Source of the DNA: Beroe forskalii
Taxonomy: Eukaryota; Ctenophora; Nuda; Beroida; Beroidae
Direction of reading: 5' to 3'
DNA: 64,000 nt
Assembly: GCA_011033025.1 (NCBI GenBank)
Contig: WFMF01000034.1
Span: forward strand, 744,001-808,000
In this document: positions 1 to 64,000 of the stretch, piece by piece
How positions within the stretch are numbered: position 1 is the stretch's first letter
Layout of the letters: each line of letters opens with the position of its first letter
Notes under the pieces: generated by a model
What the model saw: only the letters and a program-made list of their open reading frames with translations
The model's database searches: none
Told to the model about the DNA's origin: nothing
Position numbers and translations under genes: made by a program

Positions 1-1251
1 CTGGCCCATTTTGAATTTTAATTAATATAAATGATAGTGATGATTTTTATTCTTACTGTAGTTGCGGACTGCCCACACTCCAAAACGTAGTAGTGGTAAC
101 ATCCCATTCTCATACATCGCCAATATTAAAGACATAAAGACATGATACACTCACTCCACAGCCCACATCACATTACACATACACCTTGTCAAAATCACCA
201 ACCTAGTCAATGATACACTCATGTATAATAAGTGAGGTATGAGGATCTCTCCCCAGCTCTCTTACACGCAAGCTGCGTGTAACTAACCGCCAAAACTGGC
301 AATCCAGAATTCGGTCGCACGAGAAGGTGTTCTAGCATTTTTGTCATAAAAGTGTCAGGATTTTACAGAATTTTACAAGAGGTTCCCCTCCATTCTTGTC
401 ATGGATTTTACGGAATTTCCTTCAATTAAAGTATCAACAAAGAGCTCTCTGTGGCTTTGCGGCTGACATTATGTCTGCTCGATATCACGGTATATGTTTT
501 AGGCGGTTCGACTGACGTAATTTTGACTGAGCAGTGTGGAGGCTTGATTACGCCCAATTGTCTACTAGCTTGAATGAAACCATATCCGTATCATGATATC
601 GATTACAGATATTCTTAAAAATTAGTAGGAGTTTGTTCGTGTCCAGCTACGGAACGCGCCGCATTCTTCGTCGAGGATCAATAGGTACAACTCCTGTAAA
701 ATCATGACCATTTTGGGCTAGAACATCTACTGGGTCGCACACTTATTTCATAATATACGTAGCGCGCAAAATAAAAACTAATTGTAACAATGTAATTTTA
801 ACATCGACTAAAACCGCATGGCATGCACGGTACGTACCGCGCCGCGCGGCCAAAAGCAAAGAATCAAATAACACTACGTTCGTTATATTGACATTCTGAT
901 CTTTAAGTTGACACTCTCTCACGGTGACAGCATGATACCTTTCAAGGAATCACGTATTCTATCGATTACTTTAATACACTATCATTGAGAAAAAGGTCAA
1001 CTCTGCTGCTGCCGGTGTGTGCTGTTCTCTCGATCCCCCCCCCCAATGCATTAATTACCTAATCATGAAAAAGGTCGGTGAAGTCTGTAAAGCCTATACC
1101 CACTTCAAGTACCAGAAATTCAGAAATTTAACATTGATTAACAAATTTATACTGATAACGAGCACAAGCTCACATAAGTACATGTTCTAACTAATAACTA
1201 TCCAATATCTACAAAGCTATAGACAATATAGTGAAGGGCAGCACTATTGTT
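1..1251. other. non-coding, no recognised feature
   Basis: No exon, RNA gene or repeat family was recognised here. The stretch is AT-rich with short GC-rich patches (for example around 835-850) and a C-run at 1036. It runs up to the target duplication of the foldback element. Confidence 0.6.
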
Positions 1252-1259
1252 CTGATTCT

Positions 1260-4200
1260 GGCTAAAAAATGGGTGGACTTAACTCCGCGGCGGACCCGCT
1301 GCGGACCCGGTGGACCCGCTGCGGGTCCGCCGCGGACTCCACTAAAGTCCACCAGAAATTTTTTTTGGTGGACTTTGGTGGACCCGCAGCGGACTTTTCG
1401 AAACTCCGCCGCGGAGTGGTGGCTCCGCTGCGGGTCCGCTCGGGCTCCGCCGCGCACTGGTGGACAGTCCACCGAAAAAGTCCACCAAAAAAGTCCACCG
1501 TGGACTAAAATAATTGTGGAGGTAAGTCCGCCGCGGAGTCAGTGGACTCCACCGGCGGAGTCCACTGGCGGAGTCGAGTCCACTGGCGGACTCCACCAGT
1601 GGAGTCCACTGGTGGACTCCACTCCACCAGTGGACTCGACTCAGCCAGTGGATTCGACTCCGCCAGCGGAGTCGACTCCGCCAGTGGACTCGACTCCGCC
1701 AGTGGACTCCGCCGGTAAGTGTCCCATATAACTCTGGCTGAGTTACGTCATAGTCACGTGACTTGTCATCCAATATAAAATCATCGGATCACTAGATCAG
1801 GAACATCAGTACAATAGATCAAGGGACACAAGTACATCGGATCGAGAACACTGGAACAAGGGACAGGCACATCGGATCACTAGATCAAGAACACAGGAAC
1901 ATCAGTACAATAGATCAAGGGACACAAGTACATCGGATCGAGAACACTGGAACATGGGAAAGGCACATCGGATCACTAGATCAAGAACACAGGAACATCA
2001 GTACAATAGATCAACTTCAAGGACACAGGTACGACGGATCATTGGATCGAGAACACAGGAACATCGGATCATTAGATCATGGAACACAGGTACGTCGGAT
2101 CATTGGATCGAGATCACTGGAACATCGGATTATTAGATCATGGAACACAGGTACGTCGGATCATTGGATCGAGATCACTGGAACATCGGATTATTAGATC
2201 ATGGAACACAGGTACGTACTCGGATCATTGGATCGAGATCACTGGAACATCGGATCATTAGATCATGGAACACAGGTACGTCGTATCATTAGATCGAGAA
2301 CACTGGAACATCGGATCATTAGATCATGGAACACAGGTACGTCGTATCATTAGATCGAGAACACTGGAACATCGGATTATTAGATCATGGAACACAGGTA
2401 CGTCGGAATGTCGGATCATTGGATCTAATGATCCGATGTTCCAGTGTTCTCGATCCAATGATCCGACGTACCTGTGTTCCATGATCTAATAATCCGATGT
2501 TCCAGTGATCTCGATCCAATGATCCGACGTAGCTGTGTTCCATGATGTAATGATCCGATGTTCCAGTGATCTCGATCCAATGATCCGACGTACTTGTGTT
2601 CCATGATCTAATGATCCGATGTTCCAGTGTTCTCGATCCAATGATCCGACGTACCTGTGTTCCATGATCTAATGATCCGATGTTCCAGTGATATCGATCT
2701 AATGATCCGACGTACCTGTGTTCCATGATCTAATGATCCGATGTTCCAGTGATCTCGATCCAATGATCCGACGTACCTGTGTTCCATGATCTAATGATCC
2801 GACGTACCTGTGTTCCATGATCTAATGATCCGATGTTCCAGTGTTCTCGATCTAATGATCCGACGTACCTGTGTTCCATGATCTAATGATCCGATGTCCC
2901 TGTGTTCTCGATCCAATGATCCGTCGTACCTGTGTCCTTGAAGTTGATCTATTGTACTGATGTTCCTGTGTTCTTGATCTAGTGATCCGATGTGCCTGTC
3001 CCATGTTCCAGTGTTCTCGATCCGATGTACTTGTGTCCCTTGATCTATTGTACTGATGTTCCTGATCTAGTGATCCGATGTGCCTGTCCCATGTTCCAGT
3101 GTTTTTGATCCGATGTACTTATGTCCCTAGATCTATTGTACTGATGTTCCTGTGTTCTTGATCTAGTGATCCGATGTGCCTGTCGCATATTCCAGTGTTC
3201 TCGATCCGATGTACTTGTGTCCCTTGATCTAATGTACTGATGTTCCTGTGTTCTTGATCTAGTGATCCGATGTGCCTGTCCCATGTTCCAGTGTTCTCGA
3301 TCCGATGTACTTGTGTCCCATGATCTTTACCTTTAACTCAGGAACTGACGACCTAGTCCGGCGACGTGCACACTGATTCTGAAGCATATAATGAACGATT
3401 AACTAACGAATGGGAGTGTTATATCGAAAATTATCACACGAGGCGTTAGCCGAGTTTGACAATTTTCGATACTTAAAACACGATCCATGAGTTAGTTAAT
3501 TGTATTATCACCCGACCCTTATTGGTTGGGCCTAGCTGTTTCTGACTTCGGTATTAGACCCTGCCTATATCAGGATTCTAGCTCTTTTCTTCAGGTTTTA
3601 GCCAGGGGCTAGCCGTACAGCAGTATTTCCTTCCACTCGGGTCTGACGACCCTCGTCCGGATTGAACGCCTTTATAGAATATTGAGTGCTCCTTTATCAA
3701 ACTAATTTATTTTGATAATTTTTTTCTGCACTCAAGATTTCGGGATGACTGTTTACCGCCTAGATTTGGTTTTCTACTTGGGCTTCTTTTGCTCCTTTAG
3801 AAAAATTTTTCGCGCGCCACTATACAGTAGTTTTAAAGGCGTAATATATCGATAATTATCACACCCGAATTATAATCACGGGAGGGTGATAATACTTATT
3901 TTATATTGGATGACAAGTCACGTGACTATGACGTAACTCAGCCAGAGTTATATGGGACACTTACCTGGACTCTGCTGGTGGAGTTTTTGTCCACCGGTGG
4001 ACTTCGCTGGTGGACTCCGCTGGTGGAGTTTTTGTCCACCGGTGGACTCCGCTGGTGGACTCCACCTGTGGACTCCGCTGGTGGACCAAAGTCCACTGGT
4101 GGAGTCCACCTGCGGAGTCCACAGGTGGACAAAAACTCCGCGGTGGACTCCAATCCGCGGCGGACTTTTTTCCCTGGTGGACTTTTTTGGTGGACTTTTT

Positions 4201-4420
4201 CGGTGGACTGTCCACCAGTGCGCGGCGGAGCCCGAGCGGACCCGCAGCGGACCCACCACTCCGCGGCGGAGTTTCGAAAAGTCCGCTGCGGGTCCACCAA
4301 AGTCCACCAAAAAATTTTTCTGGTGGACTTTAGTGGAGTCCGCGGCGGACCCGCAGCGGGTCCACCGGGTCCGCAGCGGGTCCGCCGCGGAGTTGAGTCC
4401 ACCCATTGCATTTTTTAGCC
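1260..4420. mobile_element. foldback transposon with 521-bp inverted arms and 8-bp TSD
   Basis: Both ends carry the inverted terminus GGCTAAAAAATG (1260-1271 and 4409-4420). They are flanked by the identical 8-mer CTGATTCT (1252-1259 and 4421-4428), a perfect target-site duplication. The arms 1260-1780 and 3900-4420 are inverted copies built from GGTGGACTCCGC-type triplets. The interior holds a second, head-to-head inverted satellite (about 1790-3330) and some 570 bp of asymmetric sequence (3330-3899). No transposase frame is visible, so it is non-autonomous. An 8-bp TSD is typical of hAT-like elements, but the termini do not begin with the usual CA, so the superfamily is uncertain. Long reading frames in the arms are shadows of the triplet repeats. 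Confidence 0.9.
1790..3330. repeat. head-to-head satellite inside the foldback element
   Basis: Direct units of about 30 bp (GGATCATTAGATCATGGAAC followed by acaggtacgtc, alternating with a GGATCGAGATCACTGGAACA unit) run to about 2423. The same units then run in reverse complement to about 3330. The axis lies in the palindromic stretch near 2405-2442. Confidence 0.9.
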
Positions 4421-4982
4421 CTGATTCTTACGATTCTCTTGATAACCCGTGGGGGCTCGATTCCGTCAGTATCGCGGGTGGTCCCCCTGGGTACCCGGTG
4501 ATCGTTGAAGCTGCTCAGGCAAACGATTCCCTTTCAATTTCATCAGCCGTCTTGCGATAGGGGCGGAATGTCGTCTCCCCCGCGGGGTATCACGCGATGG
4601 AGAAGAGTCCAAATAAAACTAAATTTTAATCTTAAAATGAAAGTATGAAATGCCATTGCCAAAAATAAAGCACGAGCAAAGAAAATTGTTATTGAGAAAA
4701 TTCCATATACAGGCACGACTGGCGCATATTAGCACCGATAAAAGATAAAGTTTGTTTATAAATTATAAACATTGGAATTTCAAACGAATGATAGGTACGT
4801 GTGATTTGAAGCGTATTTGCACGTATATTTGTCTGGCGTTGACAGGCCCTATGCTATCGGGAACCAGCGCCGCGTCAGCGGGTCATACAACGCACGACAA
4901 CACGTATATTTATGCGTATTGCGTGAATTTAATTCAATATTAATTAATCACTCGTGTTATTACAAAGAACCTTGTCACGTCA

Positions 4983-5115
4983 GGGCACTGAAGGGCACTT
5001 AGGGCGCTGCGTGGGGCGCTTGGGGCACTGCGTTAGGGCGCTTGGGGGCACTGCGTAGGGCACTTAGGGGCACTACGTAGGGCACTATGTAGGGCACATG
5101 GGGCGCTGAGTTAGG
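4983..5115. repeat. degenerate GGGCACT/GGGCGCT tandem repeat
   Basis: Repeated agggcactTAGGG- and agggcactGCGT-like units of irregular spacing. A shorter related cluster lies at 6676-6722. Confidence 0.6.
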
Positions 5116-5256
5116 GCGATTCGTCACTCGTGTGGGCACTCCGTTAGTTCACATGTTTATTTACAAATATGTTTATTTACTGTGTTCATTCATATTTCTC
5201 CCTTCATATTTAAGCTGGTTTATCATCTCCAATCTCCATTTAGTATACTTATACTC

Positions 5257-5570
5257 TTATAGACTGTATTGTGCATAAGTACACGGGCTCAATAACGAAC
5301 GCCTTTGAATCAGCACATTGCATTTGCTGTGTAGGTTAAGGGTATCAATATCATAGACAATGTGTGTCACGTGATGTCTCCCCGTGATGCGGGACACGGG
5401 TGTGGAGCGGAATGTGGTTGCTATGCATTTTGAGAGTTGTTGCGCCTCTTTCGTTTTCAATTTCTGTTTGTACATTTCGAGACGGTATGGTTGGTCGTTC
5501 AGTGTTCACAGAGTGCATTTTCTCATTTTGCTACGTTCCTATGTACATTTCGATGTATTGATCTAGTGCC
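5257..5570 (-). repeat. dispersed repeat, inverted copy
   Basis: Read on the minus strand this matches the stretch at about 7230-7400 (shared GCACTCTGTGAACACTGAAC start and GCAACAACTCTC). A third copy lies near 54590-54720. No coding potential was recognised. Confidence 0.6.
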
Positions 5571-6319
5571 TAATGGCACTGCTGATTTATAAATTTTACT
5601 GATTGTATTGAGAATTGAGCATATACATACTTCAGTGTTTAGAATGGATTTGAATACAGTCGGGCCGGACAATTTTGTAGTTCTTGGTGGTCTCTGTCTG
5701 TCTGTGTGAGTGTGACCGTGTGTGAGTGTCATGTCTGATGTCTCTTCGCATTAGTGCTGTATGAGCATCTACAACTGCACATTTAAGTCTGTTGTCGATC
5801 TAAATGTGTTGTCCATGTGTAACTGTAAGCAATGAAGGAACGAGGACTTAAGACTTTAACCTCCTGATTCATCTTGTCTTGTCCCGATGTTTTTAAGTTT
5901 ATGATGAGACAACAGAATCAGAGGTTTTCATTGTATCGTATGTATTACGCCAGTCAGCATACTTACCGCGGCTTAACAGTAAATAACCGTTACGGGCACA
6001 CAAAATTCCTCGCCATCTCACAGATATATCGCACAAACCCATCACCTACCACCACAGCAAAATTTGTTCAATTCTCCATTGCCTGAAAACACCAGTGCTC
6101 CAGTGGGGTCTTTTTTAGTCCTGTGTGTACTTGTAGCCTGTTACCTGTTATTATTCGCAGCTGGCGTCAGCAGGACTCGTAGCACCAGTCAAAAACATAT
6201 GGCATGGTCGAATAGTAAACAAAAATATGTGTGGATGTTAGTTTACACTACACCCTACTGATACAGTGGTTTCACATCAATCATGCACGTACGTATACAT
6301 TACGACAGTTGTCTTTATT

Positions 6320-6641
6320 TATTTTGAAGGTTTTACTTCTATTCCAATAGCCGTACTTACGGCCAACGACAGGAATCGAAGGATTCAGTACCTATAATCA
6401 AGCCAGTGACGGTTAAGGAAGTGTAATCCATACTTTCTTCGCCCGAGACTTCGCTGCAATGGGCAGCTTTTCATTTAATAACCCTCCCGGACAGTTTCCC
6501 GTACGCTCGGCTGAGTGAACCGTCGGGCTGCATAGGCTCAAGATGAATCTCTCACTCTTAGCTCAGTGGCGCTGGCCGGGAATCGAACCCAGGATCTTTC
6601 GATCCTGTGCTCAACTCGATACCACTACACCACAGACCCGT
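6320..6641 (-). mobile_element. tRNA-derived SINE
   Basis: On the minus strand the head reads TGGTGTAGTGG (box A-like) and GGTTCGATTCC (box B, 6579-6589 as complement), separated by a GATCGAAAGATC hairpin. A body follows with CACTGAGCTAAG and GACGGTTCACTCA. The same head and body occur in introns at 16.34 and 24.49 kb, which marks it as a SINE rather than a functional tRNA gene. Confidence 0.75.
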
Positions 6642-6989
6642 AAATACATTTTCGCGCCTTCCATAAATTCCAACTACGTCAGGGCACTCTAGGGCACTTT
6701 TTTAGGGCACTCCAGGGCACAAATATTGGACGTAAAAGTAATTATGATTTATTGCTAATACTAGATCAAAAGGCAAAGACTTGATCAAATAATCACCTGA
6801 TCAAACGTTATAGACCACATAACCACGCGACCAGAGTCAGTGTCCATTTAAGTTGCATTCTGATTCACTTTCATACACGAACGATAGTCATAGACATATC
6901 ATAGATATAGTATACAGTCTCGTCTGATTCGAAGTATATTTGGCTGCAGGTAGAACCCAGCGGCACACTTATGAATTAGGTATCTATCT

Positions 6990-7420
6990 TGACATAGGTA
7001 TTTTGAAGCTTACTGAAAAACCAACAATCAACGAAGAGACGAAGACTCAAATCCATCAAAACGTTCATTTCGAAAAACTTCAGTAAACTCAATGGTACAA
7101 ACCAATTTCGAAAAGATACAACCACGAATTCAATACACAGTATACACACAGTCACATTTGAATCATAGTTGTAATTTAATGTATAAATCAGCATAGTGAC
7201 TCTGTGTATACTGTGACACTGTGTATACTGGTATATACTTATAGCAGAACGCACTCTGTGAACACTGAACGACCTGCCATGCTGTTGCGGGGTGTACAAA
7301 ACATAGAGATTGATGACGAAGAGAGGCACCAATCACGGTGTACATCACCAGTTGCAACAACTCTCCCCTGTCTCGTGGCATTATAGCTTCTACTAGTGAC
7401 TTCAATGCTGCTACATTACT
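6990..7420 (+). repeat. dispersed repeat, direct copy of 54.33-54.72 kb
   Basis: Shares ATCCATCAAAACGTTCATTT, a GAAAAGATACAA stretch and the GTGAACACTGAAC stretch in the same order as 54350-54610. It is a non-coding element of about 430 bp. Confidence 0.65.
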
Positions 7421-8227
7421 GGCTGATATGTCTGCCGCGTCAATTGCCGTGCTACGCATAATTCACTCTAGAACACGTGACCCCGGTCAGGTTGAACGGA
7501 GGAAAAATAATAGAACGGCAAAGAAACGGAGGAGAAAATACGAATTATGGAACGGCAATCTCAGTAGGATCAGCCGCGGTATTTGTAATTGATAGGAAGT
7601 AAATGCAGTCACTTCGAAATTTTTACGGATTGTTAGCTTGCTCTTCTCATTTGCTGTTGACTAATCAGTTTCTGCTCCGGAGTTCACAGATAGTATCAAT
7701 CATAGAATCATATGCGCTCAAGTACATAAATCGTATGATGGAAATAACATGCTAATTACTAAAAAGGCAGTACCCGTGTCACGCACAATCCATTTGTCTA
7801 ATGTCTATTGTAGCATTTCTGTAATCTACACCGTTCGCAACGCCTATGATCGTATTCATGAATGAACGAAGTTCCAATTATTACGGCATAGGATCAGGAA
7901 TTGGGCCTTTTTAATAGAAATCATTACGATTACGTGTTTACTTATTCTTAATTTCAATACGTTTTTCATAACCCGCCGACGAAAAATTCTTACAAAGTTA
8001 CTATACCGTTTCGGGATTCTCCTATGACGCAACTATGCTCTTTCCCACTCGTGTGGCATCCAGAATATTCATATTGGCCCTTATCCAAGTTATTTTAGTC
8101 CATAGGTAATAGATATCATCATGATTCACGTACATGGGTGCAGCAACTTCTTTGAAATGAGCTCATTATCAGGTATCAAAGTAGCAAGCTAGTAAGTTGG
8201 GAATCAGATTATACTGCAGGGGCAGGT

Positions 8228-8345
8228 CAAGTCATAGTCACGTGACAGGGTCACGTGACTCAGTCACGTGGTAGCAGCCTACCAGAAGGTTCGTGACGTG
8301 GTCACCACGTGACCACTAGGTGGCTACCACATGACAGGCACGGCC
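8228..8345. promoter_or_regulatory. cluster of CACGTG palindromes
   Basis: At least five CACGTG or near-CACGTG hexamers (GTCACGTGAC, GTCACGTGGT, CCACGTGACC) lie within 120 bp. These are E-box-like sequences. They also occur at foldback arm ends and near 37790, so they may be repeat-borne rather than regulatory. Confidence 0.3.
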
Positions 8346-8598
8346 AACGGAGCGAAAAATAAGATAAGTTAAATTTTTAACTAACCACATTCTTTCTCTT
8401 TTCTATATCACGATATTATATCAATGCATTTTTCATCTATAAAAAACGCGTGGCATGCATGTGTATTTTGTAATTATAGCTCTGTCAGAATCACACTCCT
8501 CTACATATTTCGACCAATCAGTGCGAAGTATCATAGAAATCCAGCGCTTTGATTGGTCCAACTCTAAGACGTTGTAGGTAAACACTGTGTCTCATCAG

Positions 8599-8667
8599 TT
8601 TATTCGGCACAACGAGTTCGTTAAAACCTGCTTCAGCAAGGCCAGACAGTGTTTCTACCAGTACGAG
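8599..8667 (+). CDS. USP9X: USP9X-like exon 1 of window
   Basis: Acceptor CTCATCAG, donor GAG|GTAAGA, 23 codons ([20 protein letters not shown]), phase 0 to 0. It is assigned from splice signals and continuity with the next exons rather than from a remembered homologue. Confidence 0.65.
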
Positions 8668-11600
8668 GTAAGAATCATTCGTTAATTATGTTAATTATTA
8701 GGGTTAATTAGGTTAATTATTATGCTTAATTAGGTTAATTATTATGCTGTATTTTGTTGATTATAAGGCGAGTTAACTATGTTAATCATCAGGTTTAATT
8801 ATGTTCACTATAAGGCTGAATTATGTTAATTATGTTAATTAACTACTAGGCTTATAGTTTCAATTAGCACGTTTTCATAGTCAAACATTGACGATCTATG
8901 AGCCGCTGTGATATGAGCCAAGATATGAGCCTGTAATCAATCCCCCTTCCTCTGCAGTTACAGCAGTACCCTGACGAGCTCGCTAAGCAAGCTATTCGAA
9001 TACTTCACGTTTTGAGGGAGTATGTAGTGGAGAACACCAACAAAGGTAATACGTGGCCCAGGGTTATAATTGGGTGTTTTCTCAAAAGGTAATACGTGAC
9101 AGGATTATAATTGGGTGTTGCCTCAAAAACTTTGCCCTGAAACTTTGACTAAAGGCCGTTTTTGGCTTTAAAAACTTAAGTCTGTTTCGGAGCATACCCT
9201 GGTTTCTGGTCTCTCGATGTACCAATTAGCGTATATCACTACAATTTCTTGTCACGTACCTTTGCGAAAAATACGCGTATTTTTCTCCAGGAGCCAATAC
9301 GCCGTACTTTTTCACGATTTTTGCACGCATCTAACAACGCTGAGTAATTTAACACGGTCTCATCCCAGAAGGGGGTTGTTACCAACCCCCAGTCCGAAAC
9401 GGAACTTATTAGCCAAAAACATCGTAACGTTTGTAGCAAATTTGCAATAAAATTTTCAACAAATTTACTAGGTAGTAACACGGTCTCATCCCAGAAGGGG
9501 GCTGTTACGAGGGGACCAACACTCCGTCCCATGAGAGGAGCTGGCAAGGCATTCCTCTTCTCCTCATTGCACAAGTCATAGGCCCTCATGATAAGGTAAA
9601 TTATAGCTCAAGGGATTGAAGTTTAAACGATAAATTAAAGTTTAATTATAGTCGATTCCTGGAGACCTGACGCTGTATTATTGTGTTGAATTCGATGCAT
9701 TTAGATAAAGCTGGCTTGGTTACCAGACCCAAAACTTAAATCTGACCTAGGCCCTTAATAACTTAATTAATAGCTTGACAATCTGTGTAGCAGCCTTCTA
9801 AAGTTCTGAAGACTATTTCCTCCAACTCTCCTCCTCCCCTGGTGGTTGAAAATCAAGACTATTTCCTCCAACTTTCCTACCCCAGGTGGTTGAAAATCAA
9901 GACTATTTCCTCCAACTTCCCTCCTCCCCAGGTGGTTGAAAACGCAGAGTTCCTCACCACACAACAAGAGTGAGACTCTTCCTCAGCTGCAGTTGAAGTG
10001 AGAATTCGAGGCTTGTTTCAGAGTTTGTATCCGTTTTTAGGACTAGGTTAATAACTGAAGTGAGAGTTGGAGGCTTGTTTCAGAGTTTGTATCCGTTTTT
10101 AGGACTAGGTACACAGTTGAAGTGAGAGTTCGAGGCTTATTTTAGAGTTTGTATCCGTTTTTAGGACTAGATACAGTTGAAGTGAGAGTTCGAGGCTTGT
10201 TTCAGAGTTTTGTATCCGTTTTAAGGACTAGGTTAACAGTTGAAGTGAGAGTTCGAGGCTTGTTTCAGAGTTTTTGATTCAGAGTTTGTGTTAGTGGTTT
10301 AAGGTCCATGTATACAATTGAAGTGAGAGTTCGAGACTTGCTAACTTGCTAGAGTTTATCCGAGAGTCGAAAAGGTCATCAGAGGTCCGACCACCGCATT
10401 GGTTAGTAGTCAACCAAAGAGTTTGACCAATTGCTGCTGTAGCCAGCGACCGGTGGGTTATATCCGGTATCAAAGCAACATACTTCGATATAAATTAGTT
10501 ATAAATTAATTTTCAATTAGTTTTAACTCCCCAGAGTTAACAACGAGGAACTGCCCCCGTCCTTGGATCGTAAAGCCCTGGTGCAGCTTGATATCAAGGA
10601 CAGACAAGTGATAACTGTGAGAGTACTCAACAACCAATTCCTTGCCTCCCCCAGCAGTGCTGACAGTGGGGACCTCTTTAACAGTCCTAGTGAGTAGTGG
10701 GGACCTCTTTAACAGTCCTAGTGAGTAGTGGGGACCTCTTTAACAGTCCTAGTGAGTAGTGGGGACCTCTTTAACAGTCCTAGTGAGTAGTGGGATGTCT
10801 CCCTAACTCACTCCCTCCCCAGGCAGTCCTATAAAACAGACAAAGTACCTACCCTGGCTACTGCACGTCAGTTCTGTAGCTCTGAACCACAGTTTCCCCT
10901 AACTCGCCCCCCTCCCCCTAACTCCCCCCCCCTAACTGCCTCCCCTAACTCCCCCCCTAACTCGCTCCTCCTCCTCCCCCCCTAACTCGCTCCTAACCCT
11001 TCCCTCCCCCCTAACTTTAACTCCCTCCCCTAACTCGCTCTATCCCCAGGCAGTCCCATTAAACAGACTAAATACCTACCCCTGGCTTCTGCTCTGAACC
11101 ACAGTTTTCCCTAACTCGTTCCCCTAACCCGCCCCCCCAACTCCCCCCCTAACTCGCTCCCCCCCCCCTAACTCTCTCCCTCCCCTATCTCCCCTCTAAC
11201 TCTCTCGCTCACCCTAACTCCCTCCCCTAACTTGCTCTCCCTAACTCACTCTATCCCCAGGCAGTCCTATAAAACAGACAAAGTACCTACCCTGGCTACT
11301 GCACGTCAGTTCTGTAGCTCTGAACCACAGCCATGTGGACTTGTGTGATGCAGTCACCGCTATTCTCAACATATTCCCAACAGGTACTTTTACTTTGAAT
11401 ACGTTGTTTCCGTATAAACAAATATTTCCCATGAGACAAGCGATGATTTTGATTTCCTGAAAGCTTGGTACAGAGCAAGATAACATTAAAGATAATATAT
11501 ATACGTAAATATACGTAAATATACGTAGATATACGTAAATTTTACATGTCACTCATTTACCAGATGTGGAAATTGAGCAGGACATCATTGAGATGACATC

Positions 11601-14600
11601 ACGGCAAGCCCAGGAGTACGTACAGATCTACGGACATTCCAACGAGGTAATTATTTTTCACGCTTCTTTTTTCGTCAATTAGGACGAGTAGATTGGTTAC
11701 GAACATCTTCAATTGTAGCAATTAAAACGCCGTGTTTTGTGATATTTCAATGAAGATATCAATTAAACTAGGAATTATAGTGAAAAACTATGGTTATTTT
11801 TAGTGAGAAACCATGGTTAAAATCACAAATGAATTACAAATAATTGTAATGAAAGAAGGAATTATTGACAAACTATGGTTATTCTTAGTGAGAAAACTAT
11901 TTGTAATTGACGTCAGTTTAGCAGCTGACGACGATAATCATGATTTTCGAAAGCTCCTGATTTTTAATCCTCTCAACTGCGGGGGGCTAAATAGTTTAAC
12001 AGTTTTTAGTATCTTTATTGACGACGACTTTGACTCTAAATTCTTTTTTTCCAAAAAGGGTTTATCGTCTGGAGTGTACCTTAGGAACAGTCTCTTTGAA
12101 TTTAAAGGGGTAAAAAATCTGGAGGTGTTTACAAATTTGGTAGGTTGTAATTTGGGATCTGGTATAAAGTCATTACTCTAGTTAAGATATGATAATGATG
12201 TCATTTTGAAAACTCGTCAGGTACAAAAATATGTATTAACTCAGATTTTTCTAGAAAAATCCCCAAATTACAAACTTGAGATTTTATAAATACACCTCAG
12301 AGGTTCCATTCTAGAAATATCATCAGGTACAAGTGCAGCTTCTACATTTGAGGTTCCATTCTGATAATGGCATTCAACTTGAGCTGCTATAACGTGTTCT
12401 ATCTATTTCTCCTGTGTGCATATTAACCAGAGGTTCCATTCTAGAAATCTCATCAGGTACAAGCTTGAGATTGTGTATTAACGTGAGGTTCCATTCTAGA
12501 AATCTCATCAGGTACAAGCTTGAGATTGTGTATTAACTCAGAGGTTCCATTCTAGAAACTTTAGGTCCTTGCATTCTGTATTAAAAGGTTAATTCTAGAA
12601 ATCATTAATTTGAGATTTTTAATCAGAGGTTTTTAGAAATCATCAGGTACAAGCTTAGATTGTGTATGCGTTATAGCCACCACAATAAGTGCCAAGTTGG
12701 CTTTTGACTTTATCCTTGCAGGTACAAAATATATTCGATGATTGATTTGTGATTTTATGATTTTATAATGTGTCCACTCAATTAATACATTGATTGAAAA
12801 CCACCACAATAAGTCAATAATTGGATTGATTCCTTTCATCCTGTGTACACAGTACAAACTCTCACTGTGTCAATACCATGTCACGATATATAAACTGTAC
12901 CAATAAATCTCCTTCATGTTTAGTAGCTTACGATAGTAATTATGCCAAATAAGGGAATGTGAAATTCTCACTCGTGTTACAGCTTTACTGGTAGTTCATA
13001 CCAAACGACCATTTCTCAATGAATCCGGTTGCGGTTTCGGTTTGCTAAAAAAGCCGGTTGACCGGTGTTTTGGTTCGGTTAACCGGTCGTTTCGTTGTGG
13101 TTAACTGTTAAGTGTGATCAATGATGTCATTGTCATGGTTTAATGTGGGTCATTGATGACGTATCTTAACCGCTTGCTTTACGAGACATATTAGTGTGGG
13201 GCAATAATTCTGAGGAAACTTAAGGGGCTCGAAAATAAGGGGATTTACTAAGTATGATCGCCGGAAATTTCGTTCTACATAATATGTCTCGTAAGGAATC
13301 TCGATCAAAATCATAGTTCATGATCTAATCTGTGAATAGCTACATAAGATTGATAAGATACTTTTCAGGAGCATTGTGATTCGAGATATAACACGATAAT
13401 ACGATATTCAAATTTCAGGTGCAAATCACTCCCACTCACTCACGTCACACGTGTCACTTTCTCAGATTCCACTCGCTCACTCCAACTTTCTCAGGTTCCA
13501 CTCACGTCTCACCCTTTTTACAGGTGGCGTTGAGATGGTGATATCCCTCTTTTCAGGTGGCGTTGAGATGGTGATATCCCTCTTTTCAGGTGGCGTTGAG
13601 ATGGTGATATCCCTCTTTTCAGGTGGCGTTGAGATGGTGATATCCCTCTTTTCAGGTGGCGTTGAGATGGTGATATCCCTCTTTTCAGGTGGCGTTGAGA
13701 TGGTGATATCCCTCTTTTCAGGTGGCGTTGAGATGGTGATATCCTCTTTCAGGTGGCGTTGAGATGGTGATATCCTCTTTTCAGGTGGCGTTGAGATGGT
13801 GATATCCCTCTTTTCAGGTGGCGTTGAGATGGTGATATCCTCTTTTCAGGTGGTGTTGAGATGGTGATATCCTCTTTTCAGGTGGCGTTGAGATGGTGAT
13901 ATCCTCTTTTCAGGTGGCGTTGAGATGGTGATCTCCCTCTTTTCAGGTGGCGTTGAGATGGTGATATCCCTCTTTTCAGGTGGCGTTGAGATGGTGATAT
14001 CCCTCTTCCACTCACGTCTCACCCTCTTTTCAGGTGGCGTTAAGATGGTGATATCCCTCTTTTCAGGTGGTGTTAAGATGGTGATATCCCTCTTTTCAGG
14101 TGACGTTGAGATGGTGATATCCCTCTTTTCAGGTGGTGTTGAGATGGTGATATCCCTCTTTTCAGGTGGCGTTGAGATGGTGATATCCTCTTTCAGGTGG
14201 CGTTGAGATGGTGATATCCCTCTTTCAGGTGGTGTTGAGATGGTGATATCCTCTTTTTCAGGTGGCGTTGAGATGGTGATATCCTTCGTTTCAGGTGGCG
14301 TTGAGATGGTGATATCCCTCTTTTCAGGTGGCGTTGAGATGGTGATATCCCTCTTTTCAGGTGGCGTTGAGATGGTGATATCCCTCTTTTCAGGTGGCGT
14401 TGAGATGGTGATATCCCTCTTTTCAGGTGGTGTTGAGATGGTGATATCCCTCTTTTCAGGTGGCGTTGAGATGGTGATATCCCCTCTTTTCAGGTGGCGT
14501 TGAGATGGTGATATCCTCTTTCAGGTGGCGTTGAGATGGTGATATCCCTCTTTTCAGGTGGCGTTGAGATGGTGATATCCCTCTTTTCAGGTGGCGTTGA

Positions 14601-17600
14601 GATGGTGATATCCCTCTTCCACTCACGTCTCACCCTTTTCAGGTGGCGTTGAGATGGTGATATCCCTCTTTTCAGGTGGCGTTGAGATGGTGATATCCCT
14701 CTTTTCAGGTGGCGTTGAGATGGTGATATCCCTCTTTTCAGGTGGTGTTGAGATGGTGATATCCCTCTTTTCAGGTGGCGTTGAGATGGTGATATCCCTC
14801 TTCCACTCACGTCTCACCCTTTCAGGTGGCGTTGAGATGGTGATATCCCTTTTTCAGGTGGCGTTGAGATGGTGATATCCCTTTTTTCAGGTGGCGTTGA
14901 GATGGTGATATCCCTCTTTTCAGGTGGTGTTGAGATGGTGATATCCTCTTTTCAGGTGGCGTTGAGATGGTGATATCCTCTTTTTTCAGGTGGCGTTGAG
15001 ATGGTGATATCCCTCTTTCAGGTATGAGATGGTGATATCCCTCTTTTCAGGTGGTGTTGAGATGGTGATATCCCTCTTCCACCACGTCTCACCCTTTTAC
15101 AGGTGGCGTTGAGATGGTGATATCCTCTTTCAGGTGGCGTTGAGATGGTGATATCCCTTTTTCAGGTGGCGTTGAGATGGTGATATCCCTCTTTTCAGGT
15201 GGCGTTGAGATGGTGATATCCCTCTTTTCAGGTGGTGTTGAGATGGTGATATCCCTCTTTTCAGGTGGCGTTGAGATGGTGATATCCCTCTTTTCAGGTG
15301 GCGTTGAGATGGTGATATCCCTCTTCCACTCACGTCTCACCCTTTTCAGGTGGCGTTGAGATGGTGATATCCCTCTTGCAATCGGACAGGTTCCTTGCTG
15401 GGGCTGATAAGAAAACCAGACAGAGTTGTCTGTACATCTTTGCGAAGATAACGAAGTTCGTGCTGACAACTTTGTGTTATGGTACTCTAGCTTTGCTCAA
15501 GGTAAGAGGGTGGTTTTGGGAAGTAAGAAGTCGGACTGTATGCCGACTCTGGATTCAAGAAAACCCCCTTTTTTAAAAGTAACCCTCCTCAGAAGCTTGG
15601 TGGTTTCGATCTTTTATACTTTCTAGAACAAATTCAGTGTGTCGCCAATTGCTGTCATGCTACTTGTCCTCCGACGATTGTGTGTGAAATTACCCATCAA
15701 ACTTACAGACGATTAACCTTGTGTTTTAGTTTGTTTGTAAGGAAAACTGCCTTGTTTGACTTTTTGAAAAGTTGAAATTGTCCCAAAGTCCCTTAATTTA
15801 TGAAAATATCATTTGCTCAGAAGCTCGGTGGATCTGGGTCCCGGACGGCAAACAATCTCCAGAACGCTCTGACCAGCATTCCCAATCCATCCATAGAACG
15901 AGGTTAGAAGAAGCAAATAGAGGAATAGCGAAGAGTTGTATTCGCAAACATCCCCTTCCCTTCCCCTTAGATGATTACGTAATATGTGAACGATCCTAAC
16001 ACTACTTTATACAATCAAATTTGAGGTTGATGACGGAGAAGAATTCCGAAAATATTCCCGATGTCAGTTTATTAAAATCAGATTTATTTATTAAAAATCA
16101 GCTTCTTTCAATTTGTCGCAGAGACCATAATCCCCATTAATCAGTACCTAATGAAACAATTTTACTATCAATTTCTTGGCCCAGTGCTACGGAGCGCAGC
16201 CCACCACACCATAGCAAACGAGGAGGTGTTGCAATGCATCAGGAGCAAAGTACAGAGCGTCCCTAATCTCATGTACATTCAGGTCAGTATATATGTGGGA
16301 TTTATACATTATACATTGCAAATATTCATTACATTCTGGTGGTGTATTGGTTCCCAGTCTGGCTCGTGATCGAAAGATCCCCGGTTCGATTCCCCGCAGT
16401 TCCCACTGAGCTAAGGGTGAAAAATACCTTGGTATCTCACGCCCATGCAACCACACGGTTCACTCATGGACATCCTGGTCAGTATGTACATGTAATTGTT
16501 ATACACGTACATTAGTGTGCAGCCGTGTACAGTATACGTACGCGAATTCATTCAGATCAGTTTTCAACTGCCAACCCTCGTATAATCTTCGTCTCAAAGC
16601 GTACTAAGAAATTTAATCGTTACACTAAGATGATAAAAGAAATTAATTCACTACTGTGGCCAAAAATTTGCTTTTCATTGCTCAAGAGCTGTTCATTCAA
16701 AATCCATCCATGTTTTGACTCCCCCAGGCAATATTCCTCAAAATCCATCCATTTTTGATTCCCCCAGGCAATATTCCGTCTCACGTGGCGGTGTGGGTTC
16801 GGGTACCCCCTTATCCCCCTTCCTGTGGACCAAGAGACGTGTCTTAATGCTGACACTGCCGCCTTCCTATTCGAGGACATGTGGCTTGCTCAAGTAAGTG
16901 GTGCCAGGGAGTGAAGTGGTGTCAATGTGGAGTGGTGTCAGCGTGAAGTAGTGTCAAACAATGAAGTGGTGTCAATGTGAATTGGTGTCGACGTAAAGTG
17001 GTTTCAATGAATTATCAATGTGAACAGGTGTCAGGAAAAACTATTCATTAGAAGGCTGAGACATTCCTGATCATGTTGTAAATCAATAATATTCATTAAG
17101 GAATTCCTTAGCTGAATTGTTTTTAAACACTTCGCTGAGCCAAGAGGAAAATATTGAAAATTAAACATTTTGTATTAGAAGGCTGTTGTCATAGACTTTG
17201 CACTTCATTTTTCGTTCAGGAGTTGATGGAGAATCTGACCATATGTTTCGCTCACCAGCCCCTCATTCTGGAATTACTACTGGTTGACAAGGAATTCCAG
17301 GAATTTATTGTCAATTTGGTCCTGGTTTGTCCCAACAGATACGTGCAGCAGGTAAGAGGAATTCGCCGAACCAAGAAGAGAAAACTGAAAATTATTCATT
17401 CTTTTATGTGGCTCATGTATATAATTATCTGTTAATTATTCGGTTAAATACGATAATTTTTCTTCGAATATATTTTGATTTCTTCTCCTCATCTGATATG
17501 CACTAATATGCATCTCAATGCTTTCCGGGTATTGTACAAATTAGTGCAATAAGAATGACACACATTCATATGTAAGCACTGTTGTTTTATTAACTTTGTT

Positions 17601-20600
17601 GTTAACACAATAGTTGTTGTTAACAAAGTAGTTAAAATCACATTTTCTCACAATTATTTTATCATTTCATATACTTTATGCCAGTATGATGAATAAAAAA
17701 ATTTCGTAGATTCTTTTCAAACTTTAGTACAAAATTGCGAACGAAGGATGCTGTAATGACCAATTAGTAATCTGTCAGCTAGGGTATTGATTGGTCAGTG
17801 ATAACATTTCAGGTAGCATCAGAACAGCTGTACATACTCTGTGTGAAGTGCTGTGTCGCCGGCAAGAGCATTCTTGATGTTATCAAACTGCTCTTCGATA
17901 ACTTGCACAAAACAGGTACAGTTGGGGGATGAGGCCCGAAAAAACCCTACCCTACTTCATACCCCCCCCAAAACCCTAATTATTCTGAGGGACTTTGGCG
18001 CGAATATTGTGATTTGAATTTTGCTACTTCAGAAAATCTTACTGAACTTGAATCTCACTTTCTGCCATCTTGCTGAAGCTAAAAACCTGATACCTCTACA
18101 AAGTTATGTGATCCCTCCCCTACTGGGGAAGAACGGGACTCTCGTCGCATCCGGGAGCACGAGAGCGCTTGCCTCGACCTCCAGCTCCCTCTCCTGGGCG
18201 CCGCCTGGGCCCTCGCTTGCCCACCCCCTTCTATAGTAGTAGATCACTCGCCATCTTTTTCTTTCCTCGATTTTATTCCCCTTTCCATAGAAGATCACGG
18301 AGACAGCAGCAGCTACTACTTCAACCTGTTGTGTCGCATCTTGTCGTGTGCTGCGCATCACAACATAGTCCTGGGAAACGCCAACTCCCTTCTCGAACAG
18401 GAGGTTAGTGTTCGGTTCCTCTTGGAAGTTCTGTAATTCGGTTGTTCGGTACTTAATGTGCGTATTGTTTAATCAGTTTTCTGAAAAGAATTTCCAAACA
18501 CAAGAAAATATATTGTAATTGTGATTCCTCAAACTCATCAACACTAACTACGCAGAGAAATTATTAATTTGAGGCTTGGTGCCGTTTTGCATGCACCCAG
18601 AACGATTTGGATTGAATGCACCATCACGAAACTTACGCGCTACAACAGGCGGAAATTCTGCGCAATTCACTTTATTTAAACGCAAGGAAATAATTTAAAC
18701 GTGCAATTATTTGTTCAAAACGCCGCGCGCATAGACTAGATTGACCGTTAAAGTAAACTTTTTACCATTTTTGTCTGGGTGCCTTTTAAGGCACCCTCTT
18801 TCAAGAACGATTGCGATACTAGCATTGCATCAAACCGCAATGAATGAATATGGCCATGAAGTTATCTAACCCGTGACTTTGTTTCAGGTGGCGTGGCTCA
18901 AGAGTATAGAACATCACAACAAATTTCACCCGCTGAACGACACTCTCCTGAAAGGTTTACTGGATCTGGTGATCACCGTGTCGAGTTTCCGATAATTTGA
19001 AAGATAAATAGCCGCCTTTTGTAGTCATCGTGGTCATTTGGTTTTGTTTTGAGTCAGTTTTGTCCAAAAATAGCACTTGGCACAGTAATTTAGTTGAGTT
19101 TGCGTGAGTTCATGATTCCGCCAAAGTGGATGCAAATTGGATGCACTTGGATGCGCTTGAGAAAATTTTCTCAACTTTTGAGAAAATGATTTTGTGCGTG
19201 TTTTAAGGCCTGAAAATGATCAGAAATGGTTGAAACATGAAAGTATAGCAAATACGATTGGCCTAGGCGATTTTTAAGAGTTTTGGTAAATTTTGGGCCC
19301 CATAATGGCCGAAAAAGGCCCAAAAAGGTCGAATTTTAAAATTGCCCAAATTTGATTTCTATCGACTCAAATGTGTTTGTAGACATCCTAGGACACATTC
19401 TGCGTGGTTTTTAGACCGAAAATCGATAAAATCCGGCCGTGAGGCGATGCATCCAAGTGAGAAAATGGACTTGAGAAAATGTGGATGCATTTTCTCAACT
19501 TTTGAGAAAATGGTTTTGTGCGTGTTTCAAGGCCTGAAAATGATCAGAAATGGTTGAAACATGAAAGTTTAGTGAATACGAGTTGCCTTAGGCGATTTTT
19601 AAAACACGTACAAAACCATTTTCTCAGTAGTTGAGAAAATGCATCCACATTTTCTCAAGTCCATTTTCTCACTTGGATGCATCGCCTCACGGCCGGATTT
19701 TAGCGATTTTCGGTCTAAAAACCACGCAGAATGTGTCCTAGGATGTCTACAAACATTTGAGTCGACAGAACAAATTTGGGCAATTTAAATTGACCTTTTG
19801 GGCCTTTTCGGCCATTATGGGCCCAAAATTTACCAAAACTCTTAAAAATCGCCTAGGGCAACTCCAATTTACTATACTTTCATGTTTCAACCATTTCTGA
19901 TTATTTTCAGGCCTTAAAACACGCACAAAACCATTTTCTCAAAAGTTGAGAAAATGCATCCACATTTTCTCAAGTCCATTTTCTCACTTGGATGCATCGC
20001 CTCCTCACGGCAGGATTTTAGCGAATTTCGGTCTAAAAACCACGCAGAATGTGTCCTAGGATGTCTACAAACACATTTGAGTCGATAGAAATCAAATTTG
20101 GGCAATTTTAAAATTTGACCTTTTTCGGCCATTATGGGGCCCAAAATTTACCAAAACTCTAAAAAATCGCCTAGGGCAACTCGTATTTACTATACTTTCA
20201 TGTTTCAACCATATCTGATCATTTTCAGGCCTTGAAACACGCACAAAACCATTTTCTCAAAAGTTGAGAAAATGCATCCACATTTTCTCAAGTCCATTTT
20301 CTCACTTGGATGCATCGCCTCACGGCCGGATTTTATCGATTTTCGGTCTAAAAACCACGCAGAATGTGTCCTAGGATGTCTACAAACACATTGGAGTCGA
20401 TAGAAATCAAATATGGGTAATTTTAAAATTCGGCCTTTTGGGCCTTTTTTCGCCCATTGTAGGGCCCAAAGTATTTAAGACTCTTAGAAACCATCCAGGG
20501 CAACTTTCTGGCTATTCAGTCATAATTCAGTCAATCGAAGTCACTTTTAGGGAAATGAGAAAATTTTCTCAACTGGATCCAGCTCAATCGCTTATAATGA

Positions 20601-23600
20601 GCGCGCGCGGATTTTCTCAAATTGCATCCACCTCGCGGAAGAGTCAATGTTTCGCCGATTTGGAACAAAAATGGAACAAAAATGGAACAAAAGTGTAAAA
20701 ATTTGTCGGCATATATCAGAGGCAAGCGTTTGGTTTGGATTGACTTTTTGATGATCTAAATGTGTTTTAAAGGGATTGAATCGATAGTATTGATAAGTTT
20801 TTAGTGCTGAATTGCCACCCTGGTGCCACCAGATAGCCGCCAAAGCCACCTATTTTCATACGCGTATAACCTGTAATTCTATGTACTTTTGACGGTTGAT
20901 GGTAGGTCATAGGTACTCAAATTGTTGCTAGAGATGTTTTAGAAAGTATTTCTAACGATTAATAGATGGTACATAACCTTTATACTTGATTTGAAAGGCG
21001 TAGCCGAGTTTCTAAAAAAGTGGAACAAATGTGTAAGCATATTTGGAACAAAAGTGTAAAAATTTGTCGGCATATATCAGAGGCCAGAGTTTGGCTTGGA
21101 TTGACTTTTTGATGATCAGGATGTGTTGTAGGGGGATTGAATCGATAGTATTGATAAGTTTTTAGTGCTGAATTGCCACCCTGGTGCCACCAGATAGCCG
21201 CCAAAGCCACCTATTTTCATACGCGTATAACCTGTAATTCTATGTACTTTTGACGGTTGAAGGTAGGTCTTAGGTACTCAAATTGTTGCTAAATATGTTT
21301 TAGAAAGTGTTTCTAGCGATTAAAATATGACACATAACCTTTCTACTTGATTTGAGAGGCGTAGCCGAGTTTCTAAAAAAGTGGAACAAATGTGTAAGCA
21401 TATTTGGAACAAAAGTGTAAAAATTTGTCAAACTATCAGAGAGGCCAGAGTTTGGCTTGGATTGACTTTTTGATGATCAGGATGTGTTGTTTAGAGTTAT
21501 GAATCGATAGTATTGATAAGTTTTTGTGCTGAATTGCCACCCTGGTGCCACCAGATAGCCGCAAAACCACCTATTTTCATACACATATAACCTGTAATTC
21601 TATGTACTTTTGACGGTAATTAACACCTCGACAGCGGCTAGAAGCGGACTACCCTGCTGCGATTGACACCATCCTCTCAACTGCCGTCTTCCTTGACACC
21701 AACTGCGGGGGCGTCAGGTACAGTTTAGCAGTTTCTTAGTAGACGATGACTCTAAATTTAATTAAAAGGGTTTATCGTCTGGAGTGTACCTTAGGAGGTG
21801 TATTTACGTGGAGTAAAATATTGGTGTTTACAAATTTGGTAGGTTGTAATTTGGGATCTTTCTCAAGTCATTACTCTAGTTAAGATATGATAATGATGTC
21901 ATTTTGAACTGTAATGGTGGGTAAAAATATGGGGATTTTTCCGAAAAATCCCCAAATTACAACCTTTATAAATACACCTCCTACGGTATGTATGTAAGTA
22001 TGTAATAATCAGTGCAACTTCCTACATTTAGCTCTGATAATGGCATTCAACGAGCTGCTATAACGCCTATTTCTCCTGTGTGCATATTAAATTATTAACG
22101 TGAGGTTCCATTCTAGAAATCTCATCAGGTACAAGCTTGAGATTGTGTATGCGTTACTCATGCCAGCCTCGCCTTGCGAACGAAGTGCCAAGTTCAGAAG
22201 CGACTTTATCCTTGCAGGTAAAAATAATCGATGATTAATTTGTGATTTTATGATTTTATAATGTGTGCGCTTAATTAATATATTTATAGAAAACCACCAC
22301 AATAAGTCCAATAATTTGCTTGATTGATTCCTTTCATCCTGTGTACAATCCTGTGTACTCAGTACAAACACAGTACAAACACAGTACAAACACAGTACAA
22401 ACACAGTACAAACACAGTACAAACACAGTACAAACACTCACTGTGTCAATATACCATGTCACGATATAAACTGTACCAATAAATCTCCTTCATGTTTAGT
22501 AGCTTACGATAGTAATTATGCCAAATAAGGAAATGTGAAATTCTCACTCGTGTTACAGCTTTACAGGTAGTTCATACCAAACGACCGGTTACCATTTCTC
22601 AATGAATCCGGTTACGGTTACGGTTCGCTAAGATCGCCGGTTAACCGATGTTTCGGTTCGGTTAACCGGTCGTTTCCAAGTTGTTCAGTGTGATCAATGA
22701 TGTCATTTTCATGGTTTCATGTGATGTATTGATGACGTATCTTAATCGCTCGCCTTACGAGACATATAAGTGTGGGACAATGATTCTGAGGAAACTTAAG
22801 GGGCTCGAAAATAAGGGGATTTCTTAAGTATGATCGCCGGACATTTCGTTCTACATATGTTTCGTAAGGAATCTCGATCAAAATCATGATTCATGATCTT
22901 ATTTGTGAATAGCTACATAAGATTGATAAGATACTTTTCAGGGGCATTGTGATTCGAGATATAACACGATAATACGATATTCAAACTTCAGGTGCAAATC
23001 ACTCCCACTCACTCACGTCACACGTGTCACTTTCTCAGATTCCACTCGCTCACTCCAACTTTCTCAGGTTCCACTCACGTCTCCGTCTTTTCAGGTGGCG
23101 TTGAGATGGTGATATCCCTCTTTTCAGGTGGCGTTGAGATGGTGATATCCCTCTTTTCAGGTGGCGTTGAGATGGTGATATCCCTCTTTTCAGGTGGCGT
23201 TGAGATGGTGATATCCCTCTTGCAATCGGACAGGTTCCTTGCTGGGGCTGATAAGAAAACCAGACAGAGTTGTCTGTACATCTTTGCGAAGATAACGAAG
23301 TTCGTGCTGACAACTTTGTGTTATGGTACTCTAGCTTTGCTCAAGGTAAGAGGCTGGGTTTCTGGAAAGTAAGAAGTCGGACTGTATGCCGACTCTGGAT
23401 TCATGAAAACCCCCGTTTTTTAAAGTAACCCTCCTCAGAAGCTTGGTGGTTTCGATCTTTCATACTTTAGAAAAATTCAGTGTGTCGCAAATATACTGTC
23501 ATGCTTTTTGTCCTCCGACGATTGCGTGTGAAATTACCCATCAAACTCAAAGACGATTAACCTTGTGTTTTAGTTTGTTTGTAAGGAAAACTCCTTCGTT

Positions 23601-26600
23601 TGACTTTTTGAAAAGTTGAAATTGTCCCAAATTCCCTTACTTTATGAAAATATCCTTCCCCAGAAGCTCGGTGGATCTGGGTCCCGGACGGCAAACAATC
23701 TCCAGAACGCTCTGACCAGCATTCCCAATCCATCCATAGAACGAGGTTAGAAGATGCAAATAGAGGGAAAGCAAGGATTAGTATTCGCAAACACCCCCTT
23801 CTCGACGGACGTTGCCCCGTCTATTTCTTCTGGCTGGAGGTTGCGAAGTGACGTCCAAATGTGGAACGTTGCGCCGCGCGCGAGGGTAGGGTAACATCCT
23901 ACGACCCCCTTCCCCCTAGATGATTACGTAATATGTGAACTATCCCTAATTAAACAATTGTATTGACAACTAGCGGGCCCGTTGGGCCTGCATACACAGA
24001 GCTCACTCGGCGCTGCTACGCAGCACTTCGTTCGCAAATTTCAAACCCCGCAACTCAAATCAACTAAAGTATTTTTACCGCATCAAAAAATTTTAATCAC
24101 ACCAAAAAATCAAAACAGCAGTAAACCGTAAAGAACGCGCGCGCAATTAATCTGCACGTGCAGAATATCTGTATCCATAGCAACGGCGCGACTAAGCCCG
24201 GTTTATTCCGGCTTAGCCTTTCTTTCTCTTGATATTTTCTTGGCAAGCTCTAATTTAATGGTGTGCGCCCGCACAAACATTATTCACGTGTGAATTTACT
24301 TTATTATTAAGATTTATTGGCCCAGTGCTGCGGAGTGCTGCCCACCACACCATAGCAAACGAGGAGGTGTTGCAGTGCATCAGGAGCAAAGTACAGAGCG
24401 TTCCTAATCTCATGTATATCCAGGTCAGTATATATGCTTATATGTGGGATCTATACATTATAAATTGCAAATTTACATTACATTCTGATGTTGTAATGGT
24501 ACCAAGTCTGGCTCGTGATCGAAAGATCCCCGGTTCGATTCCCTGCCATTTCCACCGAGAAAGATACCTCGGTTCACTCATGGACATCCTGCTCAGTATA
24601 TACATGAAGATTGCAATGTACATACATTAGTGTGCAAGTGTACAGTATACACGACTACATCCAGATCAGTTTTCAACTGCCAACCCTCGTATAATCTTCG
24701 TTTCAAAGCGTACTAAAAATCATCGTTACTCTATGGTGTTAAAAGAAATTAATTCACTACTGTCGCCAAAAATTGCTTTTCATTGCTCAAGAGCTGCTCA
24801 TTCAAAATCCATCCATTTTTGATTCCCCCAGGCAATATTCCGTCTAACTTGGCGGTGTGGGTTCGGGTACCCTCTTATCCCTCTTCCTGTGGACCAAGAG
24901 ACGTGTCTTAATGCTGACACTGCCGCCTTCCTATTCGAGGACATGTGGCTTGCTCAGGTAAGTGGTGTCAGGGAGTGAAGTGGTGTCAATGTGGATTGGT
25001 GTCGACGTAAAGTGGTTTCAATGAATTATCAATGTGAACAGGTGTCAGGAAAAACTATTCATTAGAAGGCTGAGACATTCCTGATCATGTTGTAAATCAA
25101 TAATATTCATTAAGGAATTCCTTAGCTGAATTGTTTTAAACACTTCGCTGAGCCAAGAGGAAAATATTGAAAATTAAACATTTTGTATTAGAGGCTGTTG
25201 TCATAGACTTTGCACTTCATTTTTCGTTCAGGAGTTGATGGAGAACCTGACCATATGTTTCGCTCACCAGCCCTCATTCTGGAATTACTACTGGTTGACA
25301 AGGAATTCCAGGAATTTATTGTCAATTTGGTCCTGGTTTGTCCCAACAGATACGTGCAGCAGGTAAGAGGAATTCACCGAACCAAGAAGAGAAAATTATT
25401 CGTTCTTTTATGCGGCCAATGAATATAATTATCTGTTAATTATTCACTTAAAAACGATAATTATTCTTCGAATATATTTTGATTTCTTCTCCTCATCTGA
25501 TATGCACTTATATGCATCTCAATGCTTTCCGGGTATTGTACAATATAGTACAATAAGAATGACACACATTCATATTATGTAAGCAATGTTGTTTATTAAC
25601 TTTGTTGTTAACACTTAACAAAGTAGTTAAAATCACATTTTCTCACAATTATTGAATTATTTCTTATACTTTATGCCCTTATGATGGATAAAAATCGAAT
25701 ACATTTCGTAGATTCTTTTCAAACTTCAGTACAAAGTTGCGAACGAAGGATGCTGTAATTACCAATCAGCGCGCGAGTAATCTGTCAGCTAGGGTATTGA
25801 TTGGTCAGTAATAACATTTCAGGTAGAATCAGAACATTGACGAATCAACGTGCAATTGTCTGTCATCTAGCGCATTGATTGGTCAGTTATCAGAAATAAC
25901 ATTCCAGGTAGCCTCAGAACATTGACCAATCAACGCATGAGTTTCTTGTCATCTAGCGCATTGATTGGTCAGTAATAACATTTCAGGTAGCATCAGAACA
26001 TTGACCAATCAACGCTTGATTTTCCTGTCTTCTAGCGCATTGATTGGTCAGTAATAACACTTCAGGTAGCCTCAGAACAGCTATATATACTCTGTGTGAA
26101 GTGCTGTGTTGCGGGAAAGAGCATTCTGGATGTTATCAAACTGCTCTTCGATAACTTGCACAAAACAGGTACAGTTGGGGGATGAGGCCCGAAAAAGCCC
26201 ACCCTACTTCATACCCCCCCCCCCCAAAAAAACCTAAGTATTCTTAGGGACATTGGCGCGAATATTGTGATTTGAATTTTACAACTTCAGAAAATCTTAC
26301 TGAACTTGAATCTCACTTCCTGCCATCTTGCTGAAGCTAAAAACCTGATATCTATACAAATTTATGTGATTCCTCCCCTACTGGGGAGGAACGGGACTCT
26401 CGTCGCATCCGGGAGCGCTTGCCTCGGCCGTCAGCTCCCTCTCCTGGGCGCCGCCAGGGCCCTCACTGCCCCCATCAAGGGTAGTAGGTCTCTCCACTTC
26501 TTTCTCTTTCCTCGATTTTACTCCCTTTTCCATATAGAAGATCACGGAGACAGCAGCAGCTACTACTTCAACCTGTTGTGTCGCATCTTGTCGTGTGCTG

Positions 26601-29600
26601 CGCATCACAACATAGTCCTGGGAAACGCCAACTCCCTTCTCGAACAGGAGGTTAGTGTTCGGTTGCTCTTGGAAGTTCTGTAATTCGGTAGTTCGGTACT
26701 TAATGTGCGTATTGTTTAATCAGTTTTCTGAAAAGAATTTCCAAACACAAGAAAATATATTGTAATTGTGATTCCTCAAACTCATCAACACTAACTACGC
26801 AGAGAAATTATTAATTTGAGGCTTTGTGCCGTTTGCATGCACCCAGAACGATTTGGATTGAATGCACCATCACGAAACTTACGCGCTACAACAGGCGGAA
26901 ATTCTGCGCAATTCACTTTATTTAAACGCAAGGAAATATTTTAACGTGCAATTATTTGTTTCAAAACGCCGCGCGCATAGACTAGATTGACCGTTAAAGT
27001 AAACTTTTACCATTTTTGTCTGGGTGCCTTTTAAGGCACCCTCTTTCAAGAACGATTGCGATACTAGTATTGCATCAAACCGCAATGAATGAATATGGCC
27101 ATGAAGTTATCTAACCCGTGACTTCGTTTCAGGTGGCGTGGCTCAAGAGTATAGAACATCACAACAAGTTTCACCCGCTGAACGACACTCTCCTGAAAGG
27201 TTTACTGGATCTGGTGATCACCGTGTCGAGTTTCCGATAATTTGAAAGATAAATAGCCGCCTTTTGTAGTCATCGTGGTCATTTGGTTTTGTTTTGAGTC
27301 AGTTTTGTCCAAAAATAGCACTTGGCACAGTAATTTAGTTGAGTTTGCGTAGCGCGCGGAGCGATTTGTTTGTCAAGAAGTTTTCGCGCTCTTGTTTCTA
27401 AATGTCACGTGACCGTTTTGATATCGTTCATGCAGAAATTTTATGCTTACCAAGCACTGGTAGATCGTCTCTGTTCCAGGAAATACTGGCTACAGCAGAC
27501 CCGGAAGGAATTGCAATCATTGGCTCATCGTGATTAATGATAAGGAAACGGCTTACAAAATTTTAAGAGATAACTCATAAGTTTCTGCAAAGCATATGGT
27601 CGCTGCAAATCTAAATTCTTTAAAGCATCGATGGCTTTTTGAAAACTGAGATTAACATTGAACAAGCTTAATCAACAGCTTTTACAAAACTTTCGCCCCT
27701 AAATATAATATCTATTTTCCTACAATGCACTCCTCCACCCTTGTTGTTTGGTTTTGTATCCATGTTTTCGACTAGGTCACCTACAAGTGTGTCGCGAGCT
27801 GGTGGCTATATCTCCTTTGTCCACTAAAGTACAGCTAGGTACCCAAGACAACGGTCCCAGCCTCCTTCCTTCCCTCCTCTTCAACTACCTCTTCCCGGCC
27901 AGCAAGATGCTGAATTCGTTTGCTTGAGTTTTATTTATGATTTATTCCTTGAAATTTTACATGAAATATGTGAACACTTCCATAATGGTTAATACCATTT
28001 CTACACTGTGCATTGTGGAAGCTGTTACTCAAAATATCGCCTTTCACCCCCTTTCGTGTCAGGTTTTTAACTCAATTTTCGTCAGATGCTTCACGATCAA
28101 CGACAGTTCCCAGATATCGATATCAGAGATGATCCGCCCATTTGCCAGACTCCACTTACCCAAGTAAATCAAAAAATCCTTTCATTTAAATCTAGGCCGC
28201 AATCCTATAATACACCATCCTATGAACCTAATTATTGTCATTATTTCCTCGATTGTTTATTAAAAGTTTTGTATTTTTTCAATAATTAAACGTGACCAGC
28301 TTCCCTACCAACACTCTGACCGCTACTCGCCAGGAAGCAGCGTTTGGTCTGATCGGAGCACTGTGCAAGGGCTGTCCGGAGAACCTTAACTTCGTGGTCA
28401 CTTCCACCAAAGACCTCTTCTACTCGGAACCGAGCCCCGTTACGTCCTGGGAGTTCCCACCCCCAATCCTCCCTCGCAACTTGAAGGGTTTGTATTTCAC
28501 TCATATTTGGGTAAATTGGAGTTTCCTCCATACTCCCTCGCAACTTGAAGGGTTTGAGTTTCACTCATATTTGGGTAAATTGGAGTTCCCACCCCCAATC
28601 CTCCCTCGCAACTTGAAGGGTTTGAGTTTCACTCATATTTGGGTAAATTGGAGTTCCCACCCCCAATCCTCCCCCGCAACTTGAAGGGTTTGTATTTCAC
28701 TCATATTTGGGTAAATTGGAGTTCCCACCACCAATCCTCCCTCGCAACTTGAAGGGTTTGTATTTCACTCATATTTGGGTAAATTGGAGTTTCCTCCTTA
28801 CTCCTTCGCAACTTGAAGGGTTTGAGTTTGCAGTATATCACCATTTTTCGCGACAATTTTTAGCGGTTTTCTTACTGCCCTTTTGAACTCCATAATCAGA
28901 CGCTAAAATTTATTTAGAAAAGAAATTTGAGTTGTTGATTTCACGGATCGGCCTACCGACAAGTGCGCACATAAGAATCTATTTCCCACGGTCTAACAGG
29001 GTGCCCTGTCAATGGTTTGAGCTGAGTGAGCACTTCAGATGCTGAAAACGACAACTGCGCACATTGCAGCACAGCCAAGTCAGAATCTTATCCAAACTAC
29101 AACAAACGCTGCCCCACCATACGTGCAGCCACAGTGTCCATGCGAGGTCATGATGGGGACTTTGGCATGCGAGGTCATGATGGGTTACGTGAAGATCGAC
29201 TCACGTGATGTAGCTCATAGCTTTAGCGTGTCATGTGAGAGGAACTGGAAGGGTTACATCATAGCTCATAGCTTCCTGTGATATCTTAGATATGCATGTC
29301 TACTTGGTTAGGTTATCTGAGATAAGAGAGATAGCTCGTCAAGGTAGATAGATATGAGAGGTAATGCGGTTGTCTTCAGCAAGTTCATCACACGCCACAC
29401 AGAACGTTGAAACAGAAGCCCTCGCCTTCGCTACTTCAGCCTCAGGGCTATCCGTGACCAACAAGTCACTTCTGATTACCACTGGGATCGGCTTGCCAAT
29501 GGTATATTGGTATGACCCCTGCCAAGAAACGCAAGCCTTGACAGTAAAACCTGACCTGATCCCAGAGTTGAATCTTTGAATGTGCGCACTTGTCGTTTCA

Positions 29601-32600
29601 GATGCAGAGGATTTACTGATTGGGCTACTCCCCAAATTTTCCCACGCTACCCTGTCAATTATTGAGCTCCCATGTGCGCAGTTGTCCGGCAGCCCACGGA
29701 TCCTGTCGTTGAATAAAAGGTGCATAATTCAAGGACTCCACCTTGTACTCAATGTACCGGTACAAGAAAATTAGTCACTCTTCGCCCTTTTATTTGAAGT
29801 ATGTAAGCAGCTAAATTTCGATTATTTTTCACTTTGGATGAGTTTTGACTGTTATTTTCAATCAGGTTTCGTGGGTCTGAAGAACGGAGGAGCTACGTGT
29901 TATATGAACGCTGTCTTACAGCAGCTTTACATGATCCCTGAAATACGATCCAGCCTCCTATCTCTGGTTAGTTATTCCAATTATTGTCATGTTACTTTCT
30001 TCTGACGATTGGGTATGAACTATCCATGAAAATTGAAGTGAAGACGATTTAATTTTGGTATTGAAGTAGCAATTCATTGTTTAATCAACATGGAAAGATA
30101 TATTTTCTAGATTGAGTATTGATGAATGTTTTGCAGCCGTGTTCGGAAGCAGACGAGGCCGAGATGCATCCCGCGAAACTTCATCATCTGGGCGTAGCAA
30201 AGCAGGTATTATCAAGAGTTATATCAGAATATTTCTATTAACCAAGAAATATAATTGAGCTACGAGTGTTAGATTATAGCAAAGAAACTGACAATAAATT
30301 GGAGTGTAAATATCCATTTTTCTTGATTACACTTTGGATAAACCCAAAAACATTCTACAAACTCCATCTCAGGTCCAAGCCATATTCTGCGCCCTCAAAG
30401 AATCCAAGCACCAGTACTACACTCCTGAGGGGTTCTGGGAGGCGTTTAAGTACTGGGGAGAACCAGTGAACCTCCGGGAACAGCATGATAGTTTGGAGTT
30501 CTTCAGCGCCCTCCTCGATAACTTGGTGAGTGTGAAGATAAGACTTTTCATTTGGAGACACGGTGAGGATTGATAGTATCTGCATCGAGCAGACTTTCGA
30601 TTGGAGACACGGTGACATCTTTATAACTTGGTGAGTAGAGGAGAATAGGGCATTCTCAGTTCTAAGGTGTGTATTCTTCAGGCGGTTGGTCTCTGGTTCT
30701 GCGAGCGTTATCCTTTGCAATTCACCCCAGATTGAAGAAGCTAATCCCCTATCAACTTCCTTTGCAATTCACCCAGATTGAAGACACTTAATTAAACCCT
30801 TCAATTCACTCCAGGTCGAAGGAACTAAAGCCCTGGAACAGCCCCCCTTCATCACTGACATCCTTGAGGGCTGCTTCGCGGATCAGAAGATCTGCAAGGG
30901 GTGCCCCCACCGGTACACCCGGATAGAACCCTTCCTCCTTATCTCGGTGGATGTGAGGAACCATGAGAACCTCATGGATAGTCTGGATGAGTTCGTCAAG
31001 GTAAATGGTGTCTTTTTCAAATTGCTCAGTATTGATAACCCACAACTGCATGTTATCGTTATATTCTTTCCTTCATCATAGAATCACAAAAGTAAACGTT
31101 GTCCTAGATTACAATGGTTATTTCATCAATTGTATACTCAGAAAGAACCTGAAATTTCGAACAATCATTCATTCCATGGCTATTTTGGGTGCCCCATCAC
31201 ACTATGGGATCGTTCACATATTGCGTAATCCATTTTTGGCCTATTTTATCCCCCTCCCCCTCGTAATCTAGTTAACAGTAGTTGTATATGTTACAACAAC
31301 ATGTAACATATTAATTCGGAACCCCCCCCCCCTTGGTGATTACGTAATATTTTGGGTGCCCCATCACACTATTTCCGTAGGGTGACCTGCTGGAAGGAAA
31401 CAATGCCTACCACTGTGAGAGGTGTGATAAGAAGGTGGATACCGTCAAAAGGCTCTGTTTCCAGAAACTACCTGACGTTCTCGCGATTCAGCTCAAACGG
31501 TGAGGGAACAGTGTTCTTGAATAATTATCGTCATATTTTTTGATAGACCCGAAAATTTATTGCTGAATATGTATCGAATACTCGTATATTATGGCAATAT
31601 TAAGTTCGTGGTCCCCTGACTCAAAATCAGTGTCTTTGATCAATGTCAAACTAGTCGTTCCCTTCCAGATTCGGCTACGACTGGGAGCGGGAGTGCTCAG
31701 TGAAGTATAACGATTACTTCGAGTTCCCGGACACGCTGTCTATGGAGCGCTACACGGTGGATTTCCTGTCTAGGATAGAGGAGACGTCCGCTCACGAAAT
31801 GATAGAATCGGGTAATTTACTAATTTAGAAAATGATTAAAAATCTGAGTTTTTAGTGAGTGTCAACCCCTACAGCATGGGTCTCAAAGAACGCGTTTCAC
31901 TTTGTTGAATATGTACTCGGGGTCCTTTCCGAAACAGATTCGTGTCAACGTTTGAGTGCAAATTTACAATCAACTTTTTAGATTTGAGTCAACTTATTGA
32001 CTTAAGTCCAATGACTTTCTCATACTGTCCATCATTTTCAGGTGACAGGCAGGACGCCCCTACTCCGTCAGAGAACTCCAACTACAGATTGGTGAGAGTT
32101 TACCTGAATTTCATCCGAAGTTTTCACGTTCAAATTGCAACGAGTAAGATTCTGATTCATGCAAAATATTGAATCGTGTAACAATTTTGGAGGGAAACGG
32201 AGTAAGCATATAAACTTTAGAATTCATGCATCTTTTCGTTAGTTGGGGTATTGGTATTGGGTACCACAGATTCACAGAAAATCAACTTAATAATAACTAC
32301 CCACCCCTCCTAAGGTTGGCTACAGATTGGTGAGAACTTACCTGATTTTTTTTTCAATTCCATTCAATTTGTCATTAGTTGGGGTATGGGTACACCTATT
32401 ACTCCTCCGCTAGGTCGGTGTGGTGGTACACAGTGGTCAGGCTAGCGGGGGTCACTACTACAGCTACATCAAACAGCGGGTTGGAGATGGGAGTGGGGAG
32501 GTTGAGAAATGGTACAAGTTCGATGATGTGGACGTGTCAGAGTGCAACATCGATCAGGTAATTCACTCCTCATCGATCTAGTACGTCGATCAGGTAGGTA

Positions 32601-35600
32601 CTATACGCAAGAATAGGCAGTTGTAAACACAGTATTACTTGAGAAGTATCTTGCCAGTGGCCACGATGACAAGGTAAAAAGACTTTTGATTCTGGAAACA
32701 GTCCCCTTTTCACTTCTACAATAGTTTCAATCGAATTGTTATAGATGAAGATAATGCATCGTCCCCTATTCCCTCTCTTTCAGGAAGGCCAGATGGCAAA
32801 GCTGTGTTTTGGTGGAGACAGCACTGACATTGACTCTCCTGATCGCAAACCAAGGTTCGTGTCAGCAATTTAGAGATTTGCAACTTTGCTAATTCTTGGT
32901 CTATTGTTAGCTTTGGTCGTTTACTTTTAATTGTTTTTAAAATAGCATTTCATTGATCGTACTGCTTCTCTCAGAACTCTCGCAAGATCGTATTGTTTCC
33001 CTATTGTTCTCGTACGATGACACTTTCTTTCTCTCAGAACTCAGAAGAGGTGGTGGAATGCTTACATTCTCTTCTACGAGCGACAGGAGTACAGTGCTGT
33101 GGAATGTGTGGAAGAAGAGGAGAGAAAAGGAGAGGAGGAGGAGGAGGAGGAAGTTGGGGAGATTGGGATGATGCCGGTTATAAACCTTAAGGTGAGCTTT
33201 TACTTATAGGGTAGAAATGGGACATTTGGGTGTTTGGTGGTTGAATATAATGAATTCAGAGGTAATCATCGCCAATGTAGTGCCTGATCAAAGTCCTGTG
33301 TGTAAACTCATACAAGAGCTTATTTGCGCGCACGAGCATGCTTCTTCACAAAAGATGAAAAGCTTCCCGCGCACCTGAACAAACGCGTAAAATTGGGGGA
33401 ATACCGCATCGCCTGTAATATATTTCTCTCACCTTAAGTCTCGTGTGTCAGAGTTGAAGTACGATCCACCCCCGGCCCTGGTCCAGAAAGTAAGACAGGA
33501 CAACCTCACGTTCTTCCACCAGGTCGCATACCGCATTTTTGTGATTTTTTCTTTTTCATTTTCCTTTATAGATAAGACTTTTGGGTTTTCAAATTATGCT
33601 CTGAGGCGGTTATAATTCGACTTTTCTAAACGCTATTTCATTCTCACTTTTCCACTCTTAATGATAGCTTTCTCACCCCAACCTTTCCAGAGATCCCTAT
33701 ACTCCAGCGAGTTTGCGCAGTTCATTAAGCACGTGACCCTTCCCAACGTGAAGATGAGCCACCCTCCCACACCCACTGCGGAACTGAAGCCTCTGAAAAC
33801 TAACCAGGGGTCAGGAGAGCAGATAGCCCTCGATTGCTTGGATTTACTCGCTTCCTACCTTTTCCAGGTATTGGTTATTGTTTCGATGGCCTCAGTAATT
33901 TGTTAACTTATTAAGTCTGATTTTGTACCCCCAACCCTACCTAAACCTTTCCCTTATCACACTTAATTCTTTTTAGACTTCGTACACTTTTCACCCCCTC
34001 CCCTTACATCAGACCGGATTCTTATGTAAAAGACAGTGAGAGGAAGGATTGAAGAGTGGCAAGACCTCCTTCTTAACCTTCTTCAATCCAGCGATGTTTG
34101 TCGGAGGTGGTTTGCTGCCAACTACCTCTTTGATACGCCTAATAGGTAACCAATTTGATGTAATTTACGGAAGTTTTTTTGTGTGCCAAACAGATACCTT
34201 TTCTATACCCCTTATGAAGTAAGTAGAGTTGACTAATAAGTGCGCCAGACATCTCTTTTAATCTGATAAACTCTTGACCAATCAGAGTTTCGGATTGGTA
34301 TAATACTGGGTACTGATTGGCCATCCCTCCCTGTCAGGTTTATCAGTACCTCCTGGAATGTCCCATGGCAGATGTTCGGTCCTCCTTTGCCTTCATCATT
34401 ATTACCCTCGCTAAGCTGAGTGTCCCTGACCCGCCCCTCTCTTTGTCAGAACTCAACGCATGGACTGCTGACGGGTTTGTAAATTATCTTCTAAACCCAT
34501 TTAACTCTCTCTGTCCCCGCTTTTCACAGGTTTTGCTGACGGGTTTGTGGACTTTGGTTGTTTTTGACTTTTTAAAACCATGCGAAACTGTCATTGGTAT
34601 CAGTTCAACTTATTGCAAACCCATTTTCCCATTAGCTCTCAGGTTTATCTCAGGTTCTTGATTCTTACTTAAAGGATTTTACCCCAGCTTCCGTTGCTTT
34701 TTCCGCGGGGAGTTTGCTGTACTCCAAATGTCCGAGTATTGCGCGCAAAAGATGGGACAATTGGTGAAATCCATCCTAACTTTTTTGTATTTGGCTTTCA
34801 TTGAAACTGTTATTGGTCTCAATTCATTATATTCTGAACTTTTCCAATCCCTGCTTTTAACGGGTTTTCCTACGGTATCGACTGTATGGGTCCCCTGTCA
34901 ATCCACATCATCAGTGGCTGCTTTGCCCTGCTCAGCTCCACTCGGGTGGATTACAACCGGAACATGCAGCAGGTACATTACTGCCAATTTGCCCTTCTTC
35001 CACAGGGTGCCCTTCTTTTGGCCTTGAAATCATACCCTGCATCGGGTCTTCCAAGATTTAGCAGCTATGAGCAGGTATAAACCCGAGAAAATGGTTCCTG
35101 CCGTGCTTGGAGTGCATGGGTTTCCGGAAATGTTGTCTTTCAAAGTTCAGTAATTGCGGCGGCGTATTAGTTAATGACCCACTGATCCATTTGACAAATT
35201 GGCCAAAAGTGGTCACATGAAAGGCAGTTGATATTCACCGAGCAATGCGTCAATATCCAATACGTGGACTTGCCTATCCATTCCTCAGTTAGGGAGCAAG
35301 TTTAAAAATTTACATGATACGATAAAGTTTAAAATCAGAAGCTTTCGAAAATTATGTGATTATCTTCCTCAGTTGTTCCACGCTTTCTACTGCCACCTAC
35401 AAGGGGGTCTCAACGAACGGAGCCAACTGCTGAAACTCGGGGTTCACAAGAAATTCCTCAGCATCCTCCTTGACGAGGTAAGGAATTTTAATACAACGAT
35501 CTGGTTTTGATAATCATTTCCCTACATAGGTGGTTTTTCTGCTGCATTTTTTCTCTTCGTTGTTCCTGATTAACCCTGCTTAAACCGGCCGTTTTGCCTG

Positions 35601-38600
35601 CGTCAGATTCCGACCCATGGTCGGAACAACCTAGCCCTATCTTTTGAGTGATAGATCTGTGATAAGAAACATTTTGGCCCAGGTCCAAATGTGAGAGCGC
35701 AATGGAACGACATGTCGTCCATCCACAATGTCATTGCAACTCTGCTGTGCTCCTCCAACCTAAACGATATGAGACAAACTCTGACTGGATTAGCTGTCGA
35801 TGTCCCCTGCCCCATCAATACCACCCAAGTGAGTGAATGTATCCAGTCTACGCTTGAAAGCTTCATTTTAAGTGAAAACTCGCAAAATCTGCTCTTAAAT
35901 TTTGCTAACTTTGCAGTTTGCATTGATATGGTCCGAAATCAGCTGAGATACATTTCAGTTTGTAGAGTTTTATCGCATTTATTTCTCAAATTCTTCTCCG
36001 GACCCCTGACTCGGAAGTAAAACAGCTCCTCCAGTCAGAAAACTACTGCTACTTGAGGAAACTGCTGGAAGAACCGACTGTTATGGAAATGGACGTATGT
36101 ATCAAATCTTTAATCCAATTCTACTTCTAAAAGGGGAACGGACCTGTGAGAGGTCCGGGAACTTATCCCCCGGTTAACCAACTTCACTCTGAATCAGATC
36201 GAAACATCCCGCGTGCTCGAAGCCACTCTCCCCCCCCCCCCACTTTATTTCGTCACTTTAGTACTTTTGATTGAGCATATTCTAGATAAATGATAAATAT
36301 TTAGTGCCATGTTGATATCAATTGTCAAACCCGAGGAATGATCCTGAACCTATAAATTCACCTTTGTAAGGACATCGTTCACACTTCACATATTACGTAA
36401 TCGCCTAGGGGGAGGGGGGTTTCCGAATGATTACGTTACATGTTATTGTAACAAATACAACTACTGTAAACTTGATTACGAGGGGAGGGGGGTTAAAATC
36501 GGACTAAAATTGATTACGTAATATCTTAATATGTGAACGATCCCTAAGGACATCGTGAACCTGCTGAAGCACGTTACCTGGGAGAACGCCCGAGCGAGTA
36601 AGGTAGTTCTGATGGAGCTGCTCTATTACATCTCCTCCGTTCACAGTGCGGATATGAAGCCTTACCTCGTCTTCCTTCTCCATATACTACTCATCAAGGA
36701 CACCTGGCAGAAGAAGAGGTAGATTTCCGTACTTTTTTGTTCTTTTTTCGTCAAATTCGACAGAAAAAGAGGCAAGGTAGGAGAAGCGTGATTAGCGGAG
36801 GAGCAGGGTGATGTTAGGGGTTTCTGGGAGCTTTAAGTGTAACGGGTTGCAGGCCAAGCGGGGTTTATCTAGAGGAGAGAATGGGCAGATCTAAGGGGTT
36901 ACCGACCAGCCTCCAACACTTCCTTCCCTCCCCCAGGACCCAGGTTGCTTTAAAGCCGCTGATACATCCTTCGCTCTCTCAGAATCCAGTTAGTTTTAAG
37001 CCTCTAATACCTCCGTCCTTTCCCCAGGATCCAGCTAGTTCTGAAAGGAGGTCCAGAACGGGATTCCCTTCTCGACATCATCCTCCGATCCAAGTCCTGT
37101 CACCAGAAACGAGCGTATCTGTGCATGAAGTGCCTGACTAACCTCCTAAATGCCAACTCTCTGGCAGCTGAGATATTCTTTGACGATGACGATAATAAGT
37201 TTAGGTTTGTGTTCGTCGCGCCCTCCCACGGTTCGTAAGCCATGGTTAAAGTTTGTGTACGGATTAAAGTTTACTAATGTTGGAAAAGTATAAGAAATGG
37301 GGGATATTTTGGATGTTCTAAGAATCTGAGATCAGGGAATGTTATCATTCCATGGTGTCAGAGCAAATCACCATTTATAAACCACTTTACCCCCCCCCCA
37401 GATGAGAAGTAGCAGGCTCGAAGTGGCTGATTTGGAATTTCAGCAACATCTAGAAATTGGGAAGGAAAAATATGGCTGTTTCTGCTAATAATACTACCTA
37501 GCTCATTTTAACCCTATTTTTGAAAAATACTCATCTAGTTCTACCAACCTTGTCCAGGTGGGAAGGAGCAGTGAAGTGGCTGGGTGTGCAGTTAGAAAGG
37601 AGACCAGGGTACCATGAGGACGAACCCCCTGAGTGGGCTGCCAACCTTTCTAACGAGTCAGGGAACGATTACTACATTGAGAGGACCAACTCTGCCATCT
37701 TACTCCTTCAGAAGGTAGGATCAGTTGAAGATCACTTATGGTCGTTTGTGTTAACACCTTTATTTTTCACTCCGCTGGCACCCACGTGGTAGTCATGTGG
37801 TTACCACGTGACATGCCTTGTGGGGAATAGGTGTAACGTGACGGGAGTACGAATTTGAGCGGACCAACCTTCTCAACGTTCTAGAGGGTTCCAACTATCA
37901 GGACTTCTCCAGATAATACTCCCCTCCCCTATTTCTATTAACCCCCCCATTCTGTAATCTGTCACGAAATCGAAAAATGAGAATCATTTTGAAATTTCCC
38001 AGTGGCGCGGCACTATGTTATGTTTGACGATTATAGTTTGTACTTTACGTGTTATACTGTTAAATCAGTATCACGCATGTACAAATTATCCCCCCCCCCC
38101 CCAAGAAAATAGACATTTTTTGAATACCAAATCAGGATTTAGGTAAAGTCGGATCAACGTTCAAAAAATGGACAGTCAAGTGACTTTTTTCTAATAACAC
38201 TCTTTCAGGCGAAAGATCGCTGGATCAAAAAGCTTTGGCACTGCTTCAAGTTTTGGCAGTGCTCAAAGCTTTGGCAGTGCCCCAAGCTTTGGCAGTGCTT
38301 TAACATTTCCAACTCTTTTCGTTCAGGCGGAAGCACTGCTTCCAGAAGAAAGTGACGAAGAAGAATCGGTGGAAGAGAACAATTCGCCGAATAACACGAG
38401 TTCTCCTAACGTAGCGAGTCCCTCAAATCCCCTTGGCAACGCCACCAATCCCCTAGACACCGCTAACAGTCCCCTTAGCAACACCCCCAATCCCCTGAAC
38501 ACATCCCCTCCCCTGGGGAGCAGCACCCCAGGAACCAGTCCCCTGGTAGTCGGGGGCACCACCCACGTTAACCCCCTGGGTGCCATGACGTCACACAACG

Positions 38601-39007
38601 TGACGTCACCAAGGAACGATTTCAACGTGTCCAACTTGTCGTTACACTCACCCCCTGGCAGTAAGCCAAGTGGTGTTAACATCAGTAGTATGTCCATTAA
38701 CAGCGTCTCCCTCGAGTCGGTTCTAAACTCACCGAGTTCGTCGTCGAGTGTCAAATCGCCGGAATCGAGCGTCAAATCGCCCGATGGTTTGGGTTTGAAC
38801 TCGCCGCCTGACGCGGACTCGCCACCCTATAACGTCGCACAGTCGCCGGCTGAATCGAGCTTTAACTCGAGTTTAAGTCGGGATGAAGGTCGGGATTCGA
38901 GTAATATGAGCGTAACAAGTCAAGGATCTTCGGACTCGTGTAGCACGACTTCCACTGATACGAGTGTTATTAGTGTTCATGATAGCACCAGCATAGTCGA
39001 AATATGA
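8599..39007 (+). CDS. USP9X: USP9X-like ubiquitin hydrolase gene, 3' part (43 exon positions)
   Basis: Cysteine protease of the fat facets/USP9X family, which removes ubiquitin from cytoplasmic substrates. Joined exons give about 1,830 residues; vertebrate USP9X is about 2,550, so the N-terminal third lies left of the window. The C-terminal half follows USP9X order. It has GHL...CREL and LFPAS (e19), the Cys box [19 protein letters not shown] (e22), [16 protein letters not shown] (e24), zinc-ligand pairs CKGC and CERC (e25, e26), [12 protein letters not shown] (e26-e27), the His box [12 protein letters not shown] (e29), [11 protein letters not shown] (e31), then HEAT-like helical sequence and a low-complexity tail. 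Introns are GT-AG and the phases agree from e1 to e43 except at three homopolymer-linked points (e34, e34/e35, e37/e38). Exons e9-e18 lie in a duplicated block. A USP9Y/USP24-type paralogue is possible, but USP9X fits best. Confidence 0.9.
8958..9045 (+). CDS. USP9X: USP9X-like exon 2
   Basis: Acceptor CCTCTGCAG, donor AAAG|GTAATA, phase 0 to 1. Reads [20 protein letters not shown], an amphipathic helix. The donor and about 45 bp after it are repeated once (next GTAATACG at about 9089). Confidence 0.7.
9046..9130. repeat. donor-site duplication after exon 2
   Basis: Two copies of about 45 bp, each starting AAAG|GTAATACGTG and ending TTATAATTGGGTGTT followed by CTCAAAA. Confidence 0.75.
9345..9510. 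repeat. acceptor duplication at exon 3
   Basis: ACACGGTCTCATCCCAG|AAGGGGG occurs twice, with AG at 9368 (decoy) and 9494 (real), 126 bp apart. The unit carries the acceptor and the first bases of exon 3. Confidence 0.8.
9495..9595 (+). CDS. USP9X: USP9X-like exon 3
   Basis: Phase 1 to 0, donor AAG|GTAAAT. Reads [20 protein letters not shown] and then [13 protein letters not shown]. The open minus-strand frame over the same bases is a shadow. Confidence 0.7.
9796..9945. repeat. acceptor-spanning repeat before exon 4 (3 units)
   Basis: Units of about 45 bp read GACTATTTCCTCCAACT, then CCCCAG|GTGGTTGAAAA. Junctions fall at 9841 (TG instead of AG), 9885 and 9931 (real). Confidence 0.8.
9932..9969 (+). 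CDS. USP9X: USP9X-like exon 4 (short)
   Basis: 38 bp, acceptor CCTCCCCAG, donor GA|GTGAGA, phase 0 to 2, reads [12 protein letters not shown]. Accepted because the phase joins e3 and e5 without a stop. Confidence 0.55.
9990..10352. repeat. about 60-bp repeat before exon 5 (5-6 units)
   Basis: Unit GTTGAAGTGAGAGTTCGAGG, then cttgtttcagagtttgtatcc and a tail. Each unit contains TTTCAG|AGTTTGTATCC, close to the real junction CTAG|AGTTTATCC at 10352. Confidence 0.75.
10353..10466 (+). CDS. USP9X: USP9X-like exon 5
   Basis: Phase 2 to 2, reads [20 protein letters not shown] through PVGYIR. The donor CCG|GTATCA was chosen because it alone keeps phase with e6; GTTAGT at 10402 would not. Confidence 0.55.
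10535..10689 (+). CDS. USP9X: USP9X-like exon 6
   Basis: Acceptor CTCCCCAG, phase 2 to 1. Reads [20 protein letters not shown] through [15 protein letters not shown]. The first of four tandem donors (10690) is used: reading on into the repeat meets TAG in frame. Confidence 0.75.
10671..10792. repeat. 31-bp donor-spanning repeat (4 units)
   Basis: GACCTCTTTAACAGTCCTA|GTGAGTAGTGGG starts at 10671, 10702, 10733 and 10764. Every unit holds the last 19 exon bases and a consensus GTGAGT donor. Confidence 0.9.
10810..11260. repeat. triplicated acceptor plus 5' part of exon 7, in CT-rich DNA
   Basis: The junction CCCCAG|GCAGTCC occurs at 10822, 11049 and 11260. The first copy continues with about 83 bp matching exon 7, the second with about 55-60 bp, and both then break into CCCCTAACTC repeats. 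Confidence 0.85.
11261..11383 (+). CDS. USP9X: USP9X-like exon 7
   Basis: Phase 1 to 1, reads [20 protein letters not shown] then [20 protein letters not shown]. The third acceptor copy is the only one followed by a complete exon and a donor. Confidence 0.75.
11564..11646 (+). CDS. USP9X: USP9X-like exon 8
   Basis: Phase 1 to 0, reads [20 protein letters not shown] then QIYGHSNE, donor GAG|GTAATT. Phase 0 at its end fits e9 at 21635 and does not fit copy-1 e11 (phase 1). Confidence 0.75.
12305..12650. repeat. acceptor-spanning repeat at exon 10, copy 1 (4 units)
   Basis: TTCTAGAAATCTCATCAG|GT followed by acaagcttgag gives AG at 12326, 12456, 12511 and 12646. Copy 2 has a single junction (22128). 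Confidence 0.85.
12647..12721 (+). pseudogene. USP9X: exon 10, copy 1, broken
   Basis: Homologous to 22129-22217 but 75 instead of 89 bp. One base is missing in CTTGAG, and the middle is replaced by AGCCACCACAATAAGT-like sequence that also occurs in the neighbouring intron (12800). In frame it runs into a stop. Confidence 0.75.
13515..15349. repeat. 33-bp splice-acceptor minisatellite, about 55 units
   Basis: Unit: TTTTCAG|GTGGCGTTGAGATG then gtgatatccctc. Every unit carries a pyrimidine tract, AG and the first 26 bases of exon 11. At 33 bp (11 codons, [11 protein letters not shown]) it stays open when full length, but 31- and 32-bp variants shift the frame. Islands of CCACTCACGTCTCACC interrupt it (for example 14010, 14620, 14800, 15320). 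Confidence 0.95.
15350..15501 (+). CDS. USP9X: exon 11, copy 1
   Basis: Phase 1 to 0, [20 protein letters not shown] then [20 protein letters not shown]. Its bases are the same as copy 2 (23194-23345). Donor AAG|GTAAGA. Confidence 0.75.
15580..15835. repeat. decoy acceptor before exon 12, copy 1
   Basis: CTCCTCAG|AAGCTTGGTGG (15592) resembles the real junction GCTCAG|AAGCTCGGTGG (15820). Copy 2 has the same pair (23438, 23663). Confidence 0.6.
15821..15902 (+). CDS. USP9X: exon 12, copy 1
   Basis: Phase 0 to 1, reads [20 protein letters not shown] then PNPSIER, donor GAG|GTTAGA. Matches copy 2. Confidence 0.75.
16185..16282 (+). CDS. USP9X: exon 13, copy 1
   Basis: Phase 1 to 0, [20 protein letters not shown] then [13 protein letters not shown]. 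Differs from copy 2 at seven positions, all synonymous. Confidence 0.8.
16338..16480 (+). mobile_element. tRNA-derived SINE in intron, copy 1
   Basis: GGTGTATTGG box A-like, GATCGAAAGATC, box B GGTTCGATTCC (16383-16393), then CACTGAGCTAAG and ACGGTTCACTCA. Same family as 6.32-6.64 kb. Confidence 0.75.
16708..16785. repeat. acceptor duplication at exon 14, copy 1 only
   Basis: ATCCATCCAT...CCCCCAG|GCAATATTCC occurs twice, 40 bp apart (AG at 16727 decoy, 16767 real). Copy 2 has one. Confidence 0.85.
16768..16893 (+). CDS. USP9X: exon 14, copy 1
   Basis: Phase 0 to 0, 42 codons, [20 protein letters not shown] then [20 protein letters not shown]. Five synonymous and no amino-acid differences from copy 2. 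Donor CAA|GTAAGT. Confidence 0.85.
17220..17351 (+). CDS. USP9X: exon 15, copy 1 (intact)
   Basis: 132 bp, [20 protein letters not shown] then [20 protein letters not shown]. Copy 2 lacks one C and is frameshifted, so this copy is the readable one. Confidence 0.85.
17813..17915 (+). CDS. USP9X: exon 16, copy 1
   Basis: Phase 0 to 1, [20 protein letters not shown] then [14 protein letters not shown]. Seven synonymous differences from copy 2. It has a single acceptor here. Confidence 0.8.
18291..18403 (+). CDS. USP9X: exon 17, copy 1
   Basis: Phase 1 to 0, [20 protein letters not shown] then [17 protein letters not shown]. Matches copy 2. The preceding intron holds a GC-rich patch (18115-18230) with no clear role. 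Confidence 0.8.
18888..18954 (+). CDS. USP9X: exon 18, copy 1
   Basis: Phase 0 to 1, [20 protein letters not shown] then LK. Donor GAAAG|GTTTAC is chosen because USP9X continues with GHL (e19); reading through reaches TAA at 18992. Confidence 0.7.
19116..20640. mobile_element. foldback structure with head-to-head 330-bp satellite
   Basis: Ends share TTCCGC...TGGATGCAA in inverted orientation (from 19116 and to 20640). Inside, units of about 330 bp (CACGCAGAATGTGTCCTAGG, tgcatccacattttctcaag) run in one orientation to about 19600 and in the other to about 20520. Flanks GAGTTCATG and GAGTCAATG could be a decayed target duplication (7 of 9). It sits between the two copies of the segmental duplication. 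Confidence 0.6.
20650..21617 (+). repeat. tandem satellite, about 365-bp unit, 2.5 copies
   Basis: Units start near GGAACAAAAGTGTAAAAATT and hold GAATTGCCACCCTGGTGCCA and ACCTGTAATTCTATGTACTT. Repeats begin near 20690, 21055 and 21415. A diverged relative forms the arrays at 59.15-63.23 kb. Confidence 0.85.
21635..21717 (+). CDS. USP9X: exon 9 (intact only in copy 2)
   Basis: Acceptor CTCGACAG, phase 0 to 2, [20 protein letters not shown] then DTNCGGVR, donor CAG|GTACAG. Phases fit e8 before it and e10 after it. Confidence 0.8.
22129..22217 (+). CDS. USP9X: exon 10 (intact only in copy 2)
   Basis: Acceptor CTCATCAG, phase 2 to 1, [20 protein letters not shown] then KFRSDFILA, donor GCAG|GTAAAA. 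Confidence 0.8.
22362..22437. repeat. 11-bp tandem repeat
   Basis: ACAGTACAAAC repeated about seven times, in copy 2 only. Confidence 0.9.
23085..23193. repeat. 33-bp splice-acceptor minisatellite, copy 2 (4 units)
   Basis: Same unit as 13515-15349, with TTTTCAG|GTGGCG at about 23094, 23127, 23160 and 23193. The last is the real e11 acceptor. Confidence 0.95.
23194..23345 (+). CDS. USP9X: exon 11, copy 2
   Basis: Same sequence as copy 1; e10 leads into it in phase ([14 protein letters not shown]). Confidence 0.85.
23664..23745 (+). CDS. USP9X: exon 12, copy 2
   Basis: Acceptor TTCCCCAG, phase 0 to 1, same peptide as copy 1 ([20 protein letters not shown]). Confidence 0.85.
23802..23904 (+). 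mobile_element. MITE, 103 bp, with 8-bp TSD, present only in copy 2
   Basis: Flanked by CCCCCTTC on both sides (23794-23801, 23905-23912); copy 1 (near 15950) is the empty site. Related copies lie inverted at about 43263-43369 and, more decayed, at 51796-51906, sharing the CCATCCAGTCAGAAGAAATA strand. Confidence 0.85.
24326..24423 (+). CDS. USP9X: exon 13, copy 2
   Basis: Phase 1 to 0; same protein as copy 1 with seven silent changes. Confidence 0.85.
24487..24592 (+). mobile_element. tRNA-derived SINE in intron, copy 2
   Basis: Orthologous to 16338-16480 and shorter; box B GGTTCGATTCC starts at 24532. Confidence 0.75.
24832..24957 (+). CDS. USP9X: exon 14, copy 2
   Basis: Phase 0 to 0, same protein as copy 1. 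One acceptor only. Donor CAG|GTAAGT. Confidence 0.85.
25232..25362 (+). pseudogene. USP9X: exon 15, copy 2, 1-bp deletion
   Basis: 131 bp against 132 in copy 1: CACCAGCCCTCATT has three C where copy 1 has four. The frame is lost after FAHQP. It is either a real break or a homopolymer consensus error. Splice sites are intact. Confidence 0.8.
25780..26065. repeat. about 80-bp acceptor-spanning repeat at exon 16, copy 2 only (4 units)
   Basis: TTGGTCAGTAATAACATTTCAG|GTAGC-TCAGAAC recurs with AG at 25822, 25907, 25986 and 26065 (real). Copy 1 has one. Confidence 0.9.
26066..26168 (+). CDS. USP9X: exon 16, copy 2
   Basis: Phase 0 to 1; same protein as copy 1, seven silent changes. Confidence 0.85.
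26538..26650 (+). CDS. USP9X: exon 17, copy 2
   Basis: Acceptor CCATATAG, phase 1 to 0, same peptide as copy 1. Confidence 0.85.
27133..27199 (+). CDS. USP9X: exon 18, copy 2
   Basis: Phase 0 to 1; joins e19 as [15 protein letters not shown], the USP9X order. Confidence 0.85.
27200..27775. other. intron e18-e19
   Basis: Shares its first 150 bp with copy 1 (to GAGTTTGCGT at about 27350), then unique sequence. Nothing else was recognised. Confidence 0.6.
27776..27917 (+). CDS. USP9X: exon 19
   Basis: Phase 1 to 2, [20 protein letters not shown] then [15 protein letters not shown]. Matches the GHL...KEL...FIFPAS stretch of USP9X. Donor TTC|GTTTGC is weak. Confidence 0.8.
28127..28163 (+). CDS. 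USP9X: exon 20
   Basis: Reads [12 protein letters not shown], donor CAA|GTAAAT, phase 2 to 0. A longer form from 28086 ([20 protein letters not shown]) looks closer to USP9X in length but does not fit the phase of e19; which acceptor is used is unsettled. Confidence 0.6.
28334..28487 (+). CDS. USP9X: exon 21
   Basis: Acceptor CTCGCCAG, phase 0 to 1. [20 protein letters not shown] through [14 protein letters not shown] corresponds to the USP9X stretch just before the catalytic domain. Donor GAAGG|GTTTGT is the first of about six tandem copies. Confidence 0.85.
28452..28825. repeat. donor-spanning repeat of exon 21 (5-6 units, about 65 bp)
   Basis: Units carry the exon end (GAGTTCCCACCCCCAATCCT then ccctcgcaacttgaagg), the donor GTTTGTATTTC or GTTTGAGTTTC and CACTCATATTTGGGTAAATT. 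Some units have GTTTCCTCC in place of GTTCCCACC. Confidence 0.9.
29866..29966 (+). CDS. USP9X: exon 22, Cys box with catalytic cysteine
   Basis: Phase 1 to 0. [20 protein letters not shown] then [13 protein letters not shown]; the C of GATCYMN is the USP nucleophile. Near-identical to the USP9X family. Confidence 0.97.
30137..30205 (+). CDS. USP9X: exon 23
   Basis: 23 codons, [20 protein letters not shown]. It replaces a longer acidic insert found here in vertebrate USP9X. Confidence 0.75.
30373..30525 (+). CDS. USP9X: exon 24
   Basis: [51 protein letters not shown]. [16 protein letters not shown] is diagnostic of USP9X. Donor TTG|GTGAGT. Confidence 0.95.
30510..30645. repeat. donor duplication after exon 24
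   Basis: ATAACTTG|GTGAGT occurs at 30525 (real) and 30630 (decoy), with TTGGAGACACGGTGA repeated between them. Confidence 0.7.
30710..30835. repeat. acceptor-spanning repeat before exon 25 (3 units)
   Basis: TTGCAATTCACCCCAG|ATTGAAG-A-CTAA-like units with AG at 30730, 30776 and 30814 (real, GTCGAAGGAACTAAA). Confidence 0.8.
30815..31000 (+). CDS. USP9X: exon 25, first zinc-ligand pair
   Basis: 62 codons including [20 protein letters not shown] and [19 protein letters not shown] supplies the first CxxC of the USP zinc finger. Confidence 0.95.
31207..31347. mobile_element. MITE fragment upstream of exon 26, between 25-bp direct repeats
   Basis: Left end GGGATCGTTCACATATTGCG and right side GATTACGTAA belong to the family at 36.37 kb. 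It is bounded by identical 25-bp repeats (31182-31206, 31348-31372, beginning TATTTTGGGTGCCCCATC), the second abutting the exon 26 acceptor. The outer part of the right terminus is missing. Confidence 0.75.
31381..31499 (+). CDS. USP9X: exon 26, second zinc-ligand pair
   Basis: Phase 0 to 2, [20 protein letters not shown] then [23 protein letters not shown] completes the zinc site. Confidence 0.96.
31669..31811 (+). CDS. USP9X: exon 27
   Basis: Phase 2 to 1, [20 protein letters not shown] then [20 protein letters not shown]. Confidence 0.95.
32042..32091 (+). CDS. USP9X: exon 28
   Basis: Phase 1 to 0, [17 protein letters not shown], donor TTG|GTGAGA. Confidence 0.9.
32082..32350. repeat. 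donor duplication after exon 28
   Basis: CTACAGATTG|GTGAGA followed by TTACCTGA occurs at 32091 (real) and 32329 (decoy). GTTAGTTGGGGTAT is also repeated at about 32239 and 32378. Confidence 0.75.
32414..32557 (+). CDS. USP9X: exon 29, catalytic histidine
   Basis: [20 protein letters not shown] through [25 protein letters not shown] holds the catalytic His, FDD the supporting acidic residue. A second CGATCAG|GTAGGT donor-like copy lies at 32593. Confidence 0.96.
32784..32854 (+). CDS. USP9X: exon 30
   Basis: Phase 0 to 2, [24 protein letters not shown] is the USP9X landmark after the His box. Confidence 0.9.
32960..33045. repeat. acceptor duplication at exon 31
   Basis: TTCTCTCAG|AACTC occurs at 32974 (decoy) and 33037 (real), both preceded by pyrimidines; CTCGTACGATGA and CTCGCAAGATCG lie beside them. 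Confidence 0.6.
33038..33191 (+). CDS. USP9X: exon 31, end of the peptidase domain
   Basis: Phase 2 to 0, [20 protein letters not shown] then a Glu run ([13 protein letters not shown]) coded by a GAG microsatellite. [11 protein letters not shown] closes the USP fold. Confidence 0.95.
33439..33522 (+). CDS. USP9X: exon 32
   Basis: [20 protein letters not shown] then DNLTFFHQ. The acceptor ACCTTAAG lacks a long pyrimidine tract and repeats the ACCTTAAG at the end of exon 31. Confidence 0.8.
33691..33867 (+). CDS. USP9X: exon 33
   Basis: 59 codons, [20 protein letters not shown] through [15 protein letters not shown]. Matches the USP9X region after the peptidase domain. Confidence 0.9.
34013..34145 (+). 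CDS. USP9X: exon 34, one base short
   Basis: TGFLCK, then [20 protein letters not shown] and [17 protein letters not shown]. The two parts are in different frames: TGTAAAAGACAG needs one more A to read KK-T. USP9X is collinear throughout, so an A-run deletion or consensus error is likely. Confidence 0.8.
34338..34474 (+). CDS. USP9X: exon 35
   Basis: [20 protein letters not shown] then [20 protein letters not shown], donor GACGG|GTTTGT, phase 2 out. Joining to e34 needs one extra base (GGTTTAT to GGTTTTAT would give NRFYQYLLE). Confidence 0.8.
34915..34972 (+). CDS. USP9X: exon 36
   Basis: Phase 2 to 0, [19 protein letters not shown]. The bases before it are open too but have no better acceptor. 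Confidence 0.75.
35373..35477 (+). CDS. USP9X: exon 37
   Basis: [20 protein letters not shown] then [15 protein letters not shown]. Homologous to the EKTQLLKLSV region of USP9X. The next exon starts in phase 1, so one G appears to be missing at GACGAG|GTAAGG. Confidence 0.85.
35683..35828 (+). CDS. USP9X: exon 38
   Basis: [20 protein letters not shown] then [20 protein letters not shown], donor CAA|GTGAGT. Confidence 0.85.
35966..36094 (+). CDS. USP9X: exon 39
   Basis: [20 protein letters not shown] then [20 protein letters not shown], phase 0 to 0. The start is the only AG that keeps phase; the acceptor TTTGTAG is weak. Confidence 0.7.
36370..36544. mobile_element. MITE abutting the exon 40 acceptor
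   Basis: Inverted ends read (G)GACATCGTTCACACTTCACA and, on the other strand, GGGATCGTTCACATATTAAG; the interior has paired GATTACGTAAT motifs and G/C-runs. Flanked by TAAGGACATCG at 36367 and 36545, so the duplicated target includes the splice acceptor TAAG|GACATCG. Confidence 0.75.
36549..36718 (+). CDS. USP9X: exon 40
   Basis: Phase 0 to 2, [20 protein letters not shown], then [19 protein letters not shown]. Homologous to the USP9X WENPQ...LLLQILLIEDSWQ stretch. Confidence 0.9.
36930..37045. repeat. 45-bp acceptor-spanning repeat before exon 41 (3 units)
   Basis: CCCCCAG|GACCCAGGTTGCTTT, CTCTCAG|AATCCAGTTAGTTTT and CCCCAG|GATCCAGCTAGTTCT, with AG at 36936, 36982 and 37027 (real). Confidence 0.85.
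37028..37204 (+). CDS. USP9X: exon 41
   Basis: Phase 2 to 2, [40 protein letters not shown], then [10 protein letters not shown]. Clear USP9X homology. Confidence 0.93.
37558..37714 (+). CDS. USP9X: exon 42
   Basis: Phase 2 to 0, [20 protein letters not shown] through [15 protein letters not shown]; matches the USP9X WAVEWLGDELERRPY region. Confidence 0.93.
38198..38340. repeat. decoy acceptor and 18-bp repeat before the last exon
   Basis: CTTTCAG|GCGAAAGATCGC (38208) precedes the real GTTCAG|GCGGAAGCACTGC (38326). Between them GCTTTGGCAGTGC occurs about four times. Confidence 0.7.
38327..39007 (+). CDS. USP9X: exon 43, terminal coding exon
   Basis: 226 codons and TGA. It starts [19 protein letters not shown], continuing the USP9X end, then about 200 residues rich in Ser, Asn, Pro, Thr with repeated NPL, SPSS and SVKSP motifs. 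The tail is longer and of different composition from vertebrate USP9X and probably disordered. No clear AATAAA was seen in the next 400 bp. Confidence 0.93.
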   Translation, partial: AEALLPEESDEEESVEENNSPNNTSSPNVASPSNPLGNATNPLDTANSPLSNTPNPLNTSPPLGSSTPGTSPLVVGGTTHVNPLGAMTSHNVTSPRNDFNVSNLSLHSPPGSKPSGVNISSMSINSVSLESVLNSPSSSSSVKSPESSVKSPDGLGLNSPPDADSPPYNVAQSPAESSFNSSLSRDEGRDSSNMSVTSQGSSDSCSTTSTDTSVISVHDSTSIVEI

Positions 39008-39419
39008 TGACGCCCTTATAGTATGTTCGATGAACTTGAAGTTAACGACATCAGAAATCATATACTTGCGGTTTTTTGAAGCATGAAGACATAGGATAAG
39101 TGTAAATATTATACGGTATATATTCGTAATGTATATGTTTTTGGAAGTGGATTCTTCGGTGAAGGAATAGGATTAGGATGACTCAAAAAAGTAAATGGGT
39201 TTTTGTTCAGAACTGCGCACTTGGCATTTTCTTTTAATATTTGTTGCTGACTCTGCTTCGACTTTCATCCGATAGCACAGGTTTTTATGTGAACGAAAAA
39301 CTGATCACGACACATGACATTTATAAATTGCTATTTTTCTTGGGTGGAATTAACATGGCCCAAAATTGATCAGAAGATTTCGAAATAATCGATCGATTTT
39401 GGGTTTTGAGCATGTAATA
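39008..39419. other. 3' flank of the USP9X-like gene
   Basis: AT-rich, presumably 3' UTR and intergenic; no exon or repeat was recognised. Confidence 0.5.
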
Positions 39420-41927
39420 CAGTCAAATCTGCCTCAAAAAGGGGTAAAAAGTGGACAAATTCTACACCAAGCGATTTTGCATGGATTCTATAGTTTTTTG
39501 CATGAAAAATCGATCTAACAACTTACCACACCTCTCCGGAGTGTGGAAAGTGCCGAAAAATCGATTTTTAGCTGAGGCGCAGCCGACTGATATGTAAAAA
39601 ATCGTATCTAGGCTCAGGAAGGTCGTAGAGACTTCATCTTGGGCGGAAAATGTGCGCAATGAGCATGTTTATATACAATTTTCAACAAAATTATGCCCTA
39701 AAATGCTCAGGAACGGAGTTACAGGCGAAAAACAGATTTTTTGGGCAGGCGCAAGACCTGCATAAGGCGAATTTTGTATCTCAGTCCAGGAAGGTCGTAG
39801 AGACTTCATCTTGGGCGGAAAATGTGCGCAATGGCCATGTTTATATACAATTGTTGACAAAAATATGCCCTAGAATGCTAAGGAACGGAGTAACGGGCGA
39901 AAAAACTGATTTTTTGGGCCAACGCAAGACCTGATTTAGGCGAATTTTGTATCTCAGTCCAGGAAGGTCGTAGAGACTTCATCTTGGGCGGAAAATGTGC
40001 GCAATGGCCATGTTTATATACAATTGTTCACAAAAATATGCCCTTAAATGCTAAGTAACGGGCGAAAAACTAATTTTTTGGGCCAACACAAGACCTGCAT
40101 AAGGCGAATTTTGTATCTCAGTCCAGGAAGGTTGTAGAGAGTTCATCTTGGGCGGAAAATGTGCGCAATGGCCATGTTTATTCTGTACGACTTGCTGATA
40201 AAAGAGTAAAAGGATAAACATGTGCCCTGAAATTCTCAGGAAGAAAGTAATAGGCGAAAAATGAAATTTGGCGATGGTTTGAGACGATTTTCATATAATC
40301 ACTGTCCAGTAAAAGAGACGGGTAACGGACATTTGATCTCATGACATTTCATCTCACGGCACTTTATCTTGTAATATTTCAACCCCACGCAAAGGTAAGG
40401 ATCTGGGTTAGGGTAATGGTTAGCGTATGGGTAAGAGTTAGGATTCGGGGTAAGGTTATAGGGTGATGTTTAGGGTCAGGACAGGGAGATGAAGTATCCT
40501 GACATGAAATTTCGTACACCCATAGAGACTTCCGGCTGAGCAGAAAACAATTGGAATGGTCAACTCAGGAAGTAGGAAGAGAGTACAGAAATGTGTCTAA
40601 AACGAGGTAACGATTAACCACCATAAAGGACTGGGCTTTGCCCATTGAGCCCAGTTATTAGTTAAATCCCAATCGGTGGGAATAATATTTACACAGTCTG
40701 GCTGGGTCAGACCTCCCAGTGAATCATCTAGACAAAGAGAGGTGGTGCATTATAGCCGCCTTTGGCAGATCTCTGACTTAATCTGCAGGCAAGCCTTGTC
40801 TTGCTTTGCAGTCTGATTGTTGCCACGGGCGTTGGCAGCCCGCCGGTCCAGAGGGGTCCAGGAACGGCTGGCTGCTCTCAGCTGAGGATATCCCTGGCAG
40901 TAGGGTGGCCTAAAAAACCACCCAGGAGTTCACACCCTTAGCCTAGCGTATTAGGGATAGTCTCCATGCTCAGCATGGCTGCCACCGGCCTGGCCGATTA
41001 AACCGACCCTGGCCGTTTTACTAAGACTAAGACCATACAGGACTGGAATAAATGTCTGGACCAAGATAGAAAAATCTTCTATATCAGGCCTGTTAGCTGC
41101 CAAAAATTAGTTTTTCGCCCGTTACTCCGTTCCTGAGCATTTTAGGGCATATTTTTGTCAACAATTGTATATAAACATGGCCATTGCGCACATTTTCCGC
41201 CTAAGATGAAGTTTCTACGACCTTCCTAGACTGAGATACAAAATTCTCCTTAAGCAGGTCTTGCGCCTGCCCAAAAAATCTGTTTTTCGCCCGTAACTCC
41301 ATTCCTGAGCATTTTAGGGCATATTTTTGTTGACAATTGTATATAAACATGGCCATTGCGCACATTTTCCGCCCAGGATGAAGTCTCTACGACCTTCCTG
41401 GACTGAGATACAAAATTCGCCTTATGCAGGTCTTGCGTCTGCCCGAAAAACAGTTTTTCACCCGTTACTCCATTCCTTAGCATTTTAGGGCATATTTTTG
41501 TGAACAATTGTATATAAACATGGCCATTGCGCACATTTTCCGCCCAAGATGAAGTCTCTACGACCTTCCTGGACTGAGATACAAAATTCGCCTTATGCAG
41601 GTCTTGCGCCTGCCCAAAAAATCTGTTTTTCGCCCGTAACTCCGTTCCTGAGCATTTGAGGGCATATTTTTGTTAACAATTGTCTATAAACATGCTCATT
41701 GCGCACATTTTCCGCCCAAGATGAAGTCTCTACGACCTTCCTGAGCCGAGATACGATTTTTTACATATCAGTCGGCTGTTCCTCAGCTAAAAATCGATTT
41801 TTCGGCACTTTCCACAATCCGGAGGGGTGTGGAAAGTTGTTAGATCGATTTTTCATGCAAAAAACTATAGAATCCATGCAAAATCGCTTGGTGTAGAATT
41901 TGTCCACTTTTAAATCCAATTTGACTG
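39420..41927. mobile_element. foldback element with CAGTCAAAT termini
   Basis: Inverted ends CAGTCAAAT (39420) and ATTTGACTG (to 41927), followed inward by long matching arms (GTGGACAAATTCTACACCAA, agcgattttgcatgg). Both arms carry a satellite of about 180 bp (TGGGCGGAAAATGTGCGCAA, catgtttatatacaattgtt), head to head: 39610-40200 and 41100-41740. The flank is TA on the left and TT on the right, so TA duplication with one change is possible; no 8-bp duplication is evident. The centre (40200-41095) has a TTAGGG-poor MITE-like stretch (40310-40530) and a GC-rich unique part. No transposase. Confidence 0.75.
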
Positions 41928-42075
41928 TTGTAAGTTAAGAATTCGTTAAAAATCAGAGACTGAGCTGCTGTTTTTATATATTGCATTGAAATTATTTAAT
42001 TTTAGGTAAGGTTGAAAAAGAACGGGCTGGATAGCGAGCGGTTTCTAAATTGTAGGTTAACTTATCATTTTAATA

Positions 42076-42227
42076 GGGGCAGTTCGAACTCCTACGTGTG
42101 CATGTTGATGTTGTACAATGCGCGGCTTAAGTTTGCGCGGCGTATAACAATAAATTTTATTGTTATACGCCGCGCAAACTTAAGCTGCGCAGACAAAAGA
42201 CGCGCAAAATTCCGTTCGAACTACCCC
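42076..42227. mobile_element. palindromic MITE, 152 bp
   Basis: Ends GGGGCAGTTCGAAC and GTTCGAACTACCCC. The core is a near-perfect hairpin of two arms of about 35 bp (TTTGCGCGGCGTATAACAAT and complement) one base apart at 42155. Confidence 0.8.
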
Positions 42228-42874
42228 TGTACGAATCAAAAGTAATGCATGTGATTTTTTCCATATTATTTTGCTTTATATCAATTATCACAAACAAATT
42301 TAAGAAAATCGGATAAGTATGTGCTTTTAGCAGCTGCAAGGTTCATCATTATCATATGCACGTATCAGTATCACTGCCACCAGGCCAAATAGTCTTGGTT
42401 ACTTTGTTGTTGTACTTGTTGCCCTAACTCTACATTGCTACACAAGTTAGATAATAGATCTGCGGTGAACGTTTGAACTGCAGCAGTTTTGTGTGCGCGG
42501 CGTGAATTACAGTTTAACTTTAAGACATGAATTGCGTATCGGTGTATAGGTTGCCAGGCTTTGAGTTGCCTGGCCCCCCTGCGCGCGGACAACGTCTGGC
42601 AATATAATAATATATACTTATAGGTACAGTGCACAGTAATTGGTAATCTTTTACCTTATGCCGCGCGCACAAAACTGTAGTTCGAACTGCAACTGTTATG
42701 TTTTTGTTAGTACGTGTTCAGTCTTGCTGAGAATTTTCATGTCAGTACCCGCTCTTTGTGAGTTTTGACACAACCTTTGTTTATCAAAGTTTTGTTAAAT
42801 TAAACTTAATTGTTTTGAATTAACGTAACTTTCTTTTTAATGAAAACAGCTGAAATTAAAAATCATGTGCCATA

Positions 42875-42968
42875 TTGTCAGACGTTGTCTGACCGGGACC
42901 CCTTCGCCTTCATCGGGCGCGCGCGCGTCCGCCGAAGGCTAAAATAATGGTCAGACAACGTCTGACAA
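42875..42968. mobile_element. MITE, 94 bp, 8-bp TSD GTGCCATA
   Basis: Ends TTGTCAGACG and CGTCTGACAA; GTGCCATA at 42867-42874 and 42969-42976. The interior has a CCTTCGCC...CGAAGG stem and CG-rich loop. Confidence 0.88.
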
Positions 42969-43143
42969 GTGCCATATAGCATATAGGTGTCTCAACTAGT
43001 CAACTCTGGTGTGCGCGGCGCACCCCGCCCGTCACGCAGTGCGAGTTAAAGAAACACGTATACCCTTTTTGCGTTGCGCGGCGTGCTCTCCATAAGGAAG
43101 CGCCGCGTGCGAACGCACACCTAAGCGGGCTTCCGGCTTAGGA

Positions 43144-43222
43144 TTGTCAGATGTTGCCTTCGGCAGTGATCGCGCGCGCCCGCCGAAGGCGTAGGTGTCA
43201 GACAAGTGACAACGTCTGACAT
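43144..43222. mobile_element. MITE, 79 bp, same family, 8-bp TSD GCTTAGGA
   Basis: Ends TTGTCAGATG and CGTCTGACAT; GCTTAGGA at 43136-43143 and 43223-43230. Confidence 0.85.
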
Positions 43223-43262
43223 GCTTAGGATTCTTAAGCCTGCATAGGTGTGTGTACGCGCC

Positions 43263-43369
43263 TTGTAGGATGTTACCCACGCGCGCGGCGCAACGTTCCA
43301 CATTTGGACGTCACTTTGCGCTCTCCAGCCATCCAGTCAGAAGAAATAGACGGGCAACGTCCGTCGAAT
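43263..43369 (-). mobile_element. MITE related to 23802-23904, inverted
   Basis: TAGGATGTTACCC through CAACGTCCGTCGA matches the copy-2 MITE in reverse complement. No target duplication was found. Confidence 0.65.
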
Positions 43370-44010
43370 CTCCTTCAGGAATGAAGAATCCCACAAACTG
43401 TAACACATTACTTTCACTTTATCACAATATGTGTTGTATTGTGAATTTAATAGTTAATTTGAAATTTCGTGCAACGTTGCTCTGTCACAGATATATGGTG
43501 GTCAGATTTCAAGTTGACAGCATTTTCAAAGTTTCAGATCACTGGTCCACTGGCCACTTTCAATTTTTACTGATGGTATCAAAGACAATCTCATCATGAT
43601 ATTAATCAGGATATTTATTGATTATTGCAATTTTGCAATTTTGTAAATAGTGCTACTATACTGTTACCTGATCAACAATCTGAGGCACCTGCATCGTTAC
43701 GTGTCGATCAAATGAACTGATCAAATGAAAATGGCACACAATCGCGCTTGCTTGCTTTTTTGTGCAGATGTCTTCATGAAAGTGTATTGTGTGTGTTTTT
43801 CATTTGATCAATCCATTTGATCGACGCAGAATGATGAAACCACCTGATTATAGTATCATGAGACTCACATTTTCAAGCTTGACTTTAGCACATTATTTTT
43901 TACCATTCCAATTTCAGTTTTCATAACAACCAAAGACATCAATGATCATGTGTTGACAATCATTCCCCAGATTAGTGGTAGGTTTATGCAGGAAATAAGA
44001 TCAACATAAT
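43370..44010. other. upstream region of PEX14-like gene
   Basis: AT-rich, with two ATTTGATC-type direct repeats (about 43708-43812). TTCCCCAG at 43970 could be the acceptor of a 5' UTR intron, which would place the start codon in the exon after it. No coding exon was recognised. Confidence 0.4.
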
Positions 44011-44874
44011 ATGGCCAAAGAAAATCTTGTGCTTGCTGCCTCCTCATTTCTCTCATCTCCTTCAATTAGAAAGTATCCTGATGAAGTGAAGCACAAATTT
44101 TTGTTGCAAAAGGGATTAAATCCTGATGAAATTAAAAAAGCTTTTGCTAATATGTGCAAGGCAACTCCCTCTAAATTACAAAAGAAAGAAATTTCTGTAA
44201 TGATGGATCAATGTTTACATGAAGATGGTCATGTCAAAAACAAGTTGATACCATCAAGACCATCAGTACCCATTGTTATTATTGCTGCAATTTCAAGTGC
44301 TACTTTTGGAATCGTAGTGTATATATTAAGATTAATGAAATGGTATTGTTGGCCTTGGATAATGTACCATTGGAATAGTATGAGAGGCACTAGATACAAA
44401 GTCCCATCTTCTGAGACAAAATGTGTGGGGGATGAAGATACAGTACTCCAGATAGATGATTTAAAAAAACAGATAGCATCAATTGAGTCAGGTCTTCATC
44501 ATCAGAGGAACCAACTTAGTCAAATGTCTTCTGACAGTACTACAGCTATTGAAGAATTGAAAAAGGACATAATTTCATTAAGGAAGATGGTTTTATCTAA
44601 GGATTCATTTCCACTTCCAGGAAAATCGGCAATACCATCCTGGCAGATTAGGAAGCCAAATACCAATAAGAATGATACAAATTTGGCTGAAAGTAGCTAT
44701 AACTCTGAAACTCAGCATACTGTCAAAACTGTTGAAAGTTTTGAGGAAATATCACCACCTAATAGTACAACTGAAGTCACTAATAATATTGAGCCTGATA
44801 TGTCTTTAGATACAAGTTCATCTAATGATAGCAATGCTGAATTTAGTAATGAAATTGGGGATGGGAAAAATTAA
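44011..44874 (+). CDS. PEX14: PEX14-like peroxisomal membrane docking protein
   Basis: 287 residues in one exon. Pex14 docks the cargo receptors Pex5/Pex7 at the peroxisomal membrane. Residues about 4-48 form the Pex5-binding helical domain: NLVLAASSFLSSPSI, then KHKFLLQKGLNPDEIKKAF, the family signature. A hydrophobic segment (SVPIVIIAAISSATFGIVVY, residues 85-104) is the membrane span, followed by an aromatic stretch WYCWPW. Residues about 146-195 (IDDLKKQIASIESGLHHQRN onward) look like the family coiled coil. The C-terminus is Ser/Asn/Glu-rich. Length is somewhat below vertebrate PEX14 (about 375). The first ATG is used: it starts the conserved domain. No intron and A/T-rich codons, unlike the neighbouring USP9X-like gene. 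It is intact. Confidence 0.88.
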   Translation: MAKENLVLAASSFLSSPSIRKYPDEVKHKFLLQKGLNPDEIKKAFANMCKATPSKLQKKEISVMMDQCLHEDGHVKNKLIPSRPSVPIVIIAAISSATFGIVVYILRLMKWYCWPWIMYHWNSMRGTRYKVPSSETKCVGDEDTVLQIDDLKKQIASIESGLHHQRNQLSQMSSDSTTAIEELKKDIISLRKMVLSKDSFPLPGKSAIPSWQIRKPNTNKNDTNLAESSYNSETQHTVKTVESFEEISPPNSTTEVTNNIEPDMSLDTSSSNDSNAEFSNEIGDGKN

Positions 44875-45271
44875 TATATCTTGATTAATTTTTAAACCCA
44901 TTGGTAATTACTTTCTTTTGTAAAGTTTCAGATTTTTAATAAGCAGACTTTTGATAGTCCTTTATTCATATCAAAAATTTTATATAGTTTAACATGCTTT
45001 GACTTTATAATTTATTGGATGCTTTGAAAATGATTGTTCATATTATACTTATCCTTCACTTGCTCTTGTATTTCTCTTTGAACTATTATCAACCCACTCA
45101 TCAGTCTCAATTGGGGTGAAAACTATTCTAAAGTTAATACTTTTTAATGAGTTCATCATTCTCAATATTTGTGCAACCAGTACTTCAACTTATATGGGTG
45201 CTGAGTTTCTTTTCTTTATGAATTAATTATATTCCCTTCCTTAGGTTGCATGTGGTTGAAATTAATCAGTC

Positions 45272-45349
45272 ATGGAGTCCATACTTGATGACATAGATGC
45301 TATGATTGGTGAACTAGATGATCTGAATTTCAGTTCAAATGAAGAAAAT
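45272..45349 (+). CDS. unknown acidic protein, first coding exon
   Basis: Starts ATG, 26 codons, MESILDDIDAMIGELDDLNF then SSNEEN, donor AAT|GTATGT. The DDIDAMIGELDDL stretch looks like an LD (talin/paxillin-type) helix. Confidence 0.6.
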
Positions 45350-45516
45350 GTATGTTACAAAGTATTCCATGAAATTATGATTATTATTTGTGTGATATGA
45401 GTCAGTTTATTAAATTTCAATAAAATATTGTTCATTGTTGGTTAGGTTCTATGAAAAGATGCTTGCAATTACCATTTCAATCATAATTTAAATTGTCCTT
45501 GATTGAAATTGTTCAG

Positions 45517-45562
45517 GAATCAAAGAAAGATCCTGACACCCTCAACATCAAAGATGATTTAG
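45517..45562 (+). CDS. unknown acidic protein, exon 2
   Basis: Acceptor TTGTTCAG, ESKKDPDTLNIKDDL, phase 0 to 1, donor TTAG|GTATGT. Confidence 0.6.
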
Positions 45563-45698
45563 GTATGTACAAGGCATTGTGCAATTATGGTTTGAATTAC
45601 CCAAATGATCTGAGAATTGGAGTAACTTAATTTTGTTGCTAGACTATTTAAGGATTTTGATTTCTGCATTATTTTCTTATCCATCCTTGTTCTCACAG

Positions 45699-45794
45699 GC
45701 ACTAGCAATGGTGGACAAGGATTTACAGACCTCATTAATGAACTGGCTGCATTTAATCCTACCCCAGTATCCAAAGATGCCACACTCAAGAAAG
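45699..45794 (+). CDS. unknown acidic protein, exon 3
   Basis: Acceptor TCTCACAG, TSNGGQGFTDLINELAAFNP then TPVSKDATLKK, phase 1 to 1, donor AAAG|GTAGGT. GFTDLINELAAF recalls the N-terminus of the MRL adaptors (Mig-10/RIAM/lamellipodin), which is a guess. No further exon was found to the right. Confidence 0.55.
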
Positions 45795-48700
45795 GTAGGT
45801 TTTTGCTCCACCTCATATTAATCATTTACTTCCTGAGGAAATGTATCATTGGTAAAAGTTAGTTGTATTCCCTGGGGATTCCCACATTTTCTTCCTCCTG
45901 GTAACTTTATAAGCTAACAGACATTCTGCATGGAGTGGTACCTACTCATGCTTTAGGTTCACATTAAACTTTCAAACTCCATTCCATCCTGTTGAAGTTT
46001 GCTGTACAAGAAGTGTGCTTTAAGTAGACCAAAAGCTTGTGATAATGAAGCAACTAGTTCATTTTAAACAGAAAAGTATGTAAATTGAGAAGACTGAAAC
46101 ATGTACATTTCATAAGGAACTCCCTACATTGAATGTAATATCTACATACATAAGTATACTCATGGGAACCTTGCTTAGCCAAGATAATTACGTTTCAACC
46201 TTGCATATTAAATCAATGTACATTTCCATCTAACAAGGAGGGGTCTCCAGACTGAATTAAATTACGCATGAATGTAACATCTCCTCCAGGTCCATTAATT
46301 TTAAATTGAATTTACTGTGGCTGAGCATACAGCTGCAATGCATATTCCACCAGCCAGTTAATGAAGTACTTTCACTACATTTGATGAGCAATTTCAAATT
46401 AAATATCAGCCATTTATATACACCATATTGTGCAATTGAGTTCAAGCTTACTTTTCAACTTCGTCTCCAAGAGACTCTGCAAAGTATGATCTGTTTAATA
46501 TAACAATTACACACTGCCAAGTCAATGTGGATGTAATTTATGAATTTTTACACACTGACGTTGTGCAGTTGAAGGGTTTAACATTCAGCCATATATCACG
46601 CACATTTGTTTATATGTATACGCCAAAGAAGAGGAGGAAGTGACATCATACTGATGGTTTGAAGTGACCAATTGACAACTTCACTCCGCCTAGTGGTCTA
46701 ACACTGCATTATATCCCATAGCTATTTTGGAGCCTGAGTGTCCAGCACTACCTGTCATACAATACACATACTGATGTGTGTTAAACAATGTAAACAAGCC
46801 TCCTTCTGGAGGTTGACAATCAGAACTTCAGTATACACCAGAATTACTGTATTACAGGAAATTGAGTTTACATTTGATTAAGCACTGATGCCTTAAAAAG
46901 GGCCTATTTTCATGAAATGTTTGCTCATTTTTCTTAAATTGTCATTTCCTGTAATATTTAATCTCCTGCAATATATGATAAGCTATGTGTCATGGAATAT
47001 ATTCGTGTCATGTGAAGACTGAGACAAACATGCACCTGGTGTAAAAATGATCCGATGGTGCTGATTTTATGTAATCCAGAAATCAAAAATTAGCTTGAAA
47101 TTTACATTAAATTGGCAATGATATTAATAATTATCGATGGCGTATTTAACACAGGCCAATCATCACGCAAGTTGACTGTTAACTCGCACGTTCAATGGTC
47201 TGAATCATGAGGATTTTAGGATCCTAATTCCTACAGCCCAGTAAGCCTACACACCTCCGATATTAACTACTTTTCCAGTTCATTTCGTGCGTCATTTCTC
47301 GAGTTATGTGCGATGTGAGCCAATCACTAGAGTTCGTAGTCTGGTGGAGAATTTTACACAAATGACTGTTTCATAGTTACTGGGTAGTGGGTACGTCATT
47401 GTAGTGAACTCCTAGATGGGAAGGCCAATTGTTCTTCAATTTAACCCATTTAGAGATGTTTGCGCCCATATATTCAGGTTGGACCGAGTTACTTTGAACT
47501 CGCTCCAGGTTGGGATGTATAATAAATATCACAAATTTACTAAAAATGTTTAATCAATCTCTGTGTAACCTGTTGGTTGAGTAGCTAAGAGTTGAGTACA
47601 TCACGTTTACTTTTATCAAATGCTGGCACAACCATGAAATGATAATAGAAATATGTTCAGTATAGAATAACAGAATTGGGAACATCCATAAAGTTGTTTC
47701 ACTCATAAGCTTTCAATGGGTGCAATCTTTCGATAATTTATCAGATCATTATAGACCTTTCAGCACAGAAACCACAAAAGTCAATCCTGACAGCAGTGCA
47801 ATATATTGCTTTATTGGGAGTTTAGGGGCGATTTGTCACCCTGAACTACTTATATGCAATCAATATGGTGCGATATATATGGATTGTTCTGATTGGATGA
47901 TTCTGTAGTTTCTTGGGTTGTGATTGGTTAGAATCTGAACAACATGCACTTTGCTGAGCAACGTTTTAATGCAGATCATGTGAATTTGCATTCGTGATTT
48001 ATATAAATTATGCAGCATAAATTACCTCTAACTTTGAAAAAGCTGTGTGCAAAAATAGGCGGTTCAACGTCACCAACCTCATACATTACGCTATGATATA
48101 ATGACGAGATCTCAGCCGCCTTTTTCTTACGAGGGCATTTTATGTGTGCATGCACATAAATTCATCTGTTATCCTGGAGTTAAGACGTACTGTAGAATGT
48201 AAATCACAGTTTATAAGCTCTGGTTTTAAGTTGGGATTCGTTGGAATTGAGTGAGGCGGTTAGGCTGGAAAGGATGTACAGAACCCGAACAGATAAAAAG
48301 TTTTCGGAAATTTAATTTAAATCTGATGATGAATATCCTAAGAACAATTGTTGATTGAAATTTTTCAATTCAAATTACATTTATGTGATTCTTAAATGAC
48401 GGTCATGTGATTCTTACTGATCAGCGGTCATTGTCCCATCATAATTCCTACAATAGTATCAGTATACCTTTGCAGGAACATAACAATGTACACAACAATG
48501 TACACAGATGTCAGCTATAATTAAATACTTAGTACACTCAAATCATTGATCACGAACAAAGTATGGTAAAGGAGGTTGCAAATAACGTTATGTTCATAGT
48601 CCAAAGAGGTAGGATTCGCCATGACGTAAAGTAATTCCGCCTCTTCATTGCACAGGCTTACACCGATGCTTAGTAGAAGAAAACGCGCAAATGTACAAAA

Positions 48701-49290
48701 TGTATAAAACACGCCAATGTATAAAACACACAAATGTTACAATGTACATGAAACAAAAGTAAAAATAACACAAAATTAAAAACACTGAAATTTTTACGAA
48801 AAACACAAATGCTAGGGAGTGTAAAATACAAATTGACGCGTGTACAAAATACATTTAGCAGTGTACACCCGTTAGAAATACAGCTCACACTCATTACACA
48901 CTCTAGAAATACGTCGTATATTTGTGTATTACGTTATTATGTATCGGCCGTGTTTCATTAGTCAGGCATAATTGGGATCTGGTTGTGATGTAAACGGAGA
49001 GTGTGTAATGTGTATCAATGAAGGAATGAAGGTAAGTTTTTTGCATATAATAGAGAAACTCGCCTCATAGGTCCAGGTTTACCGGACGTTTAGACATTTT
49101 CCTTGGTTATGAGACACTCTTATTTCGAGTCAAGGTAAGATACTAGCGAATGCATGGGTTTATATTTCTCTCTTCATAATAATCCCCGGGTGCAAAAGTG
49201 CTGCGATTTGATGGATCAAATCGCAGCACTAAATTGCACTGTGGATTGTTGGTCAAAACAGGAATAGTACCGAAGTTGGCTCTGATTCTG
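45795..49290. other. no recognised exon
   Basis: AT-rich, with short open frames lacking homology. It could be a long intron of the gene starting at 45272. A perfect 15-bp hairpin lies at 49197-49230 (AGTGCTGCGATTTGA and complement). Confidence 0.5.
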
Positions 49291-49515
49291 TGACACCAGT
49301 GCCCAGTTTGCTTTGACAGCAGTGTCCAGTTAATCTGACTCTTAAGTTTGACCTAAGTTTCTTCTGAAACCAGTTTAATCTGACATCAGTTTGCTCTGAC
49401 ACCAGTTCAATCTGACACCAGTTTGCTCTGACACCAGTTTAATCTGACATCAGTTCACTCTGGCACCATTTTACAAGAACCCTGTTTGCTCTGACACCAG
49501 TTTAATTTAAAGGAA
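49290..49515. repeat. about 21-bp tandem repeat
   Basis: TCTGACACCAGTTT(A/G)(A/C)(A/T)C units, at least ten, degenerate. Confidence 0.8.
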
Positions 49516-49724
49516 GGCCCACAGCTTTCTATGTAATGAAATGAATTAGAGTAGTATTCATTTCCAATTTACGGGTGGAATGGAACTCTTAAGTGCGAGT
49601 AGTAACGCTACTGTAATCAAGTTCGCTAAATATAGCGGGTTACCTAATGATTTCGCGAAATTAAATGTCTTAGTTCTCTCTCAGTGCAATTAGCAAATCT
49701 GACTTTCGGTTTAAAAGATCAAAA

Positions 49725-51480
49725 CCTAAAACAGTGATCCATGCCGGTCTTCATTTCTGAGGCACCCAAGATCCGAAATCGAAAAGCTTTGACCGATTTG
49801 GATGAAAATTTGCAGGCCATCCATGGACAACATGAGAAAGACATATCATACTTCAGAATCCCGAAATCAGCCATTTTCTGTCTGTTATGGGGTTAAATTG
49901 CGTTTTGGCTTAAAAACTGCCTTTTTTCGCCCCTTATTGGGCGTAGATGTCTCATGGTGGTCAAATAGAAGTGTATCTGGTCATAAATTATGCCTGAAAC
50001 CAATGAACCAATAATATTCGCCAGTTTTTGTTTTCCTGTAAAACCAAAAACTTATTTTACCTCTCAAACAGTGATTCAAGGCCGGTCACATCTCTGAGGC
50101 ACCTTAAGATCCGAAATCGAAAAGCTTTTGGCCCCATTGAGCTGAAAATTTGCACGCCATCCATGGACAACCTAGAAAGACATACCATACTTCAGAATCC
50201 CGAAATCAGCCATTTTCTGTCTGTTGTGGGGTTAAAATCGCGTTTTTGGCTTAAAAACTGCCTTTTTTTCGCCCCTTATTGGGCGTAGATGTCCCCATGG
50301 GTGGTCAAATAGAAGTGTATCTGGTCATAAACTGCGCCTGAAACCACGAAAACTAATGTGATATTCGCCAGTTTTGTTTTCCTGTAAAACCAAAAAACAC
50401 TATTTTTACCTCTCAAAACAGTGATCCAGGGCGGTTCATTTCTGAGGCACCCAAGATCCGAAATCGAGCTTTGGCCGATTGAGCTGAAAAATTTGCACGC
50501 CATCTATGGACAAGACCTAAGAAAAGACATAACATACTTCAGAAATCCGAAAATCAGCCATTTTCTGTCTGTTAAGGGGGTTAAATTGCGTTTTCAAGCT
50601 TAAAACTGCCTTTTTCGCCCCTTATTGGGCGTAGATGCTCTGTGTGGTGAAATAGAAGTGTATCTGGTCATAAATATGCGCCTGAACATGACCAATATTC
50701 GCCAGTTTTCTTTGTTTCCTGTAAAATCCAAAAAACCCTATTTTTACCTCTCAAAACAGTGATCCAGGGTGGTCTTCATTTCAGAGGCACCCAAGATCGA
50801 AATGAAAAAACTTTGGGCCCATTGACTGAAATTTGCACCCAAAACATGGACGCCCAAAAAAGCTAAAAATCTAAACCAAATAAGCATTTTCTGACTGTTA
50901 TGGGGTTAAAATCCTTTTTGTTAAAAACTACCTTTTTTGCCCTTATTGGGCTGATTACTCAGTTCAAATGAAAATGTTCTTCATAAATTATTCCTGAAAC
51001 CACTGAACAATGAATTTCCCAGTTTTCCTTTTTTTCTTTAAATCCCGAAACCCCATTTTCCTCTCAAAAAAGTGATCCGGTGGTCTTCATTTTTGAGGCA
51101 CCCAAGATCCGGAAATCAAAAATTTGGCGATTGAGTAAAATTTCCCAAACCATGGACGACCAAGAAGACATTTTCATCTTCAGAATCCAAATCCCCCTTT
51201 TTTCTGTTATGGGCGTAAATCGCTTTTGGCAAAACTGCCTTTTCCTTTTGGCTAGATTTCATGGTGGTCAAATAAAGTATCTGGTCATAAAATGCCCTGA
51301 AACCACGCCCAAAGATATTCGCCAGTTTTCCTTTTTTCTCCCTTAAAAAAAAAAACCCATTTTATCTCAAAAAATGATCCAGGGCGGTCTTCTTTTAAAA
51401 GGGAAAAATCCGAAATCAAAAGCTTTTCCCCATTTGGGGCCCGGAAATTTGGGAAAAAAAAATTTTTTTTTTGCGGAAAA
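49725..51480. repeat. about 340-bp satellite, five to six units, decaying rightwards
   Basis: Units begin CAGTGATCC(A)-GG(T)CGGTC near 49732, 50070, 50419, 50757, 51070 and 51373. Spacing shrinks from about 340 to 300, bases drop out and homopolymers grow. The array ends in A/T/C/G runs at about 51455-51500. Confidence 0.85.
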
Positions 51481-51499
51481 ACCCGACCCGGGGGGTCCT

Positions 51500-53284
51500 T
51501 TATTTACTTAGATGTCATCTATTTCTGGAGAAATGTTAGGTCATAGACGAGTAATCTCAGCACTAGAATCCTGTTCAATACTTTTAAATGCACGGTTGAC
51601 AGTCAGATCAAGTGGATACAAGAATGGAAAATTTGTACGACACATAATTTATACTTCATAAATTTTATACGACATGCATCAAAATTTGTATAAATATTGT
51701 GATGTATAAATATTCTGTACTAAGGTATTGCAATTTCTCTCTCTCTCCTTATCAAGTATCAACTTTTTGCTTCCCAAAAGTGCTTTGAGGAAACCCTCAC
51801 AGGATGATACCCTACCCCGTGTGTGCACAACATTCCACATTTGTATGGTCACATTTGTGCTCTAGCCATCCAGTCAGAAGAAATAGACAGGCAATGTCTG
51901 TCAATTGTAACCCAAGAAAAACATTCCCATCAATCACATATTCACAAGGATTGAGATTATAAGAAAAAATATAAATGGCAATATCAGTTTATTTCAGGAG
52001 ATAAGAGTAGCTTTAAAAATTTAGTTATCCACAAAAATGATATGGAATATTTCGGATGATGTTGCGAGAAGACCTAGAAACTTCTATTATCAACCAACAG
52101 AAAGAGAAATCACAGTCTAATGAAATATTGAGGCTTCAAATCTATGGACTGCAGGAACAGCAACTATTAAGAAATAGGTCCTAGAATTTGAAATCTTGAT
52201 GCAAAAGTCTCACCAAGGAGAATGAAACATCATAAAAAGAAAAACTTTGGTTATATGACCTCAAAAAGGAAATGTTTTGCTCTGAATGCAGGAACAAAGC
52301 ATTGCAAAAATCATTCAACAATGAAAAAGCAAAAAGAATGGTAGACCTTGTAAATGTAAGCCTGCAGTGCTTGTCCTATGATTATATCAAAATCAGATCA
52401 AACCTTGGCCTTCAACGGACATAGCACGATTATTTCTTCCGACTGGCTGGCTAACGGACGAGAGCACAAATGTTGGTCAGTCTCTCATGTAAACGGGAGC
52501 CTTAATTATTTGTCTGACGTTGACAGACCCTGGTTACGCGAGACGCTCCTGGTTAGGGGGAAATTTATTCTCATTTATACATCCCTACGAAACCTATGCA
52601 CTCGTTGGGGCGATTTTTGCGCTACTCGGTGTCGGAACAACCTATGACAAATTATATACCATTCGAAAGGTCTTGTTCTCAGTAACACAGCGCAAAAAGA
52701 TCATGTGATTCTGATGCTCCTATCAAAAGTTATGACCAATTTACTGATTTCTGTCAAAATGCGCCGCGCATAGCGTAAATATCTCATCGTGCCTAAATAA
52801 CTTTGCGACGCTCGTCTCTGATTGGCTGAACGCTGTGGAGTGCTCTGATGTCGTAACAGCTCATTTGTGCAGTGCTTCTTCGAATTTTGTTCCGTGGTTT
52901 CGTTACCTGTGGTTCCAGCTTGTGAGCTTGTTTGATTAACCAGTTATGAGTTATCAAGGTGACGTCATCAGAGGACCGGTTCTTCACAATTTCAGATTTG
53001 CTCTACTGATGCTTCATTTCCCTGTATTTTGTTTTGCGTTATTTTGATCGGGTAATTTTTGCCCATTATTCATTACCAAATATGCACATTGAAGACGGCT
53101 GGGAGTTGTTGTGGCAAGAGCAATATAAACAGTGCTCTGGCCCCAACTAATCCCAGCCGTCTTCATCAGAGATGAAGTGCCGTGAGGTTGGAGGTGAATT
53201 GTCGGTGCAGACACTGAAAGTGAAACAGGGCCGTCAGTATTACAGGGCCAACGACATCGTCACCAGGGGCCTATTTCGTAAGGT
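51500..53284. other. no gene; decayed MITE copy at 51796-51906
   Basis: The 51796-51906 stretch shares CCATCCAGTCAGAAGAAATA with 43.3 kb. Another short relative lies near 52412-52480. No exon was recognised. Confidence 0.5.
53091..53164. ncRNA. pre-miRNA-like hairpin or tiny MITE
   Basis: Arms GAAGACGGCTGGGAGTTGTT... and ...CAACTAATCCCAGCCGTCTTC pair over about 30 bp with few mismatches around a loop of about 10 bases (ATATAAACAG). Shape and size suit a miRNA precursor, but transposon origin is equally possible. Confidence 0.35.
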
Positions 53285-53618
53285 GCCATCCAGAAATGAG
53301 CTCATCAAATATCGGCCTTTTTGAACTAACATACTACCTCATCATTTGGGAAAGATACAATTACATAACCCAACCTTATCTCATCATTTCTAGATTTATG
53401 TTACGTCACACATTCAGTATGAAAGGCTGAAGTGACGTCACTACTACAATTTAAGTTAGATCATCTTAATTCAAACATTGGTCCAAATTAAAAACGGATG
53501 GTTGATGTCAAAATTTCGCCTCAAAGTGATGAGCTCATCATTTTGCAAATCTACAAACATACTGCCTCATCATTTCAAAAACATACTTACCCAAGTGATG
53601 AGCTCATTTCTGGACGGC
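53285..53618. mobile_element. MITE, 334 bp
   Basis: Inverted ends GCCATCCAGAAATGAGCTCA and GCCGTCCAGAAATGAGCTCA (other strand), with internal paired ACATACT-CCTCATCATTT. No clear target duplication. Confidence 0.75.
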
Positions 53619-54042
53619 CCCTAATTCAATTTACTTATTCAGGGCAGGGGTCTTGGGACAACAACCCCTAGAAACCAAACATTCTGTGAGTGAGAAAACA
53701 GAGGGAATTTCCGAGCTAGTTTTTAATTTAGTTTTACAGTTAAAATTGAAGAATTAAACGGGGGTCTGGGGGCGGTGGCCTCCAGAAGCCAAACGTCTTG
53801 TGTAAAAAATTGCCACCTCGATAGTAATTGAAAATATTTTGGCATTTTGGAAAGCTCGGGCCCCCCTCTCGGAACCTGGGCTCACCTGCACGTTACAGTC
53901 GTAAGGGTGCCGTCAAAATATATTACCATGACGTCATCAGCCGAAGGGGAAGGGATTTCCTAATGATAACAGACGGGAGGGAGGAGGTATCATTTGCATA
54001 ATTTTAGAATGTGGTTTTTCTTTTGATTTTCTTTCCTGAAGC

Positions 54043-54207
54043 TATATAACCACGCGACTAGAGAGACTTTTGCAATTCGCCACGCGCAGCGTGGTGAATT
54101 ACAATTAGGCGCGAACGCAGTGAGTGTCTAATTGCTCATATAGTACGAACGCCAGTGAGTGCTATATGTGAAGATCAAAAGTCTCTCTCTTGGCGCGTGG
54201 TTATATA
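54043..54207. mobile_element. MITE, 165 bp
   Basis: Inverted ends TATATAACCACGCG-C followed by AGAGAGACTTTTG. An ACCACGCGACCAGAG relative lies at about 6823. Confidence 0.7.
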
Positions 54208-54329
54208 CCTAGTATATACACGGCCGATTTGAACTAAGCATAAATTGAACAGATTTAGCACCCTGAACAGCACACCTTATTAAAGTATTAAATTATCAAT
54301 CTTAGTTTACACATTTGTACATTTTGAAG

Positions 54330-54720
54330 ATATTTTGAAAAAGCAGCAATCAACAAAGATCCATCAAAACGTTCATTTCGATGAACTTCTGCAAAATCAA
54401 TGTACTGACAAATCGAAAAGATACAATTACAATTACGAAGTGAATATTCAATACACTAATACACACACACACACACACACACTTTCTCACATTCTCAAGA
54501 ATCCACTAACATTTGAATGATCATTGTACGAGTACAACATAATTGGTTATGTATAAATCAGCAGCAACAGACCAATACATCGAAATGTGTTGTGAACACT
54601 GAACACGTCCGACCAAACATAGTGTACCTACACTAAAGAGGCACAGCTCATGGTACACATCGCTTTTTGGAATTGCAATTGTATAGCAGCCACATTCCGT
54701 TCTATACCTTTGTTACGAGC
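54330..54720 (+). repeat. dispersed repeat, copy of 6.99-7.42 kb
   Basis: Shares the ATCCATCAAAACGTTCATTT and GTGAACACTGAAC stretches; contains a (CA)n run at 54463-54481. Confidence 0.65.
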
Positions 54721-54849
54721 CGACGTCACGTGACATACTTGTCTAGCATATAACGGGTTGCAAATGTACACAGTAATTACAATGTGTTGATTGGTATTTG
54801 GTGTTCGTTACTCTGCATGTGTATCTTTGTTTAATACGGTAAATGGGTC

Positions 54850-54945
54850 AGGTAAAACAGGGTAAACAAACAGGGTAAATAGACAGGGTAAACAGACAGG
54901 GTAAATAGACAGGGTAAATAAGCAGGGTAAATAAACAGTGTAAGC
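54850..54945. repeat. about 13-bp tandem repeat
   Basis: CAGGGTAAA(C/T)A-A-A units, about seven. Confidence 0.8.
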
Positions 54946-55534
54946 ATGATTAATTACCTTCTGTAACATTCGGTAATTCAGCGTGTCAGAATCCGAATAT
55001 AAATCTAGAGATGGACTTTCGAAATCTGCTGATGGACATTTGAAATCTACTGATGGAGTTTTTAGAGAGAGACTTTCGCGCGTGTTTATATAACTCCATC
55101 TCTGGTTTCGTAACTCCATCAGTGATGGTTATACGTATACAGCACGCGCGAAAACAACACGGCCGTGTATATAATTATATCAAATTCGATGTGCAGATTG
55201 CAATTGTGCGGATTCTATAAAGTTCCTGTAAATTCAATTAGCATTATTTAAAATTATAGTTTTATATAATTTGAAAGACAGTGAAATCAAAATATAATAC
55301 TTTAACTCAATACTCAATGTGATACATTTATAAATAATAAATATATTATTAGGTCATGATTATAAAAGGCGAATTTTGAAAAAACCGTCGCAGGGCAAGA
55401 TTTTTGACGAAAAGAAGGGCAAAAAGAAGGGCAATAGGTACCTTTTTGTGGAGCAAAATTGGTCAATTTAGCAGGCGAATCACCTGATGAACGCATGCTA
55501 CTATAAGCTTTTAGGTACCTTTTTGAACACCAGC

Positions 55535-57160
55535 TACACCAACCAATTATGGGTACCTTTCTGAACCACCAGTTACACCAACAAATTATGGGTACCTTTT
55601 CGAACAAACAGTTACACCAACCATTAATGTGTATCTTTCTGAATCACCTGTTACACCAACTAATTATGGGTACCTTTCTGAACCACCACTTATGCTAACC
55701 AATTATGGGTACCTTTCTGAGCCACCAGATACACTAATCAATTATGGGTACCTTTCTGAACCACCAGTTTCACTCACCAATTATGGACCGTACCTTTCTG
55801 AGCCACCAGTTACACCAACTAATTATGGGTACCTAGACCTTTCTGAACCACCAGTTACACTAACCAATTATTGGTACCTTTCTGAACCACCAGTTACACT
55901 AACAAATTATGGGTACCCTTTTGAACCACCAGTTACACTAAACAATTATGGGTACCTTTCTGAACCACTAGTTACACCAACCAATTATGGATACATTTCT
56001 GAACCACCAGTTACACCAACCAATTATGGGTACCTTTCTGAACCACCAGTTACACTCGACAATTATGGGTACCTTTCTGAGCCACCAGTTATACCAACTT
56101 ATTATGGGTACCTAGACCTTTCTGAACCACCAGTTACACTAACAAATTATTGGTACCTTTCTGAACCACCAGTTACACTAACAAATTATGGGTAGCCTTT
56201 TGAACCACCAGTTACACTAAACAATTATGGGTACCTTTCTGAACCACTAGTTACACCAACCAATTATGGGTACTTTTCTGAACCACCAGTTACACCAACC
56301 AATTATGGGTACCTTTTTCAACCACCAGTTACACCAACCAGTTATGGGTACCTTTTTGATCCACCAGTTACACCAACCAATTATGGGTACCTTTCAATAA
56401 CCAGTTACACCAGTTACCAATTATGGGTACCTTTCTGAACCACCTGTTACACCAACCAATTATGGGTACCTTTTTGAACCACCAGTTACACCAACCAATT
56501 ATGGGTACCCTTCTGAACCACCAGTTACACTAAGCAATTATGGGTACCTTTCAATAACCAGTTACACCAGTTACCGATTATAGGTACTTTTCTGAACCAC
56601 CAGTTACACCAACCAATTATGGGTACCTTTTTGAACCACCAGTTACACCAACCAATTATGGGTACCTTTCTATAACCAGTTACACCAGTTACCAATTATG
56701 GGTACTTTTCTGGACCACCAGTTACACCAACCAATTATGGGTACCTTTTTGAACCACCAGTTACACCAACCAATTATGGGTACCTTTTTGATCCACCAGT
56801 TACACCAACCAATTATGGGTACCTTTTTCAACCACCAGTTACACCAACCAATTATGGGTACCTTTTTGATCCACCAGTTACACCAACCAATTATGGGTAC
56901 CTTTCAATAACCAGTTACACCAGTTACCAATTATGGGTACCTTTCTGAACCACCTGTTACACCAACCAATTATGGGTACCTTTTGAACCACCAGTTACAC
57001 CAACCAATTATGGGTACCCTTCTGAACCACCAGTTACACTAAGCAATTATGGGTACCTTTCAATAACCAGTTACACCAGTTACGAATTATGGGTACTTTT
57101 CTGAACCACCAGTTACACCAACCAATTATGGGTACCCTTCTGAACCACCAGACTGCCGAC
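55535..57160. repeat. 39-bp minisatellite with GGTACC, about 40 units
   Basis: Unit: GGGTACCTTTCTGAACCACC then agttacaccaaccaattat. A compound variant with CAATAACCAGTTACACCAGT recurs at higher order. Because 39 is 13 codons, a 188-codon frame (YLSEPPVTPTNYG repeated) is open at 55629-56195, and part of the array is open in another frame (56698-56910). Confidence 0.92.
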
Positions 57161-58354
57161 TAAGTATAAATGTCTATTTCAATAACTTTTGGGATCACGT
57201 GACAGTTGGAACTTCAAAGTGCAATATCTTTAAAACGGATTGAAATGTCGATGTTGGCATATGGAATAATAACGTAGGGTATGCTATATATGAAAATGGG
57301 GATGACAGAGGAGTCACTGGACCTAATCTGCGCCTAATGCATGAGGACCAAGAAAGCACCAAGGGAGCCGTCACATATAATACCATCACTCTAAGGCTAG
57401 GGGAGGTGGTTTCAAATGCTGACAGGTGATGTCAGGGGGAGGGGAGTTCGATGTTTTTGACGTCAGCTAATATTTTGAATTTTTTCAAATCCTTAGGATG
57501 ACTTCGAAGCATTTTCGTCCACAATATTTTGTTTTAAAGTGTCTATTGCATTCATTCCTGCGATATTATATCTACATTTCCAAATCAACTGGGCACGTGA
57601 CAGGCCATTTAAATGTGGCTCGTCTGAAACAAGTAGAACAACATTTTATTTATTTTCAAAGAATTACACCACGACATAGGATATGATTGATAAATTTCAT
57701 GCTAGCTGTTTCGATCCGAAATAACCAAAACTTGTTTTTAAAAATGAGGAGGGTTCGGTCAATGCTGACTTCAGCATGGGAGAGGTTCGAGGGGGGTTGG
57801 AAATGGCCAAAAACGTGATGGACGTAATATGTGACGGCTTCCCATCCCAAATTTTGTGGAAAAAGACAAATTTCCAACCCTATAGTGTAGCAACGTGTGT
57901 AATAATTTCAAATCAAGTATTTAGAATCCCAGAATAGTCCTATTGACTGGCGGTACCCCGTCAAATCCTGCCCAAAAAAGCATTAAACAACCTGTGTTAA
58001 ACCTGCCCCCAACCTCTCACGGTAAACCTGTCCAAAACCTGTCACAGCGACTGACTCTATACCAGGGGTACCGCCTGTCAGAAAGCCTAAATGCGAAACA
58101 ATCAATTTGATTTTATGATAGTAAAATACCTAAAACAATAACTTAAGATAATTAGCATCATTCAAAGAGCGGTAATAGTATGCGAGCTGTCATCCGTAGA
58201 AATATGAAGTCAATGTCTTTTTAATTTTAAGTTTTAACACACCATGATAGTTGAAGAAAATAGCAAAAGATTGTCGGTATTCTGGTGACATTCAACAGTC
58301 ATGGGTCAATCTTTACATAATATCGTGGTATACTACTACAAAACGGAGGTGGAT
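57161..58354. other. no recognised feature
   Basis: No exon or repeat family was identified. Confidence 0.5.
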
Positions 58355-58885
58355 CTACAAAGCTACAAGAGATCCAAACAGAAAACTCAGCATGGGACCC
58401 TCTGCTGGAAGGTCCCAGTCGCCAGGGCTACTGTGAATGGGAACCAATCCCGTACCTCCCGAGGAGGACCAATGTGCCGGGAGCACATTGGGATTGCCAA
58501 CATGGAAACAGGAAGAGACTTCCTGCCCAGACTTCCTGGGGCACCGTAGAGTCCCAACCAGGTTCGAGACTCGTGATGCAGATATCTTCAGGTGTGGATC
58601 ATCCTTTCGCAAGCCCAGGAAGATTCCATGGTTAATTCTTTTCAGGATCATTATCAGCTTTTCTATGTCCCAGTCGCCCAGTCCTATGAGCATAGCTAAC
58701 GATCCTTCTGATCGAAGATGTCGGTCCCCGTGCAGAAGTAGGTCATAGCTACCGATATACTCCGCCCTTATACTGCTCAGGGCGGGGAACATTCCAAGGA
58801 AGTGTGACACCGTCTCTTCATCACTATAGGAATTCTTTCTCTTGTTTTTGTCCCTGAAGTGAAATGAGCTGTAAAGCTGTAACAA
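58355..58885 (-). pseudogene. non-LTR retrotransposon 3' fragment (RT-associated zinc-finger region)
   Basis: A 176-codon minus-strand frame includes SDEETVSHFLGMFPALSSIR then AEYIGSYDLLL. This resembles the ETVEHFLL-CP-(Y/F)---R block that follows reverse transcriptase in many non-LTR elements, although the expected Cys before P reads Phe. The GGACCTTCCAGCAGAGGGTC end (minus strand) looks like 3' untranslated sequence. No RT core is present, so it is a 5'-truncated remnant. Confidence 0.45.
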
Positions 58886-59149
58886 ACGAGCATTGTAAAT
58901 TTGAATACCAATGTCTTACAAACTGTTTTGATACGTCTAACTTCTCTTGGCTTAAATTTCAAACACTGAACAATCAAAGAGCTATAAAAGTCATGCCACA
59001 GCACCATGTAAAGGAATCCACGCGCTTATAAAAAGATCGCGCGTGCGCGTCACAAATAGTTATATTACGCTCGAGCTTTCTTTACGAATCTGAAGCAAAA
59101 ATTACCTGAAATTACATTTACCGCCAAAACCATATGATCTTTCCCCAAA

Positions 59150-59756
59150 AGTGGAACAAATTGTAACAATTGTAAGCATACCGCGTATACGTGTAACAAT
59201 TGTAAGCACATACCAGGGACCAGAGTTCAGTCAGGATTGAAGTTCTGATGATGCAAATATGTTGTAGTGGGATTGAATGAATAGTTTTTATAAGTTTTTA
59301 GGGCTGATTAGCCGCCATGGTGACGCTACATAGCCGCCAAGACCACCTTTTATCATACTCAAAAATACCGCTTTTTACCGTTTTTATAGAGTGGGTCATA
59401 GGTACCCAAATTGTTCCTACAGATGTTCTAGAGAGTGTATCTGATGATATTTCATCCGTACGTCACGTTGGAAACGTTTGGAGAAGTGGAACATAGTTTC
59501 TGGAAAAAGTGGAACAAACGTGTAACAATTGTAAGCATATACGCGTATGCGTGTAACAATTGTAAGCATATGTTTGCGGCCAGAGTTTGGTTTGGTTTGA
59601 CTTTCTAATCATATAAATGTGTTGTAGATACATTGAATCAATAGTTCTGATAAATTTCTAGGGTTAGCCAGCCGTCATGGCACCGCCAGATAGCCGTCAA
59701 GGCCACCTATTTTCGTACGCATATATGCCAATTTTTCGAGCTGTTTTGACCAGTCC
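59150..59756 (+). repeat. about 370-bp satellite, forward units
   Basis: GTAACAATTGTAAGCATA, CCAGAGTTTGGTTTGGTTTG and GCCGCCA- stretches recur about every 370 bp. Related to the 20.65-21.62 kb satellite (shared AAATGTGTTGTAG-GATTGAAT and CACCTATTTTC-TACGC). Confidence 0.85.
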
Positions 59757-59764
59757 AAATGAAC

Positions 59765-61897
59765 GGCATAATCCACGATTTTTGCAAGTACACCTGAATT
59801 CGCCGCGAATTCGCCGCGAATTCAGGTGAATTCAGGTGAATTCAGGTGAATTCGCGGCGGAGTTCGCCAAAAAATTTTTTTGGCGGACTCCGCCGGAGTT
59901 CGCCGCGGACTCCGGCGAATTCACTTGAATTCACCTGAATTCGCCGCGAATACACGCGTATTCGGTGTACTAGTTCGCCAATTTTCCAGTTCACCCAGGT
60001 GAACTGCCAGTTCGCGGCGAATTCGCGGCGAACTAGTTCGCCTGAATTCAGATGGCGGAGTCCGCCTGAGTTCGCCGGAGTCCGCCTGAGTTCGCCGGAG
60101 GGAAACATGCCCAAAAGCCCAAATCAGTACGAATTTAACAAATTAGCGATCGGCGATGAAGGAAAATTGCGTTATTGCAAATGCAATTGCAAAGGCTCTT
60201 CTTATACAGGTGTTTTGGTCGGCGCTTTGCTCTAACCAGATCCCAATTGCAAAGTCAACATGGGGAACGGACTCTAGGTCGGGGGACTCTAGGTCGGGCG
60301 GCACACCAGGGTGGACTCTGGGTCAGGAAATCCCCACAGGGTGGACTCTAGGTCGGGAGCCTCTTCACTTTATATAAACTACCTAAAGCCTGGATCGATT
60401 TATACCGAGAATCTCTCGGTTAATCCAGATAACAGAGCCCGTATGGAGGGTACAATCATGCGATCCGATGTATCATTGTGGAGACACTGGGGGACTCACG
60501 ATACACGGTGTCAGCATGTGATCCGCCACATCACAATTTACACTATCCCATACCGCTTGTTGGCTGATAGGCTCATCTCTCATGTCATCGGAGGGGATAC
60601 GTGATACGCGAGCACAACCCCATGCTAATTCGTCAGGATATCGTCCCACTTAGGTAACGGGGTCTCATGAAGTTTGCAAACCCTTGACACGACTGATGGG
60701 AGACAAGCTTGGAGGTGGATCAAGCGGAGCTGGCAGCTGCTAGTGTCCTGAACCTCATACCCACCCTGCAGACCTATTGAACTGTGCTGTAAGTGTGACG
60801 GTGATACTGTGTCGTAACAGTAATACTGTGTCGTGGGTTACTGTATGAGTATCGTAACAGTTCAACTGTGTCGTAACGGTGTTACTGTGTCGTAACGGTG
60901 TTACTGTATCGTAACAGTTCACTGTGTCGTAACGCTGTAACGGTGTTACTGTGATGTAACGGTGTAACTGTGCCGTAACGGTGTTACTGTATCGTAACAG
61001 TTCTACTGTGTCGTAACGCCAACGGTGTTTCTGAGTCGTGATCGGCGATGAAGGAAAATTGGCTAAATCTTATATATGCAAACCGCCGATTCGGGGCCGA
61101 CAAGCGCCGAATCGGCGCCTATAACTTTTCTTAGGCGCCTAACCGGCGCTTATAGGCGGTACCGCTTTTAGGCGCCTAACAGGTGTCGAATTATCGGCGG
61201 TCATCGGGGCCGAAAAGCACTTAAACACCGCCTATCGGCGCCGTCGGCGATTTTTGACCGCCTATAGGCGCCTACGTTTTCATCGCCTATGTGCGCCGAT
61301 ACTGGTTTTGTCCTCAGCGAATCAGCGATGTCCTAAGTCGTCAGGGGTCAGGCAACACCTGACAATGACGTCACAGATCTTGATGTCAATTTTTTCTGGT
61401 GTCCTAACCAAAACCCTAACCCTAACCCTAAGGTTCTTTGGATCCATGACGTCACGCATATGGTAGACATTGTGAATTGCATCTTAGTCTCACATAAGCG
61501 TGCCAGACGTGACAAAGTTCTTTCAAAGTTCAGGTAAATTCGCCGCGAACTGAGTTCACCTGGATTCGCCCAAGTTCGCCCAAGTTCACCTGAGTTCGCC
61601 GCGAATTCGCGGCGGACATCAGTTCGCCGCGAATTCGCGGCGAACTTGTTCGCCTGGGTGAACTGGAAAATTGGCGAACTAGTACACCGAATACGCGTGT
61701 ATTCGCGGCGAATTCAGGTGAATTCAAGTGAATTCGCCGGAGTCCGCGGCGAACTCCGGCGGAGTCCGGCGGAGTCCGCCAAAAAAATTTTTTGGCGAAC
61801 TCCGCCGCGAATTCACCTGAATACACCTGAATTCACCTGAATTCGCGGCGAATTCGCGGCGAATTCAGGTGTACTTGCAAAAATCGTGGATTATGCC
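59765..61897. mobile_element. foldback transposon with 8-bp TSD inserted in the satellite
   Basis: Inverted terminus GGCATAATCCACGATTTTTG at both ends, flanked by AAATGAAC (59757-59764 and 61898-61905). Arms of about 310-370 bp are built of GAATTCGCCGCGAATTC-type palindromes (59795-60104, 61530-61870). Interior: GGTGGACTCTAGGTCGGG repeats (60262-60362), a GTAACGGTGTTACTGTGTC minisatellite (60790-61030), GGCGCCTA-rich palindromes (61070-61270) and three CCCTAA units (61407-61433). No transposase. Architecture parallels 1260-4420. Confidence 0.9.
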
Positions 61898-61905
61898 AAA
61901 TGAAC

Positions 61906-63225
61906 CAAGGGTACTCAAATTGTTGCTACATATGTTCTAGAGAGTGTATCTGATGATATTTCATCCGTATCTCCGTATGTCACGTTGGAAACGTTTGGAG
62001 AAGTGGGACATAGTTTCTGGAAAAAGTGGAACAAATGTGTAACAATTGTAAGCATATACGCGTATACGTGTAACAATTGTAAGTATATGTTTGTGGCCAG
62101 AGTTTGGTTTGGTTTGACTTTCTAATCATATAAATGTGTTGTAGATACATTGAATCGATAATTCTGGTAGGTTTTTGGGGTTGATAAGCCGTCATGGCGC
62201 CGCCAAAGTCACCTATTTTCCGTCAAAAACTATGTTACACTTCTCCAAATGTTTCCAACGTGACGTACGGATGAAATATCATCAGCTGATACACTCTCTA
62301 GAACATCTGTAGCAACAATTTGAGTACCTATGACCCATTTGGACTGGTCAAAACAGCTCGAAAAATCGGCATATAAGCGTACGAAAATAGGTGGCTTTGG
62401 CGGCTATCTGGCGGCGCCAGCTGGCTGACCCTAAAAATTTATCAGAACTATCGATTCAATGTATCTACAGCACATTTACATGATAAGAAAGTCAAACCAA
62501 ACCAAACTCTGGCCACAAACATATGCTTACAATTGTTACACGCATACGCGTATATGCTTACAATTGTTACACATTTGTTCCACTTTTTCCAGAAACTATG
62601 TTCCACTTCTCCAAACGTTTCCAACGTGACATACGGATGAAATATCATCAGATACACTCTCTAGAACATATGTAGCAACAATTTGAGTACCCTTGGACCA
62701 TTTGGACTGGTCAAAACAGCTCGAAAAATTGGTATATATGTGTACGAAAATAGGTGGCTTTGGCGGCTATCTGACGGCGCCATGACGGCTGGCTCACCCT
62801 AAAAACCAATCAGAAATATCGATTCAATGTATCTACAACACATTTACGTGATCGGAAAGTCAAACCAAACCGAACTCTGGCCGCAAACATATGCTTACAA
62901 TTGTTACACGCATACGCGTATATGCTTACAATTGTTACACATTTGTTCCACTTTTTCCAGAAACTATGTTACACTTCTCCAAATGTTTCCAACGTGACCT
63001 ACGGATGAAATATCATCAGACACACTATCTAGAACATCTGTAGCAACAATTGAGTACCTATGACCCATTTGGACTGGTCAAAACAGCTCGAAAAATCGTC
63101 ATATATATGCGTACGAAAATAGGTGGCTTTGGCGGCTATCTGGCGGCGCCATGACGGCTGGCTGACCCTAAAAATTTATCAGAACTATCGATTCAATGTA
63201 TCTACAACACATTTACATGATTTCT
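61906..63225. repeat. about 370-bp satellite with inversion at about 62220
   Basis: Forward units to about 62220, then reverse-complement units (CATATGCTTACAATTGTTAC, GTGGCTTTGGCGGCTATCTG) to about 63225. Uninterrupted ACCATTTGGACTGGTC stretches here (62337, 62698, 63066) represent the empty site of the foldback insertion. Confidence 0.88.
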
Positions 63226-63229
63226 TAAA

Positions 63230-63780
63230 CGAATCGCAATTGCCATGTTTTTATACAATTGTTCATGGAGATATGCCCTAAAATGCACAGGAAAAAAGTT
63301 TTGGGCCAAAAACTGTTTTTCACCATAAGCGATCCATTCATCAGCAAAATTTTCATATCTTGGTCCACAAAAGTCGTAGAGACTTCATTTTGGGCTCAAA
63401 AAAATCGCAATGGCCACATTTCTATACAACTTTTCATAAAGATATGTTTTAAAATGCTCATGAAAAAAGGTTTTCGGCAAAAAACTGATTTTTCCACCAT
63501 ACGCGAGCTATTTATGATCAAGGGAGGCTTCATATCTCGGTCCAGGAAATTCGTGGAGACTTCGTCTGGGGTTCAAACGAATCTGAATGGCCACATTTTT
63601 AGGCAATTTTCCATGAACCTTCGTCATTAAATGCACAGGAAAAAAGTTTTGGGCCAAAAACTGTTTTTTCACCATAATATATGAGCCATTTATTGCCAGC
63701 GGAAGTTTCATATCTCGGTGCAGGAAAGCCTTGGAGACTTCATCTAGGGCTTGAGGGAATTGCAATGTTCATTTTTAAAT
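63230..63780 (+). repeat. degenerate about 180-bp satellite related to 39.6-41.7 kb
   Basis: Shares ATATGCCCTAAAATGC, GTCGTAGAGACTTCAT and TCATATCTCGGTCCAGGAA with the satellite of the third foldback element; three units. Confidence 0.75.
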
Positions 63781-63892
63781 GTATACGACATATTGATTGA
63801 TTGCTTTCATCAATGAATCCCTGTAGAGGCTATATTTGGCTTCAATGACTGTAAGAAGTTCAGGCTATGGTATGATAAATAACAAACTAACA

Positions 63893-64000
63893 AGGAGCCC
63901 CGACTAGGTTCCGAGTAAGGTCCGATTAGGTTCCGACTAAGTTCCGACTAAGTTCCGACAAGGTTCCGATTAAGGTCCGACTAGGTTCCGACTAAGTTCC
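63893..64000. repeat. 11-bp tandem repeat at window end
   Basis: GTTCCGACTAA and close variants, about nine to ten units, continuing past the window. Confidence 0.85.

Follow-up and report, generated by a model that had tools for sequence, protein, structure and literature searches.

USP9X and the repeats at its splice junctions

The window, meaning the whole 64,000-nucleotide stretch of Beroe forskalii DNA, holds the 3' two-thirds of the ctenophore USP9X gene, with 65% identity to the Mnemiopsis protein (residues ~838 to near the C-terminus). The gene is split between contigs C730, which carries the 5' part, and C403. The exon numbers of a first-pass annotation of this DNA appear to match our raw spliced-alignment model. 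Before the counts, we removed from this model the exons at 10047-10121, 12003-12109 and 12654-12721 and a 1-base exon at 34286; the exon at 21769-21797, which belongs to the later copy of a duplicated segment, was dropped too. The exon at 10047-10121 (raw exon 5) is false and sits within the 62-bp array; one position-based repeat count retained it. An ab initio exon finder was abandoned, as it recovered both edges for just 7 of 51 known exons.

Table 1. Features of the window. Numbers in brackets after a splice site give its position.
Feature	Position	Strand	Source
USP9X-like gene, 3' two-thirds, ~44 exons	8584..38743	+	spliced alignment with Mnemiopsis protein P0001
First copy of duplicated gene segment, including exons 11-18	12054..19105	+
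Second copy of duplicated gene segment	21764..27350	+
41-bp repeat x2, spans exon-2 donor (9045)	9042..9128	+	TRF
Two 33-bp copies (9350-9382, 9476-9508), the second spans exon-3 acceptor (9495)	9350..9508	+	local alignment
44-bp x3 array, spans exon-4 acceptor (9932)	9809..9942	+	TRF, local alignment
62-bp x4.6 array, spans exon-4 donor (9997)	9990..10273	+	TRF
31-bp x4.2 perfect array, spans exon-6 donor (10689)	10665..10794	+	TRF
Segment x3 at ~210-230 bp spacing, with exon-7 acceptor (11261) and at most 70 exon bases	10798..11330	+
33-bp array of ~50 copies, spans exon-11 acceptor (15350)	13512..15377	+	TRF
33-bp exon-11 array of 4 copies, second segment copy (acceptor 23194)	23082..23221	+	TRF
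41-bp x2, spans exon-14 acceptor (16768); single in other segment copy (24832)	16697..16777	+	TRF
79-bp array, spans exon-16 acceptor (26066); single in other segment copy (17813)	25761..26079	+	TRF
68-bp x5.7 array, spans exon-21 donor (28487), unit with 38 exon bases	28450..28829	+	TRF
Two 30-bp copies (32082-32111, 32320-32349), the first spans exon-28 donor (32091)	32082..32349	+	local alignment
Diverged 45-bp x2.9 array, spans exon-43 acceptor (37028)	36908..37040	+	TRF, 70% matches

The arrays consist of head-to-tail units within the ~10-100 bp that define a minisatellite or VNTR. Each of the 12 window units that were printed reproduces the edge of its own exon. In the most extreme array, the 33-bp unit is made of the exon-11 acceptor and 28 exon bases. 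A local repeat with an ungapped score of at least 16 spans 20.6% of the real positions and 0 in two block-shuffled controls, so these repeats are not due to chance.

The first-pass annotation had listed 19 boundaries as spanned by repeats, of which 11 were confirmed. The acceptors of exons 3, 4, 7, 11 and 14 and the donors of exons 6, 21 and 28 reached a local alignment score of at least 40. A repeat spans the exon-16 acceptor in the second segment copy but not in the first, and the exon-2 donor and the diverged exon-43 acceptor were recovered by TRF only. Four more (the acceptors of exons 12, 25 and 31 and the donor of exon 24) scored a weak 27-30, which is chance level, since 20.9% of random intronic points also pass a threshold of 26. 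The acceptors of exons 5, 10 and 41 and the donor of exon 29 found no support. The exon-4 donor, missing from that list, is spanned by an array. It had also been claimed that many units carry AGGT. We found it at 4 of 12 supported window boundaries versus 61 of the 131 junctions tested overall, and at one of three boundaries with arrays in a second gene, PRPF8. The units thus show no enrichment of AGGT, so AGGT-driven intron gain lacks support as the driving process.

The two copies of the duplicated segment allow a direct comparison. Across their 8 paired exons there are 21 mismatches and one 1-base gap; in the seven gap-free pairs, 20 codon changes are silent and 0 alter an amino acid. The introns have 7.1% mismatches. 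The copies are otherwise alike, yet the 41-bp duplication at the exon-14 acceptor and the 79-bp duplication at the exon-16 acceptor are one-sided. Copy numbers are ~50 versus 4 at exon 11 and 2 versus 1 and ~4 versus 1 at the other two, the segment copies being either alleles or a true duplication. A purely intronic 50-bp duplication differs as well, so that three of the four recognised differences in tandem duplication or expansion lie at acceptors. In seven introns there are 15 indels of at least 12 bases. Three are clean tandem duplications, and 11 of the remaining ones fall within one poorly aligning intron.

Decoy splice sites in USP9X and PRPF8

PRPF8 was picked blind to its repeats and also has junction arrays, with a 58-bp acceptor unit and a 52-bp donor unit. 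These two arrays make up nearly the whole of their introns, which measure 2433 bp (collapsed length 59 bp) for the 58-bp unit and 902 bp (collapsed 75 bp) for the 52-bp unit. A 50-bp duplication in either would therefore usually take in a junction (chance 0.92 and 0.74). In PRPF8 and the N-terminal half of USP9X, raw exons of <40 bases were removed, including those within arrays on contig C377. A 36-base exon in the array on contig C1080 was retained. This acceptor array, one of the three PRPF8 arrays counted as spanning a junction, was taken as junction-derived since its unit reads as an exon start; tblastn against the C1080 tiles found no further PRPF8 exons after it, and the junction itself is unseen.

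Arrays of decoy splice sites, as the first-pass annotation had proposed, do exist, and the exact decoys that were counted have roughly the strength of the used site. The 36 exact decoys of the PRPF8 58-bp array have a strength of 8.0 versus 8.0 for the true site, and those of USP9X exon 11 have 13.0 versus 14.0. If used, 0 of 36 exact PRPF8 decoys and 0 of 29 in the long exon-11 array would keep the open frame, though all 3 of those in the short array would. The exon-proximal sites give the conserved protein.

Decoys of full strength would suit selection in favour of the arrays, in which redundant splice sites or longer introns aid splicing or regulation. However, young and homogeneous copies should keep their strength without selection, and neither the loss of the open frame in the long arrays nor the ~12-fold difference in copy number between the segment copies fits with it. 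We consider such selection very improbable.

The units also contain intron-like sequence and splice sites, as would be expected of introners or another mobile element inserted at junctions. Yet the search for the 33-bp unit located it only at its two places in USP9X, and that for the 58-bp unit gave PRPF8 alone, plus weak partial matches on other contigs. Similar copies at many unlinked places, which mark introners, were thus not seen for the two units searched. Their being private to their own gene argues that they are not introners, as does the match of each printed window unit to its own exon edge, and insertion of a mobile element is extremely unlikely.

The assembly is unreliable at this locus, and noisy reads with unmerged haplotypes might have produced much of the arrays or their lengths. 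USP9X is broken between contigs with its exons 11-18 twice in a row, a 1-base gap occurs in one of the duplicated exons, and PRPF8 is spread over three contigs, with both orientations and an array that appears error-laden on C377. Against this, many junctions, in two genes that lie on separate contigs, carry different units with variants, and both copies of the duplicated USP9X segment carry arrays. Arrays of 2-4 short units add up to 70-320 bp and should not readily arise as artefacts. An assembly artefact on this scale seems quite unlikely.

Junctions compared with the rest of the introns

Ordinary minisatellites, according to the first-pass annotation, should fall anywhere in introns, unlike those here. 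Here, too, 15 of the 23 arrays in one list touch no modelled junction, while 8 do. These 15 include an array internal to the last exon and another, at 9059, whose TRF version extends to the exon-2 donor. Local repeats cover junction positions no more frequently than intron positions close by (11% vs 15% in USP9X, 4% vs 16% elsewhere), which speaks against the proposed process that preferentially copies junctions.

Since positional coverage is dominated by long arrays, we added event counts, excluding arrays with a unit of >120 bp or <15 bp and arrays that are at least 90% exonic. Two nulls were applied, with and without the host-intron (ancestral, collapsed) length, and they disagree for PRPF8. 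In USP9X, which was chosen for its junction arrays, 6 of 14 arrays span a junction, where 1.98 were expected (P 0.007), or 1.82 when host-intron length was used (P 0.004). For the second segment copy the count is 2 of 2 (expected 0.36, P 0.027, without host-intron length). PRPF8 has 3 of 17 with host-intron length (expected 2.41, P 0.43) and 3 of 18 without it (expected 0.44, P 0.0085), its 52-bp array being merged in the former count and taken as two pieces in the latter. Over all genes, 9 of 34 arrays span a junction versus 4.41 expected (P 0.009) with host-intron length, and 9 of 35 versus 3.05 (P 0.001) without.

On a repeat-poor contig, the N-terminal half of USP9X has 0 junction-spanning arrays among 3-4, and the tubulin gene has no junction array and one other array. 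A 9-bp repeat is present at the last codons of the tubulin alignment. GOLGA7 has three modelled exons. DDX49 gave a partial model only and was excluded from the counts; its 29-base modelled exon, enclosed by a 19-bp array of 2.8 kb, was judged spurious. Independently of annotation, we sampled 279 kb and found 110 arrays with a unit of 18-120 bp, at 0.08 to 0.57 per kb depending on the contig. Splice motifs showed no clear excess in these 110 arrays when units were compared with control segments (acceptor 14.5% vs 12.0%, donor 11.8% vs 9.5%).

Preferential copying of junctions is therefore not established. The comparison with random intron placement, suggested in the first-pass annotation and made here in a limited set of genes, gave no positional excess and an event excess in USP9X. 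At the event level the excess is clear only in this gene, which was picked for it, and is unexplained except by that choice; PRPF8 hardly departs from expectation when host-intron length is considered. A genome that preferentially duplicates segments across junctions, for instance where splicing, transcription or polypyrimidine tracts lead to DNA breaks or disturbed replication, could account for the excess in USP9X, for that in PRPF8 without host-intron length and for the prevalence of acceptors among the differences between segment copies. It is nevertheless unlikely in view of the positional data, the PRPF8 count with host-intron length, the two repeat-poor loci (the 9-bp tubulin repeat aside) and the motif comparison. 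Since the independent sample is small, there may still be a modest junction preference.

Interpretation and comparison with known systems

The arrays are probably locus-private minisatellites that arose by ordinary tandem duplication and are tolerated across junctions, and not products of a process aimed at boundaries. The genome would produce very many tandem duplications of 30-80 bp segments, and one that crosses an exon-intron boundary would copy the splice site too. The protein would stay unaltered while the spliceosome uses the exon-proximal site, as per exon definition. Surplus copies would turn into intron and could expand to dozens, so that the intron grows from its own edge. That copies across junctions are tolerated agrees with the first-pass annotation, and we infer that they are tolerated because the exon-proximal site is the one used in the RNA, which would make the surplus copies neutral. 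It is doubtful whether introns in this lineage grow mainly from their ends, with duplication seeded at junctions above chance giving dozens of full-strength splice sites that are viable only through the exon-proximal choice.

Tandem duplications that cross a junction are already known, with few cases on record. In the ctenophore they are repeated in two conserved genes, giving up to dozens of near-identical splice sites in a row. No description of junction arrays in ctenophores was found among the literature matches listed or in the excerpted text of PMC8527503. The arrays are a natural experiment on how the spliceosome chooses among equal sites, and they show a concrete route of intron lengthening. 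Gene models around them need care, as illustrated by USP9X, which the assembly divides over two contigs and in part duplicates.

Minisatellites or VNTRs have tandem units of tens of bases whose number differs between copies. Unlike in these, the unit here includes a splice site of working strength and exon bases.

Introners (PMC9860276) are likewise repetitive intronic DNA with splice sites, whereas each of the two units searched here occurs in a single gene, the weak partial matches aside. The direct repeats of 4-30 bp described by Rogers and Bendich 2025 (PMC11782384) also lie at or near intron borders; those here are multi-copy arrays at one intron end. In fission yeast, two gained introns, in SPOG_01682 and SOCG_00815, are made of 24-nt tandem repeats (PMC3629103). 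They share with our arrays a tandem-repeat intron region that resembles the nearby exon and a proto-splice site in the units, but here existing junctions of conserved genes are affected and the arrays are longer. Intron gain by AGGT-type tandem duplication similarly copies exon bases with splice-site potential in tandem, although AGGT is not enriched in our units. In the potato RdRp gene, one tandem genomic duplication across an intron-exon boundary made a new intron (Ma et al. 2016, PMC4974935). As here, the duplicated DNA covers the last part of an intron and the start of the following exon and takes the acceptor signals along; in the ctenophore, dozens of copies instead enlarge an existing intron.

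The USP9X-like gene and its assembly

The USP9X-like gene was delimited by spliced alignment and tblastn. Its draft protein, made by joining the exons of the window and used as the search query, matched a Mnemiopsis leidyi protein with 65% identity and 99% query coverage and a Bolinopsis microptera protein with 68% identity over 51%. The remaining named proteins among the best 120 of 714 matches were from vertebrates (33-40% identity). The window corresponds to C403:744001-808000 in an assembly of 216 Mb and 1134 contigs. On another contig, C730, the end encodes Mnemiopsis residues 1 to ~660-690; coding DNA from there up to residue 838 was not found. The match on contig C615 may be an intronless paralogue or a retrocopy.

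Coordinates of the features (window positions unless a contig is named)
Feature	Coordinates	Strand	Description
USP9X-like gene	8584 to ~38743	+	
First copy of USP9X segment	12054-19105		includes exons 11-18
Second copy of USP9X segment	21764-27350		repeats 12054-19105
Insert between the copies	19165-21617		318-bp and 361-bp tandem repeats plus inverted repeats
Relative of 361-bp repeat	62281-63215	inverted	diverged
Inverted repeat upstream of USP9X	1268-4407		large, imperfect; with 61/92-bp tandem arrays self-matching in reverse
Minisatellite	55514-57151		39-bp unit, ~41 copies; outside modelled USP9X exons
USP9X match on C615	G000:C615:17768-19252		residues 1403-1931, 41% identity; one open frame of 1127 residues
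PRPF8 on contig C377	C377:20001-60000	both	PRPF8 exons (tiles L030-L033)

The assembly of the USP9X region is not clean. Across 873 aligned columns, the eight exons paired between the two copies of the segment differed by 21 mismatches and a single 1-base gap, and the seven gap-free pairs had 20 silent codon differences with no amino-acid difference. Each copy has the appearance of constrained sequence. In the paired introns 7.1% of aligned bases differ, with a mosaic divergence of 0 to 24%. Combined heterozygosity is given as ~3.2% for another ctenophore, Hormiphora californensis (PMC8527503). We infer that the two copies are likely haplotypes placed in tandem by the assembler; they may instead be a true duplication. 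The inverted repeat upstream, where the 5' exons of the gene are absent, is a possible misjoin.

Arrays across splice junctions and their decoys

The exon numbers of the first-pass annotation agree with our raw USP9X model. It had listed 19 boundaries with junction-spanning repeats, and we found 11 of them backed by a strong local repeat or a junction-crossing TRF array, namely the donors of e2, e6, e21 and e28 and the acceptors of e3, e4, e7, e11, e14, e16 (second copy only) and e43. Four found no support, and four were weak, with scores of 27-30, where 20.9% of random intron probes also pass the threshold of 26. The e4 donor carries a junction-spanning array that had not been listed. Among the clearest cases were the e6 donor (perfect array, 31-bp unit), the e21 donor (68-bp unit with 38 exon bases), the e11 acceptor (33-bp unit with 28 exon bases) and the e7 acceptor, where the surrounding segment is present in three copies with up to 70 exon bases.

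Junction arrays also occur in PRPF8, which was selected blind to its repeats, and so extend beyond USP9X. In one PRPF8 intron (2433 bp) a 58-bp unit, composed of the 3' end of the intron and 13-14 bases of exon, occupies everything from 15 bp past the donor up to the acceptor. A second intron, 902 bp long, consists mostly of a 52-bp unit, ~45 bases of the exon end followed by the donor start GTATTGT. With the array reduced to one unit, these introns collapse to 59 and 75 bp. A third, putative junction, on contig C1080, has an acceptor unit of 57 bp. The tubulin gene (13 modelled exons) had no junction-spanning array, save a 9-bp repeat at its last aligned codons.

PRPF8 is fragmented over three contigs and lies in both orientations on C377, where one copy of the 58-bp array appears error-laden; this is perhaps an inverted haplotype misassembly with a noisy consensus. 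Contigs C802 and C1080 (tiles L022-L029) share the 5' part of the gene, which in the fetched tiles ends near residues 574-646 on both. On C1080 the point of loss adjoins the 57-bp acceptor array, as if such junction arrays break assemblies.

Splice strength was scored with a position matrix derived from the sites of these genes (66 acceptors, 66 donors), and only decoys identical to the real site over 13-14 bases were counted. The PRPF8 58-bp array held 36 exact decoys (median 8.0, real site 8.0) and the long e11 array 29 (median 13.0, real site 14.0). By matrix score the counted decoys thus nearly equal the real site. If used, none of these 36 and 29 would keep the open frame, while all three decoys of the short e11 array would. 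The e2, e4 acceptor and e16 arrays gave no counts because they are diverged.

Position and event tests of a junction preference

Preferential copying of junctions, as first proposed, was tested by position, by event and by an annotation-free count of splice motifs. By local alignment, 16/80 junctions in the 3' part of USP9X scored at least 26, a level also reached by 20.9% of intron points lying no more than 250 bp from a junction and by 2.2% of exon points. A score of at least 40 was found for 9/80 junctions, 15.2% of such intron points and 1.6% of the exon points. For the remaining genes the shares at 40 were 3/82 (junctions), 16.4% (intron) and 0.3% (exon). Ungapped scoring was concordant: repeats covered 13/99 junctions, as compared with 13.9% and 15.2% of the bases in the two neighbouring 15-base bins of intron and 24.7% of all intron positions, satellite arrays included. 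Repeat coverage of junctions was thus equal to or below that of nearby intron. Repeats covered 11.6% of the 15 exon bases nearest a junction and 4.2% of exon bases 31-60, which fits tolerance.

When arrays were placed at random within the gene, junction-spanning arrays were in excess in the 3' part of USP9X (6/14, expected 1.98, P 0.007), in the second copy of its segment (2/2, expected 0.36, P 0.027), in PRPF8 (3/18, expected 0.44, P 0.0085) and in the first copy pooled with the other genes (9/35, expected 3.05, P 0.001). The N-half of USP9X had 0/3, and without the discovery part the count was 3/21 (expected 1.07, P 0.07). When each array was instead placed within its own host intron, at the collapsed length, the excess remained in USP9X (6/14, expected 1.82, P 0.004) and in all genes together (9/34, expected 4.41, P 0.009), but not in PRPF8 (3/17, expected 2.41, P 0.43), because in introns that collapse to 59 and 75 bp a duplication of ~50 bp would usually take in a junction. 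Among 110 arrays in 279 kb, taken without annotation, 14.5% held a good acceptor and 11.8% a good donor, against 12.0% and 9.5% of control segments. The event excess survives both event tests only in USP9X, the gene picked for it, and a bias of duplication toward junctions is neither shown nor excluded.

Probable retention of junction-crossing duplications and known systems

Tandem duplications of 30-80 bp would be frequent in this genome. Within an exon they would alter the protein and be lost, and within an intron they would be retained. Those crossing a junction would likewise survive, since the copy of the site next to the exon could still yield the normal exon while the rest turns into intron; exon definition predicts that this exon-proximal site is chosen. 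The two USP9X copies appear to show stages of array growth with the exons intact, one unit in one copy and two in the other at e14, one and ~four at e16, four and ~fifty at e11. The two units searched, of 33 and 58 bp, were found nowhere else, apart from some weak and partial hits for the 58-bp one, so the arrays do not resemble a dispersed mobile family.

The AGGT model of intron gain is reviewed in PMC3443670. Many units had been said to carry AGGT, but we found no enrichment (4/12 window boundaries and 1/3 in PRPF8, against 61/131 junctions overall). A limited literature search returned no report of multi-junction arrays with dozens of full-strength decoys. In a potato gene, a single tandem duplication over an intron-exon boundary created a new intron (PMC4974935), and fission yeasts have introns comprising tandem repeats of 24-nt units with a proto-splice site (PMC3629103). 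What appears new to us in Beroe is the scale: a single gene can have several junctions that each carry a multi-copy array, with dozens of decoys of apparently full strength.
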